Positions 1 through 51,376 of a DNA stretch of 51,376 nucleotides are shown in pieces (the first letter of the stretch is position 1; every line of letters begins with the position of its first letter). Source of the stretch: a virus. The stretch covers positions 1 through 51,376 of the IMG/VR virus record IMGVR_UViG_3300020401_000022; one strand, 5' to 3'. Position numbers and translations under genes: made by a program. The notes beneath the pieces are model-generated. The model was not told the origin of the DNA, searched no databases, and was given only the letters and a program-made list of their open reading frames with translations.

Positions 1-835
1 CTTGTATATCAGTGTGTGGTGGTAATTCTTTATCTTCTTTTACTGGTACCTCTTTACCACTACGGTCAATAAAGACATCGTAAGCAGTAAAATCACCTTT
101 GTCTAATTTTTTATTTTCTCTTGGATACATTTTATTCAACATACTCTTAAATCCACTTGGATGCTGTTTTTGCGCTTTCATAATCTGGTTGGGGTCAAAC
201 AAAGTCAGTAGGTCATCTACTGCGAATTTCTCACCTTTAGTTTTAATCTTTAATTTCCTATAGACTTTTGCTCTAAATATAACAAATTTTTTGTGTCCAG
301 CTGTACCTCTATCCGATACATCCGGCACCTTCAACTTTTCTGGTAATGCTCGACCAGTGACATCACTGTCTTCATATCCAAATTTTTGCATTCTTTGTCT
401 AGACATATCGGCAGCTTTTTCTAACTCATCATCTGAAATATCAGGACTAGGCGCTTCACCATCATCTTCTGGATTACCAGTTGCCTGGTCAGTAGATTCT
501 ACAGCTTTACCAAATTGTTCTTTCTTCGTAATAAGATAATCAGTAAGTTCACTAAATAGATTATCATCTTCTTTGATAGTACAAGGGAAAGTCTTCTCTT
601 TAAATACAAAAGATTTTTTACCATCGGCATATGCTTGTCTTGCTGCTAGTATAAATGCTCTCTTTTCACTTAGTGTTATATCAGTATCTCTTAATAACAC
701 ATTTTCAGCATTCAATTTAGCTGCTATAGCCATTTGGCGTCTTTTTTCTTTTGATTTGCCTTTGAATTGTGGAGCATCAGATTTGTAGAAGTCCTTAATC
801 CAATCTCCCATATCATCTGATTTGTCTAAGGGCAT
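1..835 (-). CDS. Hypothetical phage protein, C-terminus cut by window edge
   Basis: The frame is open without a stop from an ATG at 835 down to base 1, giving 278 residues with the C-terminus outside the window. The N-terminus has a lysine/arginine-rich stretch around residues 15-40 (DAPQFKGKSKEKRRQM), a style common in hypothetical proteins of marine T4-like phages. The middle (about residues 112-140) is acidic and probably disordered. No catalytic motif was recognised. It starts one base after the TAG stop of the upstream gene, so the two are probably co-transcribed. Function unknown. Confidence 0.75.
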   Translation of the reverse strand, partial: MPLDKSDDMGDWIKDFYKSDAPQFKGKSKEKRRQMAIAAKLNAENVLLRDTDITLSEKRAFILAARQAYADGKKSFVFKEKTFPCTIKEDDNLFSELTDYLITKKEQFGKAVESTDQATGNPEDDGEAPSPDISDDELEKAADMSRQRMQKFGYEDSDVTGRALPEKLKVPDVSDRGTAGHKKFVIFRAKVYRKLKIKTKGEKFAVDDLLTLFDPNQIMKAQKQHPSGFKSMLNKMYPRENKKLDKGDFTAYDVFIDRSGKEVPVKEDKELPPHTDIQ

Positions 836-836
836 A

Positions 837-2150
837 CTAACCTCTAAATTTTTTAAGTGCGTCTAATAAGTCTTTTACTTTTAAATCTGGGTTTTCTAAA
901 GCACCACTAACTACAGTTTTATCATTTGCAACTAAGTCTGTGCCATCAAAGTAAATACCATCTTTGTTTTTGATTTTATTATTTCTTACTTTTTTCCTTA
1001 GGTATTTACTAAGTTCCATTTGTCTTCTACCTGTATAATCATCAACAAAACTGTTATCACGTACTACTTCGTTTACTAATGAAGTGCCTTCCATTTCTTG
1101 CATCTCTTCATCCATACCAAGTTTTTTAAGTTCTTTTTTGATAAGTCTATCAATCTTCTTCATTTCTGGTTTCATGAATGCAGCTTTACCAAACTTACCA
1201 ATCATATCAGCTTTTTGTTTCATAAGGTCTGAATATTTTAAGAATCTAGAGCTTTCATTAATATCTTCGCCTTGTGCTTTTTTAAGTGCGTCTTGAGTAG
1301 GTGCACCCTTCTCACCTTTTTTTCTCATTCTTTCACCACGTTTTCTTTTTGCGTGAATATTAGCCCATAGACCTTTTTCTTCTAGTTCTTTTTGGATATC
1401 TTCAGGAAATGCTACATCTTCAGCATAGAATTTTAGTGCAGCCATTACACTAGGATTTTTTGATAATCCTCTTTCTAATTTTTCAATTTGCTTTACAGCA
1501 TTAGTATAATCACCATCAGCTTCTACAGCAATTTCCATAGCCATGAGTAGATTTTGTTTATGTTTTTCTACATCTCTCTCATTTCTAAATTTAATTTTTG
1601 CTTCAGCAAAAATATTTTGCTGTCCAGTAAATATAGACATAGTGCTCTCCTCTTTATCACCATACATCTGATGGTACTTTTTAGTGTGTTTTGAAACTTT
1701 TGTTTTCTTTAGATTACCATCAGCATCTTTATCACCTGGTGCTGGTTTGTAAGCATCTGGGTCGTCATCATCCATTTTAGCTTGCTTTTTAAACTGGTCT
1801 TCTCTATCGTCTTTTTTAGATTGTTTGACACCTTTCATATAGTTGCCATCATCTTTCATATTCTTATCTTCTTCTACAGCTTCTTTCTTAACTTTTGCAG
1901 CTAAGTCTTTGTCAGCTTTTCCCCATGTACCAGAACCTTTACTAATAAAGCTATTTACTCTCGCAAATGCCCATTGTTGCTGACTAGCACCTGGACGGTG
2001 ACCTGTTTTCCAAGCAGCCATACCACGGTCATACACTTGTTTTAGTATACTATACGATATACCACTTGCTTTAGATTTCTTTTCAAGGCCTGCTATCTTC
2101 TTTTCAATTATAGCAGCCTTTTCAAATACGTTGTCTTGAAAGATACTCAT
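837..2150 (-). CDS. Hypothetical protein, two-part, N-terminal DUF5824-like region
   Basis: A 437-residue basic, lysine-rich protein. Residues about 28-90 (SGISYSILKQVYDRGMAAWK, then RPGASQQQWAFARVNSF) look like the small domain called DUF5824 in marine T4-like phages; I recognise it from memory only. Residues 110-165 are charged linker. A second part begins at Met171 (MSIFTGQQNIFAEAKIKF), which echoes the protein's own N-terminus (MSIFQDNVF). That internal ATG at 1640 is preceded by a strong Shine-Dalgarno AGGAGA, so a shorter 267-residue product (837-1640) may also be made. This could be a fusion of two formerly separate genes. Function unknown; a virion-internal or DNA-associated role is conceivable from its charge but not shown. 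Confidence 0.75.
   Translation of the reverse strand: MSIFQDNVFEKAAIIEKKIAGLEKKSKASGISYSILKQVYDRGMAAWKTGHRPGASQQQWAFARVNSFISKGSGTWGKADKDLAAKVKKEAVEEDKNMKDDGNYMKGVKQSKKDDREDQFKKQAKMDDDDPDAYKPAPGDKDADGNLKKTKVSKHTKKYHQMYGDKEESTMSIFTGQQNIFAEAKIKFRNERDVEKHKQNLLMAMEIAVEADGDYTNAVKQIEKLERGLSKNPSVMAALKFYAEDVAFPEDIQKELEEKGLWANIHAKRKRGERMRKKGEKGAPTQDALKKAQGEDINESSRFLKYSDLMKQKADMIGKFGKAAFMKPEMKKIDRLIKKELKKLGMDEEMQEMEGTSLVNEVVRDNSFVDDYTGRRQMELSKYLRKKVRNNKIKNKDGIYFDGTDLVANDKTVVSGALENPDLKVKDLLDALKKFRG
1646..1651 (-). promoter_or_regulatory. Internal Shine-Dalgarno site before an in-frame ATG
   Basis: On the minus strand AGGAGA lies six bases upstream of an in-frame ATG (1640) inside the 437-residue ORF. 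It is stronger than the initiation site at the ORF's own 5' end (2150), where no AGGAG is visible. This supports independent translation of the C-terminal 267 residues. Confidence 0.5.
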
Positions 2151-2157
2151 TGTACAT

Positions 2158-2165
2158 TATTTATT
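2158..2165 (-). promoter_or_regulatory. Late-promoter-like box AATAAATA
   Basis: Minus-strand AATAAATA ends seven bases before the ATG at 2150 and overlaps the gp46 stop region. It matches the T4 late -10 element at seven of eight positions. Its distance to the ATG (8) differs from the recurring 5 seen elsewhere. Confidence 0.35.
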
Positions 2166-3867
2166 TCTTTGAGTCTTTAATCTTAGAAAAATTGCCATCT
2201 TTATAGAACTCTATAAATCTTTTGAACCTATCTGCATTGTGTGCCTTGTGAGATATTACAAATATGTTAGTATTCTCCATATTAGATATGATATCCCACA
2301 ACATTTCTGTTGCATCAGCATCTAGAGAACTATCACCTACTTCATCCATCATAAGTAAATTAGTATTAACAGAGTTTTTAATCTTAGCGATTTCTCTCCA
2401 AGTAAACATCAGTGCTAAATCAATTCTCATCTTTTCACCTTCTGAGAATGAAGCATAAGTAAAGTTATCTCTATATCTAGATTTGATTACCTCATTGAAT
2501 TGTTCGTCTAAAGTAAATGAGAATGCAGCAGACATCTTTTCTAGATGTACATTTATAAGCTTATTCATAACTGGTACATATTGCTTTATAATCTTTGCTT
2601 TAATACCTGTATCTCTTAATAGTAATTTACACACATCATAGAAATGATTTTTCTCACTCATATCCATAAGGTCTTTTGTAAACACTTTCTCTTCATCAAA
2701 TAGTGAGGCTAGTAATTCTTTAGCATCGGGTAATGAATTATCGTCATTTTCAATTTTCAGATTTTCATTAAGTGTACTAAGATAAGTGCTAAGTGTACTA
2801 ACCTCACTTCTTACTGATGATTGCTGATTAATCAGCTCGGTAAGCTCTTCTTGTTTTAGCCTTGCGGCTTCCAATTCTTCGGATAACTTGGCGAGTGCTT
2901 TTTCATAAGCAGGGATGAGAGCCTCATTTTTCGCTTTTTCTTCTTCAAGGCTGCTAATCTTTTCGTTCTTGAACGACTCTGAAATTTCTTGTCCGCAAAC
3001 TTCGCACTCAGTTTCTGTTGTATAGTAAGTGATGCGCTTCTGTTTTTCATCTATCCTCCTTTTTAACTCATTTCCATGAGTCACACATTTTTGTTTATCG
3101 TCTACTGCTTTGTTTACATCAGGTGCAGCAATACCATCTATTTTCTTTTGTAATTCGTCATTCTCATCTTCTAATATCTTCTTTTCACCTTGAACTCTTT
3201 GTATCTCTTTTTTAATCTTATCAGCTGACTGTTCTGTTTTCTTTTGTAGTGTTTCAATAAGACTCTTTTGGCCGTTTATCTTTGTTGTATGTACTTCTTT
3301 TTGATACTCTTTATCTTTAATATCTAAACCTAAATCAGTAATTTTAGTTTTTAGAATATCATTCATCTTAGAAAAGATTGTAATATCTAAAATCTCTTCT
3401 ATAATTTGTCTTCTTTCACCACTGTTCAAATCCATAAACGACTGATATCTAGCTGAACCTAATATAACAATTTGTGTAAATGATTTAAAGTTAAGACCAA
3501 TTAACTCTTCTAGTTTCTTTTGATAATCTTTTTGATGTGCATCTTGGGTTATAAGAACTTCATTCTTATAAATTTCGAATATACCTGGTTTCATACCTCT
3601 TACCACACGATAAGAGGTATTATTAACGTCAAATTTAACTTGAACTACACAGTCCTTATCGTTGACTGTGTTAATCAACTGTGTTTTTGAAACATTACGA
3701 TAAGGCTTATTAAAGATACCATAACACAAAGCATCTAATACTGTAGATTTACCACTACCATTTTGACCGGTAATTAATACAGTAGGTCTATCATTTAAGA
3801 ATATAGTATTGCCGTTATTACCAGTACTTAAAAAATTCTTATATTGTATTTCTTTAAATGTTATCAT
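2161..3867 (-). CDS. 46: gp46 recombination endonuclease subunit (SbcC/Rad50-like ATPase)
   Basis: This is the ATPase half of the T4 gp46/gp47 complex, which resects DNA ends for recombination-dependent replication and helps degrade host DNA. The 568-residue length matches T4 gp46 (560). Walker A is at residues 34-41 (GQNGSGKS). Long charged heptad-like coiled-coil arms flank a zinc hook CEVC at 288-291. Near the C-terminus are a signature-like FSEGEKMRIDLAL segment and Walker B LLMMDEVGDSSLDADA. The gene overlaps gp47 by 14 bases, as expected for two subunits translated together. The coiled-coil part (about 2,860-3,060) looks richer in G/C-ending codons than its surroundings. Confidence 0.95.
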   Translation of the reverse strand: MITFKEIQYKNFLSTGNNGNTIFLNDRPTVLITGQNGSGKSTVLDALCYGIFNKPYRNVSKTQLINTVNDKDCVVQVKFDVNNTSYRVVRGMKPGIFEIYKNEVLITQDAHQKDYQKKLEELIGLNFKSFTQIVILGSARYQSFMDLNSGERRQIIEEILDITIFSKMNDILKTKITDLGLDIKDKEYQKEVHTTKINGQKSLIETLQKKTEQSADKIKKEIQRVQGEKKILEDENDELQKKIDGIAAPDVNKAVDDKQKCVTHGNELKRRIDEKQKRITYYTTETECEVCGQEISESFKNEKISSLEEEKAKNEALIPAYEKALAKLSEELEAARLKQEELTELINQQSSVRSEVSTLSTYLSTLNENLKIENDDNSLPDAKELLASLFDEEKVFTKDLMDMSEKNHFYDVCKLLLRDTGIKAKIIKQYVPVMNKLINVHLEKMSAAFSFTLDEQFNEVIKSRYRDNFTYASFSEGEKMRIDLALMFTWREIAKIKNSVNTNLLMMDEVGDSSLDADATEMLWDIISNMENTNIFVISHKAHNADRFKRFIEFYKDGNFSKIKDSKK

Positions 3868-4906
3868 CAGCTTCTTTTGCTTCTTCGTAAATCTCTAACA
3901 TTATCTGTTTGATTTGTTTCTTATTAATATCTGTAGCTACATCATCAATATATTCACTAATTAAGTCTGTAGTTTCAGATAATTCAATAATATCTTCAAC
4001 ATTATCTGCATTAAACTGTTCAAAGCTTTCAATTATTTTAAGCTCAAATGGTTCTTTTAAATTAATTGCATCAATATATCTTTCAAAGTTTTCAAATGAT
4101 TCTTTTTCTTTTACATATAATTTGACATAAGTATTTTTTAAATCTTCACCTTCTAAATCTGCAGGCTCACTATTGTTTGCATATATTAATTTGATATGAT
4201 AACCAAGTGGATTTTTAATAAACTCTAATTCTTTAGTTGCTGTATCTAATACCCAAAAACCATGACGTCCACCAGAATCAGACCACATAAGTTCATAAGG
4301 CGTACCTGTATAAGTGAAATTTTCTGTTATACTTTGTGTATGATAATGGCCAGATATTACTTTGTTCCAATCTTTAAAATCAAATAAATCAAAACCATCT
4401 CTACTGTAATGTCCAGGAAACATAAGTGCACCTTGTACATCATAGTGACCAATAAGAATATCTCCTCCACCTCTAATAGTTTCAAAGCTTTCTTCGTAAT
4501 TATCTTTACATACCCACGGCATAAGTGTAATCTTACAGTCTTCTATGTCAAAAGACTCAATAGTTTCATACACATTTACGTTTTGTTCTTTACCAATTAC
4601 TTGTTGAGGTGAGTTATTTTTAAGAGAATGTTTGAAAGGTATATCATGATTACCGACTATGACATCTAATCTCATGTCACGTTTTTGTATAGGTGTCACC
4701 ATCATTTCTTTTTGAAATGCTAGTGTTTGGATGTTTAACCACTTACGAGAGTCAAACCAATCACCCACTTGGATTACATGTTGTATTTTTTCTTTATCTA
4801 TATAAGGCCAAAAGACTTCTTCATAAAATCTTTTTTGCCAAGCTTCAATTACAACATTTCTATTTCTAGCACCAAAGTGAGTATCACCCAGTATCGCTAT
4901 TTTCAT
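3854..4906 (-). CDS. 47: gp47 recombination endonuclease subunit (SbcD/Mre11-like)
   Basis: This is the metallophosphoesterase nuclease subunit that pairs with gp46. The 350-residue protein carries the ordered calcineurin-type motifs: GDTHFG (residues 7-12), GDWFDSR (about 47-53), GNHD (about 85-88), GHYD and GHYHTQ (about 150-190), which bind two metal ions. T4 gp47 is 339 residues. It overlaps gp46 downstream by 14 bases and the nucleotidyltransferase frame upstream by 23 bases, so it sits in a tightly packed minus-strand operon. Confidence 0.95.
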   Translation of the reverse strand: MKIAILGDTHFGARNRNVVIEAWQKRFYEEVFWPYIDKEKIQHVIQVGDWFDSRKWLNIQTLAFQKEMMVTPIQKRDMRLDVIVGNHDIPFKHSLKNNSPQQVIGKEQNVNVYETIESFDIEDCKITLMPWVCKDNYEESFETIRGGGDILIGHYDVQGALMFPGHYSRDGFDLFDFKDWNKVISGHYHTQSITENFTYTGTPYELMWSDSGGRHGFWVLDTATKELEFIKNPLGYHIKLIYANNSEPADLEGEDLKNTYVKLYVKEKESFENFERYIDAINLKEPFELKIIESFEQFNADNVEDIIELSETTDLISEYIDDVATDINKKQIKQIMLEIYEEAKEADDNI

Positions 4907-5258
4907 CTAATAATTTTTCCCTTATCTTAGTCGCAGATATTTCTTCTATATCTTTATCAAAATGTTCCTGCTCAATTTTATAACCTACGTCCCGTCCGTA
5001 AGTGATATGAGTAATGTTAGGAACATTTATAATCTCATAATTATTATTATACTCGTAGCCTTCCTTTTTTAACTCTTCTACAATTTGCTCTTTTCTTTGT
5101 TCGAAAGTAAAAGGGTTTTTTTCAGTACCATCTTGTTCTCTTAACAAGATTACTACTTGACCAGTTTTGGAAATTGCTCTCTTAAAAAGAGCAGTATGTC
5201 CTTCATGCCAGGGTTGAAATCTTCCAAGCATTTGCGTAGTTTCTTTATGTCTATCCAT
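4884..5258 (-). CDS. Nucleotidyltransferase (HxGH) domain, likely C-terminal half of a split fusion
   Basis: A 124-residue cytidylyl/adenylyltransferase-fold domain. GRFQPWHEGH at residues 12-21 is the HxGH nucleotide-binding motif, and EISATKIR near residue 107 is the second (ISxTxxR) signature. NMN adenylyltransferase-like activity is the nearest guess; the true substrate is unknown. The frame overlaps the preceding kinase frame by 106 bases, far more than other overlaps here. The first strong homology (QMLGRFQPW) starts just after the shift. From memory, related marine phages have these two domains in one polypeptide. So this is probably the C-terminal half of a fusion broken by a -1 shift (natural, programmed or sequencing error). 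The ATG at 5258 has no clear Shine-Dalgarno. Confidence 0.75.
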   Translation of the reverse strand: MDRHKETTQMLGRFQPWHEGHTALFKRAISKTGQVVILLREQDGTEKNPFTFEQRKEQIVEELKKEGYEYNNNYEIINVPNITHITYGRDVGYKIEQEHFDKDIEEISATKIREKLLDENSDTG

Positions 5259-5593
5259 TCGTTTACTGTGTAGTCTACATCTAAATAATGAGGCATTTCA
5301 AATACTTTATTTGTGTCATCATATTCAGATTCTTTTATTGTGTTCATCCATATTGATATTGTAGGTTTAACAATATCTCTATAGTCCTGTCTTGGTGCTA
5401 TAAAATCTAATATACCAGTTTTACTTGCCATTCGATAAGCTTGTCTTAGCCTACCATCATCAGAAAAATCCCAATCATCATGTAATAGTCTATAGTAATC
5501 AGCATTATGATGTGGTATAGTAAAATGGTATGCCAGTTCTCTGGCTAGTGTTGTCTTGCCAGACCCAGGTAATCCAAAGATTAGTATCTTCAT
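5153..5593 (-). CDS. P-loop kinase, adenylylsulfate-kinase-like
   Basis: A 146-residue small-molecule kinase. The N-terminal FGLPGSGKTTLA (residues 6-17) is a Walker A loop, and residues about 83-121 (DFIAPRQDYRDI, then IWMNTIKESEYDDTNKVF) resemble the APS-kinase/nucleoside-kinase lid region. Homology seems to end near DVDYTVNEW. The last about 35 residues overlap the nucleotidyltransferase frame and may be out-of-frame read-through rather than native sequence. The start ATG overlaps the stop of a 43-residue membrane peptide (ATGA). Known adenylylsulfate kinases phosphorylate APS to PAPS; a sulfotransferase-like gene lies at 29.5 kb, but linking the two is only a conjecture. Confidence 0.75.
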   Translation of the reverse strand: MKILIFGLPGSGKTTLARELAYHFTIPHHNADYYRLLHDDWDFSDDGRLRQAYRMASKTGILDFIAPRQDYRDIVKPTISIWMNTIKESEYDDTNKVFEMPHYLDVDYTVNEWIDIKKLRKCLEDFNPGMKDILLFLREQFPKLVK

Positions 5594-5721
5594 TGTTGAT
5601 AAATTCTAAGTAGTACATCCATCGGTTCATGTTGACCACCATAAGGACTAAGCCATATAATAAGTCCAACACATAACATTGTTAATGCTATACCTAGGAT
5701 AACTGGTTTCAGTTCATTCAT
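5590..5721 (-). CDS. Small single-pass membrane protein, 43 residues
   Basis: A short frame running from ATG at 5721 to TGA at 5590. It begins MNELKPVILGIALTMLCVG, with one hydrophobic helix at about residues 6-24, then a polar tail ending RIYQQ. It is stitched into the operon at both ends: its ATG overlaps the gp55 stop (ATGA) and its TGA overlaps the kinase ATG (ATGA). That double coupling and the clean membrane helix are the evidence for a real gene. Function unknown; small membrane peptides of this kind in phages are often anti-host or superinfection factors, which is speculation here. Confidence 0.65.
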   Translation of the reverse strand: MNELKPVILGIALTMLCVGLIIWLSPYGGQHEPMDVLLRIYQQ

Positions 5722-6416
5722 TTAGTTTTCTTTCTAGTTTTTCGTTTCTTTTTAACTTTAAAATCTGGGTTCTCTTTAAAGAATTCTTCTTTTTTGTCTT
5801 CCCTTACTTTGTAATGTTTACCTTCAACTTCAAACTCAGTAATGCCTGCTTTAATTGCTTCAATCTCATGTTTAACTCTTAAAGTGTGTGACCGTAGAGT
5901 AAACCCTGTTCTACCTTTTTCAGCTTTAGTCTTGGGTTTGGCATCTTCAATATCACCTAACTTTTGGTCAGCATAAGCTCTTGCTTTTTGACTGGCTTCA
6001 TCACTAAATTCACCATGTAAAAATAGACTCTGTTCAGCTTGTTGTATAAGCTTTAAGTCTATCATATACTTTCTTTTTTCTTTCTTAATTCTTTGCACCA
6101 TGTGAGAAAATAATATCTGAGTCACAAAAGCAAATCCATTATCAAATCTATCTCCATCAAATCTATAAGCATATTTTACTGCTGCTAAAATTGCATCTTG
6201 TATCATCTCATCTCTATAAGAATAGTTAACAAAGTTAGGTCTCAAAGCTAATCTATTTGCCATTCTTATAATACAATCACCTAGATATCTACTCATCTCA
6301 GGTCTTGGTTTACCTTTTTCCATTTGCTTTCTACACTTACGTGAGTACTCATCTAAAGCTTTTGTAAACTCTTTATTATTTACGTAATGGGCTGAATCTT
6401 TTGTTTGTCTCGCCAT
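5718..6416 (-). CDS. 55: gp55 late-transcription sigma factor
   Basis: A 232-residue sigma-70 family factor for late promoters. Residues about 62-125 contain the region-2-like segment (RDEMIQDAILAAVKYAYRFD, then FAFVTQILFSHMVQRIKKEK), which binds RNA polymerase and the -10 element. The C-terminal tail is strongly basic (KKKRKTRKKTK). T4 gp55 is 185 residues; marine homologues are similar or slightly longer. It starts immediately after the uvsW stop (TAA then ATG). Its presence is consistent with the NATAAATA boxes found across this window. Co-activator gp33 and clamp gp45 are not in the window. Confidence 0.9.
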   Translation of the reverse strand: MARQTKDSAHYVNNKEFTKALDEYSRKCRKQMEKGKPRPEMSRYLGDCIIRMANRLALRPNFVNYSYRDEMIQDAILAAVKYAYRFDGDRFDNGFAFVTQILFSHMVQRIKKEKRKYMIDLKLIQQAEQSLFLHGEFSDEASQKARAYADQKLGDIEDAKPKTKAEKGRTGFTLRSHTLRVKHEIEAIKAGITEFEVEGKHYKVREDKKEEFFKENPDFKVKKKRKTRKKTK

Positions 6417-7886
6417 TTATATGTCCACACTGTTAATTTTATAATCAAATTTTTCTTCCGTATAATAACGGAATCTTTCTCCTGCATGTCTTAAAGTAAA
6501 GTTATCTCTTGACTTCCATTTAATGTCATCAATAATATCATACACTGTTGCAGGTTTACCGTCTTCTGTCTTTCTTAAAATTCTTCCAATAGATTGTAGC
6601 ACTTTTATTTTAGATTTTGATGGGTGTGCAAATATTAGATTATGCAGATTTCTAATATTAACACCAGTTGAAAATACACCAAGAGATGCTACAATAGTCA
6701 CATCATTCTTTTCAGCAAATTGTCTTGTCATTTCTCTTGAATCTTTATCTGTTTCACCAGCAATATAGTGTACTTCTCTTTCAGTAATCTCATCAATTTG
6801 TCTATGCAACTCTTTACCGTGGTCTAATCTACTAAAGACTACCAAAGTATTACCAGGTAAATCTGCTGCAAGTTTAGATATAAATTTTTGTCTCTTCTCA
6901 TGGTTTATAATATGTGCTATCTCATCTTGATAGTTCATATCTTTTACAAGTTTTTTATCATTGTCACTATAATTTAATCTCAATAACTGTATTTTTACAT
7001 CTGATATTTGTTCTTTATCAATAAGTTCTTTTGTTGAAATCATTTTTTCAACATTACCAAATAGACCTTTTAATACTAATTCATGTGTCTTTGCTTCTTG
7101 TATTGTACCAGTCATACCCACTCTATCAGGACATATGACTAGTTTCTTCATAATATTTTGTATTGATTTACTTTGTGCATGGTGTACTTCATCAACAATT
7201 ACACTTCCAAACTGTGCAAAATATCCTGCACTCATTTTATACAATGATTGCCAAGTTGATACAACAACTCTAGCATCTGTTTGTTTTTCTTTTCCACCCA
7301 TTATACCATGCATATCAGAAAACTTATCATTACTATAATCAACAAAATCAGACATTAATTGTGTGACTAAGTTTATTGTAGGTACAATTATAAGTATTTT
7401 TCTATCATGTATTTCTCTCCACCATCTCATTAGAGCATAGATAATTAAAGATTTACCAGATGCGGTCGGTGATAAACATAACATTCTCTGTTTACGCACG
7501 CCTTTTTTGAATGCGTCTATCTGATAGTCCCGCATCTGGATTTTTTTACCGCCTGAGTGTAAGTCAAGCGCATCTAAGAAGCCGTCAAGTATTTTGTCGT
7601 CAATATTGTTCTCAATACCAGGCATATCTTTTTTGGTACCTTCGAACTCAACATCAATATCAAGGTCCTTAGAAAACTTTGCTATGTCTTGTACAAGACC
7701 AGCATAAATTGTAGAGTCTTTTAAATTCGCTAGGCGTATCTTACCGTCCCAATATTTGTTTCTGTACGCGGGAGTAAAATTAGCACCTGGAACTTTGAAT
7801 GTAAAATAGTCAGATAAAGTCTGTAAATCAGCTTTATCTCCTTCAAAGTTTAGATAAACATCATTGAGTTTGCGAAATAAAATCAC
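6417..7886 (-). CDS. uvsW: UvsW RNA-DNA and DNA helicase
   Basis: This is a superfamily 2 helicase that unwinds branched recombination intermediates and R-loops and turns off origin-dependent replication late in T4 infection. The 489-residue protein shows Walker A SPTASGKS (139-146), DEVHH motif II (232-236), GMTGT motif III, and C-terminal motifs FSTGVNIRNLHNLIF and QSIGRILRK (motif VI). The N-terminal about 100 residues match the small UvsW N-domain (KVPGANFTPAYRNKYWDGKI). T4 UvsW is about 500 residues. It overlaps the upstream 103-residue gene by 26 bases. A stretch at about 7,490-7,790 uses more G/C-ending codons than its flanks. Confidence 0.95.
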   Translation of the reverse strand: MILFRKLNDVYLNFEGDKADLQTLSDYFTFKVPGANFTPAYRNKYWDGKIRLANLKDSTIYAGLVQDIAKFSKDLDIDVEFEGTKKDMPGIENNIDDKILDGFLDALDLHSGGKKIQMRDYQIDAFKKGVRKQRMLCLSPTASGKSLIIYALMRWWREIHDRKILIIVPTINLVTQLMSDFVDYSNDKFSDMHGIMGGKEKQTDARVVVSTWQSLYKMSAGYFAQFGSVIVDEVHHAQSKSIQNIMKKLVICPDRVGMTGTIQEAKTHELVLKGLFGNVEKMISTKELIDKEQISDVKIQLLRLNYSDNDKKLVKDMNYQDEIAHIINHEKRQKFISKLAADLPGNTLVVFSRLDHGKELHRQIDEITEREVHYIAGETDKDSREMTRQFAEKNDVTIVASLGVFSTGVNIRNLHNLIFAHPSKSKIKVLQSIGRILRKTEDGKPATVYDIIDDIKWKSRDNFTLRHAGERFRYYTEEKFDYKINSVDI

Positions 7887-8172
7887 GGTAAGTTTGTTCT
7901 ACTTGCTCATTTGGATAGCATTTGAAAGCAATATCTAAAAATAAAAAATCTTCTCTATTAGCAATCTCCATAAATGTACCTATCTTAAATTTGTTAGTAC
8001 CACTGTCATCTGTTTCTTGAAATACTACTGTAGGATTCTTTATCCTTACAGCAAAATCTCCTTCAGAAACTACCTCTCCAACAATTAATGGACCACCATC
8101 TTTTAATTTAAACATTTTAATCTTACCAGGTTCTGCACAAGGACCTGGAGAAAAAGTATCATCTTCGCTCAT
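7861..8172 (-). CDS. Hypothetical small beta-rich protein (possible Sm-like fold)
   Basis: A 103-residue protein lying between uvsY and uvsW, overlapping uvsY by 4 bases (ATGA) and uvsW by 26. The middle reads like a small beta-barrel: MFKLKDGGPLIVGEVV, then FAVRIKNPTVVF, then KIGTFMEIA and FLFLDIAFKCYP. Similar short proteins in marine T4-like phages have an LSm-like pattern; this is my reading of the strand spacing, not a tested match. Its place in the recombination operon suggests a nucleic-acid-related role. Function unknown. Confidence 0.75.
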   Translation of the reverse strand: MSEDDTFSPGPCAEPGKIKMFKLKDGGPLIVGEVVSEGDFAVRIKNPTVVFQETDDSGTNKFKIGTFMEIANREDFLFLDIAFKCYPNEQVEQTYRDFISQTQ

Positions 8173-8603
8173 AAGCTACCACTCGTAAATCTAGCCCAAT
8201 CAATTGCGGATTTAATTGAGCTGTTTCTCCATTTGATTTGCTCAAGAATATGATTAGCACCTTCCAAAAGTATATCCATGTACTCTATTTTCTTTAATAA
8301 GTCCACTACCTCTGGGTCGGTGTTAACATGTTTCTCAACGCCCGCTTTTGTTTTCAATTTTAAATCAAACGGCTTGTCTTTATAATCCTTTGGATTTGCT
8401 TGTCCAGAATAATAAAGTTCCTTTTCTTTCTTAAGTTCTTCTAGTTTATGATTATACGCGATTTTTTTCGCTCTGATATCTAATAAGATTGTTAGATACT
8501 TGTGGTGAAGCTTAGGTATATTAGTAGCCTCTCTATCAAGATTGACCTTGTCAATACCAGCGTCTTCTTCCCACATGGAAAGTAGTTGTTCGTGCGTAAT
8601 CAT
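8169..8603 (-). CDS. uvsY: UvsY recombination mediator
   Basis: A 144-residue protein that in T4 loads UvsX recombinase onto gp32-coated single strands. Recognisable features are the helical N-terminus with YLTILLDIRAKKIAYNHKLE and the conserved ELYYSGQA stretch near residue 72 (T4 UvsY: LDYYSGR), followed by a C-terminal helical part with IKWRNSSIKSAIDWARF. The length matches T4 UvsY (137). It is the first gene of the minus-strand recombination operon and diverges from phoH across a 100-base gap. Confidence 0.85.
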   Translation of the reverse strand: MITHEQLLSMWEEDAGIDKVNLDREATNIPKLHHKYLTILLDIRAKKIAYNHKLEELKKEKELYYSGQANPKDYKDKPFDLKLKTKAGVEKHVNTDPEVVDLLKKIEYMDILLEGANHILEQIKWRNSSIKSAIDWARFTSGSL

Positions 8604-8606
8604 TAT

Positions 8607-8614
8607 AATAAATA
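8607..8614 (+). promoter_or_regulatory. Late-promoter-like box AATAAATA upstream of phoH
   Basis: AATAAATA on the plus strand in the 100-base gap between uvsY and phoH. If used it would give a leader of about 84 bases for phoH. The gap holds no clear box for uvsY on the other strand; the rest is AT-rich sequence without a recognisable hairpin. Confidence 0.35.
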
Positions 8615-8703
8615 TACTGTGATAAACAATTTTTTTCTAATAATCACACTTTCAAATAGACTCGTTCAGAGTCTTATTAATCAACCCACAACTAGGAGAC
8701 ACA

Positions 8704-9387
8704 ATGGCTCGAAGGCAGAAGAAAGCTTCGTTGCAAGCAGAATTAGATGCGTCAAAGGCGTTTCATATTCAGCCCAAGAACGAAACACAAAACTATCTTT
8801 TAGAATGTATTCAGAAAAACATTATGACGGTCGCAATAGGACCAGCCGGTACTGGAAAAACATATTGTACTGGTATGAAAGCTGCGCAGCTATTTTTGAA
8901 AGGCGAATATCAAAAAATCGTACTTACACGGTCTAACATATCCACAGGTAAATCACTAGGACACTTTCCTGGCACTATCGAAGAGAAGATGGAGCCTTGG
9001 GTAAAACCTATCTTGAATGTACTTATTGATGGATTAGGTTCAGGACGTGCAGAATGCATGCAAAGACAGAAACAAATTGAAGTACAACCTATTGAAACAA
9101 TTCGTGGTACATCATTTGATAATAGTATAATAATTGTAGACGAGGCGCAAAATTTAACAATAGATGAAATTAAAGCAGTGACTACAAGAATTGGTGATAA
9201 TACTAAATTGATACTATTAGGAGACCCAGCACAGTCTGATTTAAAGAATAGTGACTTAATTAAATTTGTAGATTTATGTCACCAATACAGAGTGCCGGCG
9301 CCCATCGTTACGTTTAGTATTAAAGATATCGTGAGGTCTGATATAGTAGCTAACTTAGTGAAAATGTTTGCGAAAGCAGGAATCTGA
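8704..9387 (+). CDS. phoH: PhoH-like ATPase
   Basis: A 227-residue cytoplasmic P-loop ATPase of the PhoH family, which is widespread in marine phages; its role in infection is not settled (phosphate stress or RNA metabolism have been proposed). Walker A GPAGTGKT is at residues 46-53, Walker B IIIVDEAQN at about 137-145, and a sensor-like LILLGDPAQSD at about 166-176. A good Shine-Dalgarno (AGGAG, seven bases from ATG) supports the start. It is the only plus-strand gene in the first 23 kb, converging on the tube-fold gene across 71 bases. Confidence 0.93.
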   Translation: MARRQKKASLQAELDASKAFHIQPKNETQNYLLECIQKNIMTVAIGPAGTGKTYCTGMKAAQLFLKGEYQKIVLTRSNISTGKSLGHFPGTIEEKMEPWVKPILNVLIDGLGSGRAECMQRQKQIEVQPIETIRGTSFDNSIIIVDEAQNLTIDEIKAVTTRIGDNTKLILLGDPAQSDLKNSDLIKFVDLCHQYRVPAPIVTFSIKDIVRSDIVANLVKMFAKAGI

Positions 9388-9458
9388 CTCTATATTCATC
9401 AACGGCTTCAAAGTGAATCAAGCTACACTTATGTAATACCGAAAAAGAACTATTTTTT

Positions 9459-10052
9459 CTAAATTTTATCGTTATTTTTTGCGCCATTTGTATACGTTGA
9501 ATGCTCAAAGTATAGGAACTTAAATGACGAAGTAGAAGTAAGATATTCCACGTCTTGTCTGGCCGCATCATATTGAGGACCATCTAGTGAAATAGGGAAT
9601 GCATCAAAGAACTTCCATTCTGCAAGCGGCTTTAAATCTGCATCAGCTGCAAATAAAGAAATATTAGACATTGTATTTAAGAAGCCAGGCTCTCTTGCAT
9701 CTGGTCTTTCAGTCACATTCTTTTTAGTATACTCAGCAAATTGGTCATATGATTCTGGTGCAATCATACCTTTCATCCACTCTAGTATTTGTCTATAACC
9801 TTTCATTTCTTTATCAATAAGAAATGTGATATCTAATTGTGCATAATCTAATGTATCACCAGGTACTGTTCTATTTGTATTGTATGGATTTGCAATAGGT
9901 AATTCACCAGCACTAATCACAGGTGCATTTACTTGTTGCACTGTGTAAACTATGTCAGGTGCTTTCTCTATTGTTAAAAAGAAATGTTGCGGTGCTGCAA
10001 AACTTAGCTCAGTTTGTCTGGCTAAGACGTCTGAAAAATTTTTGCTAACCAT
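9459..10052 (-). CDS. Tail-tube-fold structural protein (position of marine-phage gp3)
   Basis: A 197-residue protein whose pattern resembles the gp19/gp54 tail-tube fold: PGDTLDYAQLDITFLIDKEM then ILEWMKGM at about residues 65-95 parallels gp19's PGDRKFQPWTITVIND then AMESW. A C-terminal FPISLDGPQYDAARQDVEYL then FKFLYF follows. In related marine T4-like phages a gene in this place, after gp23, is annotated gp3 (tail completion/sheath stabiliser). I favour a tube-adaptor role (tube initiator or terminator), but cannot choose between gp3-like and gp54-like. It overlaps the upstream small gene by one base. Confidence 0.7.
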   Translation of the reverse strand: MVSKNFSDVLARQTELSFAAPQHFFLTIEKAPDIVYTVQQVNAPVISAGELPIANPYNTNRTVPGDTLDYAQLDITFLIDKEMKGYRQILEWMKGMIAPESYDQFAEYTKKNVTERPDAREPGFLNTMSNISLFAADADLKPLAEWKFFDAFPISLDGPQYDAARQDVEYLTSTSSFKFLYFEHSTYTNGAKNNDKI

Positions 10053-10384
10053 TAGCTATCTACCTTGGCGCCAGCTCTCCATTGATAACAAGACCAGTAT
10101 CTGGCTTTCCATTTTGGTCCTGGGTTATCACAATTATGTCTTGCTCTAAATGATGCTCTTCTGTCTGGGTCATCTCTTTTAATTTCCATGTTTGGGTCTC
10201 CAAACCTAACCATAACAACATTACCTTTTGGACCTTTTACATAAACCTTAAATTTAGATTTACCATCTTGAGTTCTTTGTGGGTCATTTAGTTTGACCTT
10301 TGTGCCTTGATACTCTGCTTCAGTAATGACATGGTCAAATACTTCATTACATTTCTCACAGCAAAATTCTTCAAAGTTTTTCAT
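10052..10384 (-). CDS. Conserved small cysteine-containing phage protein
   Basis: A 110-residue protein downstream of gp23. The N-terminus has CCEKC (residues 8-12). The C-terminal half carries RFGDPNMEIKRDDPDRRASF, then RARHNCDNPGP, then KARYWSCYQW. I recognise this RR-SFRARH-C-PGPK-KARYWSC-W signature as recurring in many phage head-region proteins of unknown function. Two cysteine clusters suggest a bound metal. A TATAAATA box directly precedes the ATG, placing this gene in its own late transcription unit after the gp23 terminator. No enzymatic activity can be assigned. Confidence 0.8.
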   Translation of the reverse strand: MKNFEEFCCEKCNEVFDHVITEAEYQGTKVKLNDPQRTQDGKSKFKVYVKGPKGNVVMVRFGDPNMEIKRDDPDRRASFRARHNCDNPGPKWKARYWSCYQWRAGAKVDS

Positions 10385-10388
10385 ATAC

Positions 10389-10396
10389 TATTTATA
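10389..10396 (-). promoter_or_regulatory. Late promoter box TATAAATA, leaderless arrangement
   Basis: A perfect T4 late -10 octamer ending four bases (GTAT) before the ATG at 10384. No Shine-Dalgarno fits between box and ATG. It lies inside the T-tract of the gp23 terminator. Confidence 0.65.
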
Positions 10397-10425
10397 TAAA
10401 AAAAGGGGAGCCGAAGCTCCCCTTT
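10396..10425 (-). terminator. Intrinsic terminator after gp23
   Basis: On the minus strand, AAAGGGGAGC (10425-10416), loop TTCG, then GCTCCCCTTT (10411-10402) form a perfect 10-base-pair stem with a stable UUCG tetraloop. It is followed by a run of Ts. It lies 22 bases past the gp23 stop and is the only strong GC-rich terminator I found in the window. Confidence 0.93.
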
Positions 10426-10447
10426 AAAATTCGTTATCGAACGTGGC

Positions 10448-11938
10448 TTACACGTTGTCAACTCTGAATTTTCTGTAGTACATGTTCGAACCAGGAGCAT
10501 GTAAACCTTGAGATTGAATAGTTCTCGCAGCAAATGGGTTTGATACCATTCCGTAACGAGTTTTAAATCCAATTTTAGGTTGGAATGTTTCCTGACTAAC
10601 CGCACGAACCATTTGTAAAGGAACGTATGGGCAGTAGAACATACCTGCATCCATATTGTTAGTACCTTTATAACCAACAACAACATAGTCGCCGTTAGTT
10701 GCATAAGGGTCAACATAGACTTTAGTACGTCCGTTTAGTACTCCAGCAAATGTACCACTTGTTACGTCTACATTTAGATTATCTTGTAATCCAGATGTGT
10801 AGTCAAGTAGTCCAGCCATAGTTAAGGCAGATGCAACATTCGCAGAACAAAGGATAAAGTTTCCTTTACCTCTTCTTGTTTCAAATGCAATTTTATTACA
10901 TTCTTTTTCGATTTGCATCATTAGGCCTTTTTGTCTTTCAACAGACCATCTTCCTTGACCATCAGCGATTAAGTCAAAGATTCCGTTAGTTGTTAGACCT
11001 TGGGCACCATATTTAGCCTGAGATAGGATAGTGTGAACAACTTCCCTATTGATTTCCGCTAGGATTTCAGTAGAAAGAATGTTCGCTAATTCAGCCTCAG
11101 CGTCCAAACCGTGGACAGCTTTAAGGTCTTGAACTAGTTCCATAGTGTATTCACTTTTGAGAGCTCTTGTTTTAGCTTCAACAGCTGTTCTCTCAATTGT
11201 GAATGACATTTCACGGAAGTTATCCCCTTCTCCCTCTCTTGTAGCCATTCCGAAAGAAGTATTTCCTTCAGCTTGACCACTTGGCATATAGCCAGAGTTT
11301 AGGCCAGGGTTTGCAGTAACTGTGTCTACAAATGGGTCATTTACAGGTGTAATTGAACCAGTATCAGTTACAGGGTCAGAGTCAGCAGTGCTAACACCAT
11401 CATTTTTAGCTCTAGAGACAGCAAATGGGTTACCAGATGTGTCATCGTTGCTTCCAGCAGAGTGCGTATTAGGCGTACCTGTGTTAAACGCAGTACCTGA
11501 GAAGTTAGAGAACGGCTCATCGTACATAGCTTCGATACCAAGACCATTACCATCGCCACTAACACCTTCGTTAGTATTGTTGTATCTTGCTCTTAGTGCG
11601 AAAATAAGACCAGTTGGAGCGTTCATAGGTTGAACACCACATAGGTCAAATGCCATCATTTGTGGAACCGCACGTCTAACTAGAGATATAATGATAGGGT
11701 CATAACCAGCTCGACCAGTAGCGTTTACAGCACTATTAGTGTTTGCACCACTCATAGCACCACCAAAGCTAGCACCAGATAAAGAAGCTTCTTCTAAGTT
11801 CTGCTCCTCTGCCAATGCTTTCTCTGTATTTTCGAGAACTTGTGCAAGAACAGCTTTCTTATCACGCTCATCTACTTTTGGTAAATCTTCGTGTTCGATC
11901 ACTGGAGCCCATTTCTCTGTAAGTACGTCGTATGACAT
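10448..11938 (-). CDS. 23: gp23 major capsid protein
   Basis: A 496-residue T4-type major capsid precursor (HK97 fold). The N-terminal about 50 residues form the scaffold-associated propeptide; NLEEAS near residue 48-53 fits the T4 prohead protease rule (L/I-x-E then cut). After it come the conserved GYDPIIISLVRRAVPQMMAF segment and the ALRARY P-loop/E-loop region. T4 gp23 is 521 residues. A strong AGGAG lies 7 bases before the ATG, and a perfect terminator follows the stop, as fits the most abundant virion protein. The 68-base leader region before it holds no NATAAATA box. Confidence 0.96.
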   Translation of the reverse strand: MSYDVLTEKWAPVIEHEDLPKVDERDKKAVLAQVLENTEKALAEEQNLEEASLSGASFGGAMSGANTNSAVNATGRAGYDPIIISLVRRAVPQMMAFDLCGVQPMNAPTGLIFALRARYNNTNEGVSGDGNGLGIEAMYDEPFSNFSGTAFNTGTPNTHSAGSNDDTSGNPFAVSRAKNDGVSTADSDPVTDTGSITPVNDPFVDTVTANPGLNSGYMPSGQAEGNTSFGMATREGEGDNFREMSFTIERTAVEAKTRALKSEYTMELVQDLKAVHGLDAEAELANILSTEILAEINREVVHTILSQAKYGAQGLTTNGIFDLIADGQGRWSVERQKGLMMQIEKECNKIAFETRRGKGNFILCSANVASALTMAGLLDYTSGLQDNLNVDVTSGTFAGVLNGRTKVYVDPYATNGDYVVVGYKGTNNMDAGMFYCPYVPLQMVRAVSQETFQPKIGFKTRYGMVSNPFAARTIQSQGLHAPGSNMYYRKFRVDNV

Positions 11939-12006
11939 GGTTTTTCTCCTAAGTTAAAATTTAGTTAGATTATTAATTTTCTTAAAAATCGTTAGGTTTT
12001 TCATTC

Positions 12007-14184
12007 TTATTTAAGTGCAGTTTTAGACAAGTATCTAACGTACTGCGATACAGGGTTAGCCGTATCAGTTTCAGGTTGGCTTTCGCCTTCCTGACCTGTG
12101 AAGACTTCATCACCATAAGATGATAGAGCTTTAGCTGCAGTTTCCGGATTATCGAAGTAGGACTCTTTGAGAGCCTCTAGCTTCTCTTTGTACTCTTCAG
12201 TACTACCAGCTTCTACACTTTCACCCAATTTTTCTAGGCGTATCTTTTGGGTTTCAGTTAAGCCTTCACTAACTTCAGTAGTTATGTCGGCTCTTTCGAA
12301 AGCTAGCACTTTCTCTTGCAGCTTTTCAACAAGTTCGTCTTTCTCACTCATTTGGTCTTTATATCCTTCAACCGCTTCAGTGAGTTCATCAACAACCTTG
12401 ATATCATCTTCAGGTATGTCAATGTAATTCTTTTCAAATAAACCTTTAAGGTCTTTCATAAAAGTTTCAGCAATTTCTGTTCTAAGAGAATACTTAATTT
12501 CTAAAGCATTTTCTTTTAACCACTCTTCAGTAGCATAGTCAGTGTATTGTGAGAACTTCTCTTCTAAATCTTTCATTCTATCAGCATTTTCAGCTTCTAG
12601 TTTTTCTTCGATTTCTTTAACCTTAGCATTAACTTTTTCGTTAACAGCAGTTTCAAAGACGATAGCGGCTTTTTGTTTGAAGTCTTCGTCAAGGTCAACA
12701 TCTTCTTCCATGTCATCCTTAGCCATTTCTTCTGTGTCTTTAGCCATTTCATCTTTTTTGGACTTCATTTCTTTGACTTCATCTTCTTCTTCATCCATGT
12801 CGTCTTTTTTCATTTCGTCCATTTCGTCTTTTTCATCCATGTCGTCTTTAGCCATTTCATCTTTAGAATCTTTGGCCATTTCATCCATGTCTTTTTTCAT
12901 CTCCTTAGGCTCATCCTCTTCCTCGTCCATATCATCTTTTTTCATTTCTGATACGCCTTTTTTCGGATCGGAGTCGTCTTTCATAGGAGTTTCGATTGGG
13001 TCTTTACCTTGGTCATGAGGACCTTTGTCAGCCTCTGCTTGTTCAGCATCAACATCGCTTTTAGCCATATCTATTGTTGCTTTATCTTGAGGTGGTAAAT
13101 TCTTATCGTTGGCGTTTTTCTCAATTTCAGTAGGTTGCTTTTCAGCTTTTACTTCACTAGCATCCTCATCCATATCTTTTTTCATTTCTTTAGGCTCATC
13201 TTCCTCTTCATCCATATCGTCTTTTTTCATTTCTTCTACGGATTCATTGGCACCGTCTTTACGGACTTTAGCTAAATCTTTAGCATCGATATCGCCATCG
13301 CCATCTTTATCTAATTTCTTTTGGTCACCTTTGAGCTCTTCTTTTTTCTCTTTATCACCATGAGACATTTCTTCGACTTCTTCTTTTTCGTCTTCCATCT
13401 CATCCATGTCTTTTTTAGCCATCTCATCGACTTCTTTAGTCTCTTTCTTGTCTTTTTTATCTTTGATAGCTTTTTGTAGAGCAGGTGGTAATTTTTTCTG
13501 ACCAGCAGTTAATTCTTCTTTGACGTCATCTTCTTCTTCATCCATGTCGTCTTTAGCCATTTCTTTTGGCTCTTCTTTAGTTTCCTTAACTTCGTCCTCT
13601 TCCTCGTCCATGTCTTTCTTAGCCATTTCGTCCATGTCTTTTTTCATTTCCTTAGGCTCTTCTTCTTCTTTTTCCATGTCCTTCATTTCTTTTTTCTCTT
13701 TGTCGGCATGGGACATTTCTTTGACGTCTTCTTTCTCATCTTCCATTTCATCCATCTCATCTTTTTTCATTTCAGAGACTTTTTTCTTAGGGTCTGAGTC
13801 GTCTTTCATTGGAGTTTCAATTGGGTCTTTGCTTTGGTCATGTGCAGGTTTGTCAGCTTCTACTTCTGCACTTGCGTCTGATGCATTATTTTCTTTATCA
13901 CCACCGACATCTTTCATTGGCTCAGCGCCTGTTTCATTTTTGTTAGGCTCAGCAGTTGGAGCAGCTGCTTGTTTATTAGCTATAGTTTCTTTTTCAGCGG
14001 CAGGTAATTCTTTATCGTTGACGTTTTTTTGTACAGTAGTATCTTGACCCTCAGTGACTTCTTCCTCTTGAGGATTTTTGATTTCGTCTTTTTTAGTCAT
14101 GTCAGCTTCTTTTGCTTGAAGGTTTTTCTCCATCAAGTCTTCGATGACTTCAATAAGACCTTTTTTCTCTTCGTTATTTGACAT
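12007..14184 (-). CDS. 22: gp22 prohead core scaffold, greatly expanded
   Basis: This is the internal scaffold around which the capsid assembles and which the prohead protease later degrades. Residues about 498-725 (helical, from DEDFKQKAAIVF onward) correspond to the usual gp22 (T4: 269 residues). Residues about 30-495 are an added low-complexity domain of K/E/D/M repeats (units like MKKDDMDEEEDE and EMAKKDMDE). Residues 105-144 and 379-418 are near-identical copies (KDPIETPMKDDSDPKK in each), so part arose by duplication. Residues 292-303 form a canonical EF-hand/dockerin-type loop (DKDGDGDIDAKD). Position between gp21 and gp23 supports the call. A TGGAGC Shine-Dalgarno precedes the ATG. 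Confidence 0.92.
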   Translation of the reverse strand: MSNNEEKKGLIEVIEDLMEKNLQAKEADMTKKDEIKNPQEEEVTEGQDTTVQKNVNDKELPAAEKETIANKQAAAPTAEPNKNETGAEPMKDVGGDKENNASDASAEVEADKPAHDQSKDPIETPMKDDSDPKKKVSEMKKDEMDEMEDEKEDVKEMSHADKEKKEMKDMEKEEEEPKEMKKDMDEMAKKDMDEEEDEVKETKEEPKEMAKDDMDEEEDDVKEELTAGQKKLPPALQKAIKDKKDKKETKEVDEMAKKDMDEMEDEKEEVEEMSHGDKEKKEELKGDQKKLDKDGDGDIDAKDLAKVRKDGANESVEEMKKDDMDEEEDEPKEMKKDMDEDASEVKAEKQPTEIEKNANDKNLPPQDKATIDMAKSDVDAEQAEADKGPHDQGKDPIETPMKDDSDPKKGVSEMKKDDMDEEEDEPKEMKKDMDEMAKDSKDEMAKDDMDEKDEMDEMKKDDMDEEEDEVKEMKSKKDEMAKDTEEMAKDDMEEDVDLDEDFKQKAAIVFETAVNEKVNAKVKEIEEKLEAENADRMKDLEEKFSQYTDYATEEWLKENALEIKYSLRTEIAETFMKDLKGLFEKNYIDIPEDDIKVVDELTEAVEGYKDQMSEKDELVEKLQEKVLAFERADITTEVSEGLTETQKIRLEKLGESVEAGSTEEYKEKLEALKESYFDNPETAAKALSSYGDEVFTGQEGESQPETDTANPVSQYVRYLSKTALK
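12931..13050 (-). repeat. Second copy of internal gp22 duplication
   Basis: Encodes gp22 residues about 379-418. It shares AEADK-x-x-HDQ-x-KDPIETP then MKDDSDPKK-x-VSEMKKD with the copy at 13,753-13,872. The DNA differs at scattered, often synonymous, positions, so the duplication is not very recent. Confidence 0.85.
13276..13311 (-). other. EF-hand/dockerin-like Ca2+-binding loop coding segment in gp22
   Basis: Encodes DKDGDGDIDAKD (gp22 residues 292-303): Asp at loop positions 1, 3, 5, 7, Gly at 6, Ile at 8 and Asp at 12, matching the canonical 12-residue calcium loop. Flanking helices are only weakly suggested by the charged repeats. Confidence 0.6.
13753..13872 (-). repeat. First copy of internal gp22 duplication
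   Basis: Encodes gp22 residues about 105-144, the partner of the copy at 12,931-13,050. The segment before it (VQKNVNDKELPAAEKETIAN) also pairs with EKNANDKNLPPQDKATI in the second copy, so the duplicated unit may be about 70-90 residues long. Confidence 0.85.
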
Positions 14185-14209
14185 TTTGCTATAGCTCCAA
14201 ATATTAATT

Positions 14210-14217
14210 TATTTATT
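14210..14217 (-). promoter_or_regulatory. Late-promoter-like box AATAAATA before gp22
   Basis: AATAAATA 26 bases upstream of the gp22 ATG, leaving room for a short leader with a TGGAGC Shine-Dalgarno. It overlaps the 3' side of gp21, so gp22 can be transcribed separately. Confidence 0.5.
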
Positions 14218-14219
14218 TT

Positions 14220-14870
14220 TTATTGATTCTCTAAGAACCTTTTAAACAATTTTAGTTTTGTATTATTTAATTCTCTACGACCGGCCTCTGCTAACTCTTT
14301 TCGAGCTTTTTCAAGGTCGACCCTCTGCCATACACCTGATTCATATATCCAATCTGCTTGCTCATAAACTCCCTCAACGAAAGCCTCTTGAGCAGATGGG
14401 TCAAATACAACATCAGCTGCTGTAGTTAAGACAAAATCTTCTTGCACTTCATTATATCCCTGACGAGTCATTCTCAAAGAACCTAATCCTCTAGATGAAA
14501 CACCAATTTTTACGCCATCGTCAAGTAGATTTTCAACGATTTTACCCATCGGAGTACTAAGGACTTGTGCTTTTCCTTTATAATAATAACCATCTCTAGT
14601 TAACTCTTTAGTCATGATGGCTGCTCTTTCAGGGTTTACAACCGGTTCTGCCGGGTGGTTTAATTCTCCCAATGCTCTTGACTGAGAGATATAATCTTTT
14701 TTGTAAGCTTCTACAGCTTTGTCCATTACGTGTTGTGGATATACACGTCCATTTCTATTTTGTTTTTCTGCTTGTAAGAATGGACCTTGAATATATTTCT
14801 TCTTTTGTTCTTTACCTTCTGTCAGAACTTCGAGGTCATTGAATGAAATATCTTCTTTAATTAACTTCAT
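14220..14870 (-). CDS. 21: gp21 prohead protease
   Basis: A 216-residue T4-type serine protease that matures the head by cutting scaffold and capsid precursors. The catalytic His lies in ALGELNHPAEP (His72) and the catalytic Ser in KIGVSSRGLGSL (Ser125/126); both segments are diagnostic of the family. T4 gp21 is 212 residues. The N-terminus (EGKEQKKKYIQGPFLQAEKQ) and NRNGRVYP are also conserved. The ATG overlaps the stop of the upstream 126-residue gene by one base, with AGAGGG as a Shine-Dalgarno. Confidence 0.95.
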   Translation of the reverse strand: MKLIKEDISFNDLEVLTEGKEQKKKYIQGPFLQAEKQNRNGRVYPQHVMDKAVEAYKKDYISQSRALGELNHPAEPVVNPERAAIMTKELTRDGYYYKGKAQVLSTPMGKIVENLLDDGVKIGVSSRGLGSLRMTRQGYNEVQEDFVLTTAADVVFDPSAQEAFVEGVYEQADWIYESGVWQRVDLEKARKELAEAGRRELNNTKLKLFKRFLENQ

Positions 14871-15250
14871 TATTGCCCTCTAAATACTATGATAGCATTT
14901 GGTGATGTACCAGAAATAACTACATTACCTTTAGCTTGAACGATTGGAACTCCACCTGTCATGTTAAAGTCCCATTTACCAGTAGCAAATACCTTTCCAT
15001 CAATTGTAATAGCATTAGGACCCATGTTAGTCACTGATTCCATTTTGATTGGTCTCATATAGTGATTGATGTTCTTTTCATCTGAGTCAGATGCTGGTGA
15101 TTGGTCTGGGCCGTAAATATTTTTAATTTGATAAGTAAATGTAAAATCATCTGAATCAAGTGTTTCAGCTGTATCTACATGGTAGACTACTCTGTTTCCT
15201 TGTGATGAACCTTGAATCCCTACGGATTTACTAACAACTGTATTTGCCAT
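14870..15250 (-). CDS. Hypothetical structural protein, 126 residues
   Basis: A beta-rich, probably virion-associated protein between the prohead-core genes and the protease. It contains DSD tripeptides (TLDSDDF, ASDSDEK), the hallmark of virion proteins in this phage. The C-terminal half alternates hydrophobic and polar residues (NAITIDGKVFATGKWDF, then IIVFRGQ), as in jelly-roll or Ig-like decoration proteins. No homologue is recognised. An AATAAATA box ends four bases before the ATG. A head decoration or fibre-adaptor role is only a guess. Confidence 0.75.
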   Translation of the reverse strand: MANTVVSKSVGIQGSSQGNRVVYHVDTAETLDSDDFTFTYQIKNIYGPDQSPASDSDEKNINHYMRPIKMESVTNMGPNAITIDGKVFATGKWDFNMTGGVPIVQAKGNVVISGTSPNAIIVFRGQ

Positions 15251-15254
15251 ATCT

Positions 15255-15262
15255 TATTTATT
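15255..15262 (-). promoter_or_regulatory. Late-promoter-like box AATAAATA, offset 5
   Basis: Ends four bases (AGAT) before the ATG at 15250. A weak AAGGA lies directly upstream of the box, about 13 bases from the ATG, too far for an ideal Shine-Dalgarno. Confidence 0.5.
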
Positions 15263-15265
15263 CCT

Positions 15266-16021
15266 TTATGTACCTGCGTAATTACGAGACCTTGTTTTTA
15301 CTCTTTTCTTAGTAATTCTTGATTTTAGTGCAGCTAGTTTCTTTTTACCAGCTCCCATAGCTCTTTTAGCTCTTTTTAGCTTGATACCTGTTCTACGTAA
15401 TCTAGCTTTTTGTGTACCAGTTTGAGGTATACATCTATTACCCTGTAATCTAGTTCCTCTTGGGCATCTTTTTCTTTTAGTAATTCTTCCCTTAGACCTT
15501 CTAAAAATAACTCTTGCTCTACCAGGTTGAGCTTCATCAAATGTAGTCATTCCATCTTCTAATGGGTCATCCATATCTTCTGGTAAGTCTTGGTTTACTA
15601 AATCAAATGAATCAGCAAACATCGCATCTTTAATTTTTAAGTAATTATTTACACCATCATCGTAGTGGTCTCTCATACCATCAATTTCAAATTCTACATC
15701 CATCAACTCACCAAACTCATCAGGTATAAAGTCATAGAAAGTTTCTGGACATGAACATGTACCAGCATCTTTTTCATCATCTGGACAGTCACAAATAGTA
15801 TCGTTTAAGTCAGTTTCAAGAGCTTCATCTAATTCGATTTCATAATCAAAATCAACTACTTCTTGAAACTTTTCAATTGCTACTTCGTCATGTATTTCTT
15901 GTAAAGTATCTTCGTCAATAATATGGTCTGATGATACAGCAATACCTTCAGATACCTGTGCTTTTACCTTAGCACGGTATTCATCAAACTTATTACTTTT
16001 CCAGTCTCTAAGATTGCTCAT
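15266..16021 (-). CDS. Putative prohead-core or head protein, acidic N-half and basic C-tail
   Basis: A 251-residue protein with two contrasting parts. Residues 1-170 are strongly acidic and contain a cysteine cluster (CDCPDDEKDAGTCSCPE, about 88-104). Residues about 172-251 are very basic (RRSKGRITKRKRCPRG, then KLKRAKRAMGAGKKKLAALK) with a second cysteine pair. Its place next to a gp67-like gene and before gp21 matches where T4 has gp68, a prohead core protein, but the sequence itself does not let me assign gp68. The basic tail could bind DNA or the acidic scaffold. The start overlaps the upstream gene by 14 bases. Confidence 0.75.
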   Translation of the reverse strand: MSNLRDWKSNKFDEYRAKVKAQVSEGIAVSSDHIIDEDTLQEIHDEVAIEKFQEVVDFDYEIELDEALETDLNDTICDCPDDEKDAGTCSCPETFYDFIPDEFGELMDVEFEIDGMRDHYDDGVNNYLKIKDAMFADSFDLVNQDLPEDMDDPLEDGMTTFDEAQPGRARVIFRRSKGRITKRKRCPRGTRLQGNRCIPQTGTQKARLRRTGIKLKRAKRAMGAGKKKLAALKSRITKKRVKTRSRNYAGT

Positions 16022-16190
16022 CTGTTTTAGTTTCTTCTTTGTCTGTTTCTGCTACTTCAGGCATAATAAAGTCTTTTGCAATATTTGCCTTCATATCAGC
16101 TAGTTTTTCAAAAGCTTTTTTGTCTAATTTCTCTTTCGCATCAGACTTGAAACCTTGTTCGTCATTTAAAAGTTCTTTAAGTCCACTCAT
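16008..16190 (-). CDS. 67: gp67-like prohead core protein
   Basis: A 60-residue charged peptide: MSGLKELLNDEQGF at the start, KANIAKDFIMPE in the middle and an acidic C-terminus (TDKEETKTDEQS). T4 gp67 (80 residues) shares the layout: a short helix, an IARNFL-like motif and an acidic tail. It also lies between gp20 and gp21 in T4. In T4 gp67 is needed for correct head length and is processed by gp21. The match is by pattern and position, not by strong identity. TATAAATA ends four bases before the ATG. Confidence 0.65.
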   Translation of the reverse strand: MSGLKELLNDEQGFKSDAKEKLDKKAFEKLADMKANIAKDFIMPEVAETDKEETKTDEQS

Positions 16191-16194
16191 AATT

Positions 16195-16202
16195 TATTTA
16201 TA
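16195..16202 (-). promoter_or_regulatory. Late promoter box TATAAATA, offset 5
   Basis: A perfect octamer ending four bases (AATT) before the ATG at 16190. AGGGAG lies immediately upstream of the box, so it would not be on the mRNA if transcription starts at the normal late-promoter distance. Confidence 0.6.
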
Positions 16203-16207
16203 CTCCC

Positions 16208-17197
16208 TTAGCCTCTAATCATATCCATCTCCAGCTGGAGATTTTGTTTTAGTTCTTCTTCAAGCTCATCTTTTTCGCCTTTGCCTTCGTCATAGAGAGC
16301 TTGACCATTTAACTGAACACCACCTGGTAATTCAGTATTCTCATACTTTTTCAAGTTTGAGCCCCACTGCATCTTTAATAATGCTGTAGAATACTTTTTA
16401 ATCCATATATCATTGTAAACATCACCATATATCTCAGGGTCAGTTGCTTCATAACATTCAACTAAGAAGAACTCTCCCTTTTTAGGACGCTTCCAATCAA
16501 TATCCAGGTAAAGTCTATTTTTGGCTTTACTAAATCTAATTGCTGGTGATGTGTTTAATAGGAAATCTATATGCTCAACATACATTTTTTGTATGTAATA
16601 TCCAGTAATACCTGAACCTGCAGCATTACCATAAAATGCATCAAAGTTATTTAAGAAGTATTGGTATTCATAATTGTACATACCAGACTGAGCAAAGCTA
16701 TCTACTTTAGCTACTCTTGATATTTGTATTATATTTTCTGGTACTCTTATTCCTACTTGTCCACCTTCAACTAGAGCATAGGAATCTTTTAGATATAATT
16801 GTTCTTTTTGATAGTTCTTTCTAAATACTTTATTATCTGAATCTAACGGTAAATCACTATCAATTTTTACATAGACATTAAAACCTGTATCTGAGTCAGT
16901 ATTTTTACTTGGATTGTGAAATACTCTAGCACCTTTTTTATATTCTGAATCATGATTGAATACAGGAGCTGTAATGTCTTGGTGGCGTCTTTGATTTTCA
17001 GCTATTACTTTAGCATTTACTTCTAGGACTCTATATGTTCTTTCATTACCGTCATAATGATACTCTTGATACATTTTAACAGCATCATCTATACAGTCTT
17101 CCAATTGGACATCAGACACTTCTACGTTTACAACAGGTGCTCCACACCTACGTAGCATATAATCAGCTAAACTTTGTTTACTTTTCGGTAGTGCCAT
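16208..17197 (-). CDS. 13: gp13 neck protein (head-to-tail connector)
   Basis: A 329-residue homologue of T4 gp13 (309), which with gp14 seals the filled head and joins it to the tail. The N-terminus aligns with T4 gp13 (here LADYMLRRCGAPVVNVEVSD, then CIDDAVKMYQEYHYDG). The C-terminus also aligns (WIKKYSTALLKMQWGSNLKK, then LPGGVQLNGQALYDEG). It contains DSD motifs (NTDSDTGF, KIDSDLPLDSDNKVF). Unusually, it lies next to the portal gene, overlapping gp20 by 20 bases, and is about 26 kb from gp14 and gp15. Confidence 0.93.
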   Translation of the reverse strand: MALPKSKQSLADYMLRRCGAPVVNVEVSDVQLEDCIDDAVKMYQEYHYDGNERTYRVLEVNAKVIAENQRRHQDITAPVFNHDSEYKKGARVFHNPSKNTDSDTGFNVYVKIDSDLPLDSDNKVFRKNYQKEQLYLKDSYALVEGGQVGIRVPENIIQISRVAKVDSFAQSGMYNYEYQYFLNNFDAFYGNAAGSGITGYYIQKMYVEHIDFLLNTSPAIRFSKAKNRLYLDIDWKRPKKGEFFLVECYEATDPEIYGDVYNDIWIKKYSTALLKMQWGSNLKKYENTELPGGVQLNGQALYDEGKGEKDELEEELKQNLQLEMDMIRG

Positions 17198-18710
17198 CTA
17201 TATTTTCCCGTGATTCACTGTACATGTCCATTTGGTCATCTTCAGTATTTATTTGACCTTTATCGATTTCTTTCATTATTTCACGGTCAATCCTAGCAAT
17301 ATCGTCTTCAGACTGAGCTAAGATGATTTTTCGCACATATTCAATAGAGAAATATTTACCTACATATTCAGTAGCATCTCTTAACAGATTCATTCTGTCT
17401 GTTAGTAGTTCTACATCTTTGAGTTCTTTGAAGTGTGTATCTTCTATAAAATCAAAAGTGATGTGGGTTCTCATTTCATCGAATTCTTCTGCAGTACAAA
17501 TGCCTTTTAGTGAACATTGTACTCTTAATATTTCATTAAAGAGTTCACCAAATTGTTTCTTTAACCTTGCAACAAATTTACCAAACTTAAGTTCATCTCT
17601 TGAAATATCAGATGCTCTACCAATTTGGAAAGCTGTATCAGCACCATTTACTCTTGATAGTGGAACGTTAAGAGCTTCATATAATTTGTTTTTAAAGTAT
17701 ATGATATCATCAAGGTCACCCAGATTCTGGCCACCAGGTAGGGTAGTAATCTCTGTTGCTCTTCCGTCTCTTCGTGGTAGCCAGAAATCTTCTAAGACAC
17801 TCATAAATTTACGACTGTCTCTGATAGCACCAGTGACTGGGTCATAATCTATTTTGTTTCTAAATCTATTTTGCATATCTCTAAGATACTGCTCTGCTTT
17901 AATCTTTGGTAGATTACCAACATCAATATAAAATATTCTTCTTTCTGGTGCTCTTGCTATTCTATAAACAATTAAAGAGTCTTCCATAGACCTTAAGTTA
18001 TTGAAAGCTTTTACAGCTTTATCTAAATAACCAATAATCATTCCTTTAGTTTTATCTACTATACCAGATGGACAAAATACTACAGAATCTTTAGATAATT
18101 TAACTGCTGCACCCATGTCACCATCAGGCATGAATTCAAAATGTTCTTCTACATCTTCTAAGAATGGCATACCAAGTTTTACATTTTTAGAATAGATGGG
18201 TTTGATTACTCTTTTCATTTTCAGAGAATCAATTGGTCTTAACTCTTGAATACCATCTTTTGGATTTTTAGAATCGATAATTACTTGATAGTATAGTCTA
18301 CCATCAATATACCAGTTTCTAAAAGTTTCATAAGATTTCTTTTGGAATCTTAATAGTTCTAATGTTTTTTGGAATTCTGTTCTAATCAGTTCTTTAATCC
18401 TGTCATCCATATTCAAATTGTCTAATCTGATAGATACAGGTGCTCTGTCATGCTCAACCACAAAAGCTTCATTGACTATATCATCAATAGCCATGTCAGC
18501 TTCTGGATAAAGTGCTACTTCTCTGTATGTAGATATAAGGGCGTGCTCGGTTCTGGCTTTATCGTCTTGTTCATACGTATAGCCTATACGACCACCAACC
18601 GGTAAATCAGTTCCATCGTCTAACTGAACCGGTACTGGAGAGGGTATTTTAGGTGATTTTTCTGGTGATATTAATTCAAAGCCAAATAAATCTTCTTTTG
18701 TTTCTGCCAT
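17178..18710 (-). CDS. 20: gp20 portal protein
   Basis: A 510-residue T4-type portal, the dodecameric ring at the head vertex through which DNA is packaged (T4 gp20: 524). Recognisable segments are RTEHALISTYREVALYPEAD at about residues 52-71, the NLPKIKAEQYLRDMQNRFRN helix, SRKFMSVLEDFWLPRRDGRA, and LPGGQNLGDLDDIIYFKNKL near residues 320-345. A clear AGGAGA precedes the ATG. The 68-base gap separating it from gp19 holds an AT-rich palindrome but no strong terminator. gp20 lacks the DSD motif common in this phage's tail proteins. Confidence 0.96.
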   Translation of the reverse strand: MAETKEDLFGFELISPEKSPKIPSPVPVQLDDGTDLPVGGRIGYTYEQDDKARTEHALISTYREVALYPEADMAIDDIVNEAFVVEHDRAPVSIRLDNLNMDDRIKELIRTEFQKTLELLRFQKKSYETFRNWYIDGRLYYQVIIDSKNPKDGIQELRPIDSLKMKRVIKPIYSKNVKLGMPFLEDVEEHFEFMPDGDMGAAVKLSKDSVVFCPSGIVDKTKGMIIGYLDKAVKAFNNLRSMEDSLIVYRIARAPERRIFYIDVGNLPKIKAEQYLRDMQNRFRNKIDYDPVTGAIRDSRKFMSVLEDFWLPRRDGRATEITTLPGGQNLGDLDDIIYFKNKLYEALNVPLSRVNGADTAFQIGRASDISRDELKFGKFVARLKKQFGELFNEILRVQCSLKGICTAEEFDEMRTHITFDFIEDTHFKELKDVELLTDRMNLLRDATEYVGKYFSIEYVRKIILAQSEDDIARIDREIMKEIDKGQINTEDDQMDMYSESRENIDGTTEK

Positions 18711-18778
18711 GTTTCTCCTAACACTGTTTTTTCATAATATGCCGCTTTAGTATTATACTAAAACGTACGCAATAATTC

Positions 18779-19345
18779 TTAACCGACGTTGTCGGTAGTG
18801 TTCGAAGTCCAGAATTGATATCTGATAGTTGCAGAGAACTCTGATATTGTATCGGCTGTGTCAAAAGATACATCAATTGGATCGATTGTAGTTGGGAAAC
18901 AACCACGTAGAACTATTGATTTATTTACTTCACCATCTTTGCCGATTTGCTCGACAGTCCAATCTTGAACAAAAGAAGCAAAATCAGTAGCATCAATTCC
19001 GCCCGCCGAAGTATTACCAACATGCGTATTAATATTATTACTCCATGATTCCATTGCATTTCTAATAGCAAAGTTATTATCGTTAATCACGGTTATCGTC
19101 CAAGGTTGAAATTTTCTATCACCTGGTAGATATAATTCTCTTCCACGGTATGGAACCATAATTTCAGTAAGTTCAGAACCAGGTAATTGTGCTGTTTTAA
19201 TCATGAATGAACCAAGTTGTACTAGTCCAAGTCCAGTTGAATCTGTATTTGTGACTCCAGCTGGAAATTGAGGTATTACTCTAAATTGGTTGGCTCTTGC
19301 GCCTCCACCGATTAAAGCTGCTTTAAAATCATCTATTCTTGCCAT
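18779..19345 (-). CDS. 19: gp19 tail tube protein
   Basis: A 188-residue protein forming the inner tail tube (T4 gp19: 163). PGDRKFQPWTITVINDNNFA followed by RNAMESWSNNI (about residues 74-105) is the family hallmark. GCFPTTIDPIDVSFDTADTI near residue 150 matches the C-terminal strand pair of T4 gp19. It starts 4 bases after the gp18 stop with AGGAG as Shine-Dalgarno, so sheath and tube are co-transcribed. Confidence 0.95.
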   Translation of the reverse strand: MARIDDFKAALIGGGARANQFRVIPQFPAGVTNTDSTGLGLVQLGSFMIKTAQLPGSELTEIMVPYRGRELYLPGDRKFQPWTITVINDNNFAIRNAMESWSNNINTHVGNTSAGGIDATDFASFVQDWTVEQIGKDGEVNKSIVLRGCFPTTIDPIDVSFDTADTISEFSATIRYQFWTSNTTDNVG

Positions 19346-19348
19346 TTA

Positions 19349-21142
19349 TTATGCTCCTGCTACCTCTTCAAAACTAACTCCACTTCGTACTGCTACAAAG
19401 TTAAGTGTAATGAAGTTAATTGAACGATTCGGTTTGATGTATATATCAGCCACGAATCTGTTTCCATCGATTACTGCAGCCGTGTTGTTTGAAGCATCAC
19501 AGACTACTTTAAAGTCTGTCATTCCTCTCCTTGACTTAACATCAGCCAAGAACGGCTCTACTGCGGCTACAAAATTTGCTCTTGTAAAGTCATCATTAAA
19601 TTCAAACAATTGGAACTTAGCAGCTGTAGCAATTGCTTTTTCTAAGACAATGAATAACCTTCTAACATTAATTCTATCAAATGCTGATGGTTTGCTAAGA
19701 GCTGTTTTATCACCAAATAGTAATGTACCCTGTCCTTTAAATGTTACGACTGGGTTAACTCTTGATTTGTAAAGCTCATCTCTTTCAGCTTGTGATGGAT
19801 TGAAATGTAATTTAACTACGTTTTTGTAGAATCCTCTATTCAAACCAGCTGGTGAGAACCAAGCATCATTTGTAAATTCTGCTCTTGCTGTGACTCCTGC
19901 AGTATCTGGATTTAAAGGCATATTAAAGAACTCGTCATTATATCTATCATATTGACGTTTCCAACCTGAATCAAATACACCGTAAGAGTTTGAATTCCAA
20001 TCTGAGAAGTAATCAACTATTTTTCTAGCTGATGGACTGTTTACAGCCACTGTTTCTGACGGTGACATAAATGCCATTGCATCTTTTCTTTCTTTTGCAC
20101 CAGCCATTACATATTTACCGACTGTAGTGCTATGTTCACCAGTAATTAGTAAGTTTACATCTTCAGTTTCAGCATCTAGTAGCTTATCATAAGCTGCTTG
20201 TAATGCACCATCTGTGACAGCTGAACCATCATTACCATTCTTAAGCTGTGCTTTATAGATTGGTGTACCTGAAGAATCTGATGGTAAATCTGAATCATAA
20301 GTTCTTTTCAATGTAGCAAATGAACCTCTTGCGATACTTGTAATTGTAGCACCTGGTGTATAGTTTGCTCCACCAGCTCCTGTTGCATTTGTTCCAAAGT
20401 TATTTACTAAGTAAATCCATTCTGATTGTTCGTTAATTTTATTTACAAAGTAGTTATTAGCATTGTTTCCATCTTTACTGTTTGCAGCTTTAGATAGGAA
20501 AGGATAAGTTTCTAATACTTCGTGAGTAGTTCCAGTTGGTCTGTCATTTAGTGTGTAGACCATAACGTGAACTTCATCTCTTAAATCTGAGTCATAAGTT
20601 TTTGCCCAGTCTGATGTGCCTGGTACTGAGTCAAAGTAATCTCTTAATTTAACTGAACCAAATACGTTTGTTGTGTTGTAAGTATCTGAATCCAATGCAC
20701 TATCTACAATTAGTACACCAATATCATTACCTAAACTACCTGGGAATCTTGCGTATACTGTAGATGTTAAACCTGAGATGTCTGATGTAAAGTCTGTTTC
20801 GTTTTGTATGTTTGCATCTGAATCAACTGCATTATCGGAGTCACCCATTGAAGCGTTTAAAGCTCCAGTTGCAGCTGCACGAACTACTTTACAAGCATTT
20901 GCATAAGATAAGAAATTAGCTGCTGCATACCAGTCATCTCTGACGTATCCAGCATTAGTTCCTTTTCTTGGAAATCCGTGTTTGTTTAATAAATCTTGCT
21001 CTGAAGATATAAGTGTGACTTCATTTACAGGACCCCACTCAAAACGTCCTGCAAAACCTCCGATCGACGTAGCGACGGCTGGTACGATATTTGTAAGGTC
21101 TGTTTCTTTGACCTGTACTCCTGGGCTTACTAGAAATGCCAT
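19349..21142 (-). CDS. 18: gp18 contractile tail sheath protein
   Basis: A 597-residue sheath subunit (T4 gp18: 659). The N-terminus (FLVSPGVQVKETDLTNIVPA, then SIGGFAGRFEWGP) and C-terminus (KPSAFDRINVRRLFIVLEKA, then FVADIYIKPNRSINFITLNF) are diagnostic. The middle carries five DSD-type motifs in the surface-exposed variable domain. A strong AAGGAG lies 8 bases before the ATG and two late-promoter boxes lie upstream, as fits a highly expressed gene. Confidence 0.96.
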   Translation of the reverse strand: MAFLVSPGVQVKETDLTNIVPAVATSIGGFAGRFEWGPVNEVTLISSEQDLLNKHGFPRKGTNAGYVRDDWYAAANFLSYANACKVVRAAATGALNASMGDSDNAVDSDANIQNETDFTSDISGLTSTVYARFPGSLGNDIGVLIVDSALDSDTYNTTNVFGSVKLRDYFDSVPGTSDWAKTYDSDLRDEVHVMVYTLNDRPTGTTHEVLETYPFLSKAANSKDGNNANNYFVNKINEQSEWIYLVNNFGTNATGAGGANYTPGATITSIARGSFATLKRTYDSDLPSDSSGTPIYKAQLKNGNDGSAVTDGALQAAYDKLLDAETEDVNLLITGEHSTTVGKYVMAGAKERKDAMAFMSPSETVAVNSPSARKIVDYFSDWNSNSYGVFDSGWKRQYDRYNDEFFNMPLNPDTAGVTARAEFTNDAWFSPAGLNRGFYKNVVKLHFNPSQAERDELYKSRVNPVVTFKGQGTLLFGDKTALSKPSAFDRINVRRLFIVLEKAIATAAKFQLFEFNDDFTRANFVAAVEPFLADVKSRRGMTDFKVVCDASNNTAAVIDGNRFVADIYIKPNRSINFITLNFVAVRSGVSFEEVAGA

Positions 21143-21173
21143 GTATGTGACTCCTTAAGAATTCTTTATAGTT

Positions 21174-21181
21174 TATTTATT
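21174..21181 (-). promoter_or_regulatory. Late-promoter-like box AATAAATA before gp18
   Basis: Lies 32 bases upstream of the gp18 ATG, giving a conventional leader that carries the AAGGAG site. Confidence 0.5.
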
Positions 21182-21228
21182 TTTTAACAATCTACTGAGG
21201 TTGTTTTTTCACAGTCCCTCTACACTTC

Positions 21229-21236
21229 TATTTATA
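21229..21236 (-). promoter_or_regulatory. Late promoter box TATAAATA before gp18
   Basis: A perfect T4 late octamer in the 105-base gp17-gp18 gap, about 87 bases before the gp18 ATG. Together with the nearer AATAAATA it suggests two start sites for the sheath/tube operon. Confidence 0.6.
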
Positions 21237-21247
21237 ATTGTCAATCA

Positions 21248-23089
21248 TTAGAAATTTGGGTCAAAATTCTGATATACCTTGTCAAACCATTCAGGTTTTT
21301 CATCTTCTTCAGTATTGATCGGAGTCCATAAATCACCAGATTGGTCTTTTTCTCCTATGTATGTATCATTTTCTGACAACCAACCTATTGGCATATCATC
21401 TTTGTCTTCTAATTGGTCTTTGTACATTATTCGAGAAGCATTTAGTTCAGTTAATTCTTTCCAATGTTCACAACCAGTTGCCCACCCAAACAATACCAAA
21501 CACATGACTAAGTCATCATTTGTACCTGGTTCTGCTGCAAAGGATGCACCAGATTCACCTTTTCTTACAAAAGTTGTGAGTTCTACATATATATCATAGT
21601 CTTCTACAATTAGTTTATCAGCTTCTATCAATGATTTTACATTAGAACAACCACTAGTTTTGACAGAATGTGATGTAGTCACACCTAATTTTGCACTTGG
21701 TCCTCCACCTAATTGGTGTCCAGCTCTACCTTTTGATGATGACCTCAATAAATTTTCATAACTGAGTTCAAAATGTAAGTCATTTAACACTTGTGCACCT
21801 AAGTCATTTGCCTCTACTAAAACATGTGCATCATTAAAATGTTTACCTACATTAGATATGAATTGTGGTAGTACCATTGGTGATATTTCGTTTGACCTAA
21901 ATTTGGCCACTGCTTTATATGGTACAGTTGTAATATCAAATACTACAAATGCTGAATAGTCTAATCTAATACCTCTTGCCGTATCACATACAAGAATATA
22001 TTTGTGTCCTTGTTTTGGTTCTTCATGATAGTCTACATCTTCAAATGTTTTTATAGGTTCTACATAAGACATATTTTGTAATTTAGTAGGTGATATCAAA
22101 GTATTACTTGAACCAATAAATTGACATTCAAACTCTTGTCTGAACTGGTCTTCGGATGTGTTAGCAATTTGTTCTTCTTTCCAATTCTCATCTCTACCTG
22201 GTACATCCCACCAGTTTATTTCAATAGGATTAAATTGTGACCTTCTTGCTGTAGCTTCAGTCCACATTTTATAGAAATGGTTCATACCTCTTGGTGTAGA
22301 TACAACTATCATTTTTGTATCTGAACCAGATGAAATTGTAGGATAAACTGAACGGAAAAAGTCTTCAGCATCATTTGGTGGTACAAATGCAAACTCATCT
22401 AGGAATAATAAAGAGAATGACATACCCCTAGCAGCTGAACCAGATGATGATGTTGCTATTACTTTACTACCATTCTCTAATGATATTGACCTTTTATTCC
22501 AAGTAATAACACCTTGTTGTAGCCAATACGGTAAATTTTCATATGACAATTGTAATCTACCTAAAATCTCTTGTGCTAATTCACCTTTGTTTGCTAGTAT
22601 ACCAACAGTTTTACCTGGATTAAAAAGTAAGAACCATAAGATATATGCGACACTTGTGGTTGACTTACCACACTGTCTTGGTAATTTAGCTATGTTAAAT
22701 CTGTTTTGATGAAAAGACGATAACATTTCTCTTTGAAAGTCATATAGTGTAAATGGTATTTCACCAAAGTCTACTGACATGATTTTCATATAAGACTCTG
22801 CAAAGTATACTGGGTCTTCCATACACTTCTTATATTCTCTTAATTGTTCTGGTGTGTATTCTAGACTTTGATAACCTGCTTTAATATTTGGATTACCAAC
22901 ATAGTGAGAAGCTTTTGGGTCATTCTCAAATAACTCAGGTCTTGTTTCTCTTGTTGGTGTTTCTTTATATTTTCTATTTTCAGCAAGAAATGCTAATAAG
23001 TCTTTTTTAGACTCGAAAAAATGGTCACCGAACTGTTTCCAGCCATCATGAAGCTTTGAGTCGTACTCCTTATCACTAATATAGTTCAT
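21248..23089 (-). CDS. 17: gp17 large terminase subunit
   Basis: A 613-residue DNA-packaging motor (T4 gp17: 610). The ATPase domain has Walker A LPRQCGKST (about 136-144) and Walker B LLFLDEFAF with Asp231/Glu232, then VVSTPRG as a coupling motif. The nuclease domain has the catalytic Asp in VCDTARG (Asp369) and a C-terminal acidic NDDLVMCLVLFGW. It starts 4 bases after the gp16 stop, the usual small/large terminase order. Confidence 0.97.
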   Translation of the reverse strand: MNYISDKEYDSKLHDGWKQFGDHFFESKKDLLAFLAENRKYKETPTRETRPELFENDPKASHYVGNPNIKAGYQSLEYTPEQLREYKKCMEDPVYFAESYMKIMSVDFGEIPFTLYDFQREMLSSFHQNRFNIAKLPRQCGKSTTSVAYILWFLLFNPGKTVGILANKGELAQEILGRLQLSYENLPYWLQQGVITWNKRSISLENGSKVIATSSSGSAARGMSFSLLFLDEFAFVPPNDAEDFFRSVYPTISSGSDTKMIVVSTPRGMNHFYKMWTEATARRSQFNPIEINWWDVPGRDENWKEEQIANTSEDQFRQEFECQFIGSSNTLISPTKLQNMSYVEPIKTFEDVDYHEEPKQGHKYILVCDTARGIRLDYSAFVVFDITTVPYKAVAKFRSNEISPMVLPQFISNVGKHFNDAHVLVEANDLGAQVLNDLHFELSYENLLRSSSKGRAGHQLGGGPSAKLGVTTSHSVKTSGCSNVKSLIEADKLIVEDYDIYVELTTFVRKGESGASFAAEPGTNDDLVMCLVLFGWATGCEHWKELTELNASRIMYKDQLEDKDDMPIGWLSENDTYIGEKDQSGDLWTPINTEEDEKPEWFDKVYQNFDPNF

Positions 23090-23093
23090 AGGA

Positions 23094-23471
23094 TTACTCT
23101 TTGCCTAATAACTCTAACAAATCTTTCGTGTTTAGTTTTACGTTGAGATTGTTATTTGTCACATTGCTATCTTTTGTGCCGCCTTTATTAATACGTTCCA
23201 CACGGATGTGATGGTCCATAAGTTGGCCTGCAATATTACCTAGCGTTTGTGCCGTATTAGATGCCACTTCAATGGCTCGCGGGTGCTCGGACTCCTGCGC
23301 GAGTTGAACAGCACTATCAAGTACGTCTTGAAGTCTCTCGCTTGCAGCGTACAGGACTTCCCTGGCATACTCGTAGTCATCTTGACGATGTTGTACTAAT
23401 TTGGCTACTTGACCTTTGGTATCTTTGACCTCGGTATCTAGTTCAGTTAGTTGTTTATCATCTTTTTCCAT
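23094..23471 (-). CDS. 16: gp16 small terminase subunit
   Basis: A 125-residue helical protein that recognises DNA and regulates gp17 (T4 gp16: 164). Two long helices are visible: EYAREVLYAASERLQDVLDS and AIEVASNTAQTLGNIAGQLM with HHIRVERI, which form the coiled-coil oligomerisation core in this family. Position directly before gp17 supports the call. The DNA of this gene has noticeably more G/C-ending codons than its neighbours. TATAAATA ends four bases before the ATG and no Shine-Dalgarno is present. Confidence 0.88.
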   Translation of the reverse strand: MEKDDKQLTELDTEVKDTKGQVAKLVQHRQDDYEYAREVLYAASERLQDVLDSAVQLAQESEHPRAIEVASNTAQTLGNIAGQLMDHHIRVERINKGGTKDSNVTNNNLNVKLNTKDLLELLGKE

Positions 23472-23475
23472 ACTC

Positions 23476-23483
23476 TATTTATA
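23476..23483 (-). promoter_or_regulatory. Late promoter box TATAAATA for gp16, offset 5
   Basis: A perfect octamer ending four bases (GAGT) before the gp16 ATG at 23471. It is one base away from an opposing box for the divergent plus-strand gene. Confidence 0.65.
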
Positions 23484-23484
23484 G

Positions 23485-23492
23485 TATAAGTA
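23485..23492 (+). promoter_or_regulatory. Late-promoter-like box TATAAGTA for the divergent oxygenase gene, offset 5
   Basis: TATAAGTA (one mismatch to TATAAATA) ends four bases (TAAT) before the plus-strand ATG at 23497. It mirrors the gp16 box. Confidence 0.5.
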
Positions 23493-23496
23493 TAAT

Positions 23497-24075
23497 ATGA
23501 ATAAGGATGATTTTGTAATTGAATTACCAGACTTTCAATTTGATAAAGATAGATTGATAGAGTTTATGAATTCAGATGTACTAGGTGAGTGGAGAGAACT
23601 AAACCATTTTCCTATGAAAGGGCTAAGTAATGAATTTAATCTTGGGAGCACTTTTCTTATGGAAGGTGGTGGTTATTTGTTAAAAGAACTAGAAACAAAA
23701 CACGTTGAATATGTACGTCATATATATGATAGAGTAAATCCTAACATATTACTATGGGCTCAAATGGCTTTAAGACCGGCAAACTTTTTAAGATATCCAC
23801 CCTATATGAAATTAGCAAAACACAAAGATAGATTAAGAACAGGTAGTATTCACTTTCCATTAGGACCAGGTGAACCTACTAATTTTTATGATGATGACTA
23901 CAATTTAATATATCAACATGAACATAATGGTAATCCAGTTATTATGCACACTCACAAATACTTTCATGGTGTGGATAATAAAGAAAAAGAAAGATATTGT
24001 TTTCAAATTACACTAAAACATCCTTGGGAATTATTACATGAATGGAATGCGAATGGAACTCTCTATAAAAGTTGA
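23497..24075 (+). CDS. 2-oxoglutarate/Fe(II) oxygenase-like protein 1
   Basis: A 192-residue protein with a plausible facial triad: His109 and Asp111 (KLAKHKDRLRTGSIHFPLG), distal His157 (KYFHGVDNKEKERY), and Arg166 to bind 2-oxoglutarate. Spacing fits the aspartyl/asparaginyl beta-hydroxylase or prolyl-hydroxylase-like families often seen in marine phages. Substrate unknown. First gene of the plus-strand cassette, only 25 bases from the divergent gp16 ATG. Its end overlaps the next frame by 38 bases. Confidence 0.65.
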   Translation: MNKDDFVIELPDFQFDKDRLIEFMNSDVLGEWRELNHFPMKGLSNEFNLGSTFLMEGGGYLLKELETKHVEYVRHIYDRVNPNILLWAQMALRPANFLRYPPYMKLAKHKDRLRTGSIHFPLGPGEPTNFYDDDYNLIYQHEHNGNPVIMHTHKYFHGVDNKEKERYCFQITLKHPWELLHEWNANGTLYKS

Positions 24076-24610
24076 ATCAGTAGACCCTGCTCAAATGAAC
24101 TCTATACAAATGTTAGAGTTATTTGAATTTTGTTCAGAAGCAGCAGAAGAAGATTTACCACCTGCTAAAAATATGGAAGTTGAAGATTATGAAAATAAGC
24201 CAGAAACTTTACTACACAAATTGTGGGTATCTAAAGAATATGACAGATTATTTTTAGGTTGGCACGGTGAAAGATTAGTAGGTATATCAGCTTGTTATAA
24301 GTTAAATAATAAAGTTATGATATGTGGCTGCCGTTCTTGGACTGTACCAGATATGAGAACTAAATATGTTCATGGTAATCATATATTCCCTGAACAGTTT
24401 AAATATGCCAAGAAAAAAGGATGCCATGCGGCTTGGTTTACATTTAATGATTACAATGTATGGCTATATAAATTTTTAAAAAGAATTAGTGAAGGTAAAG
24501 CTACTGCATTTGGTATGAAAAACTCAGATACATATAAGGACCTTAAATTTTTAAAAGGTCCAATGTTAGTTAAAAACACACTGCAACAAGTAGCAATAAA
24601 AGTATTATGA
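24038..24610 (+). CDS. Hypothetical protein, possible GNAT-like fold (copy 1)
   Basis: A 190-residue protein with the beta-hairpin plus helix rhythm of N-acetyltransferases: RLFLGWHGERLVGISACYKL, then FKYAKKKGCHAAWFTFNDYN. A clear acetyl-CoA loop (Q/RxxGxG/A) is not visible, so the fold call is tentative. It resembles the plus-strand genes at 28.2 and 28.9 kb in length and context. Several ATGs lie close together; the one at 24053 would reduce the overlap with the upstream gene. It overlaps the next gene by 4 bases (ATGA). Confidence 0.6.
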   Translation: MNGMRMELSIKVESVDPAQMNSIQMLELFEFCSEAAEEDLPPAKNMEVEDYENKPETLLHKLWVSKEYDRLFLGWHGERLVGISACYKLNNKVMICGCRSWTVPDMRTKYVHGNHIFPEQFKYAKKKGCHAAWFTFNDYNVWLYKFLKRISEGKATAFGMKNSDTYKDLKFLKGPMLVKNTLQQVAIKVL

Positions 24611-25344
24611 TACCAGTATTTGCTCCACTTAAAAATCAAATAGACTTCAGTGAACATAAGATTGTTGAAGAACTATTAGGTAATGATATTGATAAACACA
24701 GTGTATTAGCCACTACTACATTTGAAGATGGACAATCAAGATGGAAAGGTGTTATGTCATTTGAAGATGAAAAGTTTGCTAAAACTAAAGATGTAATACA
24801 CTATGAAGGTAGTGATGATTCAAGGTCAATTGTAAGAGGTATGGATACGTTTTGGATGACTAATCTTACTTACCATGATGAACGTTCCAGATATGAGAGT
24901 TGGGATTATCAAAGAACAATACCATTATGGGTAGAACATCAGCACCCTTGGAAGTTTAGAGACGATTTGAATATACCTTACACAATAACTGTAATTGAAC
25001 AATTACCTTTTGAATATGTCACTACTGTCAGATGTATTTTACAAAGTCCTCCATCAATTGGTGTTATACATGCTGATTCTGGTAAGAAAATGAATCAACA
25101 ATATTATGCTGATGGTAATGGTTCTATAACTATTAATGTATTAGCTGGTGGTGCTAATCTTTGGGTTGAAACAGATACTGGTGAAAAGATGATTGATGAA
25201 TCTAAATGGAAGGTTTGGCATTTTGATGATTCAAATCCTCACTGTACTACGGAGACGAAATCACGAAGAATACAATTAAGAGTATTTGGAAAATTAAAAT
25301 CAGATTATAAGACGTTCTTAGATTTCGAACACGCAATCTATTAG
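24607..25344 (+). CDS. 2-oxoglutarate/Fe(II) oxygenase-like protein 2
   Basis: A 245-residue protein. The C-terminal part has a candidate triad: His155 and Asp157 in GVIHADSGKKMN, His212 in SNPHCTTETKS, and Arg221/Arg225 in RRIQLRVFGKL. This fits a double-stranded beta-helix oxygenase of the aspartyl hydroxylase type. Residues 1-140 are unlike the other copies. It is translationally coupled to the upstream gene, and its stop overlaps the convergent minus-strand gene by 4 bases. Substrate unknown. Confidence 0.6.
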   Translation: MIPVFAPLKNQIDFSEHKIVEELLGNDIDKHSVLATTTFEDGQSRWKGVMSFEDEKFAKTKDVIHYEGSDDSRSIVRGMDTFWMTNLTYHDERSRYESWDYQRTIPLWVEHQHPWKFRDDLNIPYTITVIEQLPFEYVTTVRCILQSPPSIGVIHADSGKKMNQQYYADGNGSITINVLAGGANLWVETDTGEKMIDESKWKVWHFDDSNPHCTTETKSRRIQLRVFGKLKSDYKTFLDFEHAIY

Positions 25345-26357
25345 ACTGGTTCTCCACCTTTGTATTGGTCTTTCGCATAAACACCTAATCTAGCATTATC
25401 AATTTCAATCTTATCTACTTTTTGCCTTCTTTGATTATACCTAGCTACATAAGTAGGTTCATATCCTCCTTTAGGAACTTTTGGTCTTACTACTTTATGA
25501 GTAGATGTAATTTTGTAAACACCATTACCACCAGTTAGTGTCATTTGACCTTGGTGAAATTCATCCACATTATATGGTGATGGACTCTTACCAGCTTCAG
25601 GACCATATAAAGTTAATTGTTGAACTCTTTTATCTTTTACTTTTCTTACTAGTTTATCACCAGAACGTAAACCATCAGGTCTAGCATCTTTGACTGCTTG
25701 TGCAAAATCTTGTACCCTTGGATTTTTTGCTAAATTTTTGTCTTTAGCAATACCACCATACTGTTGAAAGTCTCTTGCAGTCGAACCAGCTTTATGTGAT
25801 ATAAAACCTACTTGTGTTTTACCATCAAGACCAATAAGTGAAAAATCAGATTTTGGATTTCTATCTCCTCTATACGGTGGTGTTTTGATTACATCAGTGA
25901 CTTTTACTTTTCTATTTCTGATTATTATTGAAATGTAAGGTGTGCCTTCTTTTTCTATTGTTTGTAGTAAATGATTTCTAAAACTTGTTAGGTATGCATC
26001 TTCAGCCGCCTCTCCAGAACCAGCACCTCTTCCACCAAACTCAGGTGTTTTAAATGTATCTTTAATATTAAGTGCTTTACCATTTACAAAAAACTTAACT
26101 TTTGTATTAGTAGATTTAGGGTCTTCTAAAGTAGCTTGCATAGATTCAACACCATGTTCTACTCCATTTACTTCTATCTTTTTATCTAAAACTGCTAATC
26201 CATTTACAGTTAGTATCTCTTCACCATTTCTTATTTTGTCTACTAAAATAGTTATACGACCACGCTTTCTCATTTTACCTAAGTCATTTCTTAGCCACTG
26301 AGGTTTAGAAGCTTCATCTAAAAATTCATTAAATTTTTTATGTATTTTTGTTTTCAT
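25341..26357 (-). CDS. Hypothetical protein, possible PD-(D/E)xK nuclease-like fold
   Basis: A 338-residue basic protein. The segment NPKSDFSLIGLDGKTQVGFI then SHKAG (about residues 167-192) has the Asp...x-x-Lys layout of restriction-type nucleases, but the acidic residue normally preceding the lysine is replaced by Ser-His, so this is weak. AEDAYLTSFRNHLL and STARDFQQYGGIAKD could be DNA-contacting helices. It is third in a minus-strand operon after the desaturase and diiron protein, overlapping the latter by 4 bases (ATGA). Function not assigned. Confidence 0.6.
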   Translation of the reverse strand: MKTKIHKKFNEFLDEASKPQWLRNDLGKMRKRGRITILVDKIRNGEEILTVNGLAVLDKKIEVNGVEHGVESMQATLEDPKSTNTKVKFFVNGKALNIKDTFKTPEFGGRGAGSGEAAEDAYLTSFRNHLLQTIEKEGTPYISIIIRNRKVKVTDVIKTPPYRGDRNPKSDFSLIGLDGKTQVGFISHKAGSTARDFQQYGGIAKDKNLAKNPRVQDFAQAVKDARPDGLRSGDKLVRKVKDKRVQQLTLYGPEAGKSPSPYNVDEFHQGQMTLTGGNGVYKITSTHKVVRPKVPKGGYEPTYVARYNQRRQKVDKIEIDNARLGVYAKDQYKGGEPV

Positions 26358-27424
26358 TTTAATGGCTTACTTAATTCTTCCCAACTAGTTTCATAATCAT
26401 TATCACCGTCAGCATAACCCATGACACCTAGCTTTTCGTATTCAGGTATCAGTTCATCATGCAACAGTCCAATCTTTTTAAGGTTAGGCATAATCCTACT
26501 AAATAATACATCTTGGAATTGTGTTTGAAATACATTCTCTTTCATATAGTTTTCAGTCTCATCAAAGTCTAATCCATATTGTTCCCAAACTTCAAATGCT
26601 CTTAATCTATTTCTGCTCACTGTACAAGCTTCCAAAGCAAATTTAGCTCTATCTAATTGGTCTTCTTCAGATAATGTCTTAACAAAATCAGCCAAATAGT
26701 TAATACCAAAAGTCACATGTCTAGCTTCATCTCTTATTATAAGTTCTAACATTTCTTTAAACACTGGGTCTCTTGTGCCTTCTTTTGCTGCATTAAAAGC
26801 AGCTAATGCTAGTCCCTCAATAATAACTTGCATACCAATAAATTTTAAATCCCATCTTTCATCAGTTAATATCTTATCTAATAAACCTTTTAGTGCTCTT
26901 CCAATTGGCCAGCTTTTTCTAAGTCTTGTTTGTATATACTTATTGAAACATTCTACATGTCTAGCCTCATCAAATGTTTGAGAAGCTGCATATAGTTTAG
27001 CATTAAATGTAGGTGCACATGAAGCTAATTGAGATGCAACAAGTAAAGCTCCTTGTTCTCCATGTAGGAACTGACTAACAGCCCATGAATTCATATCACT
27101 TAAAAATGCTATCTTCTTATCTTTATCCCATGTCTTGTATACTGGATGATTTGCCCATTGATTGTCTTCAAAGTCAAATTCTTCATCTTGCATACCAATA
27201 AAGTTTGGTGTCCAATCTACATCTACCTCTACATCCCAATTTAATTTCTTGCCCAAGTCATACAATTTTCTAATTCTATTATCTTGAACAGTATAGTCCC
27301 AATTGTATGAACCAGTCAAAGGTGTTTGAAAAATTTCTACAACATCTACTGGTAGAGACTTTTTAGGATAAGTACCATCAAACTCTATTATTTCTTGTGG
27401 ATTCTTTTTTTCTTGTATTATCAT
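26354..27424 (-). CDS. Ferritin-like diiron oxygenase
   Basis: A four-helix-bundle diiron protein. Numbering from Met at 27424 (356 residues), the iron ligands are Glu123 (FLHGEQGAL), Glu153/His156 (FDEARHVE), Glu203 (IIEGLAL) and Glu233/His236 (RDEARHVTFG): the full E...ExxH...E...ExxH set. This resembles the ribonucleotide-reductase R2/AurF/acyl-ACP-desaturase superfamily. It is not a normal R2 by overall sequence, and the reaction is unknown. I chose 27424 because ATGA overlaps the desaturase stop; a longer frame from 27472 is open. Its pairing with a desaturase suggests lipid or small-molecule oxidation. Confidence 0.78.
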   Translation of the reverse strand: MIIQEKKNPQEIIEFDGTYPKKSLPVDVVEIFQTPLTGSYNWDYTVQDNRIRKLYDLGKKLNWDVEVDVDWTPNFIGMQDEEFDFEDNQWANHPVYKTWDKDKKIAFLSDMNSWAVSQFLHGEQGALLVASQLASCAPTFNAKLYAASQTFDEARHVECFNKYIQTRLRKSWPIGRALKGLLDKILTDERWDLKFIGMQVIIEGLALAAFNAAKEGTRDPVFKEMLELIIRDEARHVTFGINYLADFVKTLSEEDQLDRAKFALEACTVSRNRLRAFEVWEQYGLDFDETENYMKENVFQTQFQDVLFSRIMPNLKKIGLLHDELIPEYEKLGVMGYADGDNDYETSWEELSKPLK

Positions 27425-28203
27425 TTTTTTAGGAGTAGTATAAACGGCTTTACGGGGTCGAGTTCCCACCACTTTTCACCTGGAAACATATTTGAAGGCC
27501 TGTGATGATGGTTGTTGTGCCAGTTTTCTCCTAATGCTATCGGTAGCATCCAAGGTGTATTTTTACTATCTTCTCTAGTTTCATATGTTCGATAACCACT
27601 CATATGATTCCAATAATTACTCATATTGGTACTAAATACACCCATGAATCCTGGTACAATACCTAAGAATAACAGTGCATTAAGTCCGCCAAAAGCGAAG
27701 AGTAAAGCATAGTAAGACAGAATAATAAGATGATACCAATCGTGAAAGAAGCCATGTACTTTATCTTTTAACATATGACGTGCATACATTAAAGCCGCAC
27801 TTGGCTTATCTCTAAATAATCTATCATCATAAAAAGAAAACAGGATTTTCCATCCATGTTCATGTGGAGAATGTGGGTCATACTCCTTATCTGTATAATG
27901 GTGGTGTTGTCTATGCATCATCACCCACGCTAATGGCGAACCGGTATTTGCGAGTATGCCAAGTAAGGAAAAAGCATACTCGACTATCTTATAAGTCTTA
28001 AATGACCTATGAGATAATAGCCTATGATATGTAAAATTAATTCCAAGAGCTATAATTGCAAACCACATAGCAAATGCTGCTACCCACCAACCAGCTGCTA
28101 CTGGTAAAGTGAAAGCATATATAACTCCGGCTAAAAGTAAGAGATGCTGATATGGAAACCATTCAGACCTCGGACGCGTAAATTGTTTAATATAGTTAAT
28201 CAT
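27421..28203 (-). CDS. Membrane fatty acid desaturase
   Basis: A 260-residue integral membrane diiron desaturase. The three histidine boxes are intact: HRLLSH (60-65), HRQHH (97-101) and HNNHH (229-233). Hydrophobic helices lie at about residues 20-55, 74-95 and 155-190. The layout matches the delta-9 acyl-CoA/acyl-lipid desaturases, which introduce a cis double bond using O2 and electrons from a carrier. Length is near that of short bacterial members. First gene of a three-gene minus-strand operon with an AATAAATA box before its ATG. It is an unusual phage gene and may remodel host membrane lipids late in infection. Confidence 0.9.
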   Translation of the reverse strand: MINYIKQFTRPRSEWFPYQHLLLLAGVIYAFTLPVAAGWWVAAFAMWFAIIALGINFTYHRLLSHRSFKTYKIVEYAFSLLGILANTGSPLAWVMMHRQHHHYTDKEYDPHSPHEHGWKILFSFYDDRLFRDKPSAALMYARHMLKDKVHGFFHDWYHLIILSYYALLFAFGGLNALLFLGIVPGFMGVFSTNMSNYWNHMSGYRTYETREDSKNTPWMLPIALGENWHNNHHHRPSNMFPGEKWWELDPVKPFILLLKK

Positions 28204-28207
28204 AAAG

Positions 28208-28215
28208 TATTTATT
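28208..28215 (-). promoter_or_regulatory. Late-promoter-like box AATAAATA for desaturase operon, offset 5
   Basis: Ends four bases (CTTT) before the desaturase ATG at 28203. No Shine-Dalgarno follows it. It makes the desaturase operon a candidate late transcript. Confidence 0.55.
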
Positions 28216-28219
28216 CTGC

Positions 28220-28227
28220 TATAAATA
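28220..28227 (+). promoter_or_regulatory. Late promoter box TATAAATA for plus-strand cassette
   Basis: A perfect octamer in the 34-base divergent gap, 11 bases before the ATG at 28238 and 23 before the in-frame ATG at 28250. The second ATG has GGGA about 8 bases upstream and may be the true start. Confidence 0.6.
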
Positions 28228-28237
28228 TATTTTTATT

Positions 28238-28927
28238 ATGGGAACAATAATGCGTCAACTTTCTATCGAAGACAGAGACCAAATCTATGACCTTATGATG
28301 CGTAGATATATTCAATTGTCTAAATCACCAGTTCAATCCAGAAGCAATGAAAATGTTCAAGAACAATTTAACTTATTTATGAATGAACACATGGATTTTA
28401 AATGGACTGACGGCCTCCCTAATGAGGTTAACAAAGGCAGAGCTTTTGGTGTATTCCATGAAGAAGAATTGATGGTAATACTAACTCAGAAATTTTCAAC
28501 AAGAAGAATGCCATCTTGGTATGTGGGTAATATGATTTCATGTCCATCACTAAAGAGTTATAGGACTGTTGCTGAATATACCGCTAAGTTATTAGATATG
28601 GCTGTATCAGATGCTGAAAAATATGGATATACACAGTTTTATTGGGTCACTTCTACAAAAGGGTGGAATAAAAGAGAGCAACTCTGGTATAACTATAGTG
28701 ATACCTTTAAAAGGTATAATGTCTTTATTGAGAATGTCATACCAGCTAATACTGAGCCAAAGTTTGATTATGAAAAAGTTATTACTGGTTATAGAAAACA
28801 TCCAATAGATTTGGCTATTAAATCAGCAAGAATAAAGCCACATTTAAGACATGAAACATTTAAAGAGTATTTAAAAGTAGATTATGTACCATTGCAGGAT
28901 TTAGATAATGAGTTCGGAAAAAGTTAA
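28238..28927 (+). CDS. Hypothetical protein, possible GNAT-like fold (copy 2)
   Basis: A 229-residue protein with an acetyltransferase-like order: GVFHEEELMVILTQKFS, then PSWYVGNMISCPSL, then a helix and QFYWVTST. Near the C-terminus VITGYRKHPIDLAIKSA matches the end of the next gene (IITGNRKWPVDMVIKS), so the two are tandem paralogues. No acetyl-CoA loop is certain. The start could be ATG at 28250 (MRQLSIEDRD), which has a better ribosome site. Function unknown. Confidence 0.6.
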   Translation: MGTIMRQLSIEDRDQIYDLMMRRYIQLSKSPVQSRSNENVQEQFNLFMNEHMDFKWTDGLPNEVNKGRAFGVFHEEELMVILTQKFSTRRMPSWYVGNMISCPSLKSYRTVAEYTAKLLDMAVSDAEKYGYTQFYWVTSTKGWNKREQLWYNYSDTFKRYNVFIENVIPANTEPKFDYEKVITGYRKHPIDLAIKSARIKPHLRHETFKEYLKVDYVPLQDLDNEFGKS

Positions 28928-29516
28928 AATATTAGATGAAAGCTGGAAAGAACCAGTTAAAGAATTACTAAAACTAAGAGATACTCATAGTGGTATGAAG
29001 AAAGATACTATTGCATTTGATAGTATTTGGAATGATGAATATCTTAATAAGTACTTTGACCCAAATGAGCCGTACTTTTTGTGGGGTTATATTGAAGACG
29101 ATAAATTAATTAGTATGTGTGGTGTATATAAATGGAAACTTATTCCAAGATGTACAACTACAATTTTTGTTTCTGATTATTCAGTGGGCATGAAAATATT
29201 TGCCATTGTAGAAGATATGTGGAAAGTTCATTTTAAGTGGATGTTAGAAAATGGTATCACACAGGGATTTACTTTTTCAGATGCAGAAACTACTCTTGAT
29301 GCAGTCACAGCAAAAACAAGGATGCAAAAAGCTAAAAAGAAACTATTACAAAGAGCTGGTGATAACCGTTGGTTTACACAAGTAGAAGAAATAGTAAAAG
29401 CAAATACTGATACAGCCTGGACTGGATTTAAAATCATTACTGGAAATCGCAAATGGCCAGTTGATATGGTAATCAAAAGTTATACTTACACAGGAAACTG
29501 GTTTGAAAAAGACTGA
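28908..29516 (+). CDS. Hypothetical protein, possible GNAT-like fold (copy 3)
   Basis: A 202-residue paralogue of the preceding gene, overlapping it by 20 bases. Shared features are FLWGYIEDDKLISMCGVYKW (beta-hairpin) and the C-terminal ITGNRKWPVDMVIKS signature, with a helical segment TAKTRMQKAKKKLLQR between them. It may act on host metabolites or sugars made by the downstream cassette, but nothing in the sequence fixes a substrate. Confidence 0.6.
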   Translation: MSSEKVKILDESWKEPVKELLKLRDTHSGMKKDTIAFDSIWNDEYLNKYFDPNEPYFLWGYIEDDKLISMCGVYKWKLIPRCTTTIFVSDYSVGMKIFAIVEDMWKVHFKWMLENGITQGFTFSDAETTLDAVTAKTRMQKAKKKLLQRAGDNRWFTQVEEIVKANTDTAWTGFKIITGNRKWPVDMVIKSYTYTGNWFEKD

Positions 29517-30513
29517 AGACATTATCTCACTAGCAAATGGTAAACCAATAGCTGTCACTGGCATAGGTCGTTCTGGCACATCTTTTTTAAACAGACAATT
29601 ATACAGACATGCAGTTATGAACAGCTCAGAACCTCAAGGCTTTTTAGAAGAATTCATGAGACTTTCCAGAGGCATATATGAGTATCAATGGGAACCTATA
29701 CCAAGAGTAAAAGATTTTAGTCAAGAATCAGCTTATAGTGGTTATTTGTTTTCTGCTCTCAGTACTAAAAGTAATAAAAAATATGCAGGATTTAATATAA
29801 CAACCGATGAAGCTCTAGAATATTTAAAACCAAGAATAGAGAAGCTAAAAGAGCACGGGTTAGATAATATACATTTGAAAATTTTTCCCATAGATTTTTG
29901 TGTATTACATAGAATTGATGAGGAGTTTTGTAATGAATTATTGTATCACTACCATTGGATATTTTTGTATAGAGAAGATTGGAAAGATGCATTTTCAAGC
30001 CTAATGTTTGGTGCAACTAGAGACAAGTTTCATTTCTTTGATGATGAAGATATTATGAATACAGATACTTGGAAATATGGTGGGGCGAAAGATTCAAAGA
30101 GTTTTGTAAATCCTTACACATCAACTGCAATAATGGACCAATCTTATGGCATGATAAACTCCATATTTACAAAAGAAGTCTCTTGTTCTATAATAGAGAT
30201 GAAAGAAATTAAAGAAATACCAGACAATTATAATGAGTTTTTAAATGTAAACTGTCCTTATAGACCAAATGATTTTTGGACACAATCACCAAAAATGTTT
30301 AGTAATAAAAAAGAATTTACAAATCAAGCCTTAGTAAACTTAGATAAAGCTAAAGATAGAGCTGAAAAAAGACTAAAACAAATTGTTGATGGTTCAAATG
30401 GACTGATGACTCTAGATGGTGACTCTTTGAGAATGGATAGTTCAAAATTAAGATATGGTAAACCTTATTTAGAATATAATGTAGGTACGCCATTTTTGGA
30501 GTATAATACTTAG
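29503..30513 (+). CDS. Sulfotransferase-like P-loop protein
   Basis: A 336-residue protein whose N-terminus has AVTGIGRSGTSFLNRQL (residues 17-33), the phosphosulfate-binding P-loop of sulfotransferases (GxxRSGTS type). Downstream IFLYREDWKDAFSSLMFGAT at about residues 153-172 resembles the 3'-phosphate-binding RNPxDxxxS region with the Ser retained. Such enzymes move sulfate from PAPS to sugars or lipids. The start codon is TTG at 29503, with AGGA seven bases upstream; no ATG lies in frame before the P-loop. It overlaps the previous gene by 14 bases. Confidence 0.7.
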   Translation: MKKTEDIISLANGKPIAVTGIGRSGTSFLNRQLYRHAVMNSSEPQGFLEEFMRLSRGIYEYQWEPIPRVKDFSQESAYSGYLFSALSTKSNKKYAGFNITTDEALEYLKPRIEKLKEHGLDNIHLKIFPIDFCVLHRIDEEFCNELLYHYHWIFLYREDWKDAFSSLMFGATRDKFHFFDDEDIMNTDTWKYGGAKDSKSFVNPYTSTAIMDQSYGMINSIFTKEVSCSIIEMKEIKEIPDNYNEFLNVNCPYRPNDFWTQSPKMFSNKKEFTNQALVNLDKAKDRAEKRLKQIVDGSNGLMTLDGDSLRMDSSKLRYGKPYLEYNVGTPFLEYNT

Positions 30514-31482
30514 ATGGAACATTTTTATACACACAATAATCATTTTAAGTGGGGATATAATAAGAAATGGTTTACACAAAGACAAAAACCTCAAGATAGA
30601 TATACTGTTGAATTTGGTGTAATTGATAATCCACTAAATTTTAAACAAGAGTGTTATAGAGCTGCAAGGTTAATTGATGAATATGCTTATGCTGTAGGTA
30701 CATCTATTGAACTTATGTTTAGTGGTGGTTCTGAATCTGAAGTTATGCTTCGTTCTTTTATAGACCAAGATATACCAGTCAATATTAATATAATGACTTA
30801 TGACCCACACTTAAACTTACATGACATATCTCATGCCATAGTATTTTGTGAAACACATAATCTTGATTACGTATTACATGAAGTACCAATACTACAGTGG
30901 TTGCATGAAGAAGGACTCAAATATGCATCATTATCACAGTCTATTTCACCAAGAATTTTGCCTCACATGCTGCTCATGGAAAGACTGAGTGAAGGTATAC
31001 CAGTGATGGGAATGGGAGAATGTTATATTGCACATGGTCATTTAAAACAATACTATGATTTAGTGGACGGTAAAATTGTACGTAATAGCAAAGATGATTA
31101 TGAACCTGCACCTTGGTACTTTTATGAAAGAGAAAAGATTAATAGTTGGTATAGATTTGCACAAAAACAAAATATAAAAGCAATACCAGGATTTTTCCAA
31201 TATACACCAGAACTTATGTATGCTTTCCTTGATGAAGAAATGACAAAGCAATTAGCAATGAATAATTGGCCTGGTAAATTATCTAACACTAGTACTAAAA
31301 AAGAAATATATTCAAAACACTTTCCTGGAATACTACAAAAGAAAAAGTACGATGGATTTGAACAATTAGCCAAAATGGATAATCAACTAAGACCTACATT
31401 ACAAAATGAGTATGGTGACTATTCTCAAGAAGTAAAAATTGAGTACAATGATTTGATAAAACAACTGAAAGGCGATAAATGA
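30514..31482 (+). CDS. PP-loop ATP pyrophosphatase-like (asparagine-synthase-like) protein
   Basis: A 322-residue protein with ELMFSGGSESEVMLRSF (residues 66-82), a PP-loop where the usual SGGxDS reads SGGSES. Later GMGECYIAHGHLKQYY could form the second active-site part, as in asparagine-synthase C-domains. These enzymes adenylate a carboxylate or carbonyl before amide or thiol transfer. No glutaminase domain is fused, so ammonia or another donor would be needed. It starts right after the sulfotransferase-like stop and overlaps the cytidylyltransferase by 4 bases. Confidence 0.68.
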   Translation: MEHFYTHNNHFKWGYNKKWFTQRQKPQDRYTVEFGVIDNPLNFKQECYRAARLIDEYAYAVGTSIELMFSGGSESEVMLRSFIDQDIPVNINIMTYDPHLNLHDISHAIVFCETHNLDYVLHEVPILQWLHEEGLKYASLSQSISPRILPHMLLMERLSEGIPVMGMGECYIAHGHLKQYYDLVDGKIVRNSKDDYEPAPWYFYEREKINSWYRFAQKQNIKAIPGFFQYTPELMYAFLDEEMTKQLAMNNWPGKLSNTSTKKEIYSKHFPGILQKKKYDGFEQLAKMDNQLRPTLQNEYGDYSQEVKIEYNDLIKQLKGDK

Positions 31483-31889
31483 AAATAGGATTTACCGCAT
31501 CGACTTTTGATTTATTACATGCTGGTCATGTACAGATGTTACGTGATGCAAAAAGTCAGTGTGATTATCTTATGGTAGGTTTACAAATAGACCCAAGTGT
31601 AGATAGAAAAGAAAAGAATAAACCTACTCAAACTATTGTCGAAAGATACACACAACTGAAAGGTATTAAGTATGTTGATGAGATTATACCTTATGCAACT
31701 GAGAAAGACTTAGAAGATATTTTAAGTCTATACACTATTGATGTAAGGATATTAGGAGATGAATATCGTGATAAAGATTTTACAGGTAGAGATATATGTA
31801 GACAAAGAGATATTGAAATATTTTTTAACAAGAGAGACCATAGATTCTCTACTACCGATTTAATAAAACAAGTGGAAGGCAACAAATGA
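31479..31889 (+). CDS. Cytidylyltransferase (glycerol-3-phosphate/TagD-like)
   Basis: A 136-residue nucleotidyltransferase. GFTASTFDLLHAGHVQML holds the HxGH motif (residues 14-17), and DHRFSTTDLIKQV near the C-terminus is the second signature. RILGDEY at about 86-92 is conserved in the TagD/GCT group, which makes CDP-glycerol or similar CDP-activated sugars for surface polymers. AAGG precedes the ATG by about 6 bases. It is translationally coupled to both neighbours. Confidence 0.82.
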   Translation: MKIGFTASTFDLLHAGHVQMLRDAKSQCDYLMVGLQIDPSVDRKEKNKPTQTIVERYTQLKGIKYVDEIIPYATEKDLEDILSLYTIDVRILGDEYRDKDFTGRDICRQRDIEIFFNKRDHRFSTTDLIKQVEGNK

Positions 31890-32617
31890 AAAAGATGTTA
31901 ATTACAGGTGCTTCATCTGGTATTGGTCAAGCTTTTGTAGACCATTACAAAGATAAGTATGAACTTATTACAACTGCAAGGACTGAGAAAGAGTGGATTA
32001 CCGACCCAGGTGATATCACAGACAAAGAGTTTAGAGCTGAGTTAATTAAAAAGCACAATCCACATGTCGTTATTAATAATGCTGGTGGATTTAGAGAATC
32101 ATTTGATGAGACATACCATTTGAATACTGTATCTGCTGGTGAAATCTTTGAAGGATTTTATGATAAGATGCTGCCGTACACTCATATTTTTAATGTAATA
32201 TCTTATGGTATTAGAATGTATGGTTGGCAAGATATGAGTAGAGAACGTTCATATTATTATTCAAGTAAAAAAGCTTTATATGAATTTGTAAATAATGTAA
32301 ATATGTCTAAATACAGACCAGTGCATGTATGTAATTTGATACCAGGTGTTGTAAAAACTGATGCTGTAGATGCTGATATTTTAAGAAAAACTCAAATCAA
32401 TAAAGGCATAGTAGAAGAAAATACTTTAGAGTACTATCTCAAAGAGAATTATCATAAAGGTAGAACACCATTTCATGCTTTCTTTCCTATTGCAAAAGAA
32501 GATTTACCAATAATATCTGAATTCATAATGACACTTCCAGACTACATAAATATAGATGATATTGTAATAGGAATGTTTAACAAACAAACATTTCCTGGTA
32601 AACCAACAACACAATGA
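31886..32617 (+). CDS. Short-chain dehydrogenase/reductase
   Basis: A 243-residue Rossmann oxidoreductase. The NAD(P) motif TGASSGIG is at residues 7-14, the NNAGG motif at about 64-68, and the catalytic YxxxK occurs in SYYYSSKKALYEF at about 127-139. PGVVKTDAV after it fits the substrate loop. The length is typical (about 250). GGAAGG lies upstream of the ATG and the start overlaps the cytidylyltransferase stop. It may reduce or epimerise a nucleotide-activated sugar in the same cassette. Confidence 0.88.
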   Translation: MKKMLITGASSGIGQAFVDHYKDKYELITTARTEKEWITDPGDITDKEFRAELIKKHNPHVVINNAGGFRESFDETYHLNTVSAGEIFEGFYDKMLPYTHIFNVISYGIRMYGWQDMSRERSYYYSSKKALYEFVNNVNMSKYRPVHVCNLIPGVVKTDAVDADILRKTQINKGIVEENTLEYYLKENYHKGRTPFHAFFPIAKEDLPIISEFIMTLPDYINIDDIVIGMFNKQTFPGKPTTQ

Positions 32618-32624
32618 GGAGTGT

Positions 32625-33308
32625 ATGCAAACGGGTGATTTTAATACAGCCGCTGAACTATTAAAAACTACAGCTAATTTTGATATTATCAAGATTAAAG
32701 CTGGTCTTGATATAAAAATGTACCGAGATATTCTAAAAGAAGTTGAAGCAAAGTTCCCGTTCTATAAAAAAGATAATCAAGAAACTTATGAAGGTTTAGC
32801 TTTACAATACTTTGATGAAGACAATCCTTATTCTGACGGTGTTAATCAAGCAGCTGGTTCAAATGAGTATGGCAGCTACAAAGATGTAGGTTATGAAAAA
32901 TACTTAAAAACTGGTGGAGAACATTTTGATGATTGGCAATATGATAGAAGTAAATTAAATGATGCTGGTAAAATGTTTCAGCCATTCTTTGATTTGTGTG
33001 CTGAAAAGTTTCCTGAATTACATTTATATAGAGCAAGGTTGCTAAAAACTCATCCTAGACATTTTTGCTTAGACCATGTTGATGAACCAAAGTCATTACG
33101 AATACATTTGCCAATTGTATCTCATAAGTGGTCAATAATGTATTTCTTAGATAAACCATACTATCTAAAAGCTGATGGAAGTGTTTACTTATGTAATACT
33201 GGTCACAAATTTCATTCATTCTATAATTTTTCTTCAGGTTTATTTAGAACTCACATTGTTGTAAATGCTAAATTAAAATCAGATATGGGTCAATATGTGG
33301 TGGGCTAA
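32625..33308 (+). CDS. Aspartyl/asparaginyl beta-hydroxylase-like oxygenase 3
   Basis: A 227-residue protein with His151 and Asp153 in CLDHVDEPKSLRIHLPIVSH, the distal His at 194 or 197 (NTGHKFHSFYN) and Arg208 (LFRTHIVV). The order HxD...RIHLP...H...R matches the aspartyl beta-hydroxylase family. KADGSVYLCNTGHKFHSFYN closely parallels PADGSVYIMQVNNVHQIIN in the next gene, so these are tandem paralogues. GAGGAG lies 6 bases before the ATG. Substrate unknown. Confidence 0.75.
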   Translation: MQTGDFNTAAELLKTTANFDIIKIKAGLDIKMYRDILKEVEAKFPFYKKDNQETYEGLALQYFDEDNPYSDGVNQAAGSNEYGSYKDVGYEKYLKTGGEHFDDWQYDRSKLNDAGKMFQPFFDLCAEKFPELHLYRARLLKTHPRHFCLDHVDEPKSLRIHLPIVSHKWSIMYFLDKPYYLKADGSVYLCNTGHKFHSFYNFSSGLFRTHIVVNAKLKSDMGQYVVG

Positions 33309-34059
33309 ATTAGATTTTACAGTAGATGTTGATGCGATGGTAAAGCAGTTAGAAGTTGCTAAAGCTATGTACAAAGCTATATATGATGACCACGGCTATG
33401 GTCCACAATTTGGTGGATTGTCTATACTATCAGATAATGGTGACCATCTGAGAGGAATGATATCAGGTAAACAAGCGTGGGAAGATGGAAAGATTAATTT
33501 TGAACTAGCAATAAAAAAAGGTATTAATTTTGAATACAATTATGACACTAAAACTAAATTATGTACAGGAGAAACTGAAAGAGTTATAGACTTATTAGAT
33601 GATTTAGGAATGACACCAAGAAGAGCTAGATATACTGTTTTAAAACCTGGTGGAAAGAGTTCAATACACAATGATTCTAAAAAAGGTGAGTATGCTTGCA
33701 GGATTCATATACCTTTAATTACAAGTAAAGAATGTACACACTCTTTATTTTTAGAAGATGGTACCAAGATAGATGAAAAACACTTTCCTGCTGATGGAAG
33801 TGTGTATATCATGCAAGTAAATAATGTTCACCAAATTATAAATCCTACTGAGAAAGAAAGATGGCATTTCTTATGTAGTTGTTATGATGTGACTGGATAT
33901 AGTCCATTCAAGATATCTCACAATGAACTAAACACTGTAAAAGTAAAAGCTGGAGCTTTTAAAAACGGTGTAAAATGGACTGAGGGTGGTGGAAAACTAT
34001 TTGAAGAATCTATTCATACTTCTCAAGCTCATCAGCCAGACCAGGAAAATAATACTTAG
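33295..34059 (+). CDS. Aspartyl/asparaginyl beta-hydroxylase-like oxygenase 4
   Basis: A 254-residue protein with a complete candidate triad: His125 and Asp127 (SSIHNDSKKGEYACRIHIPL), His179 (VNNVHQIIN), and Arg189 (KERWHFLC). It is the clearest of the four oxygenase-like proteins. It overlaps the upstream paralogue by 14 bases. Its 3' end overlaps the convergent minus-strand gene by 50 bases. The target could be a protein side chain, a lipid or a small molecule. Confidence 0.8.
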   Translation: MWWAKLDFTVDVDAMVKQLEVAKAMYKAIYDDHGYGPQFGGLSILSDNGDHLRGMISGKQAWEDGKINFELAIKKGINFEYNYDTKTKLCTGETERVIDLLDDLGMTPRRARYTVLKPGGKSSIHNDSKKGEYACRIHIPLITSKECTHSLFLEDGTKIDEKHFPADGSVYIMQVNNVHQIINPTEKERWHFLCSCYDVTGYSPFKISHNELNTVKVKAGAFKNGVKWTEGGGKLFEESIHTSQAHQPDQENNT

Positions 34060-34429
34060 TACCGACTTTTGATTGTAAATCTACAAAGTCATCATATGAC
34101 ATTTCACTAATTGTATGTTCTACTGTACCTCCACCAGAATCAGGTATTGCTTGTAAGATTGGTTGAATTGTATTTAACATCTCAGTAGCAGCTGCTTCAT
34201 CTTTCATAACACGGTAAGTGTTCATTTGAAATTCACCAGCTTTTCTGTCTTTTTCATCTAATAATCTTATAAAGAAAAGCATTTTGTTTTCTTCCACATA
34301 TTGACCTTGGGATTCTAGTAATGCTGATAATTGGTCTCTAGACATATGTGAATATATGTATAGACCAAATTCGGCTTCTAATACAGTTTCATCAGATGGT
34401 ACAGTTAGTGTAGTTTTTAACGCATGCAT
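34010..34429 (-). CDS. Hypothetical protein, 139 residues
   Basis: Third gene in a minus-strand group with a c-type cytochrome and a membrane peptide. It is soluble and acidic. The N-terminus (ALKTTLTVPSDETVLEAEFG) looks like a beta-hairpin; the middle is helical (LSALLESQGQYVEENKMLFF). No family recognised. A perfect TATAAATA lies four bases before its ATG, so it can be transcribed apart from the cytochrome. It overlaps the oxygenase gene on the other strand tail to tail by 50 bases. Confidence 0.7.
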   Translation of the reverse strand: MHALKTTLTVPSDETVLEAEFGLYIYSHMSRDQLSALLESQGQYVEENKMLFFIRLLDEKDRKAGEFQMNTYRVMKDEAAATEMLNTIQPILQAIPDSGGGTVEHTISEMSYDDFVDLQSKVGTKYYFPGLADELEKYE

Positions 34430-34433
34430 GCAT

Positions 34434-34441
34434 TATTTATA
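34434..34441 (-). promoter_or_regulatory. Late promoter box TATAAATA, offset 5
   Basis: A perfect octamer ending four bases (ATGC) before the ATG at 34429. Two other ATGs lie nearby, but only the one at offset 5 opens the long frame. Confidence 0.6.
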
Positions 34442-34447
34442 ACTGTT

Positions 34448-34672
34448 TTAAGGTTTTAGAAATTCTGGTTTGTCAAAAAAGATAAACATAGTAATGAATG
34501 GTAATATTCCCATACCAATCACAAATACTGATGGTAAGAAAACCATCCAGTACATAGGATTCTTACACATAAAGTCTAGGTCTTTATTATTCATACCTCT
34601 CTTTTTGTCTTCTTCAGTGTACTCTGGATAAGATAAGCTTTCTTCGAATTTTTTGACGTGGTCTGGTTTCAT
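34448..34672 (-). CDS. Small membrane protein linked to the cytochrome
   Basis: A 74-residue protein: a charged N-terminal half (residues 1-38) and one hydrophobic helix at about 43-66 (MVFLPSVFVIGMGILPFITM), with a single cysteine at 36. The ATG overlaps the cytochrome stop (ATGA), so the two are made together. It could anchor or dock the cytochrome, or mimic a small subunit of a respiratory oxidase. This is an inference from linkage; I do not recognise the family. Confidence 0.7.
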   Translation of the reverse strand: MKPDHVKKFEESLSYPEYTEEDKKRGMNNKDLDFMCKNPMYWMVFLPSVFVIGMGILPFITMFIFFDKPEFLKP

Positions 34673-35100
34673 AGAGTATCAATATATGCTTGTATGTCTT
34701 CCATATCTTGAGTAGATAAATTAGCAGCTTGTCCCCACATTAGTGCTGACTGTGCACCTCTAGTTTCACCATTCTTATACTGTTGTAGCATTTTAACAAT
34801 GGATGTACTACCTGATAATTTAGGACCAATACCACCTTCACCATTTACACCATGACACATATTACAATTTACATATAACTTGCCACCTCTATCAGCTGGT
34901 GTTTCTTGTTGCATTGCTACTCTTTTAGCTTCTAATTGCTCTGAGAATGTACCATACTTAGCAGTATACTCTTCATAACATTCTCCCCAACAACCATGAT
35001 TGTCTGTATATCCTTTCACTTCAGCGTTTGTCACAGTTGCATAAATAATGCCTACGATACCAAAGATACCGATTGCGGCTGTCAATATTGCATGTTTCAT
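34669..35100 (-). CDS. c-type cytochrome (class I, mono-haem)
   Basis: A 143-residue exported cytochrome. A hydrophobic signal or anchor spans residues about 4-22, with a possible signal-peptidase site after TNA (26). The haem motif CNMCH is at 79-83, followed by GIGPKL, and Met121 (SALMWGQ) is a likely axial ligand. DMEDIQAYIDTL is the usual C-terminal helix. The domain order fits small cytochrome c domains that pass electrons in the periplasm. Two further cysteines (37, 41) precede the haem domain, which is unusual. Maturation would need host enzymes. A cytochrome c is rare in phages. Confidence 0.9.
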   Translation of the reverse strand: MKHAILTAAIGIFGIVGIIYATVTNAEVKGYTDNHGCWGECYEEYTAKYGTFSEQLEAKRVAMQQETPADRGGKLYVNCNMCHGVNGEGGIGPKLSGSTSIVKMLQQYKNGETRGAQSALMWGQAANLSTQDMEDIQAYIDTL

Positions 35101-35104
35101 AGTA

Positions 35105-35112
35105 TAATTATA
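35105..35112 (-). promoter_or_regulatory. Late-promoter-like box TATAATTA for the cytochrome, offset 5
   Basis: TATAATTA (one mismatch to TATAAATA) ends four bases (TACT) before the cytochrome ATG. It also contains a sigma-70-like TATAAT, so early use is possible. Confidence 0.45.
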
Positions 35113-35123
35113 CCAAGCTTCAA

Positions 35124-35131
35124 AATAAATA
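35124..35131 (+). promoter_or_regulatory. Late-promoter-like box AATAAATA for the glycosyltransferase cassette
   Basis: AATAAATA 18 bases before the ATG at 35149. A TAAGG Shine-Dalgarno lies between them, so this start has a conventional leader. Confidence 0.5.
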
Positions 35132-35148
35132 GATTATAAGGTTATAAT

Positions 35149-35829
35149 ATGTTTCCAGCGAAAATAAATTTTGTGTGTCTAAAATATGGCACAAAATATT
35201 CATCACAATATGTAAATACATTATACAGCATGCTTACAAGGCATGTTAGTATACCTTTTGAATTACATTGTATGACTGAAGACCCAACCGATATAATACC
35301 CGATGTAAAAATTGTAGAACTTCCAGACTTAGGTCTTGATAAATGGTGGTGGAAGATGCTAATGTTCAAAGAAGACTTTTTTGAAGACGGTATGTTTTTA
35401 GATTTAGATATTATAATCAAAGATGATATTACACATTTGTATGCACCATCTAAATTTATGAGAATTTTATACACTAATTGGATAGATTTAGCAGAACAAA
35501 AAAGGTGGACAATTGGTGATAATTACAAGTATTGTGAATTGAATTCATCAGTTATGTGTTGGGATAAAGATACTAAAAGACAGTTTATATGGGATGACTT
35601 TGTAGAAAATAGAGATAAGATTTTATTCTTGTATAAAGGGATAGATAATTATTTAGAGAATAGACAAAAAAGAAGTATAGAAGTATATCCACAAGACCAA
35701 ATGTTTTGCTATTCATATTGGAATTGTGAAAAAGAATACAGGCCTGAATCAAGTATAATTTTATTTGATTATAATGATAAGAAACAACATCAAATAAGAA
35801 AAAAGTGGGTTAAAGAACTATGGGTTTGA
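35149..35829 (+). CDS. Glycosyltransferase-like protein 1
   Basis: A 226-residue protein of GT-A type. GMFLDLDIIIKDD contains the metal-binding DxD (Asp85, Asp87). The N-terminal beta-strand NFVCLKYGTKYSSQYVNTLY is shared with the gene at 36,464 (HVFCVRWGTKYSIDYVNRLY), so they are paralogues. CELNSSVMCWD at about residues 126-136 resembles the acceptor-side loop of glycogenin-like GTs. It starts a plus-strand four-gene cassette. Donor and acceptor unknown. Confidence 0.75.
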   Translation: MFPAKINFVCLKYGTKYSSQYVNTLYSMLTRHVSIPFELHCMTEDPTDIIPDVKIVELPDLGLDKWWWKMLMFKEDFFEDGMFLDLDIIIKDDITHLYAPSKFMRILYTNWIDLAEQKRWTIGDNYKYCELNSSVMCWDKDTKRQFIWDDFVENRDKILFLYKGIDNYLENRQKRSIEVYPQDQMFCYSYWNCEKEYRPESSIILFDYNDKKQHQIRKKWVKELWV

Positions 35830-36467
35830 TGCAACAAACAAAAATGATGGAGGGCTTTCCTATTCCTGTTTGGGAATGGAGTAGACAGTTAGCTGAAATT
35901 ACCCATGACTATCCACATCGTGTAGAAGACTTTGCTAAATCATATTCTAGAAATCAGTTCATAGCTAAAACTTGGATGTTAGAAGTTTTAAAAGTTTATG
36001 CTGATTTAGATAGAACTACTAAATGGTGGATTATGGGTTCATGGTATGGTTCAATTACTGTACCTATGATACGTAATACATTCAAGCCCACAAGCAAAAT
36101 ACACTTATTAGATTTTGATAAAGAAGCTTTAGATATCGCTAAAAAATTACATGGTGATTATGCGATTTCAACACATCACATAGATGTAAACTGGGAGATG
36201 AAACGTCTTTCAAAGTTGAAAGCAGACGTTTGGATTAATACTAGCTGTGAACATATGTACCCTTTAACAGAAGAGTTTAATCCAAACGGTCTGTGCGTTT
36301 TTCAATCTACTAATTTTGCTAAAGACCCATCACACATTAATTGTTGTAAAGATTTAGATGAGTTTATTGAACAATGTAATTTTAAAGAGATACTATACTC
36401 AGGAGAAAAACCATTCCATGATTGGGATGACTTACATAAAAGATTTATGGTGATAGGATATAAATGA
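35820..36467 (+). CDS. Class I SAM-dependent methyltransferase-like protein
   Basis: A 215-residue Rossmann-fold protein. WWIMGSWYGSI at about residues 72-82 is motif I (SAM loop), and KIHLLDFDKEALDIAKKL at about 96-113 is motif II with the acidic residue that binds the ribose. NTSCEHM at about 142-148 fits motif IV. It lies between two glycosyltransferase-like genes and overlaps both, suggesting modification of a glycan. Substrate unknown. Confidence 0.72.
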   Translation: MGLMQQTKMMEGFPIPVWEWSRQLAEITHDYPHRVEDFAKSYSRNQFIAKTWMLEVLKVYADLDRTTKWWIMGSWYGSITVPMIRNTFKPTSKIHLLDFDKEALDIAKKLHGDYAISTHHIDVNWEMKRLSKLKADVWINTSCEHMYPLTEEFNPNGLCVFQSTNFAKDPSHINCCKDLDEFIEQCNFKEILYSGEKPFHDWDDLHKRFMVIGYK

Positions 36468-37246
36468 TACATGTATTTTGTGTAAGGTGGGGAACTAAAT
36501 ATAGTATAGATTATGTAAATCGTCTGTACAATATGGTAAAAAGAAATCTGAAAGCTGATTTTAAATTTTACTGTCAAACAGATGATACAAATGGTATGGA
36601 CACTAATATAGTTGCATTACCTTTTTTAGATGAATTACCAAACTCTACGCCAGAAAAGATGTACTCATCTCAAGAATTTATAACTGGATTACCAAGACTA
36701 TGGGATAGACCTAAACTTAATTATTGGAAACCAAATGGCTGGGGAATCAAAGGCCAAAAGATGTTTTTTGATTTAGACTTAGTTATACAAAATAGTCTGT
36801 TGCCAATTGTAAAACTACATAAAGATAAACCTTTAATTGGTAGGTCTTGGTGGCATAATATGAATGATGAAAAGAAACCTTTTTGGATTAAAAACTATGG
36901 TGCTAGATGTAATGGTGGTATGATGATGTGGAATGATGAACAGGGAAAACCACTATGGAATGATTTAAAAAAGAATGCTGAAAAAATTTACTTTATCTGT
37001 ACTGGTGGTTCAGATAACTGGATTACTTATAGACACTATGACAAGTTTGACCATATACCTCCAAAATATTACTACTCATTTAATAGAGGATGCGAATGGC
37101 CACACGATACAGATATGCATAAACATAGAAAGAATAAAATAATATGTGTTTTTAATACTGATGAATATGGTAGGAATAAACACTTTCAATTAGAATTACA
37201 TCAAGCTGAAAGGAATTACGAATGGGTACAAAAGTACTGGCAGTAA
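36464..37246 (+). CDS. Glycosyltransferase-like protein 2
   Basis: A 260-residue paralogue of the gene at 35,149 with DxD in MFFDLDLVIQNS (Asp103, Asp105) and the same N-terminal strand (VRWGTKYSIDYVN). NYGARCNGGMMMWNDE and TGGSDNWITYRHYD at about residues 144-190 may form the active-site rim. It overlaps the methyltransferase by 4 bases (ATGA) and the next gene by 25 bases. Confidence 0.75.
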   Translation: MIHVFCVRWGTKYSIDYVNRLYNMVKRNLKADFKFYCQTDDTNGMDTNIVALPFLDELPNSTPEKMYSSQEFITGLPRLWDRPKLNYWKPNGWGIKGQKMFFDLDLVIQNSLLPIVKLHKDKPLIGRSWWHNMNDEKKPFWIKNYGARCNGGMMMWNDEQGKPLWNDLKKNAEKIYFICTGGSDNWITYRHYDKFDHIPPKYYYSFNRGCEWPHDTDMHKHRKNKIICVFNTDEYGRNKHFQLELHQAERNYEWVQKYWQ

Positions 37247-37890
37247 GAATTGGAGACAAATACGGACCTGAATATGAAGATTATTTAAGGTCTAAAATAC
37301 CTAACATAGATTTTGTAAGAACATCAGACTGTAGATTTAAACTGCAATGGAATAAAGTTGGATTTATGGACTTGCCTACTAGTGACCCAATTGTTGTAAT
37401 TGATATTGATATTTTATTAGTAAATGATTATATGGAATTGATAGAATATCCTATTGAGAAAGGTCAGTTTCTTGGTCTAAAATCTTGGTGGAAAGATACG
37501 TCTCATCCTGGCTATAGTCTAAATGGTGCTTTTTACAAGTATTATCCCAAAGACTGTAAGTATATCTACAAGAAATTATGCTCGGACCCTCAGTATTGGA
37601 TGAACCACTACATTTCATCCGGCATAACACATGGTCCAGTAAATGGTGAGCAGTATTTTGTAGAGGATTCAGTAAAAGAACAGTTAGAACTAAAATATGT
37701 GCCATCTTCTTGGTTTGGTAAAATGATTTTAAATCCAGGAAGTAAATGGCTAAATGATTGTAATGACGCGTATCCTGGTGATTATTTTTATGATAATAAA
37801 AAGGAAGTGTTTAATCCTTCTGTGAAGCTTGTGCATTTTCAAAAGACACGTTCGCTTCATGGATTATGGAAAACAACTCCACAGGAGTAG
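37222..37890 (+). CDS. Glycosyltransferase-like protein 3
   Basis: A 222-residue protein with VVIDIDILLVND (Asp61, Asp63) as DxD and an N-terminal VLAVRIGDKYGPEYEDYL strand resembling the two genes upstream, but shorter before the DxD. A third member of the same local family. Its last 80 bases overlap the convergent structural gene at 37,811, antisense and tail to tail. Confidence 0.7.
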   Translation: MGTKVLAVRIGDKYGPEYEDYLRSKIPNIDFVRTSDCRFKLQWNKVGFMDLPTSDPIVVIDIDILLVNDYMELIEYPIEKGQFLGLKSWWKDTSHPGYSLNGAFYKYYPKDCKYIYKKLCSDPQYWMNHYISSGITHGPVNGEQYFVEDSVKEQLELKYVPSSWFGKMILNPGSKWLNDCNDAYPGDYFYDNKKEVFNPSVKLVHFQKTRSLHGLWKTTPQE

Positions 37891-38569
37891 ATGCTTTTCT
37901 TATTCTTGATTTAATATCTTTACTAGCATCTCTTACGGCCGGAATATCGAATACTTCGATTTTCATTCTAAATAAATCTTCTTGACTGTAGTTTTTAGCC
38001 ATGTGTTCTACAGATATAGTTGGTACTTCAACAGGTACCTCTTCTACTTTTTCAACTACTTTTTCTATGACTTCTTGTTCAGATTCTAATTTACCACGAA
38101 TTTCATGTTCAATCTGAGCTCTTAATTCGTCTTCATCGACTTGACTGTTAAGTATTCCACCAGAGTCTTTCCAGTCTTTAAACTGTTGATATTCTTCAAT
38201 GGCCTCATCTTCAGCTTTCCAAAAGGCTTTAGTATCTTCATCAATATCATCTATCGTGTATTGTTGTAATATTTTTGAGAAGAATGTGCCTGGACCAGAT
38301 GCGTTAGCTGCATGATTTTCTACTCTACCCCAGCCTTCACTATCAAAGTATCTAGCTTGCACTAAAGTTCTTTCTTCATCAAGCCATCTTACATTTTTAA
38401 TTGTAAGCTTACCATTTATCTCTTCTCTTCTTTGACCTTGATTGTTTAATACAGCACCACGTTTGACCTGCATCTTTTCACGAGTTGTCTCGTTTCCTTC
38501 ACGGTCATACATCTTTATATCTGCCGATGTAAAATCTGGTTTATCTTCTGTATATTCGTCGTTTGCCAT
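37811..38569 (-). CDS. Hypothetical structural-region protein
   Basis: A 252-residue acidic, mostly helical protein. Residues 1-95 include TIKNVRWLDEERTLVQARYF (beta-like). A coiled-coil segment with EHEIRGKLESEQEVIEKVVE then KVEEVPVEVP lies at about 150-185, and the C-terminal helix reads FRMKIEVFDIPAVRDASKDI. Located at the head of the tail-fibre/neck cluster and preceded by an AATAAATA box. A virion or chaperone role is plausible from position. Family not recognised. Confidence 0.72.
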   Translation of the reverse strand: MANDEYTEDKPDFTSADIKMYDREGNETTREKMQVKRGAVLNNQGQRREEINGKLTIKNVRWLDEERTLVQARYFDSEGWGRVENHAANASGPGTFFSKILQQYTIDDIDEDTKAFWKAEDEAIEEYQQFKDWKDSGGILNSQVDEDELRAQIEHEIRGKLESEQEVIEKVVEKVEEVPVEVPTISVEHMAKNYSQEDLFRMKIEVFDIPAVRDASKDIKSRIRKASTPVELFSIIHEANVSFENAQASQKD

Positions 38570-38573
38570 ATAT

Positions 38574-38581
38574 TATTTATT
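38574..38581 (-). promoter_or_regulatory. Late-promoter-like box AATAAATA, offset 5
   Basis: Ends four bases (ATAT) before the ATG at 38569. The TAG stop of the upstream gene and an AGGA lie right before it. Confidence 0.5.
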
Positions 38582-38582
38582 C

Positions 38583-39581
38583 CTACGCCGGATTAGCAAG
38601 CGAGAGATAATAAGTCGCTTGTGCCGTTGCTGAACCTGACGGTGTTGAAGTTGATGAATAAGTTGGGTCACTAAAAGACTGTGTTTGAGTTTCTGTAGTT
38701 TGTCTAGTGTCTGTAAAAGAACCTCTATTTGAACTACCACCTGGGTCTGAAGTCACCACTGTATATTGTAATTTTGATGCTGCCACTTTATTAATAAGCG
38801 CAGGTATACATGCTTGGTCTATAAAACTTGTAGCTTGGTAAGCACCAGTTTCATCTATTGATGCAACTTCTTTTACTAAAGTACCATTCCACATTACTGG
38901 TTTTATATCCGTACCAGGTGGTGTATCTAATGCTGTTTTTACCCATAATTTATGAGTTGTTGTACCAGCAGAATATGTTGTATCACTATGCCAAGTACCA
39001 CAGTCTACCCATGTACCTGCACCACCACTTGAAGGAGCTGATGTACTAATTCTATATGAACCTACTTCATCACCAGAATACATATCTACTAAACATTGAG
39101 AAATAATTTCATCAAAATAATCATCATTATATCCTGTTGCAGTTCTTAATGTAGAAGGTGATACAAATTTTAAGTATGAATATTGGTCATTAGCAGAAAA
39201 TGCTGTACCTAAAGTAGATGCTGACCTGTTTTGGTGATAAGCATAAGTTGCTACAGTGCTTGTTCCTAAACCTGGAAATGAAGGATAGTCATCACCACCA
39301 GAGTTATTTCTTGCTTGTGTGGCGGTTTGTTGTGTAGAAGCTGTATCTGTAGCTGAACCAATTGATGTCCAACCTGATACTGAACCTACGTTTAAAGCAC
39401 CAGCTGGACCTGTACCAGATGATGTTTGTCCATTGGCAGCATTTACACCAGTAGATGATGTGTGATAGTAATTTAAGAAAGATGCATAACGTTTTCTGAT
39501 ATTATATTGTAGACGGTCTAACTCAGTGTCAGACATCTGTTTTAATCCTGAAGTTCCGTTTATCTTTAATGGTCTTGCCAT
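38583..39581 (-). CDS. Virion structural protein (tail or neck associated)
   Basis: A 332-residue Ser/Thr/Gly-rich protein. The N-terminus MARPLKINGTSGLKQMSDTE then LDRLQYNIRKRYASFLNYY is a pattern I associate with structural proteins in marine T4-like phages. Residues 45-110 and 285-330 are low-complexity (GTGPAGAL, TSTPSGSATAQATY), as in exposed fibres. SQCLVDMYSGDEVGSYRIS is a globular part. A TAAGG Shine-Dalgarno supports the start. Its exact place in the virion is unknown. Confidence 0.75.
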   Translation of the reverse strand: MARPLKINGTSGLKQMSDTELDRLQYNIRKRYASFLNYYHTSSTGVNAANGQTSSGTGPAGALNVGSVSGWTSIGSATDTASTQQTATQARNNSGGDDYPSFPGLGTSTVATYAYHQNRSASTLGTAFSANDQYSYLKFVSPSTLRTATGYNDDYFDEIISQCLVDMYSGDEVGSYRISTSAPSSGGAGTWVDCGTWHSDTTYSAGTTTHKLWVKTALDTPPGTDIKPVMWNGTLVKEVASIDETGAYQATSFIDQACIPALINKVAASKLQYTVVTSDPGGSSNRGSFTDTRQTTETQTQSFSDPTYSSTSTPSGSATAQATYYLSLANPA

Positions 39582-39589
39582 AATTTACC

Positions 39590-41761
39590 TTACACTAATA
39601 ACGACCCAGAAAGAACCGTCAATCCATCTTTATCTTGTATAATTAGAGATTGAGTACTTGAGAAACTCTGACCTGCAACTGATAGTGATAGAGATTGTGG
39701 TGATAATACTGATGATGAATCAATAGCTCTCCACTCTGCATATCTATATGAACCATCTGAGTCAGTGTTATTCATACCAGGTTTTACTGAGTGCTTAACA
39801 ATATTCTTTTCTGTTCTTTCTGCTGAAGACATCTCCAATGCTTTAGTTTGTGCAGTTGGGTCATCTATTAGAGTAGCATCTAAGAAGTAAATTTCTGCCG
39901 CTCTAAATCCAGCAAATGTCCTACCTGTTTCTGTTTGTTTGTTTAAAATTTCTATTACCAATCCATCAAAATGTGCATCGGTATCTGTACCAGTTCTTAC
40001 AACTATATTTCTTCCATCTGAATCATCAGTTGTTGGTAGATAAATTCTCTTACCAAATAAATCAGAGTCATGCTCTGAATCATACATAACTGATATGAAG
40101 TTATAACCTGTACCTCTTGGTGAACCTTCTGAATCTGAATCGTATACACCCATGAGACCAGAACCCATAGAGTTTCTTTGAATTGCTGTACCTTTCCTAC
40201 CTGCTCTTGTTGCATAGTCAGAATCATTTAATAAGTTAACAATTTTTCTTGCAATACCAGCTTCTGAATCTCCAACATCGATATGTAATACTTTATCTTC
40301 TGAATCAGCAGCAGCTTGATTTACTAATGCACCATAAGGTACTGAGAATTCTGAATCTGGATTACCTGAGAATGAACCACGTCTGTTAAATACAACTTGC
40401 ATGTGGTGGGTTTCTGAATCCACAGAGTCAAATCTTGGTGTCTTATTACTGTTATCTTCTAACCAAAGTGAACCATTCTCTACATCAAATGCTGGTGGTG
40501 TAGCACTTACAACAGCAACTGCGTTTAGTGTCACAATTTCATCTGCACCAGTAAATGCGGCACCTCTTATTTTAAATCTGTTATTTTCAGTGACACCTAT
40601 TTGACCTGGTGCTGTTTCATCTGAGTCAATTGTACCAATATTACCCACCATATTTTTCAGGGTAATACCTTTTCTTGCATATATAGGTGAATTTGCTATT
40701 TCATTTATACCAAATGTAGATGTTTCCATCACTTCACCAGATGATGCAATACGTGGAGTAGTTTCATCACCAAAGAAGAAAGTAATCTCTACACGTTTTG
40801 CAAAGTCAGAATCATTATCTGAATCTCTCTTCAAGAAGAATGTATCTGAATCTGTTGGTACAAATTTGAATAGTGGTGTGATTGAATGGTCTGTAGTTTG
40901 TACAAATTTATCTGCAGCTTCTACTTCTAATTTTTTATCTCCACCATAAATGTAAACAATAGATGTATTTACCTTATCTATTTCAGCAATAATGTTTTGG
41001 TCCATAGAGTTAAGAGAAGCTGATGCATTTACAGCATTAGCTATTCTTGTAGCTATTCCAGCTGATGTTAAATCTGAGTCTATATTAAATGATATATCTA
41101 CAATACCACCACCAAATTTACTACCGTGTACTGCATTTACTGGAGTAACGTCTGAATCTGTAGTACCATCTGAGTCATGCAATAATAACTTAAGCTTATT
41201 ACTGTCAGACCTATTTCTAAATGCTTTTCGTACTGGTATGTGTCTTACCATATAAGCTTTACCGTCACCATTATTGACAGTTGAATCTCTACCTGAACCT
41301 GTAATTCCAGTAAGAGTTCTTGTACCTTCTGAATCTGTAAATGTTGGTGTATAAGAATCTGAATCTCTGACAAAATTAAGCCTGAAATCTGAATCTAAGA
41401 AACCAGATTGTCTAATTCTTAATTTAACATTTAATCCTGCAGTGTCTGAGTCTAAAATTCTTCTTGAAATAATTCTTATCTGTGCACCAGATTGAAATTG
41501 CTGACCATAAGGTCTAAATCCAGGTAATCTATATTTGGAACCTGAAACCATTACCTTATTTACTTCTAAAATATCAGATGTACCATCTGAGTCTCTTGTG
41601 ACTGTAGGTCTTTTTGTATAAAGCTTTCTTGTGGATAGGTTAATTGCTATCTCACCTTGTTCAATTTGGTCAGTAGTCGGTTGACCTTCAGCATTCAAAC
41701 CCGTAGATAAACTTCTACGGTGTTTATAAACTGGTCTGCCATTTGAAAAGTTAATAGTCAT
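39590..41761 (-). CDS. Putative tail fibre/whisker structural protein, DSD-rich
   Basis: A 723-residue beta-rich protein. The N-terminal EQGEIAINLSTRKLYTKR (about residues 35-52) is the short repeat often seen at the base of phage tail fibres. Through the rest I count 16 DSD and 7 DSE tripeptides at irregular spacing, mostly between predicted strands. Two related segments (HIPVRKAFRNRSDSNKLKLL and MQVVFNRRGSFSGNPDSEF) may be repeats of one domain. No enzyme motif. Likely surface-exposed and possibly host-recognising. Confidence 0.75.
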   Translation of the reverse strand: MTINFSNGRPVYKHRRSLSTGLNAEGQPTTDQIEQGEIAINLSTRKLYTKRPTVTRDSDGTSDILEVNKVMVSGSKYRLPGFRPYGQQFQSGAQIRIISRRILDSDTAGLNVKLRIRQSGFLDSDFRLNFVRDSDSYTPTFTDSEGTRTLTGITGSGRDSTVNNGDGKAYMVRHIPVRKAFRNRSDSNKLKLLLHDSDGTTDSDVTPVNAVHGSKFGGGIVDISFNIDSDLTSAGIATRIANAVNASASLNSMDQNIIAEIDKVNTSIVYIYGGDKKLEVEAADKFVQTTDHSITPLFKFVPTDSDTFFLKRDSDNDSDFAKRVEITFFFGDETTPRIASSGEVMETSTFGINEIANSPIYARKGITLKNMVGNIGTIDSDETAPGQIGVTENNRFKIRGAAFTGADEIVTLNAVAVVSATPPAFDVENGSLWLEDNSNKTPRFDSVDSETHHMQVVFNRRGSFSGNPDSEFSVPYGALVNQAAADSEDKVLHIDVGDSEAGIARKIVNLLNDSDYATRAGRKGTAIQRNSMGSGLMGVYDSDSEGSPRGTGYNFISVMYDSEHDSDLFGKRIYLPTTDDSDGRNIVVRTGTDTDAHFDGLVIEILNKQTETGRTFAGFRAAEIYFLDATLIDDPTAQTKALEMSSAERTEKNIVKHSVKPGMNNTDSDGSYRYAEWRAIDSSSVLSPQSLSLSVAGQSFSSTQSLIIQDKDGLTVLSGSLLV

Positions 41762-41765
41762 ATAT

Positions 41766-41773
41766 TATTTATC
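41766..41773 (-). promoter_or_regulatory. Late-promoter-like box GATAAATA, offset 5
   Basis: GATAAATA ends four bases (ATAT) before the ATG at 41761. GGGA overlaps the left side of the box. Confidence 0.5.
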
Positions 41774-43187
41774 CCATTGTAATTATCTTAGCTTGACCTT
41801 TAAATTTAGTCTGAGAGAAGATAATAGCATTACCTGCAGTATCTGTCACTGTTGTCACTGTGACTGGTATATACATTTGGTCAGCTGATTCAAATCCAAC
41901 ATATCCATCATGTCCATAATTGTTTGGATTTCCTGATATTGCATCTGAATCGGCACCTTGTGTACCCCATACAGTTTTAAATCTTTGTATTTTATCTGAG
42001 TCCGGTGATGCTGATGTCATTTCAGAATCAATTGCATTGTAAAGCTGAGTTCTAATGAAACCTAATACTTCTGTATTTACATCAGATAATGTACCAGCTT
42101 TATATACCTTTTTGAAAACTTTTACATCCATCACCGATGCTAAGTTTGCGAATTCTCTATTTTGCTGTGAATCAGTAAAAGCAGCTGCAGTCATTGGCAA
42201 CATAAATCTACCAGCTGGTACTTCTTCTACTCCATTTATATTAAATGCAGCTGTAGTCTTATGCCAATCATCGGAATCAAAATTATCTGTAAATATTCTT
42301 ATAGAATCTGAATCTCTTGCCGCTGACCTAATATTATGTCGTACAAATACCCAACCAATATCATGTCCTGAATAAGTAAACTCATAAATTGAGTGTGGTG
42401 AATTTAAAAGTACTGGAGATTTAACACCATTCGAACTTTGTACACCAGAAAAGTTTACTGCATATCCTAAAGCTCTTTTATCAAAAGTAGCTCCTTCTGA
42501 ATCAAATGGTATACTAAAAGCTGAGGCATTAGTAAATATACCATCTACATTTCTAATATGTGTATGTCTATTTCCAGGAGCTGATATACCACCAGAATTA
42601 TTTGACCATTCAGCTCTTTGCTCTGAATCTTTAAATCTAAATGGTGTTGTCCACACTGACATACTTCTACTATTAGAGAATGAACCTCTTGATTCTCTAA
42701 TTTTAATTACATCACCTGGTTGAGCCAATGGAAGTACAACATGAATAGTTCTATTTGTATCAATACCAGATGCATCCACATCTATCATTTCACCTCTTGA
42801 TGCAAAGTAAAATTCTGAGTCTAGATATAAATCTGGTATGCCATCACCATCTGAATCAGCATCTAATCTCCAACCTCTTGTTCTATCTAATAATTTAAAG
42901 CTTGAAGGTTCACCAAACTCAGAATCTCTTGTAGAATCAGGTGTTCTAAATGAAATGTTTAGGTATTTACCTGCTGGATGTAGCTCACCGACACGGTATT
43001 CAAACTCTCCGAATCTTCTGCGATAACCATAAAAAGGTTTGTCTACATCTTGGCCGATAGGATTATCACCAAATTTACTATATACATCTGAAAACAACTC
43101 ATTTATCTTTGACCCACCTTTTCTAGCTGAGTCTCCTGTACCTGAGTCTGGGGATATTCCTAAATTGATTAAATCTTTTGTCGCCAT
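41769..43187 (-). CDS. Virion structural protein with GTGD-type N-terminal motif
   Basis: A 472-residue protein. The N-terminus NLGISPDSGTGDSARKGGSK then INELFSDVYSKFG is the SPDSGTGD...K-N-F...Y motif seen at the start of many phage fibre and neck appendage proteins; the gene at 45,173 has the same motif. The rest is beta-rich with many DSD/DSE motifs (LDADSDGDGIPDLYLDSEF, ARDSDSIRIF). LDADSDGDGIPDL also resembles a thrombospondin-type calcium repeat. Likely tail or whisker component. Confidence 0.75.
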   Translation of the reverse strand: MATKDLINLGISPDSGTGDSARKGGSKINELFSDVYSKFGDNPIGQDVDKPFYGYRRRFGEFEYRVGELHPAGKYLNISFRTPDSTRDSEFGEPSSFKLLDRTRGWRLDADSDGDGIPDLYLDSEFYFASRGEMIDVDASGIDTNRTIHVVLPLAQPGDVIKIRESRGSFSNSRSMSVWTTPFRFKDSEQRAEWSNNSGGISAPGNRHTHIRNVDGIFTNASAFSIPFDSEGATFDKRALGYAVNFSGVQSSNGVKSPVLLNSPHSIYEFTYSGHDIGWVFVRHNIRSAARDSDSIRIFTDNFDSDDWHKTTAAFNINGVEEVPAGRFMLPMTAAAFTDSQQNREFANLASVMDVKVFKKVYKAGTLSDVNTEVLGFIRTQLYNAIDSEMTSASPDSDKIQRFKTVWGTQGADSDAISGNPNNYGHDGYVGFESADQMYIPVTVTTVTDTAGNAIIFSQTKFKGQAKIITMG

Positions 43188-43191
43188 GTTT

Positions 43192-43199
43192 TATTTATT
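43192..43199 (-). promoter_or_regulatory. Late-promoter-like box AATAAATA, offset 5
   Basis: Ends four bases (AAAC) before the ATG at 43187. No Shine-Dalgarno between box and ATG. Confidence 0.55.
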
Positions 43200-43202
43200 T
43201 CA

Positions 43203-44069
43203 CTAAAGGTTAAAATCTCTCACTATCTTAATAACATTACCATCAGAATCAGATAAATTTGTAATTCTTGGACTGATTCTAGAGTCACTATCAAAGATGG
43301 CATCTGAGTCTGGTGTTTTCAATACTACATGTCCAACATCAGCACCTAATAAATCGCTATCACTTCTTCTTAGTAAGTTGAGGTCTTTTCTATCTGAGTC
43401 AGTAGCATTACCTGGTGTAGCCACAATGGCTCTTGAATCTAGAATTACTTTAGTTTGAGCAATTGGACCGTGGAACCAGACTTTTGTTTCAAATTCTAGT
43501 GTCCATTCTACTGTTCTTCTTGTATTAATATCTCCTGTAAAATCATCTGTCCAAGTCACTGATGTTAGTGAAAAAGGCATGTCAAATGCATTTGTTGGTA
43601 CAGGTGTATTTGTATCAGCATCAGCTGGAAAATGTCTTACTTTCACTGTGTAAGCTGGATTAAAGAATGGTACAATTTGTTCTATTATTTGCCAACCATC
43701 ATTTAAAGTTTTTGTCTCACAATATAAAGTATAAGACAATGTATAAGGAACAGGCATATTAGCTTTTTGTCTAGGATATTGTAAACTATCAGGTGCTCTT
43801 AAAATATTAGGTTTGTTATTTAGCTTCCTATTTTGGTCATAAACCATAGCAACAAATTGATAAGACATTCTAGGTAAAAGTCTTTCAAACATTTCTTCTG
43901 TAGGTTGTAAACCTTTTTGAGCCTCAAGCCATTTTTGTCTAGGACCATAAGCAATTGGTACAGGTACTAGTTTACCGTCACGTCTTTTGATAACGATATT
44001 GTTAAACAAACTACCAAATACTGCAGTTGCAGTCTTAACAGTTTCGTGATAAAATTGAGTACCTAACAT
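43203..44069 (-). CDS. 15: gp15 tail completion/sheath-stabilising protein
   Basis: A 288-residue homologue of T4 gp15 (272), the hexameric ring that caps the tail and docks to the neck. The N-terminus matches (GTQFYHETVKTATAVFGSLF, NNIVIKRRDG), as do VPIAYGPRQKWLEA, LPRMSYQFVAMVYDQNRKLN, the IIEQIVPFFNP segment and RRTVEWTLEFE. The C-terminal about 60 residues are divergent and packed with DSD motifs (RRSDSDLL, TPDSDAIFDSDSR, LSDSDGN). It overlaps gp14 by one base. Confidence 0.93.
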   Translation of the reverse strand: MLGTQFYHETVKTATAVFGSLFNNIVIKRRDGKLVPVPIAYGPRQKWLEAQKGLQPTEEMFERLLPRMSYQFVAMVYDQNRKLNNKPNILRAPDSLQYPRQKANMPVPYTLSYTLYCETKTLNDGWQIIEQIVPFFNPAYTVKVRHFPADADTNTPVPTNAFDMPFSLTSVTWTDDFTGDINTRRTVEWTLEFETKVWFHGPIAQTKVILDSRAIVATPGNATDSDRKDLNLLRRSDSDLLGADVGHVVLKTPDSDAIFDSDSRISPRITNLSDSDGNVIKIVRDFNL

Positions 44070-45163
44070 TAAATATCATCCAAATTTCTTATACCAGGCT
44101 GACCAAAAGCTCTAGCTGTATAGTCATCTGTTATTGTTTTCGGCGTTTCTCTTACGATGCCACTATTATCGTATACCTCTTGATTCTCAGCTCTTTGTTC
44201 TATCTCAGTATTATCAGCCCAAGAATCAGAAATTAAATCGCTATCAGTTATATCTATAGCTTTAGTTTCAGAGTCAGTAAATTGTACACCAAGTTTTGCT
44301 TGTGTGACTATTTCGTCTGTTGTGCTTGTAGCTTTTCCAGTGTTGTCGTATGTGACAGCAGTAGGATTGAAGTATAAATCTTCTCCTGATAATTCGAATA
44401 GTTTACAATGTAATTTATATTGGTAGTTATTACCTAATTGGAAAAAAGCACCATCATGATATGTAGTCACACGTGTAATCTCAAAAACTTTCGGTACGTA
44501 CTGACTTTTATTTTGTGCTGACCTACCAAAAGGAATTACAATAAGGTCACCTTCAAGAGGTCTTGTTCTTGCAAATTTAGAAAGTAAAGTTTGATATTGG
44601 TCAGAATCAGAATCATTTGATGCTGATGATGCTCCAAAAGTATCTGAATCTGTAAGTCTTTGTTTTAGTATAGTTCTATAATCTGAATCTCTTTGTGTAA
44701 ATCTATTAATTGCAACTGACATGATTACTTCTTCTCTAAACTCCATACCATATAAAGTCATAGTATCACCTTCACCTTCAAATCCAGCTGAAGCAACTAA
44801 TAACATATCAATTTGATAACCTGAATCAAAATGTGATTCTGGTCTTTCATTCCAAACATTATCAGTATAATCTGATGCTCTTGGCATATAACGTACAGTT
44901 ATACCATTTACATTTATAGATTCTCTAATTAAATTTTGAATTGTTCTTTGTTCGTTAGTAGAGAAACGAGATGATGCACCAAATTGGTTTATATAACCAT
45001 CAATAAAAGTATTTTGAATACCTGATTTAATTGAATAAGATTTGTTGATTGATTGTATAGAACGGTTTAGATTTTCACCGAAATCTGAATCATTATCAGA
45101 ATCGCCACCAAAGCCAGTTGGTGCGATTGTAAAACCTGCAAAGTTGTTCTTTACTGAAGACAT
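44069..45163 (-). CDS. 14: gp14 neck protein
   Basis: A 364-residue homologue of T4 gp14 (256), which with gp13 forms the neck. Conserved segments are LIRESINVNGITVRYMPR (about residues 68-85), DMLLVASAGFEGEGDTMTLY then GMEFREEVIMSVAINRF. The N-terminus and C-terminal half have insertions with DSD motifs (GGDSDNDSDFGE, SNDSDSDQYQ, ITDSDLISDSW), accounting for much of the extra length. Confidence 0.9.
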   Translation of the reverse strand: MSSVKNNFAGFTIAPTGFGGDSDNDSDFGENLNRSIQSINKSYSIKSGIQNTFIDGYINQFGASSRFSTNEQRTIQNLIRESINVNGITVRYMPRASDYTDNVWNERPESHFDSGYQIDMLLVASAGFEGEGDTMTLYGMEFREEVIMSVAINRFTQRDSDYRTILKQRLTDSDTFGASSASNDSDSDQYQTLLSKFARTRPLEGDLIVIPFGRSAQNKSQYVPKVFEITRVTTYHDGAFFQLGNNYQYKLHCKLFELSGEDLYFNPTAVTYDNTGKATSTTDEIVTQAKLGVQFTDSETKAIDITDSDLISDSWADNTEIEQRAENQEVYDNSGIVRETPKTITDDYTARAFGQPGIRNLDDI

Positions 45164-45172
45164 TTGTGCTCA

Positions 45173-46015
45173 TTACCCATAAAACCCTGCATCATATCCA
45201 ATTCTTACTTGTCTTGCAACAAGTTCTGCAAATGCATCTTCAACGTTATCAGCAGATATTCTAAATGAAGAATTAGTTAATCCTTGGATATCATTAAAGT
45301 CAGAGTACAGTTGTTGTTGGTCAGATGCAGATAGTTTACTTGATTGAGTACCAGCACTTAATCTTGATAGAGCACCATCAAAGTCCAAACCAACTTGGTC
45401 TAGAGCAAATTCAGTTTGTACTTTTAATAGACCATCAGAACCAACCTTTAAGAAAGCAGGTGCGTTAACACTATACTCATTATTTTTTAGACGTACAGTG
45501 TTTATGTCTATTCTTCCATGAGGATTAGACCTAGAATACTTATCAATAAATGCTTGACGGCTGATTGGGTCAATCCTATCAGTTAAGAAAACTGTATCAC
45601 CTGCTTTTAATCCAGCAAATGTATCACTATCAAAACCAGTATTAGCATTTCCTATGTTTGTATGTACTGCATCTGAATCCCATCTCAAATCATTAGATGA
45701 TTTAATACCTAATATTCTGAAATCTGAATCACCTACTGGAGTTTCAAATCTTTTAATACGTAAGTCTTTATCTGAGTCAGCTCTGTAAACTGCCTCCATA
45801 AAGTTTCCTACTTTAATAAATGCTGTTCTTAATGGGTCACCAGTGTTTGAGTTTGGAGATGAACCAATATTAATTCGTACATTGTTTTTAACTATACGAT
45901 TTGAGTCATTAAATGCAATAACACCTGCCTGAGTATTTACAGGTGCAATACCAATCTGTGTATCAGAGTCTTGAAATCCAAAATTAGGTACAAGAATATC
46001 TCTTAAATTAGCCAT
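45173..46015 (-). CDS. Virion structural protein with GTGD-type motif
   Basis: A 280-residue protein. NIGSSPNSNTGDPLRTAFIK then VGNFMEAVYRADSD (about residues 50-82) is the same fibre/neck-type motif as in the gene at 41,769. It has about six DSD motifs and ends with VEDAFAELVARQVRIGYDAG. It precedes gp14 in the operon with an 8-base overlap from a 59-residue gene upstream. Probably part of the neck or baseplate periphery. Confidence 0.72.
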   Translation of the reverse strand: MANLRDILVPNFGFQDSDTQIGIAPVNTQAGVIAFNDSNRIVKNNVRINIGSSPNSNTGDPLRTAFIKVGNFMEAVYRADSDKDLRIKRFETPVGDSDFRILGIKSSNDLRWDSDAVHTNIGNANTGFDSDTFAGLKAGDTVFLTDRIDPISRQAFIDKYSRSNPHGRIDINTVRLKNNEYSVNAPAFLKVGSDGLLKVQTEFALDQVGLDFDGALSRLSAGTQSSKLSASDQQQLYSDFNDIQGLTNSSFRISADNVEDAFAELVARQVRIGYDAGFYG

Positions 46016-46187
46016 CTAATTTCTCCAAAATATTTAGCAATTTATCCATTTTATTTTCTACTCTTACTAGTCTCTCTTCTAATTGTTTTTCTTTTAATGT
46101 TTTAGCTTTATATTCTTCATAAGCTGCTCTATTAGTATTTAAAATAGCTCCACTCTTGGGGTCTCTTCTTATGTCTCTTTTATTCAT
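46008..46187 (-). CDS. Small coiled-coil protein, 59 residues
   Basis: A short frame from ATG at 46187 to TAA at 46008. It begins MNKRDIRRDPKSGAILNTNR; residues about 21-57 form a charged amphipathic helix with heptad leucines and valines (EKQLEERLVRVENKMDKLLN). Its ATG shares one base with the stop of the large upstream gene (TAATG) and its end overlaps the next gene by 8 bases. This tight fit and the coherent helix support it as a real gene. Possibly a virion assembly cofactor; function unknown. Confidence 0.75.
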   Translation of the reverse strand: MNKRDIRRDPKSGAILNTNRAAYEEYKAKTLKEKQLEERLVRVENKMDKLLNILEKLDG

Positions 46188-49100
46188 TATGCTACAGCTA
46201 TTATCCTTAAATCTCTTAGTTTACTTACAAATGATGAATTCTTAGTATTCATTTCAATCTTAACTTGTAAAGCATCGAATTCTTTGCCCACATCTTGTGT
46301 AAGACTAAATTGTTCAAATTGTGCTCTACTGCTAAATTTACCAAAGTTAGTCTCATTTACAAGTTGATTTCTTGGGAATGTTTCAAATTCAATTTCACCA
46401 AACTCTGTGTTATCACCTACAGCTCTTGTTTTGTATCTTATATTAAATTCACCAGATGGGTCCATATCAGCATCAAAGAAAATTCTAATTTGAGATGCAG
46501 GTACATCTAATGTTATTACCTTTGTAATATATCCAGCTTGTTCATCTCTACTAGAGATACCAGCTTGGAATGCTGCAAATTCAGTTTGTGCAATGTCTGT
46601 TGATGAAGCTACTACTGGTGTAGAAACTAATCCAGTCATATCTGAATCATCAATATATGTACCTATGTTATTTTTATATGCGAACATAGTACTAGCAGCA
46701 TCTAGTCTTATTACCGGAGATACAAACTTATTAGTTGTTTTTAAAGTTAATTGTTGTTCAAAATCTGCAGTAGCTGTTCTATTCATTGAACCATTAATTA
46801 ATCTTGGTGATGTATAGTTTACAATTCTATCAATTGGTGCATTTACAAAACTAGTTTCTTTTACTTGAGGTGAATCATAATACTGGTCTCCTGTACTATA
46901 ACCAAATAAATTTGATGCAGCTCTTAATATTAAATTAGCACCACTTGTTGATTTTAGTTTTGATTCAACAGTTGTTTCATCTAAGATAATTGGAGATGTA
47001 TTTGTTCTTACTGAATCATATTGTATACTACTTGTAGCAACTACATTCTCACCACCACCTCTACCAGATACAACACCTTTGTGCCAACCACCAGTGACTG
47101 GATTAGAATTAATTGCGGAAGCATCGGAATCTTGTTCACTTAAATCAATCATATAAGTATCTTGAGTAGCATTCTTAACTTTGTGTCTTGCTCCTGCAGT
47201 AGATGCTGTTAAGTTTGAAAGTCCATCAACATTATTAATAAATGAAATTGGTATACCATTAAGTGTTGATTGACCTCTAAATCTTACCAAGTCTGAGTCA
47301 GCTGAATTACCAACTGTACCATTACCACTTACACCTAGTATTCTCACTTGGTGAGTATCATCAGGACCATACATACCGTGGTTTGGATGATGTACTTTTA
47401 TGTAATATGAATTAGCAAATGTTTCTATTGCTAATCCTCCAGCGGCTTGACCAATTGGTTGTCCATAGAAGTTGGCTTTATCTCTCATAGTTATAACTGA
47501 ATCATCTGTCGTAAATTCAGCTCTATTTGCAGTAAATGTTAAATCTCTGTTTTGCTCAGGTGTCCAAGTACTTCCATTTTGTGAACTAAAGAATGAACCA
47601 TAGTACCCACCAACGTTAGGCTGCTTATCAATTTTACCACCAGTATTTACATCTTCTTGTCCTTGTTGTGCTGTCCAAACTGATGTAGTATCAGATGGTG
47701 TAAGTAATACAATTGCATACTCAGTTTGTTCTCTTAAGAATACTGGAGCATCAAATCTAAAGTTTGTTTTATTAGTTGGTTTAGTTAAGTTCTCATTTGA
47801 CTTTGTGACATCTACTCTTGCTCTACCTAGAATTTGTTGACCAGGATAGCCGTTTTCAGTACTTCTTATTTCACAAAGTACATGGTCATTGTTTGTTCTA
47901 GTATCTACAAATCCTAAGTAAACATCCACTGAAGTTATAAAGGAACCAGTTGCTCTTGCATTTTGAGATGCAGGATTAAAGTTGTTAGGGTCATTTCCTG
48001 GGTCAAGTGGTAAAGTAAATAATTGTGCAACTGGGTCACCAAAATTCCAATTAATGACTGGCCACACAAACGGATTTACTGTAGTAGTCACTGTTGAACG
48101 TGTAACGTCGGAAGTTGATGATGATATAAGTCTATTACCAGCTTCTCTTGTAGCTCTTATTGCTACTAAATCACCAATTTCAAAGAATCCTCTTGCTTCA
48201 TAAGTGACCTGGCCTTCAGTAGTTGCTGAACCGTCTTTATCAGTTAATAGCAGAGTTTTGGTACCTGTTTTAAATGTCTGTGCAGGTATAGTAAATCTAC
48301 CTCTAATTTGACCTTTACCATCAGTTCTTAGAACACCAACTGTACCATAAGTTCTTGAAGTAGATACATCAATTGGTAAGTAATCTGTTTGTTGACAATT
48401 ATTAGAAACATCAACAGTATCAAATACCGCTTTCAAATCAGTATTTGGTCTAAAACCTGTACCTACAAATTCTACTACTCTTGACCTGATGAAAGCATCA
48501 TCTCTTTCTCGTACTTCTCTGATGTTAAAATTATTACTACTAGTAAATTCTTCTTCTTGCGTGATGAAATTTCTTGTTGTTTCAGTACCACTTTCAGTTT
48601 CTGTCGTAACTGTTGAAGTACCAAACATTCCAAAGTTTCCTGGCACCCACCAGTTAATTCCATTATTATTAACGACAGTGCTAGTTGTATCAACTTGTCC
48701 AGTCCAGTTAGTTTCTGTAGTATTAAATTCAGTGTTTGGAATATCTCTTGTGACTGGTGTTAAGTTATCAAATACAGCTTCAGATACAGTAGTTGTACCT
48801 CCACCAAATGCTGTTCTATCAATAAAGAAGTTTTCAACTATATTCCAAGATGGGTCTCTCCAAAAATCTTGATTTGGAGTTAATGATATAATACCACTGT
48901 AAGTCCAAGCGGCATAAGGATTTATTCTTACAAGTTCAGAAGCAAATGCTTGTTCTAACATCGCTTGTTCAGTATAAGATTTTACTATATATCCAGGTCC
49001 TTGAGTTAAGTAATACGGGTCAATATTTGTGCCAGCATCACTTCTTTCTAATTGTACATCTCTTTCTATTGATGGAGCTCTTAACTGATTTGATTGTGTA

Positions 49101-51376
49101 TCAATTGAAGCTCTAAATTCTTTATTTGTTAAATCACCTGGAGTATTAACTACTGATGTAAAGTCATCTACTATGAAACCTGATTTTAATCTTGTACCAA
49201 CATTATCATGTAATGCTTGTGATTCAAGCAATGATAATGAAACTGCACTTTCAAGATTTCTAACACGTTTTTCGATTTTAGAAATATCTTTCATAGTAAA
49301 ACCACGTTGTTGACCTTCAGCTATCTTAATTGTTTTTGCTGGATATCTTACTGCAGGTGGTACATCAATAGTTGCTAATAACATAGTACCAGGAGCTAAA
49401 TCAGGTTCTTTTGATTCTTTAGTATCACCAATACCAGGAACCACTTTAATTTCTGCATCTTTGTTTAAAACAAATGATATTTTTTGTCCTAAGAAAAATT
49501 CTGCATCAGTTGAGAATTGTCCATCAGGCATAACGTGCGCACCTGTATTCTCTAAGTTTCTCCAGCTAAATGATAGTGGGTTTTGTGCTGTTGAATAATT
49601 AGAACCTAATCTTTGTCTAAATCTGAAATCTACATAGTTTCTTAAATTAACACCAGCAAGTGGTTCGTATCCTTTTATTTCTTGAGGGTCTTTAAAATAT
49701 CTTGGGTCAACTGAATAGAATCCATCAGCTGCATATGAATCAACACTATAAAAGAAACCTTCAAATGGGTCAGCATCAAAGTAAGAGTAGAATACTAATA
49801 TGTCTCCATTTGCTGGTGCAGGTACTGATTTCTTACGGATGATAGAACCAATACCATAGTAATCAGCTCTTTGACCGTTATCAAGTAAATAATTATTTGT
49901 AATATCTGTACCAGGTATTGTAGTACCTACTGAAGTAAATGTAATAGTATCTGAAATTGCAGTTTCTCTATCAGGAACTTTTAATGTAAGTGCTTCACCT
50001 TCTACAAATGCTGAACCTTTTTCAAAACAAACTTGTACTTCATCTGCTAATCCAGTACCAGATTTTACAATATGATAACCTGTTGTAGCTGATAACGTAC
50101 TTTCTCCTGTTGCGACTGTATTTGATAATGCTACTCTTGCTCTTGATTTAGACTGTTTTCCTACAATTAATGTACCTTGCGGAATTGTAGCACCACCAGA
50201 TATAGAAAGTTTTATAGGTGTAAATGCCGGACTAGGTGCAGTTGTACTTTGAGTAAATGAATTATTTTCAGTAGCTTGTACAATCTTATAAACTTTGTAA
50301 ATGTCTGGATAGTAAAGATTAATTCTTCTATCTTGTGCAGACCATGATGAGTTTACTGCTGTAGTTCTTGTACTGTCAGTATTTCTAATTTTTAATACTC
50401 CATATTTTAGAGTTTTTGTAATCTCTACAGCATCGTCAATTCTTGTTCTTTTGTAATCACCATTTCTATTATGACTCCATTGACTATCAGTTAGATTAGG
50501 CGTCACTGATAATCCACCTTCAGTAGAAGTGATTGTTGGTGGTGATTTATACATTACTTCAAAATCATTATCAAATGGAACTGTGCCAGACCTGAGTGTT
50601 TTGAATGTTTTATCTGAATTACCTAATAGTTCACCACTCACATTTTTAAGTGTAGCACCGGAACCTGGAGTCCATTCAGTTAAAGCTGTAAAAAGTAGAC
50701 TATCAGAATCATCTTTTGCAGCTCTAATTTTTCTTACTGAAGAAAAGTCATATAATCTAGAAGTTTTAATTTTAGATTTTACAGCTGTTAATGCAGTTCT
50801 TGGTATTTCACCAGAAAGTCTTGCTCCAACAGCAAATGGTGCTGATGAGTTAGATACTAATATACCAGGTCTTTGTTGTGATACTCCTGCAATTGTTGTT
50901 GTACCTGTGACATCAGTCCAATCTGAATCATTTTTTCTAGAACCATCTAATCTTACTACATGTCCAGTTTGTACTTTACCAATTAATTCAGCTTTAATTT
51001 CTTCTCCAGGAATATAAACTCCTTTGTGTAAAACTGTATGGTCTGAATCATAAGATGAATTATCAGAGTCACCCAAAGTAATGTGCTGGAACATCTTTAT
51101 ATCATGCATATAAAGTCTACCTTTTGCAATTCCACCAGCAGTTGAAGTTAACTGTACACCGTAAGGTCTAGCAAATCCAATCGTAAAACCTTCTGAATCT
51201 TGTAATGCTAATTTGTTTTCATATGAACCTACACCACCTGATTGTGTTAATAGCATTCCTGACATGACACCCGATGACATATCAAAAATATCTACGTACG
51301 GTGCTCCTTTTATAGATAACTTTGAATTGAATTCTTTTTTTGCTTCTGTACTTCTGTTTATGTAAATATCTCTTGG
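46187..51376 (-). CDS. Very large virion structural protein, N-terminus beyond window
   Basis: The frame has no stop from 46187 up to the right edge, so at least 1,729 residues are encoded. An internal Met at 51280 (MSSGVMSGM) is not the start, because coding continues upstream (PRDIYINRSTEAKKEFNSKL then SIKGAPYVDIF). The protein is beta-rich with long Ser/Thr/Asn stretches. A segment with DILVFYSYFDADPFEGFFYS and YRDFRFRQR-like NYVDFRFRQRLGSNYS (about residues 540-590) resembles the DUF4815-type region of giant tail proteins in marine T4-like phages; I recognise this from memory only. It probably belongs to the baseplate or tail fibre network. DSD motifs occur along it. Confidence 0.85.
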   Translation of the reverse strand, partial: PRDIYINRSTEAKKEFNSKLSIKGAPYVDIFDMSSGVMSGMLLTQSGGVGSYENKLALQDSEGFTIGFARPYGVQLTSTAGGIAKGRLYMHDIKMFQHITLGDSDNSSYDSDHTVLHKGVYIPGEEIKAELIGKVQTGHVVRLDGSRKNDSDWTDVTGTTTIAGVSQQRPGILVSNSSAPFAVGARLSGEIPRTALTAVKSKIKTSRLYDFSSVRKIRAAKDDSDSLLFTALTEWTPGSGATLKNVSGELLGNSDKTFKTLRSGTVPFDNDFEVMYKSPPTITSTEGGLSVTPNLTDSQWSHNRNGDYKRTRIDDAVEITKTLKYGVLKIRNTDSTRTTAVNSSWSAQDRRINLYYPDIYKVYKIVQATENNSFTQSTTAPSPAFTPIKLSISGGATIPQGTLIVGKQSKSRARVALSNTVATGESTLSATTGYHIVKSGTGLADEVQVCFEKGSAFVEGEALTLKVPDRETAISDTITFTSVGTTIPGTDITNNYLLDNGQRADYYGIGSIIRKKSVPAPANGDILVFYSYFDADPFEGFFYSVDSYAADGFYSVDPRYFKDPQEIKGYEPLAGVNLRNYVDFRFRQRLGSNYSTAQNPLSFSWRNLENTGAHVMPDGQFSTDAEFFLGQKISFVLNKDAEIKVVPGIGDTKESKEPDLAPGTMLLATIDVPPAVRYPAKTIKIAEGQQRGFTMKDISKIEKRVRNLESAVSLSLLESQALHDNVGTRLKSGFIVDDFTSVVNTPGDLTNKEFRASIDTQSNQLRAPSIERDVQLERSDAGTNIDPYYLTQGPGYIVKSYTEQAMLEQAFASELVRINPYAAWTYSGIISLTPNQDFWRDPSWNIVENFFIDRTAFGGGTTTVSEAVFDNLTPVTRDIPNTEFNTTETNWTGQVDTTSTVVNNNGINWWVPGNFGMFGTSTVTTETESGTETTRNFITQEEEFTSSNNFNIREVRERDDAFIRSRVVEFVGTGFRPNTDLKAVFDTVDVSNNCQQTDYLPIDVSTSRTYGTVGVLRTDGKGQIRGRFTIPAQTFKTGTKTLLLTDKDGSATTEGQVTYEARGFFEIGDLVAIRATREAGNRLISSSTSDVTRSTVTTTVNPFVWPVINWNFGDPVAQLFTLPLDPGNDPNNFNPASQNARATGSFITSVDVYLGFVDTRTNNDHVLCEIRSTENGYPGQQILGRARVDVTKSNENLTKPTNKTNFRFDAPVFLREQTEYAIVLLTPSDTTSVWTAQQGQEDVNTGGKIDKQPNVGGYYGSFFSSQNGSTWTPEQNRDLTFTANRAEFTTDDSVITMRDKANFYGQPIGQAAGGLAIETFANSYYIKVHHPNHGMYGPDDTHQVRILGVSGNGTVGNSADSDLVRFRGQSTLNGIPISFINNVDGLSNLTASTAGARHKVKNATQDTYMIDLSEQDSDASAINSNPVTGGWHKGVVSGRGGGENVVATSSIQYDSVRTNTSPIILDETTVESKLKSTSGANLILRAASNLFGYSTGDQYYDSPQVKETSFVNAPIDRIVNYTSPRLINGSMNRTATADFEQQLTLKTTNKFVSPVIRLDAASTMFAYKNNIGTYIDDSDMTGLVSTPVVASSTDIAQTEFAAFQAGISSRDEQAGYITKVITLDVPASQIRIFFDADMDPSGEFNIRYKTRAVGDNTEFGEIEFETFPRNQLVNETNFGKFSSRAQFEQFSLTQDVGKEFDALQVKIEMNTKNSSFVSKLRDLRIIAVA

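Follow-up and report, generated by a model that had tools for sequence, protein, structure and literature searches.

The late promoters of IMG/VR record IMGVR_UViG_3300020401_000022 (positions 1-51,376, the whole stretch of 51,376 nucleotides analysed here and referred to as the window) point to gp55-dependent transcription that starts on the A of the AUG codon and thus yields leaderless late mRNAs, a reading to which a probability of about 0.86 may be assigned. PHROGs assignments in the window include gp23, gp22, gp18, gp17, gp16, gp55 and UvsY, among others, and identify it as part of a T4-like phage genome. According to the proposed mechanism, RNA polymerase with gp55 would open the DNA at ATAAATA, and the first base of the RNA would be an A that follows a pyrimidine and lies a constant number of bases past this box, namely five in the clade of the window and six in T4 and in the phages of the spacing-5 group described below. 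In the leaderless genes the starting A would be the A of AUG. The mRNA would then carry this codon at its very 5' end, and translation would follow the leaderless pathway, in which the ribosome recognises the 5'-terminal AUG. Dependence on gp55, gp33 and gp45 is assumed by analogy with T4; a gene for the sigma factor, as the sequence-only reading had claimed, is present in the window and was confirmed by alignment:

5718..6416, minus strand: gp55 late sigma factor, 232 aa (PHROG 234, E 2e-40)

A pattern search recovered all nine of the previously claimed minus-strand starts at which ATAAATA ends four bases before the ATG, and these are the only exact ATAAATA-N4-ATG matches in the window. The two claimed single-mismatch boxes proved real as well, both differing at the sixth position of the octamer. 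The boxes are as follows:

10389..10395, minus strand: late box ATAAATA, spacer GTAT, before ATG 10384 of a 110 aa gene (PHROG 7595)
15255..15261, minus strand: late box, spacer AGAT, before ATG 15250 of a 126 aa gene between gp21 and gp22
16195..16201, minus strand: late box, spacer AATT, before ATG 16190 of a 60 aa gene
23476..23482, minus strand: late box, spacer GAGT, before ATG 23471 of the small terminase gp16
23486..23492, plus strand: variant box ATAAGTA, spacer TAAT, before ATG 23497 of the divergent partner of gp16
28208..28214, minus strand: late box, spacer CTTT, before ATG 28203 of a fatty-acid desaturase-like gene (PF00487)
34434..34440, minus strand: late box, spacer ATGC, before ATG 34429 of a 139 aa gene
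35105..35111, minus strand: variant box ATAATTA, spacer TACT, before ATG 35100 of a cytochrome c-like gene (PF00034)
38574..38580, minus strand: late box, spacer ATAT, before ATG 38569 of a 252 aa gene
41766..41772, minus strand: late box, spacer ATAT, before ATG 41761 of a 723 aa gene, overlapping the end of the upstream gene
43192..43198, minus strand: late box, spacer AAAC, before ATG 43187 of a 472 aa gene with a gp9/10-like N-terminus

Two of these genes encode proteins of recognisable domain type: the desaturase-like gene (27421-28203, minus strand; PF00487, E 1e-15), which has a predicted leaderless late promoter and belongs to a family with eight distinct spacing-4 sites, and the cytochrome c-like gene (34669-35100, minus strand), the variant box of which likewise lies at spacing 4.

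The fixed spacing is observed directly. Only 0.09 exact sites would be expected at spacing 4 by chance, against the nine found (Poisson P about 1e-15), and (ATAAATA, 4) is the most frequent heptamer-distance pair of the window overall. A scan of box-to-start distances, which the sequence-only reading had proposed as a check, gave a peak at spacing 4, where 9 of the 20 ATAAATA copies stand before the ATG of an open frame of 50 codons or more; permutations of the same seven letters reached at most 2 at this spacing, and the reversed pattern gave no match in the window. Since the 20 copies compare with 29 expected, it is not the heptamer that is over-represented but only its placement. It had further been stated that the spacer varies and that nothing but its length is fixed; the length is indeed constant, but all nine exact sites also have a pyrimidine as the final base of the spacer.

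The box together with its spacer occupies 11 bp. Six of the boxes (those of 15250, 16190, 34429, 38569, 41761 and 43187) lie in operon-internal gaps of 7-18 bases, and the divergent ATGs at 23471 and 23497 are separated by 25 bp that contain both of their boxes. Leaderless late promoters would explain how compact genomes fit a promoter into gaps of 7-18 bases. Neither the Rfam scan nor the tRNA scan gave a hit in the window.

In other genes of the window the same box stands farther from the ATG, with a Shine-Dalgarno-like site in between. These genes had been singled out before, with a box 18-32 bases away, and the measured distances are 31 (gp18), 25 (gp22) and 17 bases (35149 gene):

14210..14216, minus strand: late promoter with leader for gp22 (start 14184), spacing 25, with a T at +4, an A at +5 and a Shine-Dalgarno site before the ATG
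21174..21180, minus strand: late promoter with leader for gp18 (start 21142), spacing 31, with a T at +4, an A at +5 and AAGGAG before the ATG
35125..35131, plus strand: late promoter with leader for the 35149 gene, spacing 17, with a T at +4 and an A at +5
2158..2164, minus strand: box 7 bases upstream of ATG 2150, T-A at +4/+5 predicting a 3-base leader

The first three would thus use the same promoter, but with a leader and a Shine-Dalgarno-like site, their boxes being 17-31 bases upstream, and the spacing-7 site fits a 3-base leader. Meanwhile gp19, gp20 and gp23 have a Shine-Dalgarno site and no exact box near the start. The predicted leaderless set comprises gp16, gp25, gp2, the gp9/10-like gene, the tail tube cap, the desaturase-like gene and auxiliary genes. 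The proposed division into leaderless minor and accessory genes and led major structural genes hence holds as a trend: minor and accessory genes are mostly of the leaderless type, but a tail-tube-family protein and, in relatives, the large terminase and a helicase are also predicted to be leaderless, so that the split is not strict.

As the box occupies positions -11 to -5 of the leaderless-type genes, no Shine-Dalgarno site can be accommodated there at normal spacing. The Shine-Dalgarno hybridisation energy of the nine genes is weaker than that of the other genes of the window, though not significantly (P 0.35); it failed to separate them because four operon-internal sites (15250, 16190, 38569 and 41761) carry GGA-like purines before the box, 11-13 bases before the ATG; purines at -12 to -15 are seen at some sites. 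Read-through mRNA could also be translated at these four starts, judging by the purines. It is possible that leaderless mRNA is supplemented by operon read-through translated from a weak AGGA-like site, an addition to the main explanation that we consider tentative and somewhat less probable than its absence. Purines are found at 4 of the 6 operon-internal boxes of the window and at none that follows a terminator or belongs to a divergent pair, but the pattern appears to rest on few families.

Relatives were retrieved from IMG/VR with gp23 and gp17 queries, and six named genomes and longer contigs were added. The clade of the window comprises uncultured contigs with a gp23 at least about 70% identical to that of the window, and the spacing-5 group comprises more distant phages with a gp23 near 50% identical. 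In the former, spacing 4 occurs at 75 distinct sites that belong to 18 unrelated gene families, whereas spacings 3, 5 and 6 do not occur; in the latter, 56 sites at spacing 5 were found in 21 families, with none at 3, 4 or 6. The spacing-5 group is heterogeneous, and a few families supply many of its sites; HTVC008M contributes 9, Mosig 6 and Melnitz 3, and metagenomic groups are represented too. Neither spacing 4 nor spacing 5 occurs in T4, Syn9 or P-RSM4. In the gp23 tree, every spacing-4 contig falls inside one clade (support 0.99), and no contig of the tree mixes the two spacings.

The clade-specific shift is also evident in orthologous genes. The spacing is 4 in relatives G001 and G002 and 5 in HTVC008M for both gp25 (48% identical) and gp2 (28% identical), and the tail-tube-family gene following gp23 (PHROG 45 in both; 23% identity over 107 aa) differs likewise. 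In HTVC008M, 9 of 9 spacing-5 sites (6280, 7562, 16007, 18916, 19456, 31132, 49760, 75559 and 142360) end on start codons annotated in GenBank, which were chosen independently by others. Within the clade of the window, the box of the 10384 gene is kept at spacing 4 in L010, L012, L014 and L017, the family of the 16190 gene has 13 distinct spacing-4 sites, and G001, a 109 kb relative, has 14 sites, in all of which a pyrimidine precedes the ATG. GTG or TTG at spacing 4 was found in only 2 families versus 18 with ATG, a comparison of raw family counts that depends on how common GTG and TTG starts are in these genomes. In the relatives, variation of the box at spacing 4 is tolerated mainly at the sixth octamer position, at which both variant boxes of the window differ (ATAACTA 7, ATAATTA 3 and ATAAGTA 2, versus a mean of 0.2-0.7 at other spacings).

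The base immediately before the ATG is a pyrimidine in 75 of 75 spacing-4 and in 55 of 56 spacing-5 sites, compared with a background, at ATGs 12-45 bases from a box, of 40% in the clade of the window and 46% in the spacing-5 group. A Y(-1)R(+1) initiator with +1 on the A would produce such a pattern. Promoters with a leader and a Shine-Dalgarno site, being independent of the leaderless genes, provide a separate estimate of the start position, for which family-weighted counts were used. In the clade of the window, the pyrimidine-A step of these led promoters peaks at box+5 (0.55; A 0.77) and is rare at box+6 (0.12). In T4 it peaks at box+6 (0.45; A 0.68), and in cyanophages at box+6 as well (0.50). 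The T4 late box spans -13 to -6, which places +1 at box+6 (PMC1524935), and because the T4 peak coincides with this published position, the measure can be regarded as calibrated. In the spacing-5 group the step is modest at box+6 (0.31, with 0.27 at box+5), the A peak being clear (0.76). The distance to the ATG and the distance to the initiator hence shift together, 4 with +5 and 5 with +6.

The sequence-only reading had put +1 on the start codon by the T4 rule. The leaderless idea itself is strongly supported by the relatives, but this placement needs a correction, as the T4 rule (PMC1524935) puts +1 on the second base of the ATG, T, rather than on the first. A start on the A would fit the clade of the window only if the distance from box to initiation were one base shorter than in T4. 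This shift is displayed by the Shine-Dalgarno promoters of the clade itself. If transcription started at box+6 nevertheless, as the T4 literature position would have it, +1 would be the U of AUG, translation would have to begin at a downstream codon or on upstream transcripts, and spacing 4 would be a coincidence; given that the led promoters of the clade have their A, preceded by a pyrimidine, at box+5 and that an ATG at the exact offset is conserved in 18 families, this seems very unlikely.

Upstream elements of the promoters were inspected too. In 55 non-redundant clade sites no -35 element was found, as none of the positions between -43 and -16 exceeded about 0.23 bits. The base preceding the heptamer, i.e. 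the first base of the octamer, is weakly specified, being A or T in 51 of the 55.

Terminators abutting boxes are a further directly observed feature. At every locus inspected in both spacing groups, the hairpin and T-run after gp23 reach right up to the box of the following gene; in the window the predicted element is the following:

10402..10425, minus strand: predicted intrinsic terminator hairpin of gp23 (-19.8 kcal/mol), the T-run of which touches the box of the 10384 gene

With this arrangement, an upstream promoter could supply a leader only if its transcripts bypassed termination. Among orthologous loci the position of this terminator is kept and its sequence changes.

The sequence-only reading had itself offered an alternative, namely that AGGA plus box is a ribosome site of unusually long spacing. 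In this view, the box would be a translation element on a leadered or polycistronic mRNA and not a promoter. The purines are present at the four starts it had named; 5 of 18 clade families have GGA, AGG or GAG within the six bases preceding the box (P 0.018), versus 8% of led promoters, and there is a mild enrichment of G at -13 to -15. However, the motif is absent from 13 of the 18 clade families and from 18 of the 21 spacing-5 families (3 of 21 with it, P 0.40). Moreover, the same heptamer also stands 17-31 bases upstream of late genes led by a Shine-Dalgarno site, the change of spacing from 4 to 5 tracks the initiator shift in led promoters, and the terminators stop just before the box, all of which makes this alternative very improbable. 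Chance in an AT-rich genome, in favour of which one may note that ATAAATA itself is not enriched in the window, is refuted by the excess over expectation, the permuted and reversed controls and the replication in unrelated families.

It is probable that in one T4-like branch the late start moved one base towards the box and that many unrelated genes adjusted their spacing accordingly, from 5 to 4; they would have had to adjust, since a leaderless AUG tolerates no slack. The shift might lie in gp55, in the host RNA polymerase or in both. According to structural data, the gp55 polymerase reads the box as a -10-like element (PMC7892883). The gp55 of the window has a longer lysine-rich C-terminal part than the aligned gp55 proteins of spacing-5 phages and cyanophages. 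The length of this part as the sole cause of the shift was rejected: it is long in the window and its close relative G001, and less so in G003, which also has spacing 4.

The promoters described here resemble the gp55-dependent late promoters of T4 (TATAAATA) in the box, the gp55 homologue, the lack of a -35 element and the location upstream of virion genes. In this textbook system, however, every late box was found at least 12 bases before the start codon, which leaves room for a leader, and no ATG that opens a frame of 50 or more codons lies within 11 bases of an exact box, whereas in the window many lie at exactly 4; the start, at box+6 in T4, also appears to be one base closer to the box in the clade of the window. 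The late promoters of the cyanophages S-PM2, Syn9 and P-RSM4 (NATAAATA) have a heptamer identical to that of the window, and the first base of the cyanophage box is free (PMC2984593). Unlike in the window, boxes in Syn9 and P-RSM4 occur only at longer distances. The Pelagibacter phages HTVC008M and Mosig and the methylophage Melnitz have boxes fused to start codons like those of the window, but at spacing 5 rather than 4. In pelagimyophages, attempts to predict late promoters were unsuccessful according to a survey (PMC7029224), which boxes fused to starts may help to explain. For Melnitz, 15 late promoters were predicted, apparently without comment on leaders (PMC9004378). A -10 motif adjoining ORFs and giving leaderless mRNA is known from Deinococcus-Thermus (PMC12340547); it works alike, but there it is a host sigma factor that acts on bacterial genes, and there is no kinship with the phage case.

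No description of leaderless late mRNAs in T4-like phages was found in a literature search that lay mostly outside subscription papers. In aquatic T4-like phages, an entire class of late genes appears to be leaderless. The spacing may serve as a readout of the transcription start from sequence only, by which the start distance of the sigma-polymerase of uncultured phages could be deduced from their genomes, and a single-base evolutionary shift of the start becomes a directly testable question.

Two minor classes of boxes were noticed besides. Boxes two bases before an ATG (L035, L231, L267 and others) are rare, with four families in the clade of the window; a start on the AUG does not explain them. 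In the spacing-5 loci (L050, L053-L088, L111-L168, HTVC008M, Mosig and Melnitz), the tolerated one-mismatch box is CTAAATA, found 9 times at spacing 5 versus 0.2 elsewhere, and not, as in the clade of the window, a change at heptamer position 5; a box of the CTAAATA type has been reported for Aeromonas phage Aeh1 (PMC1524935).
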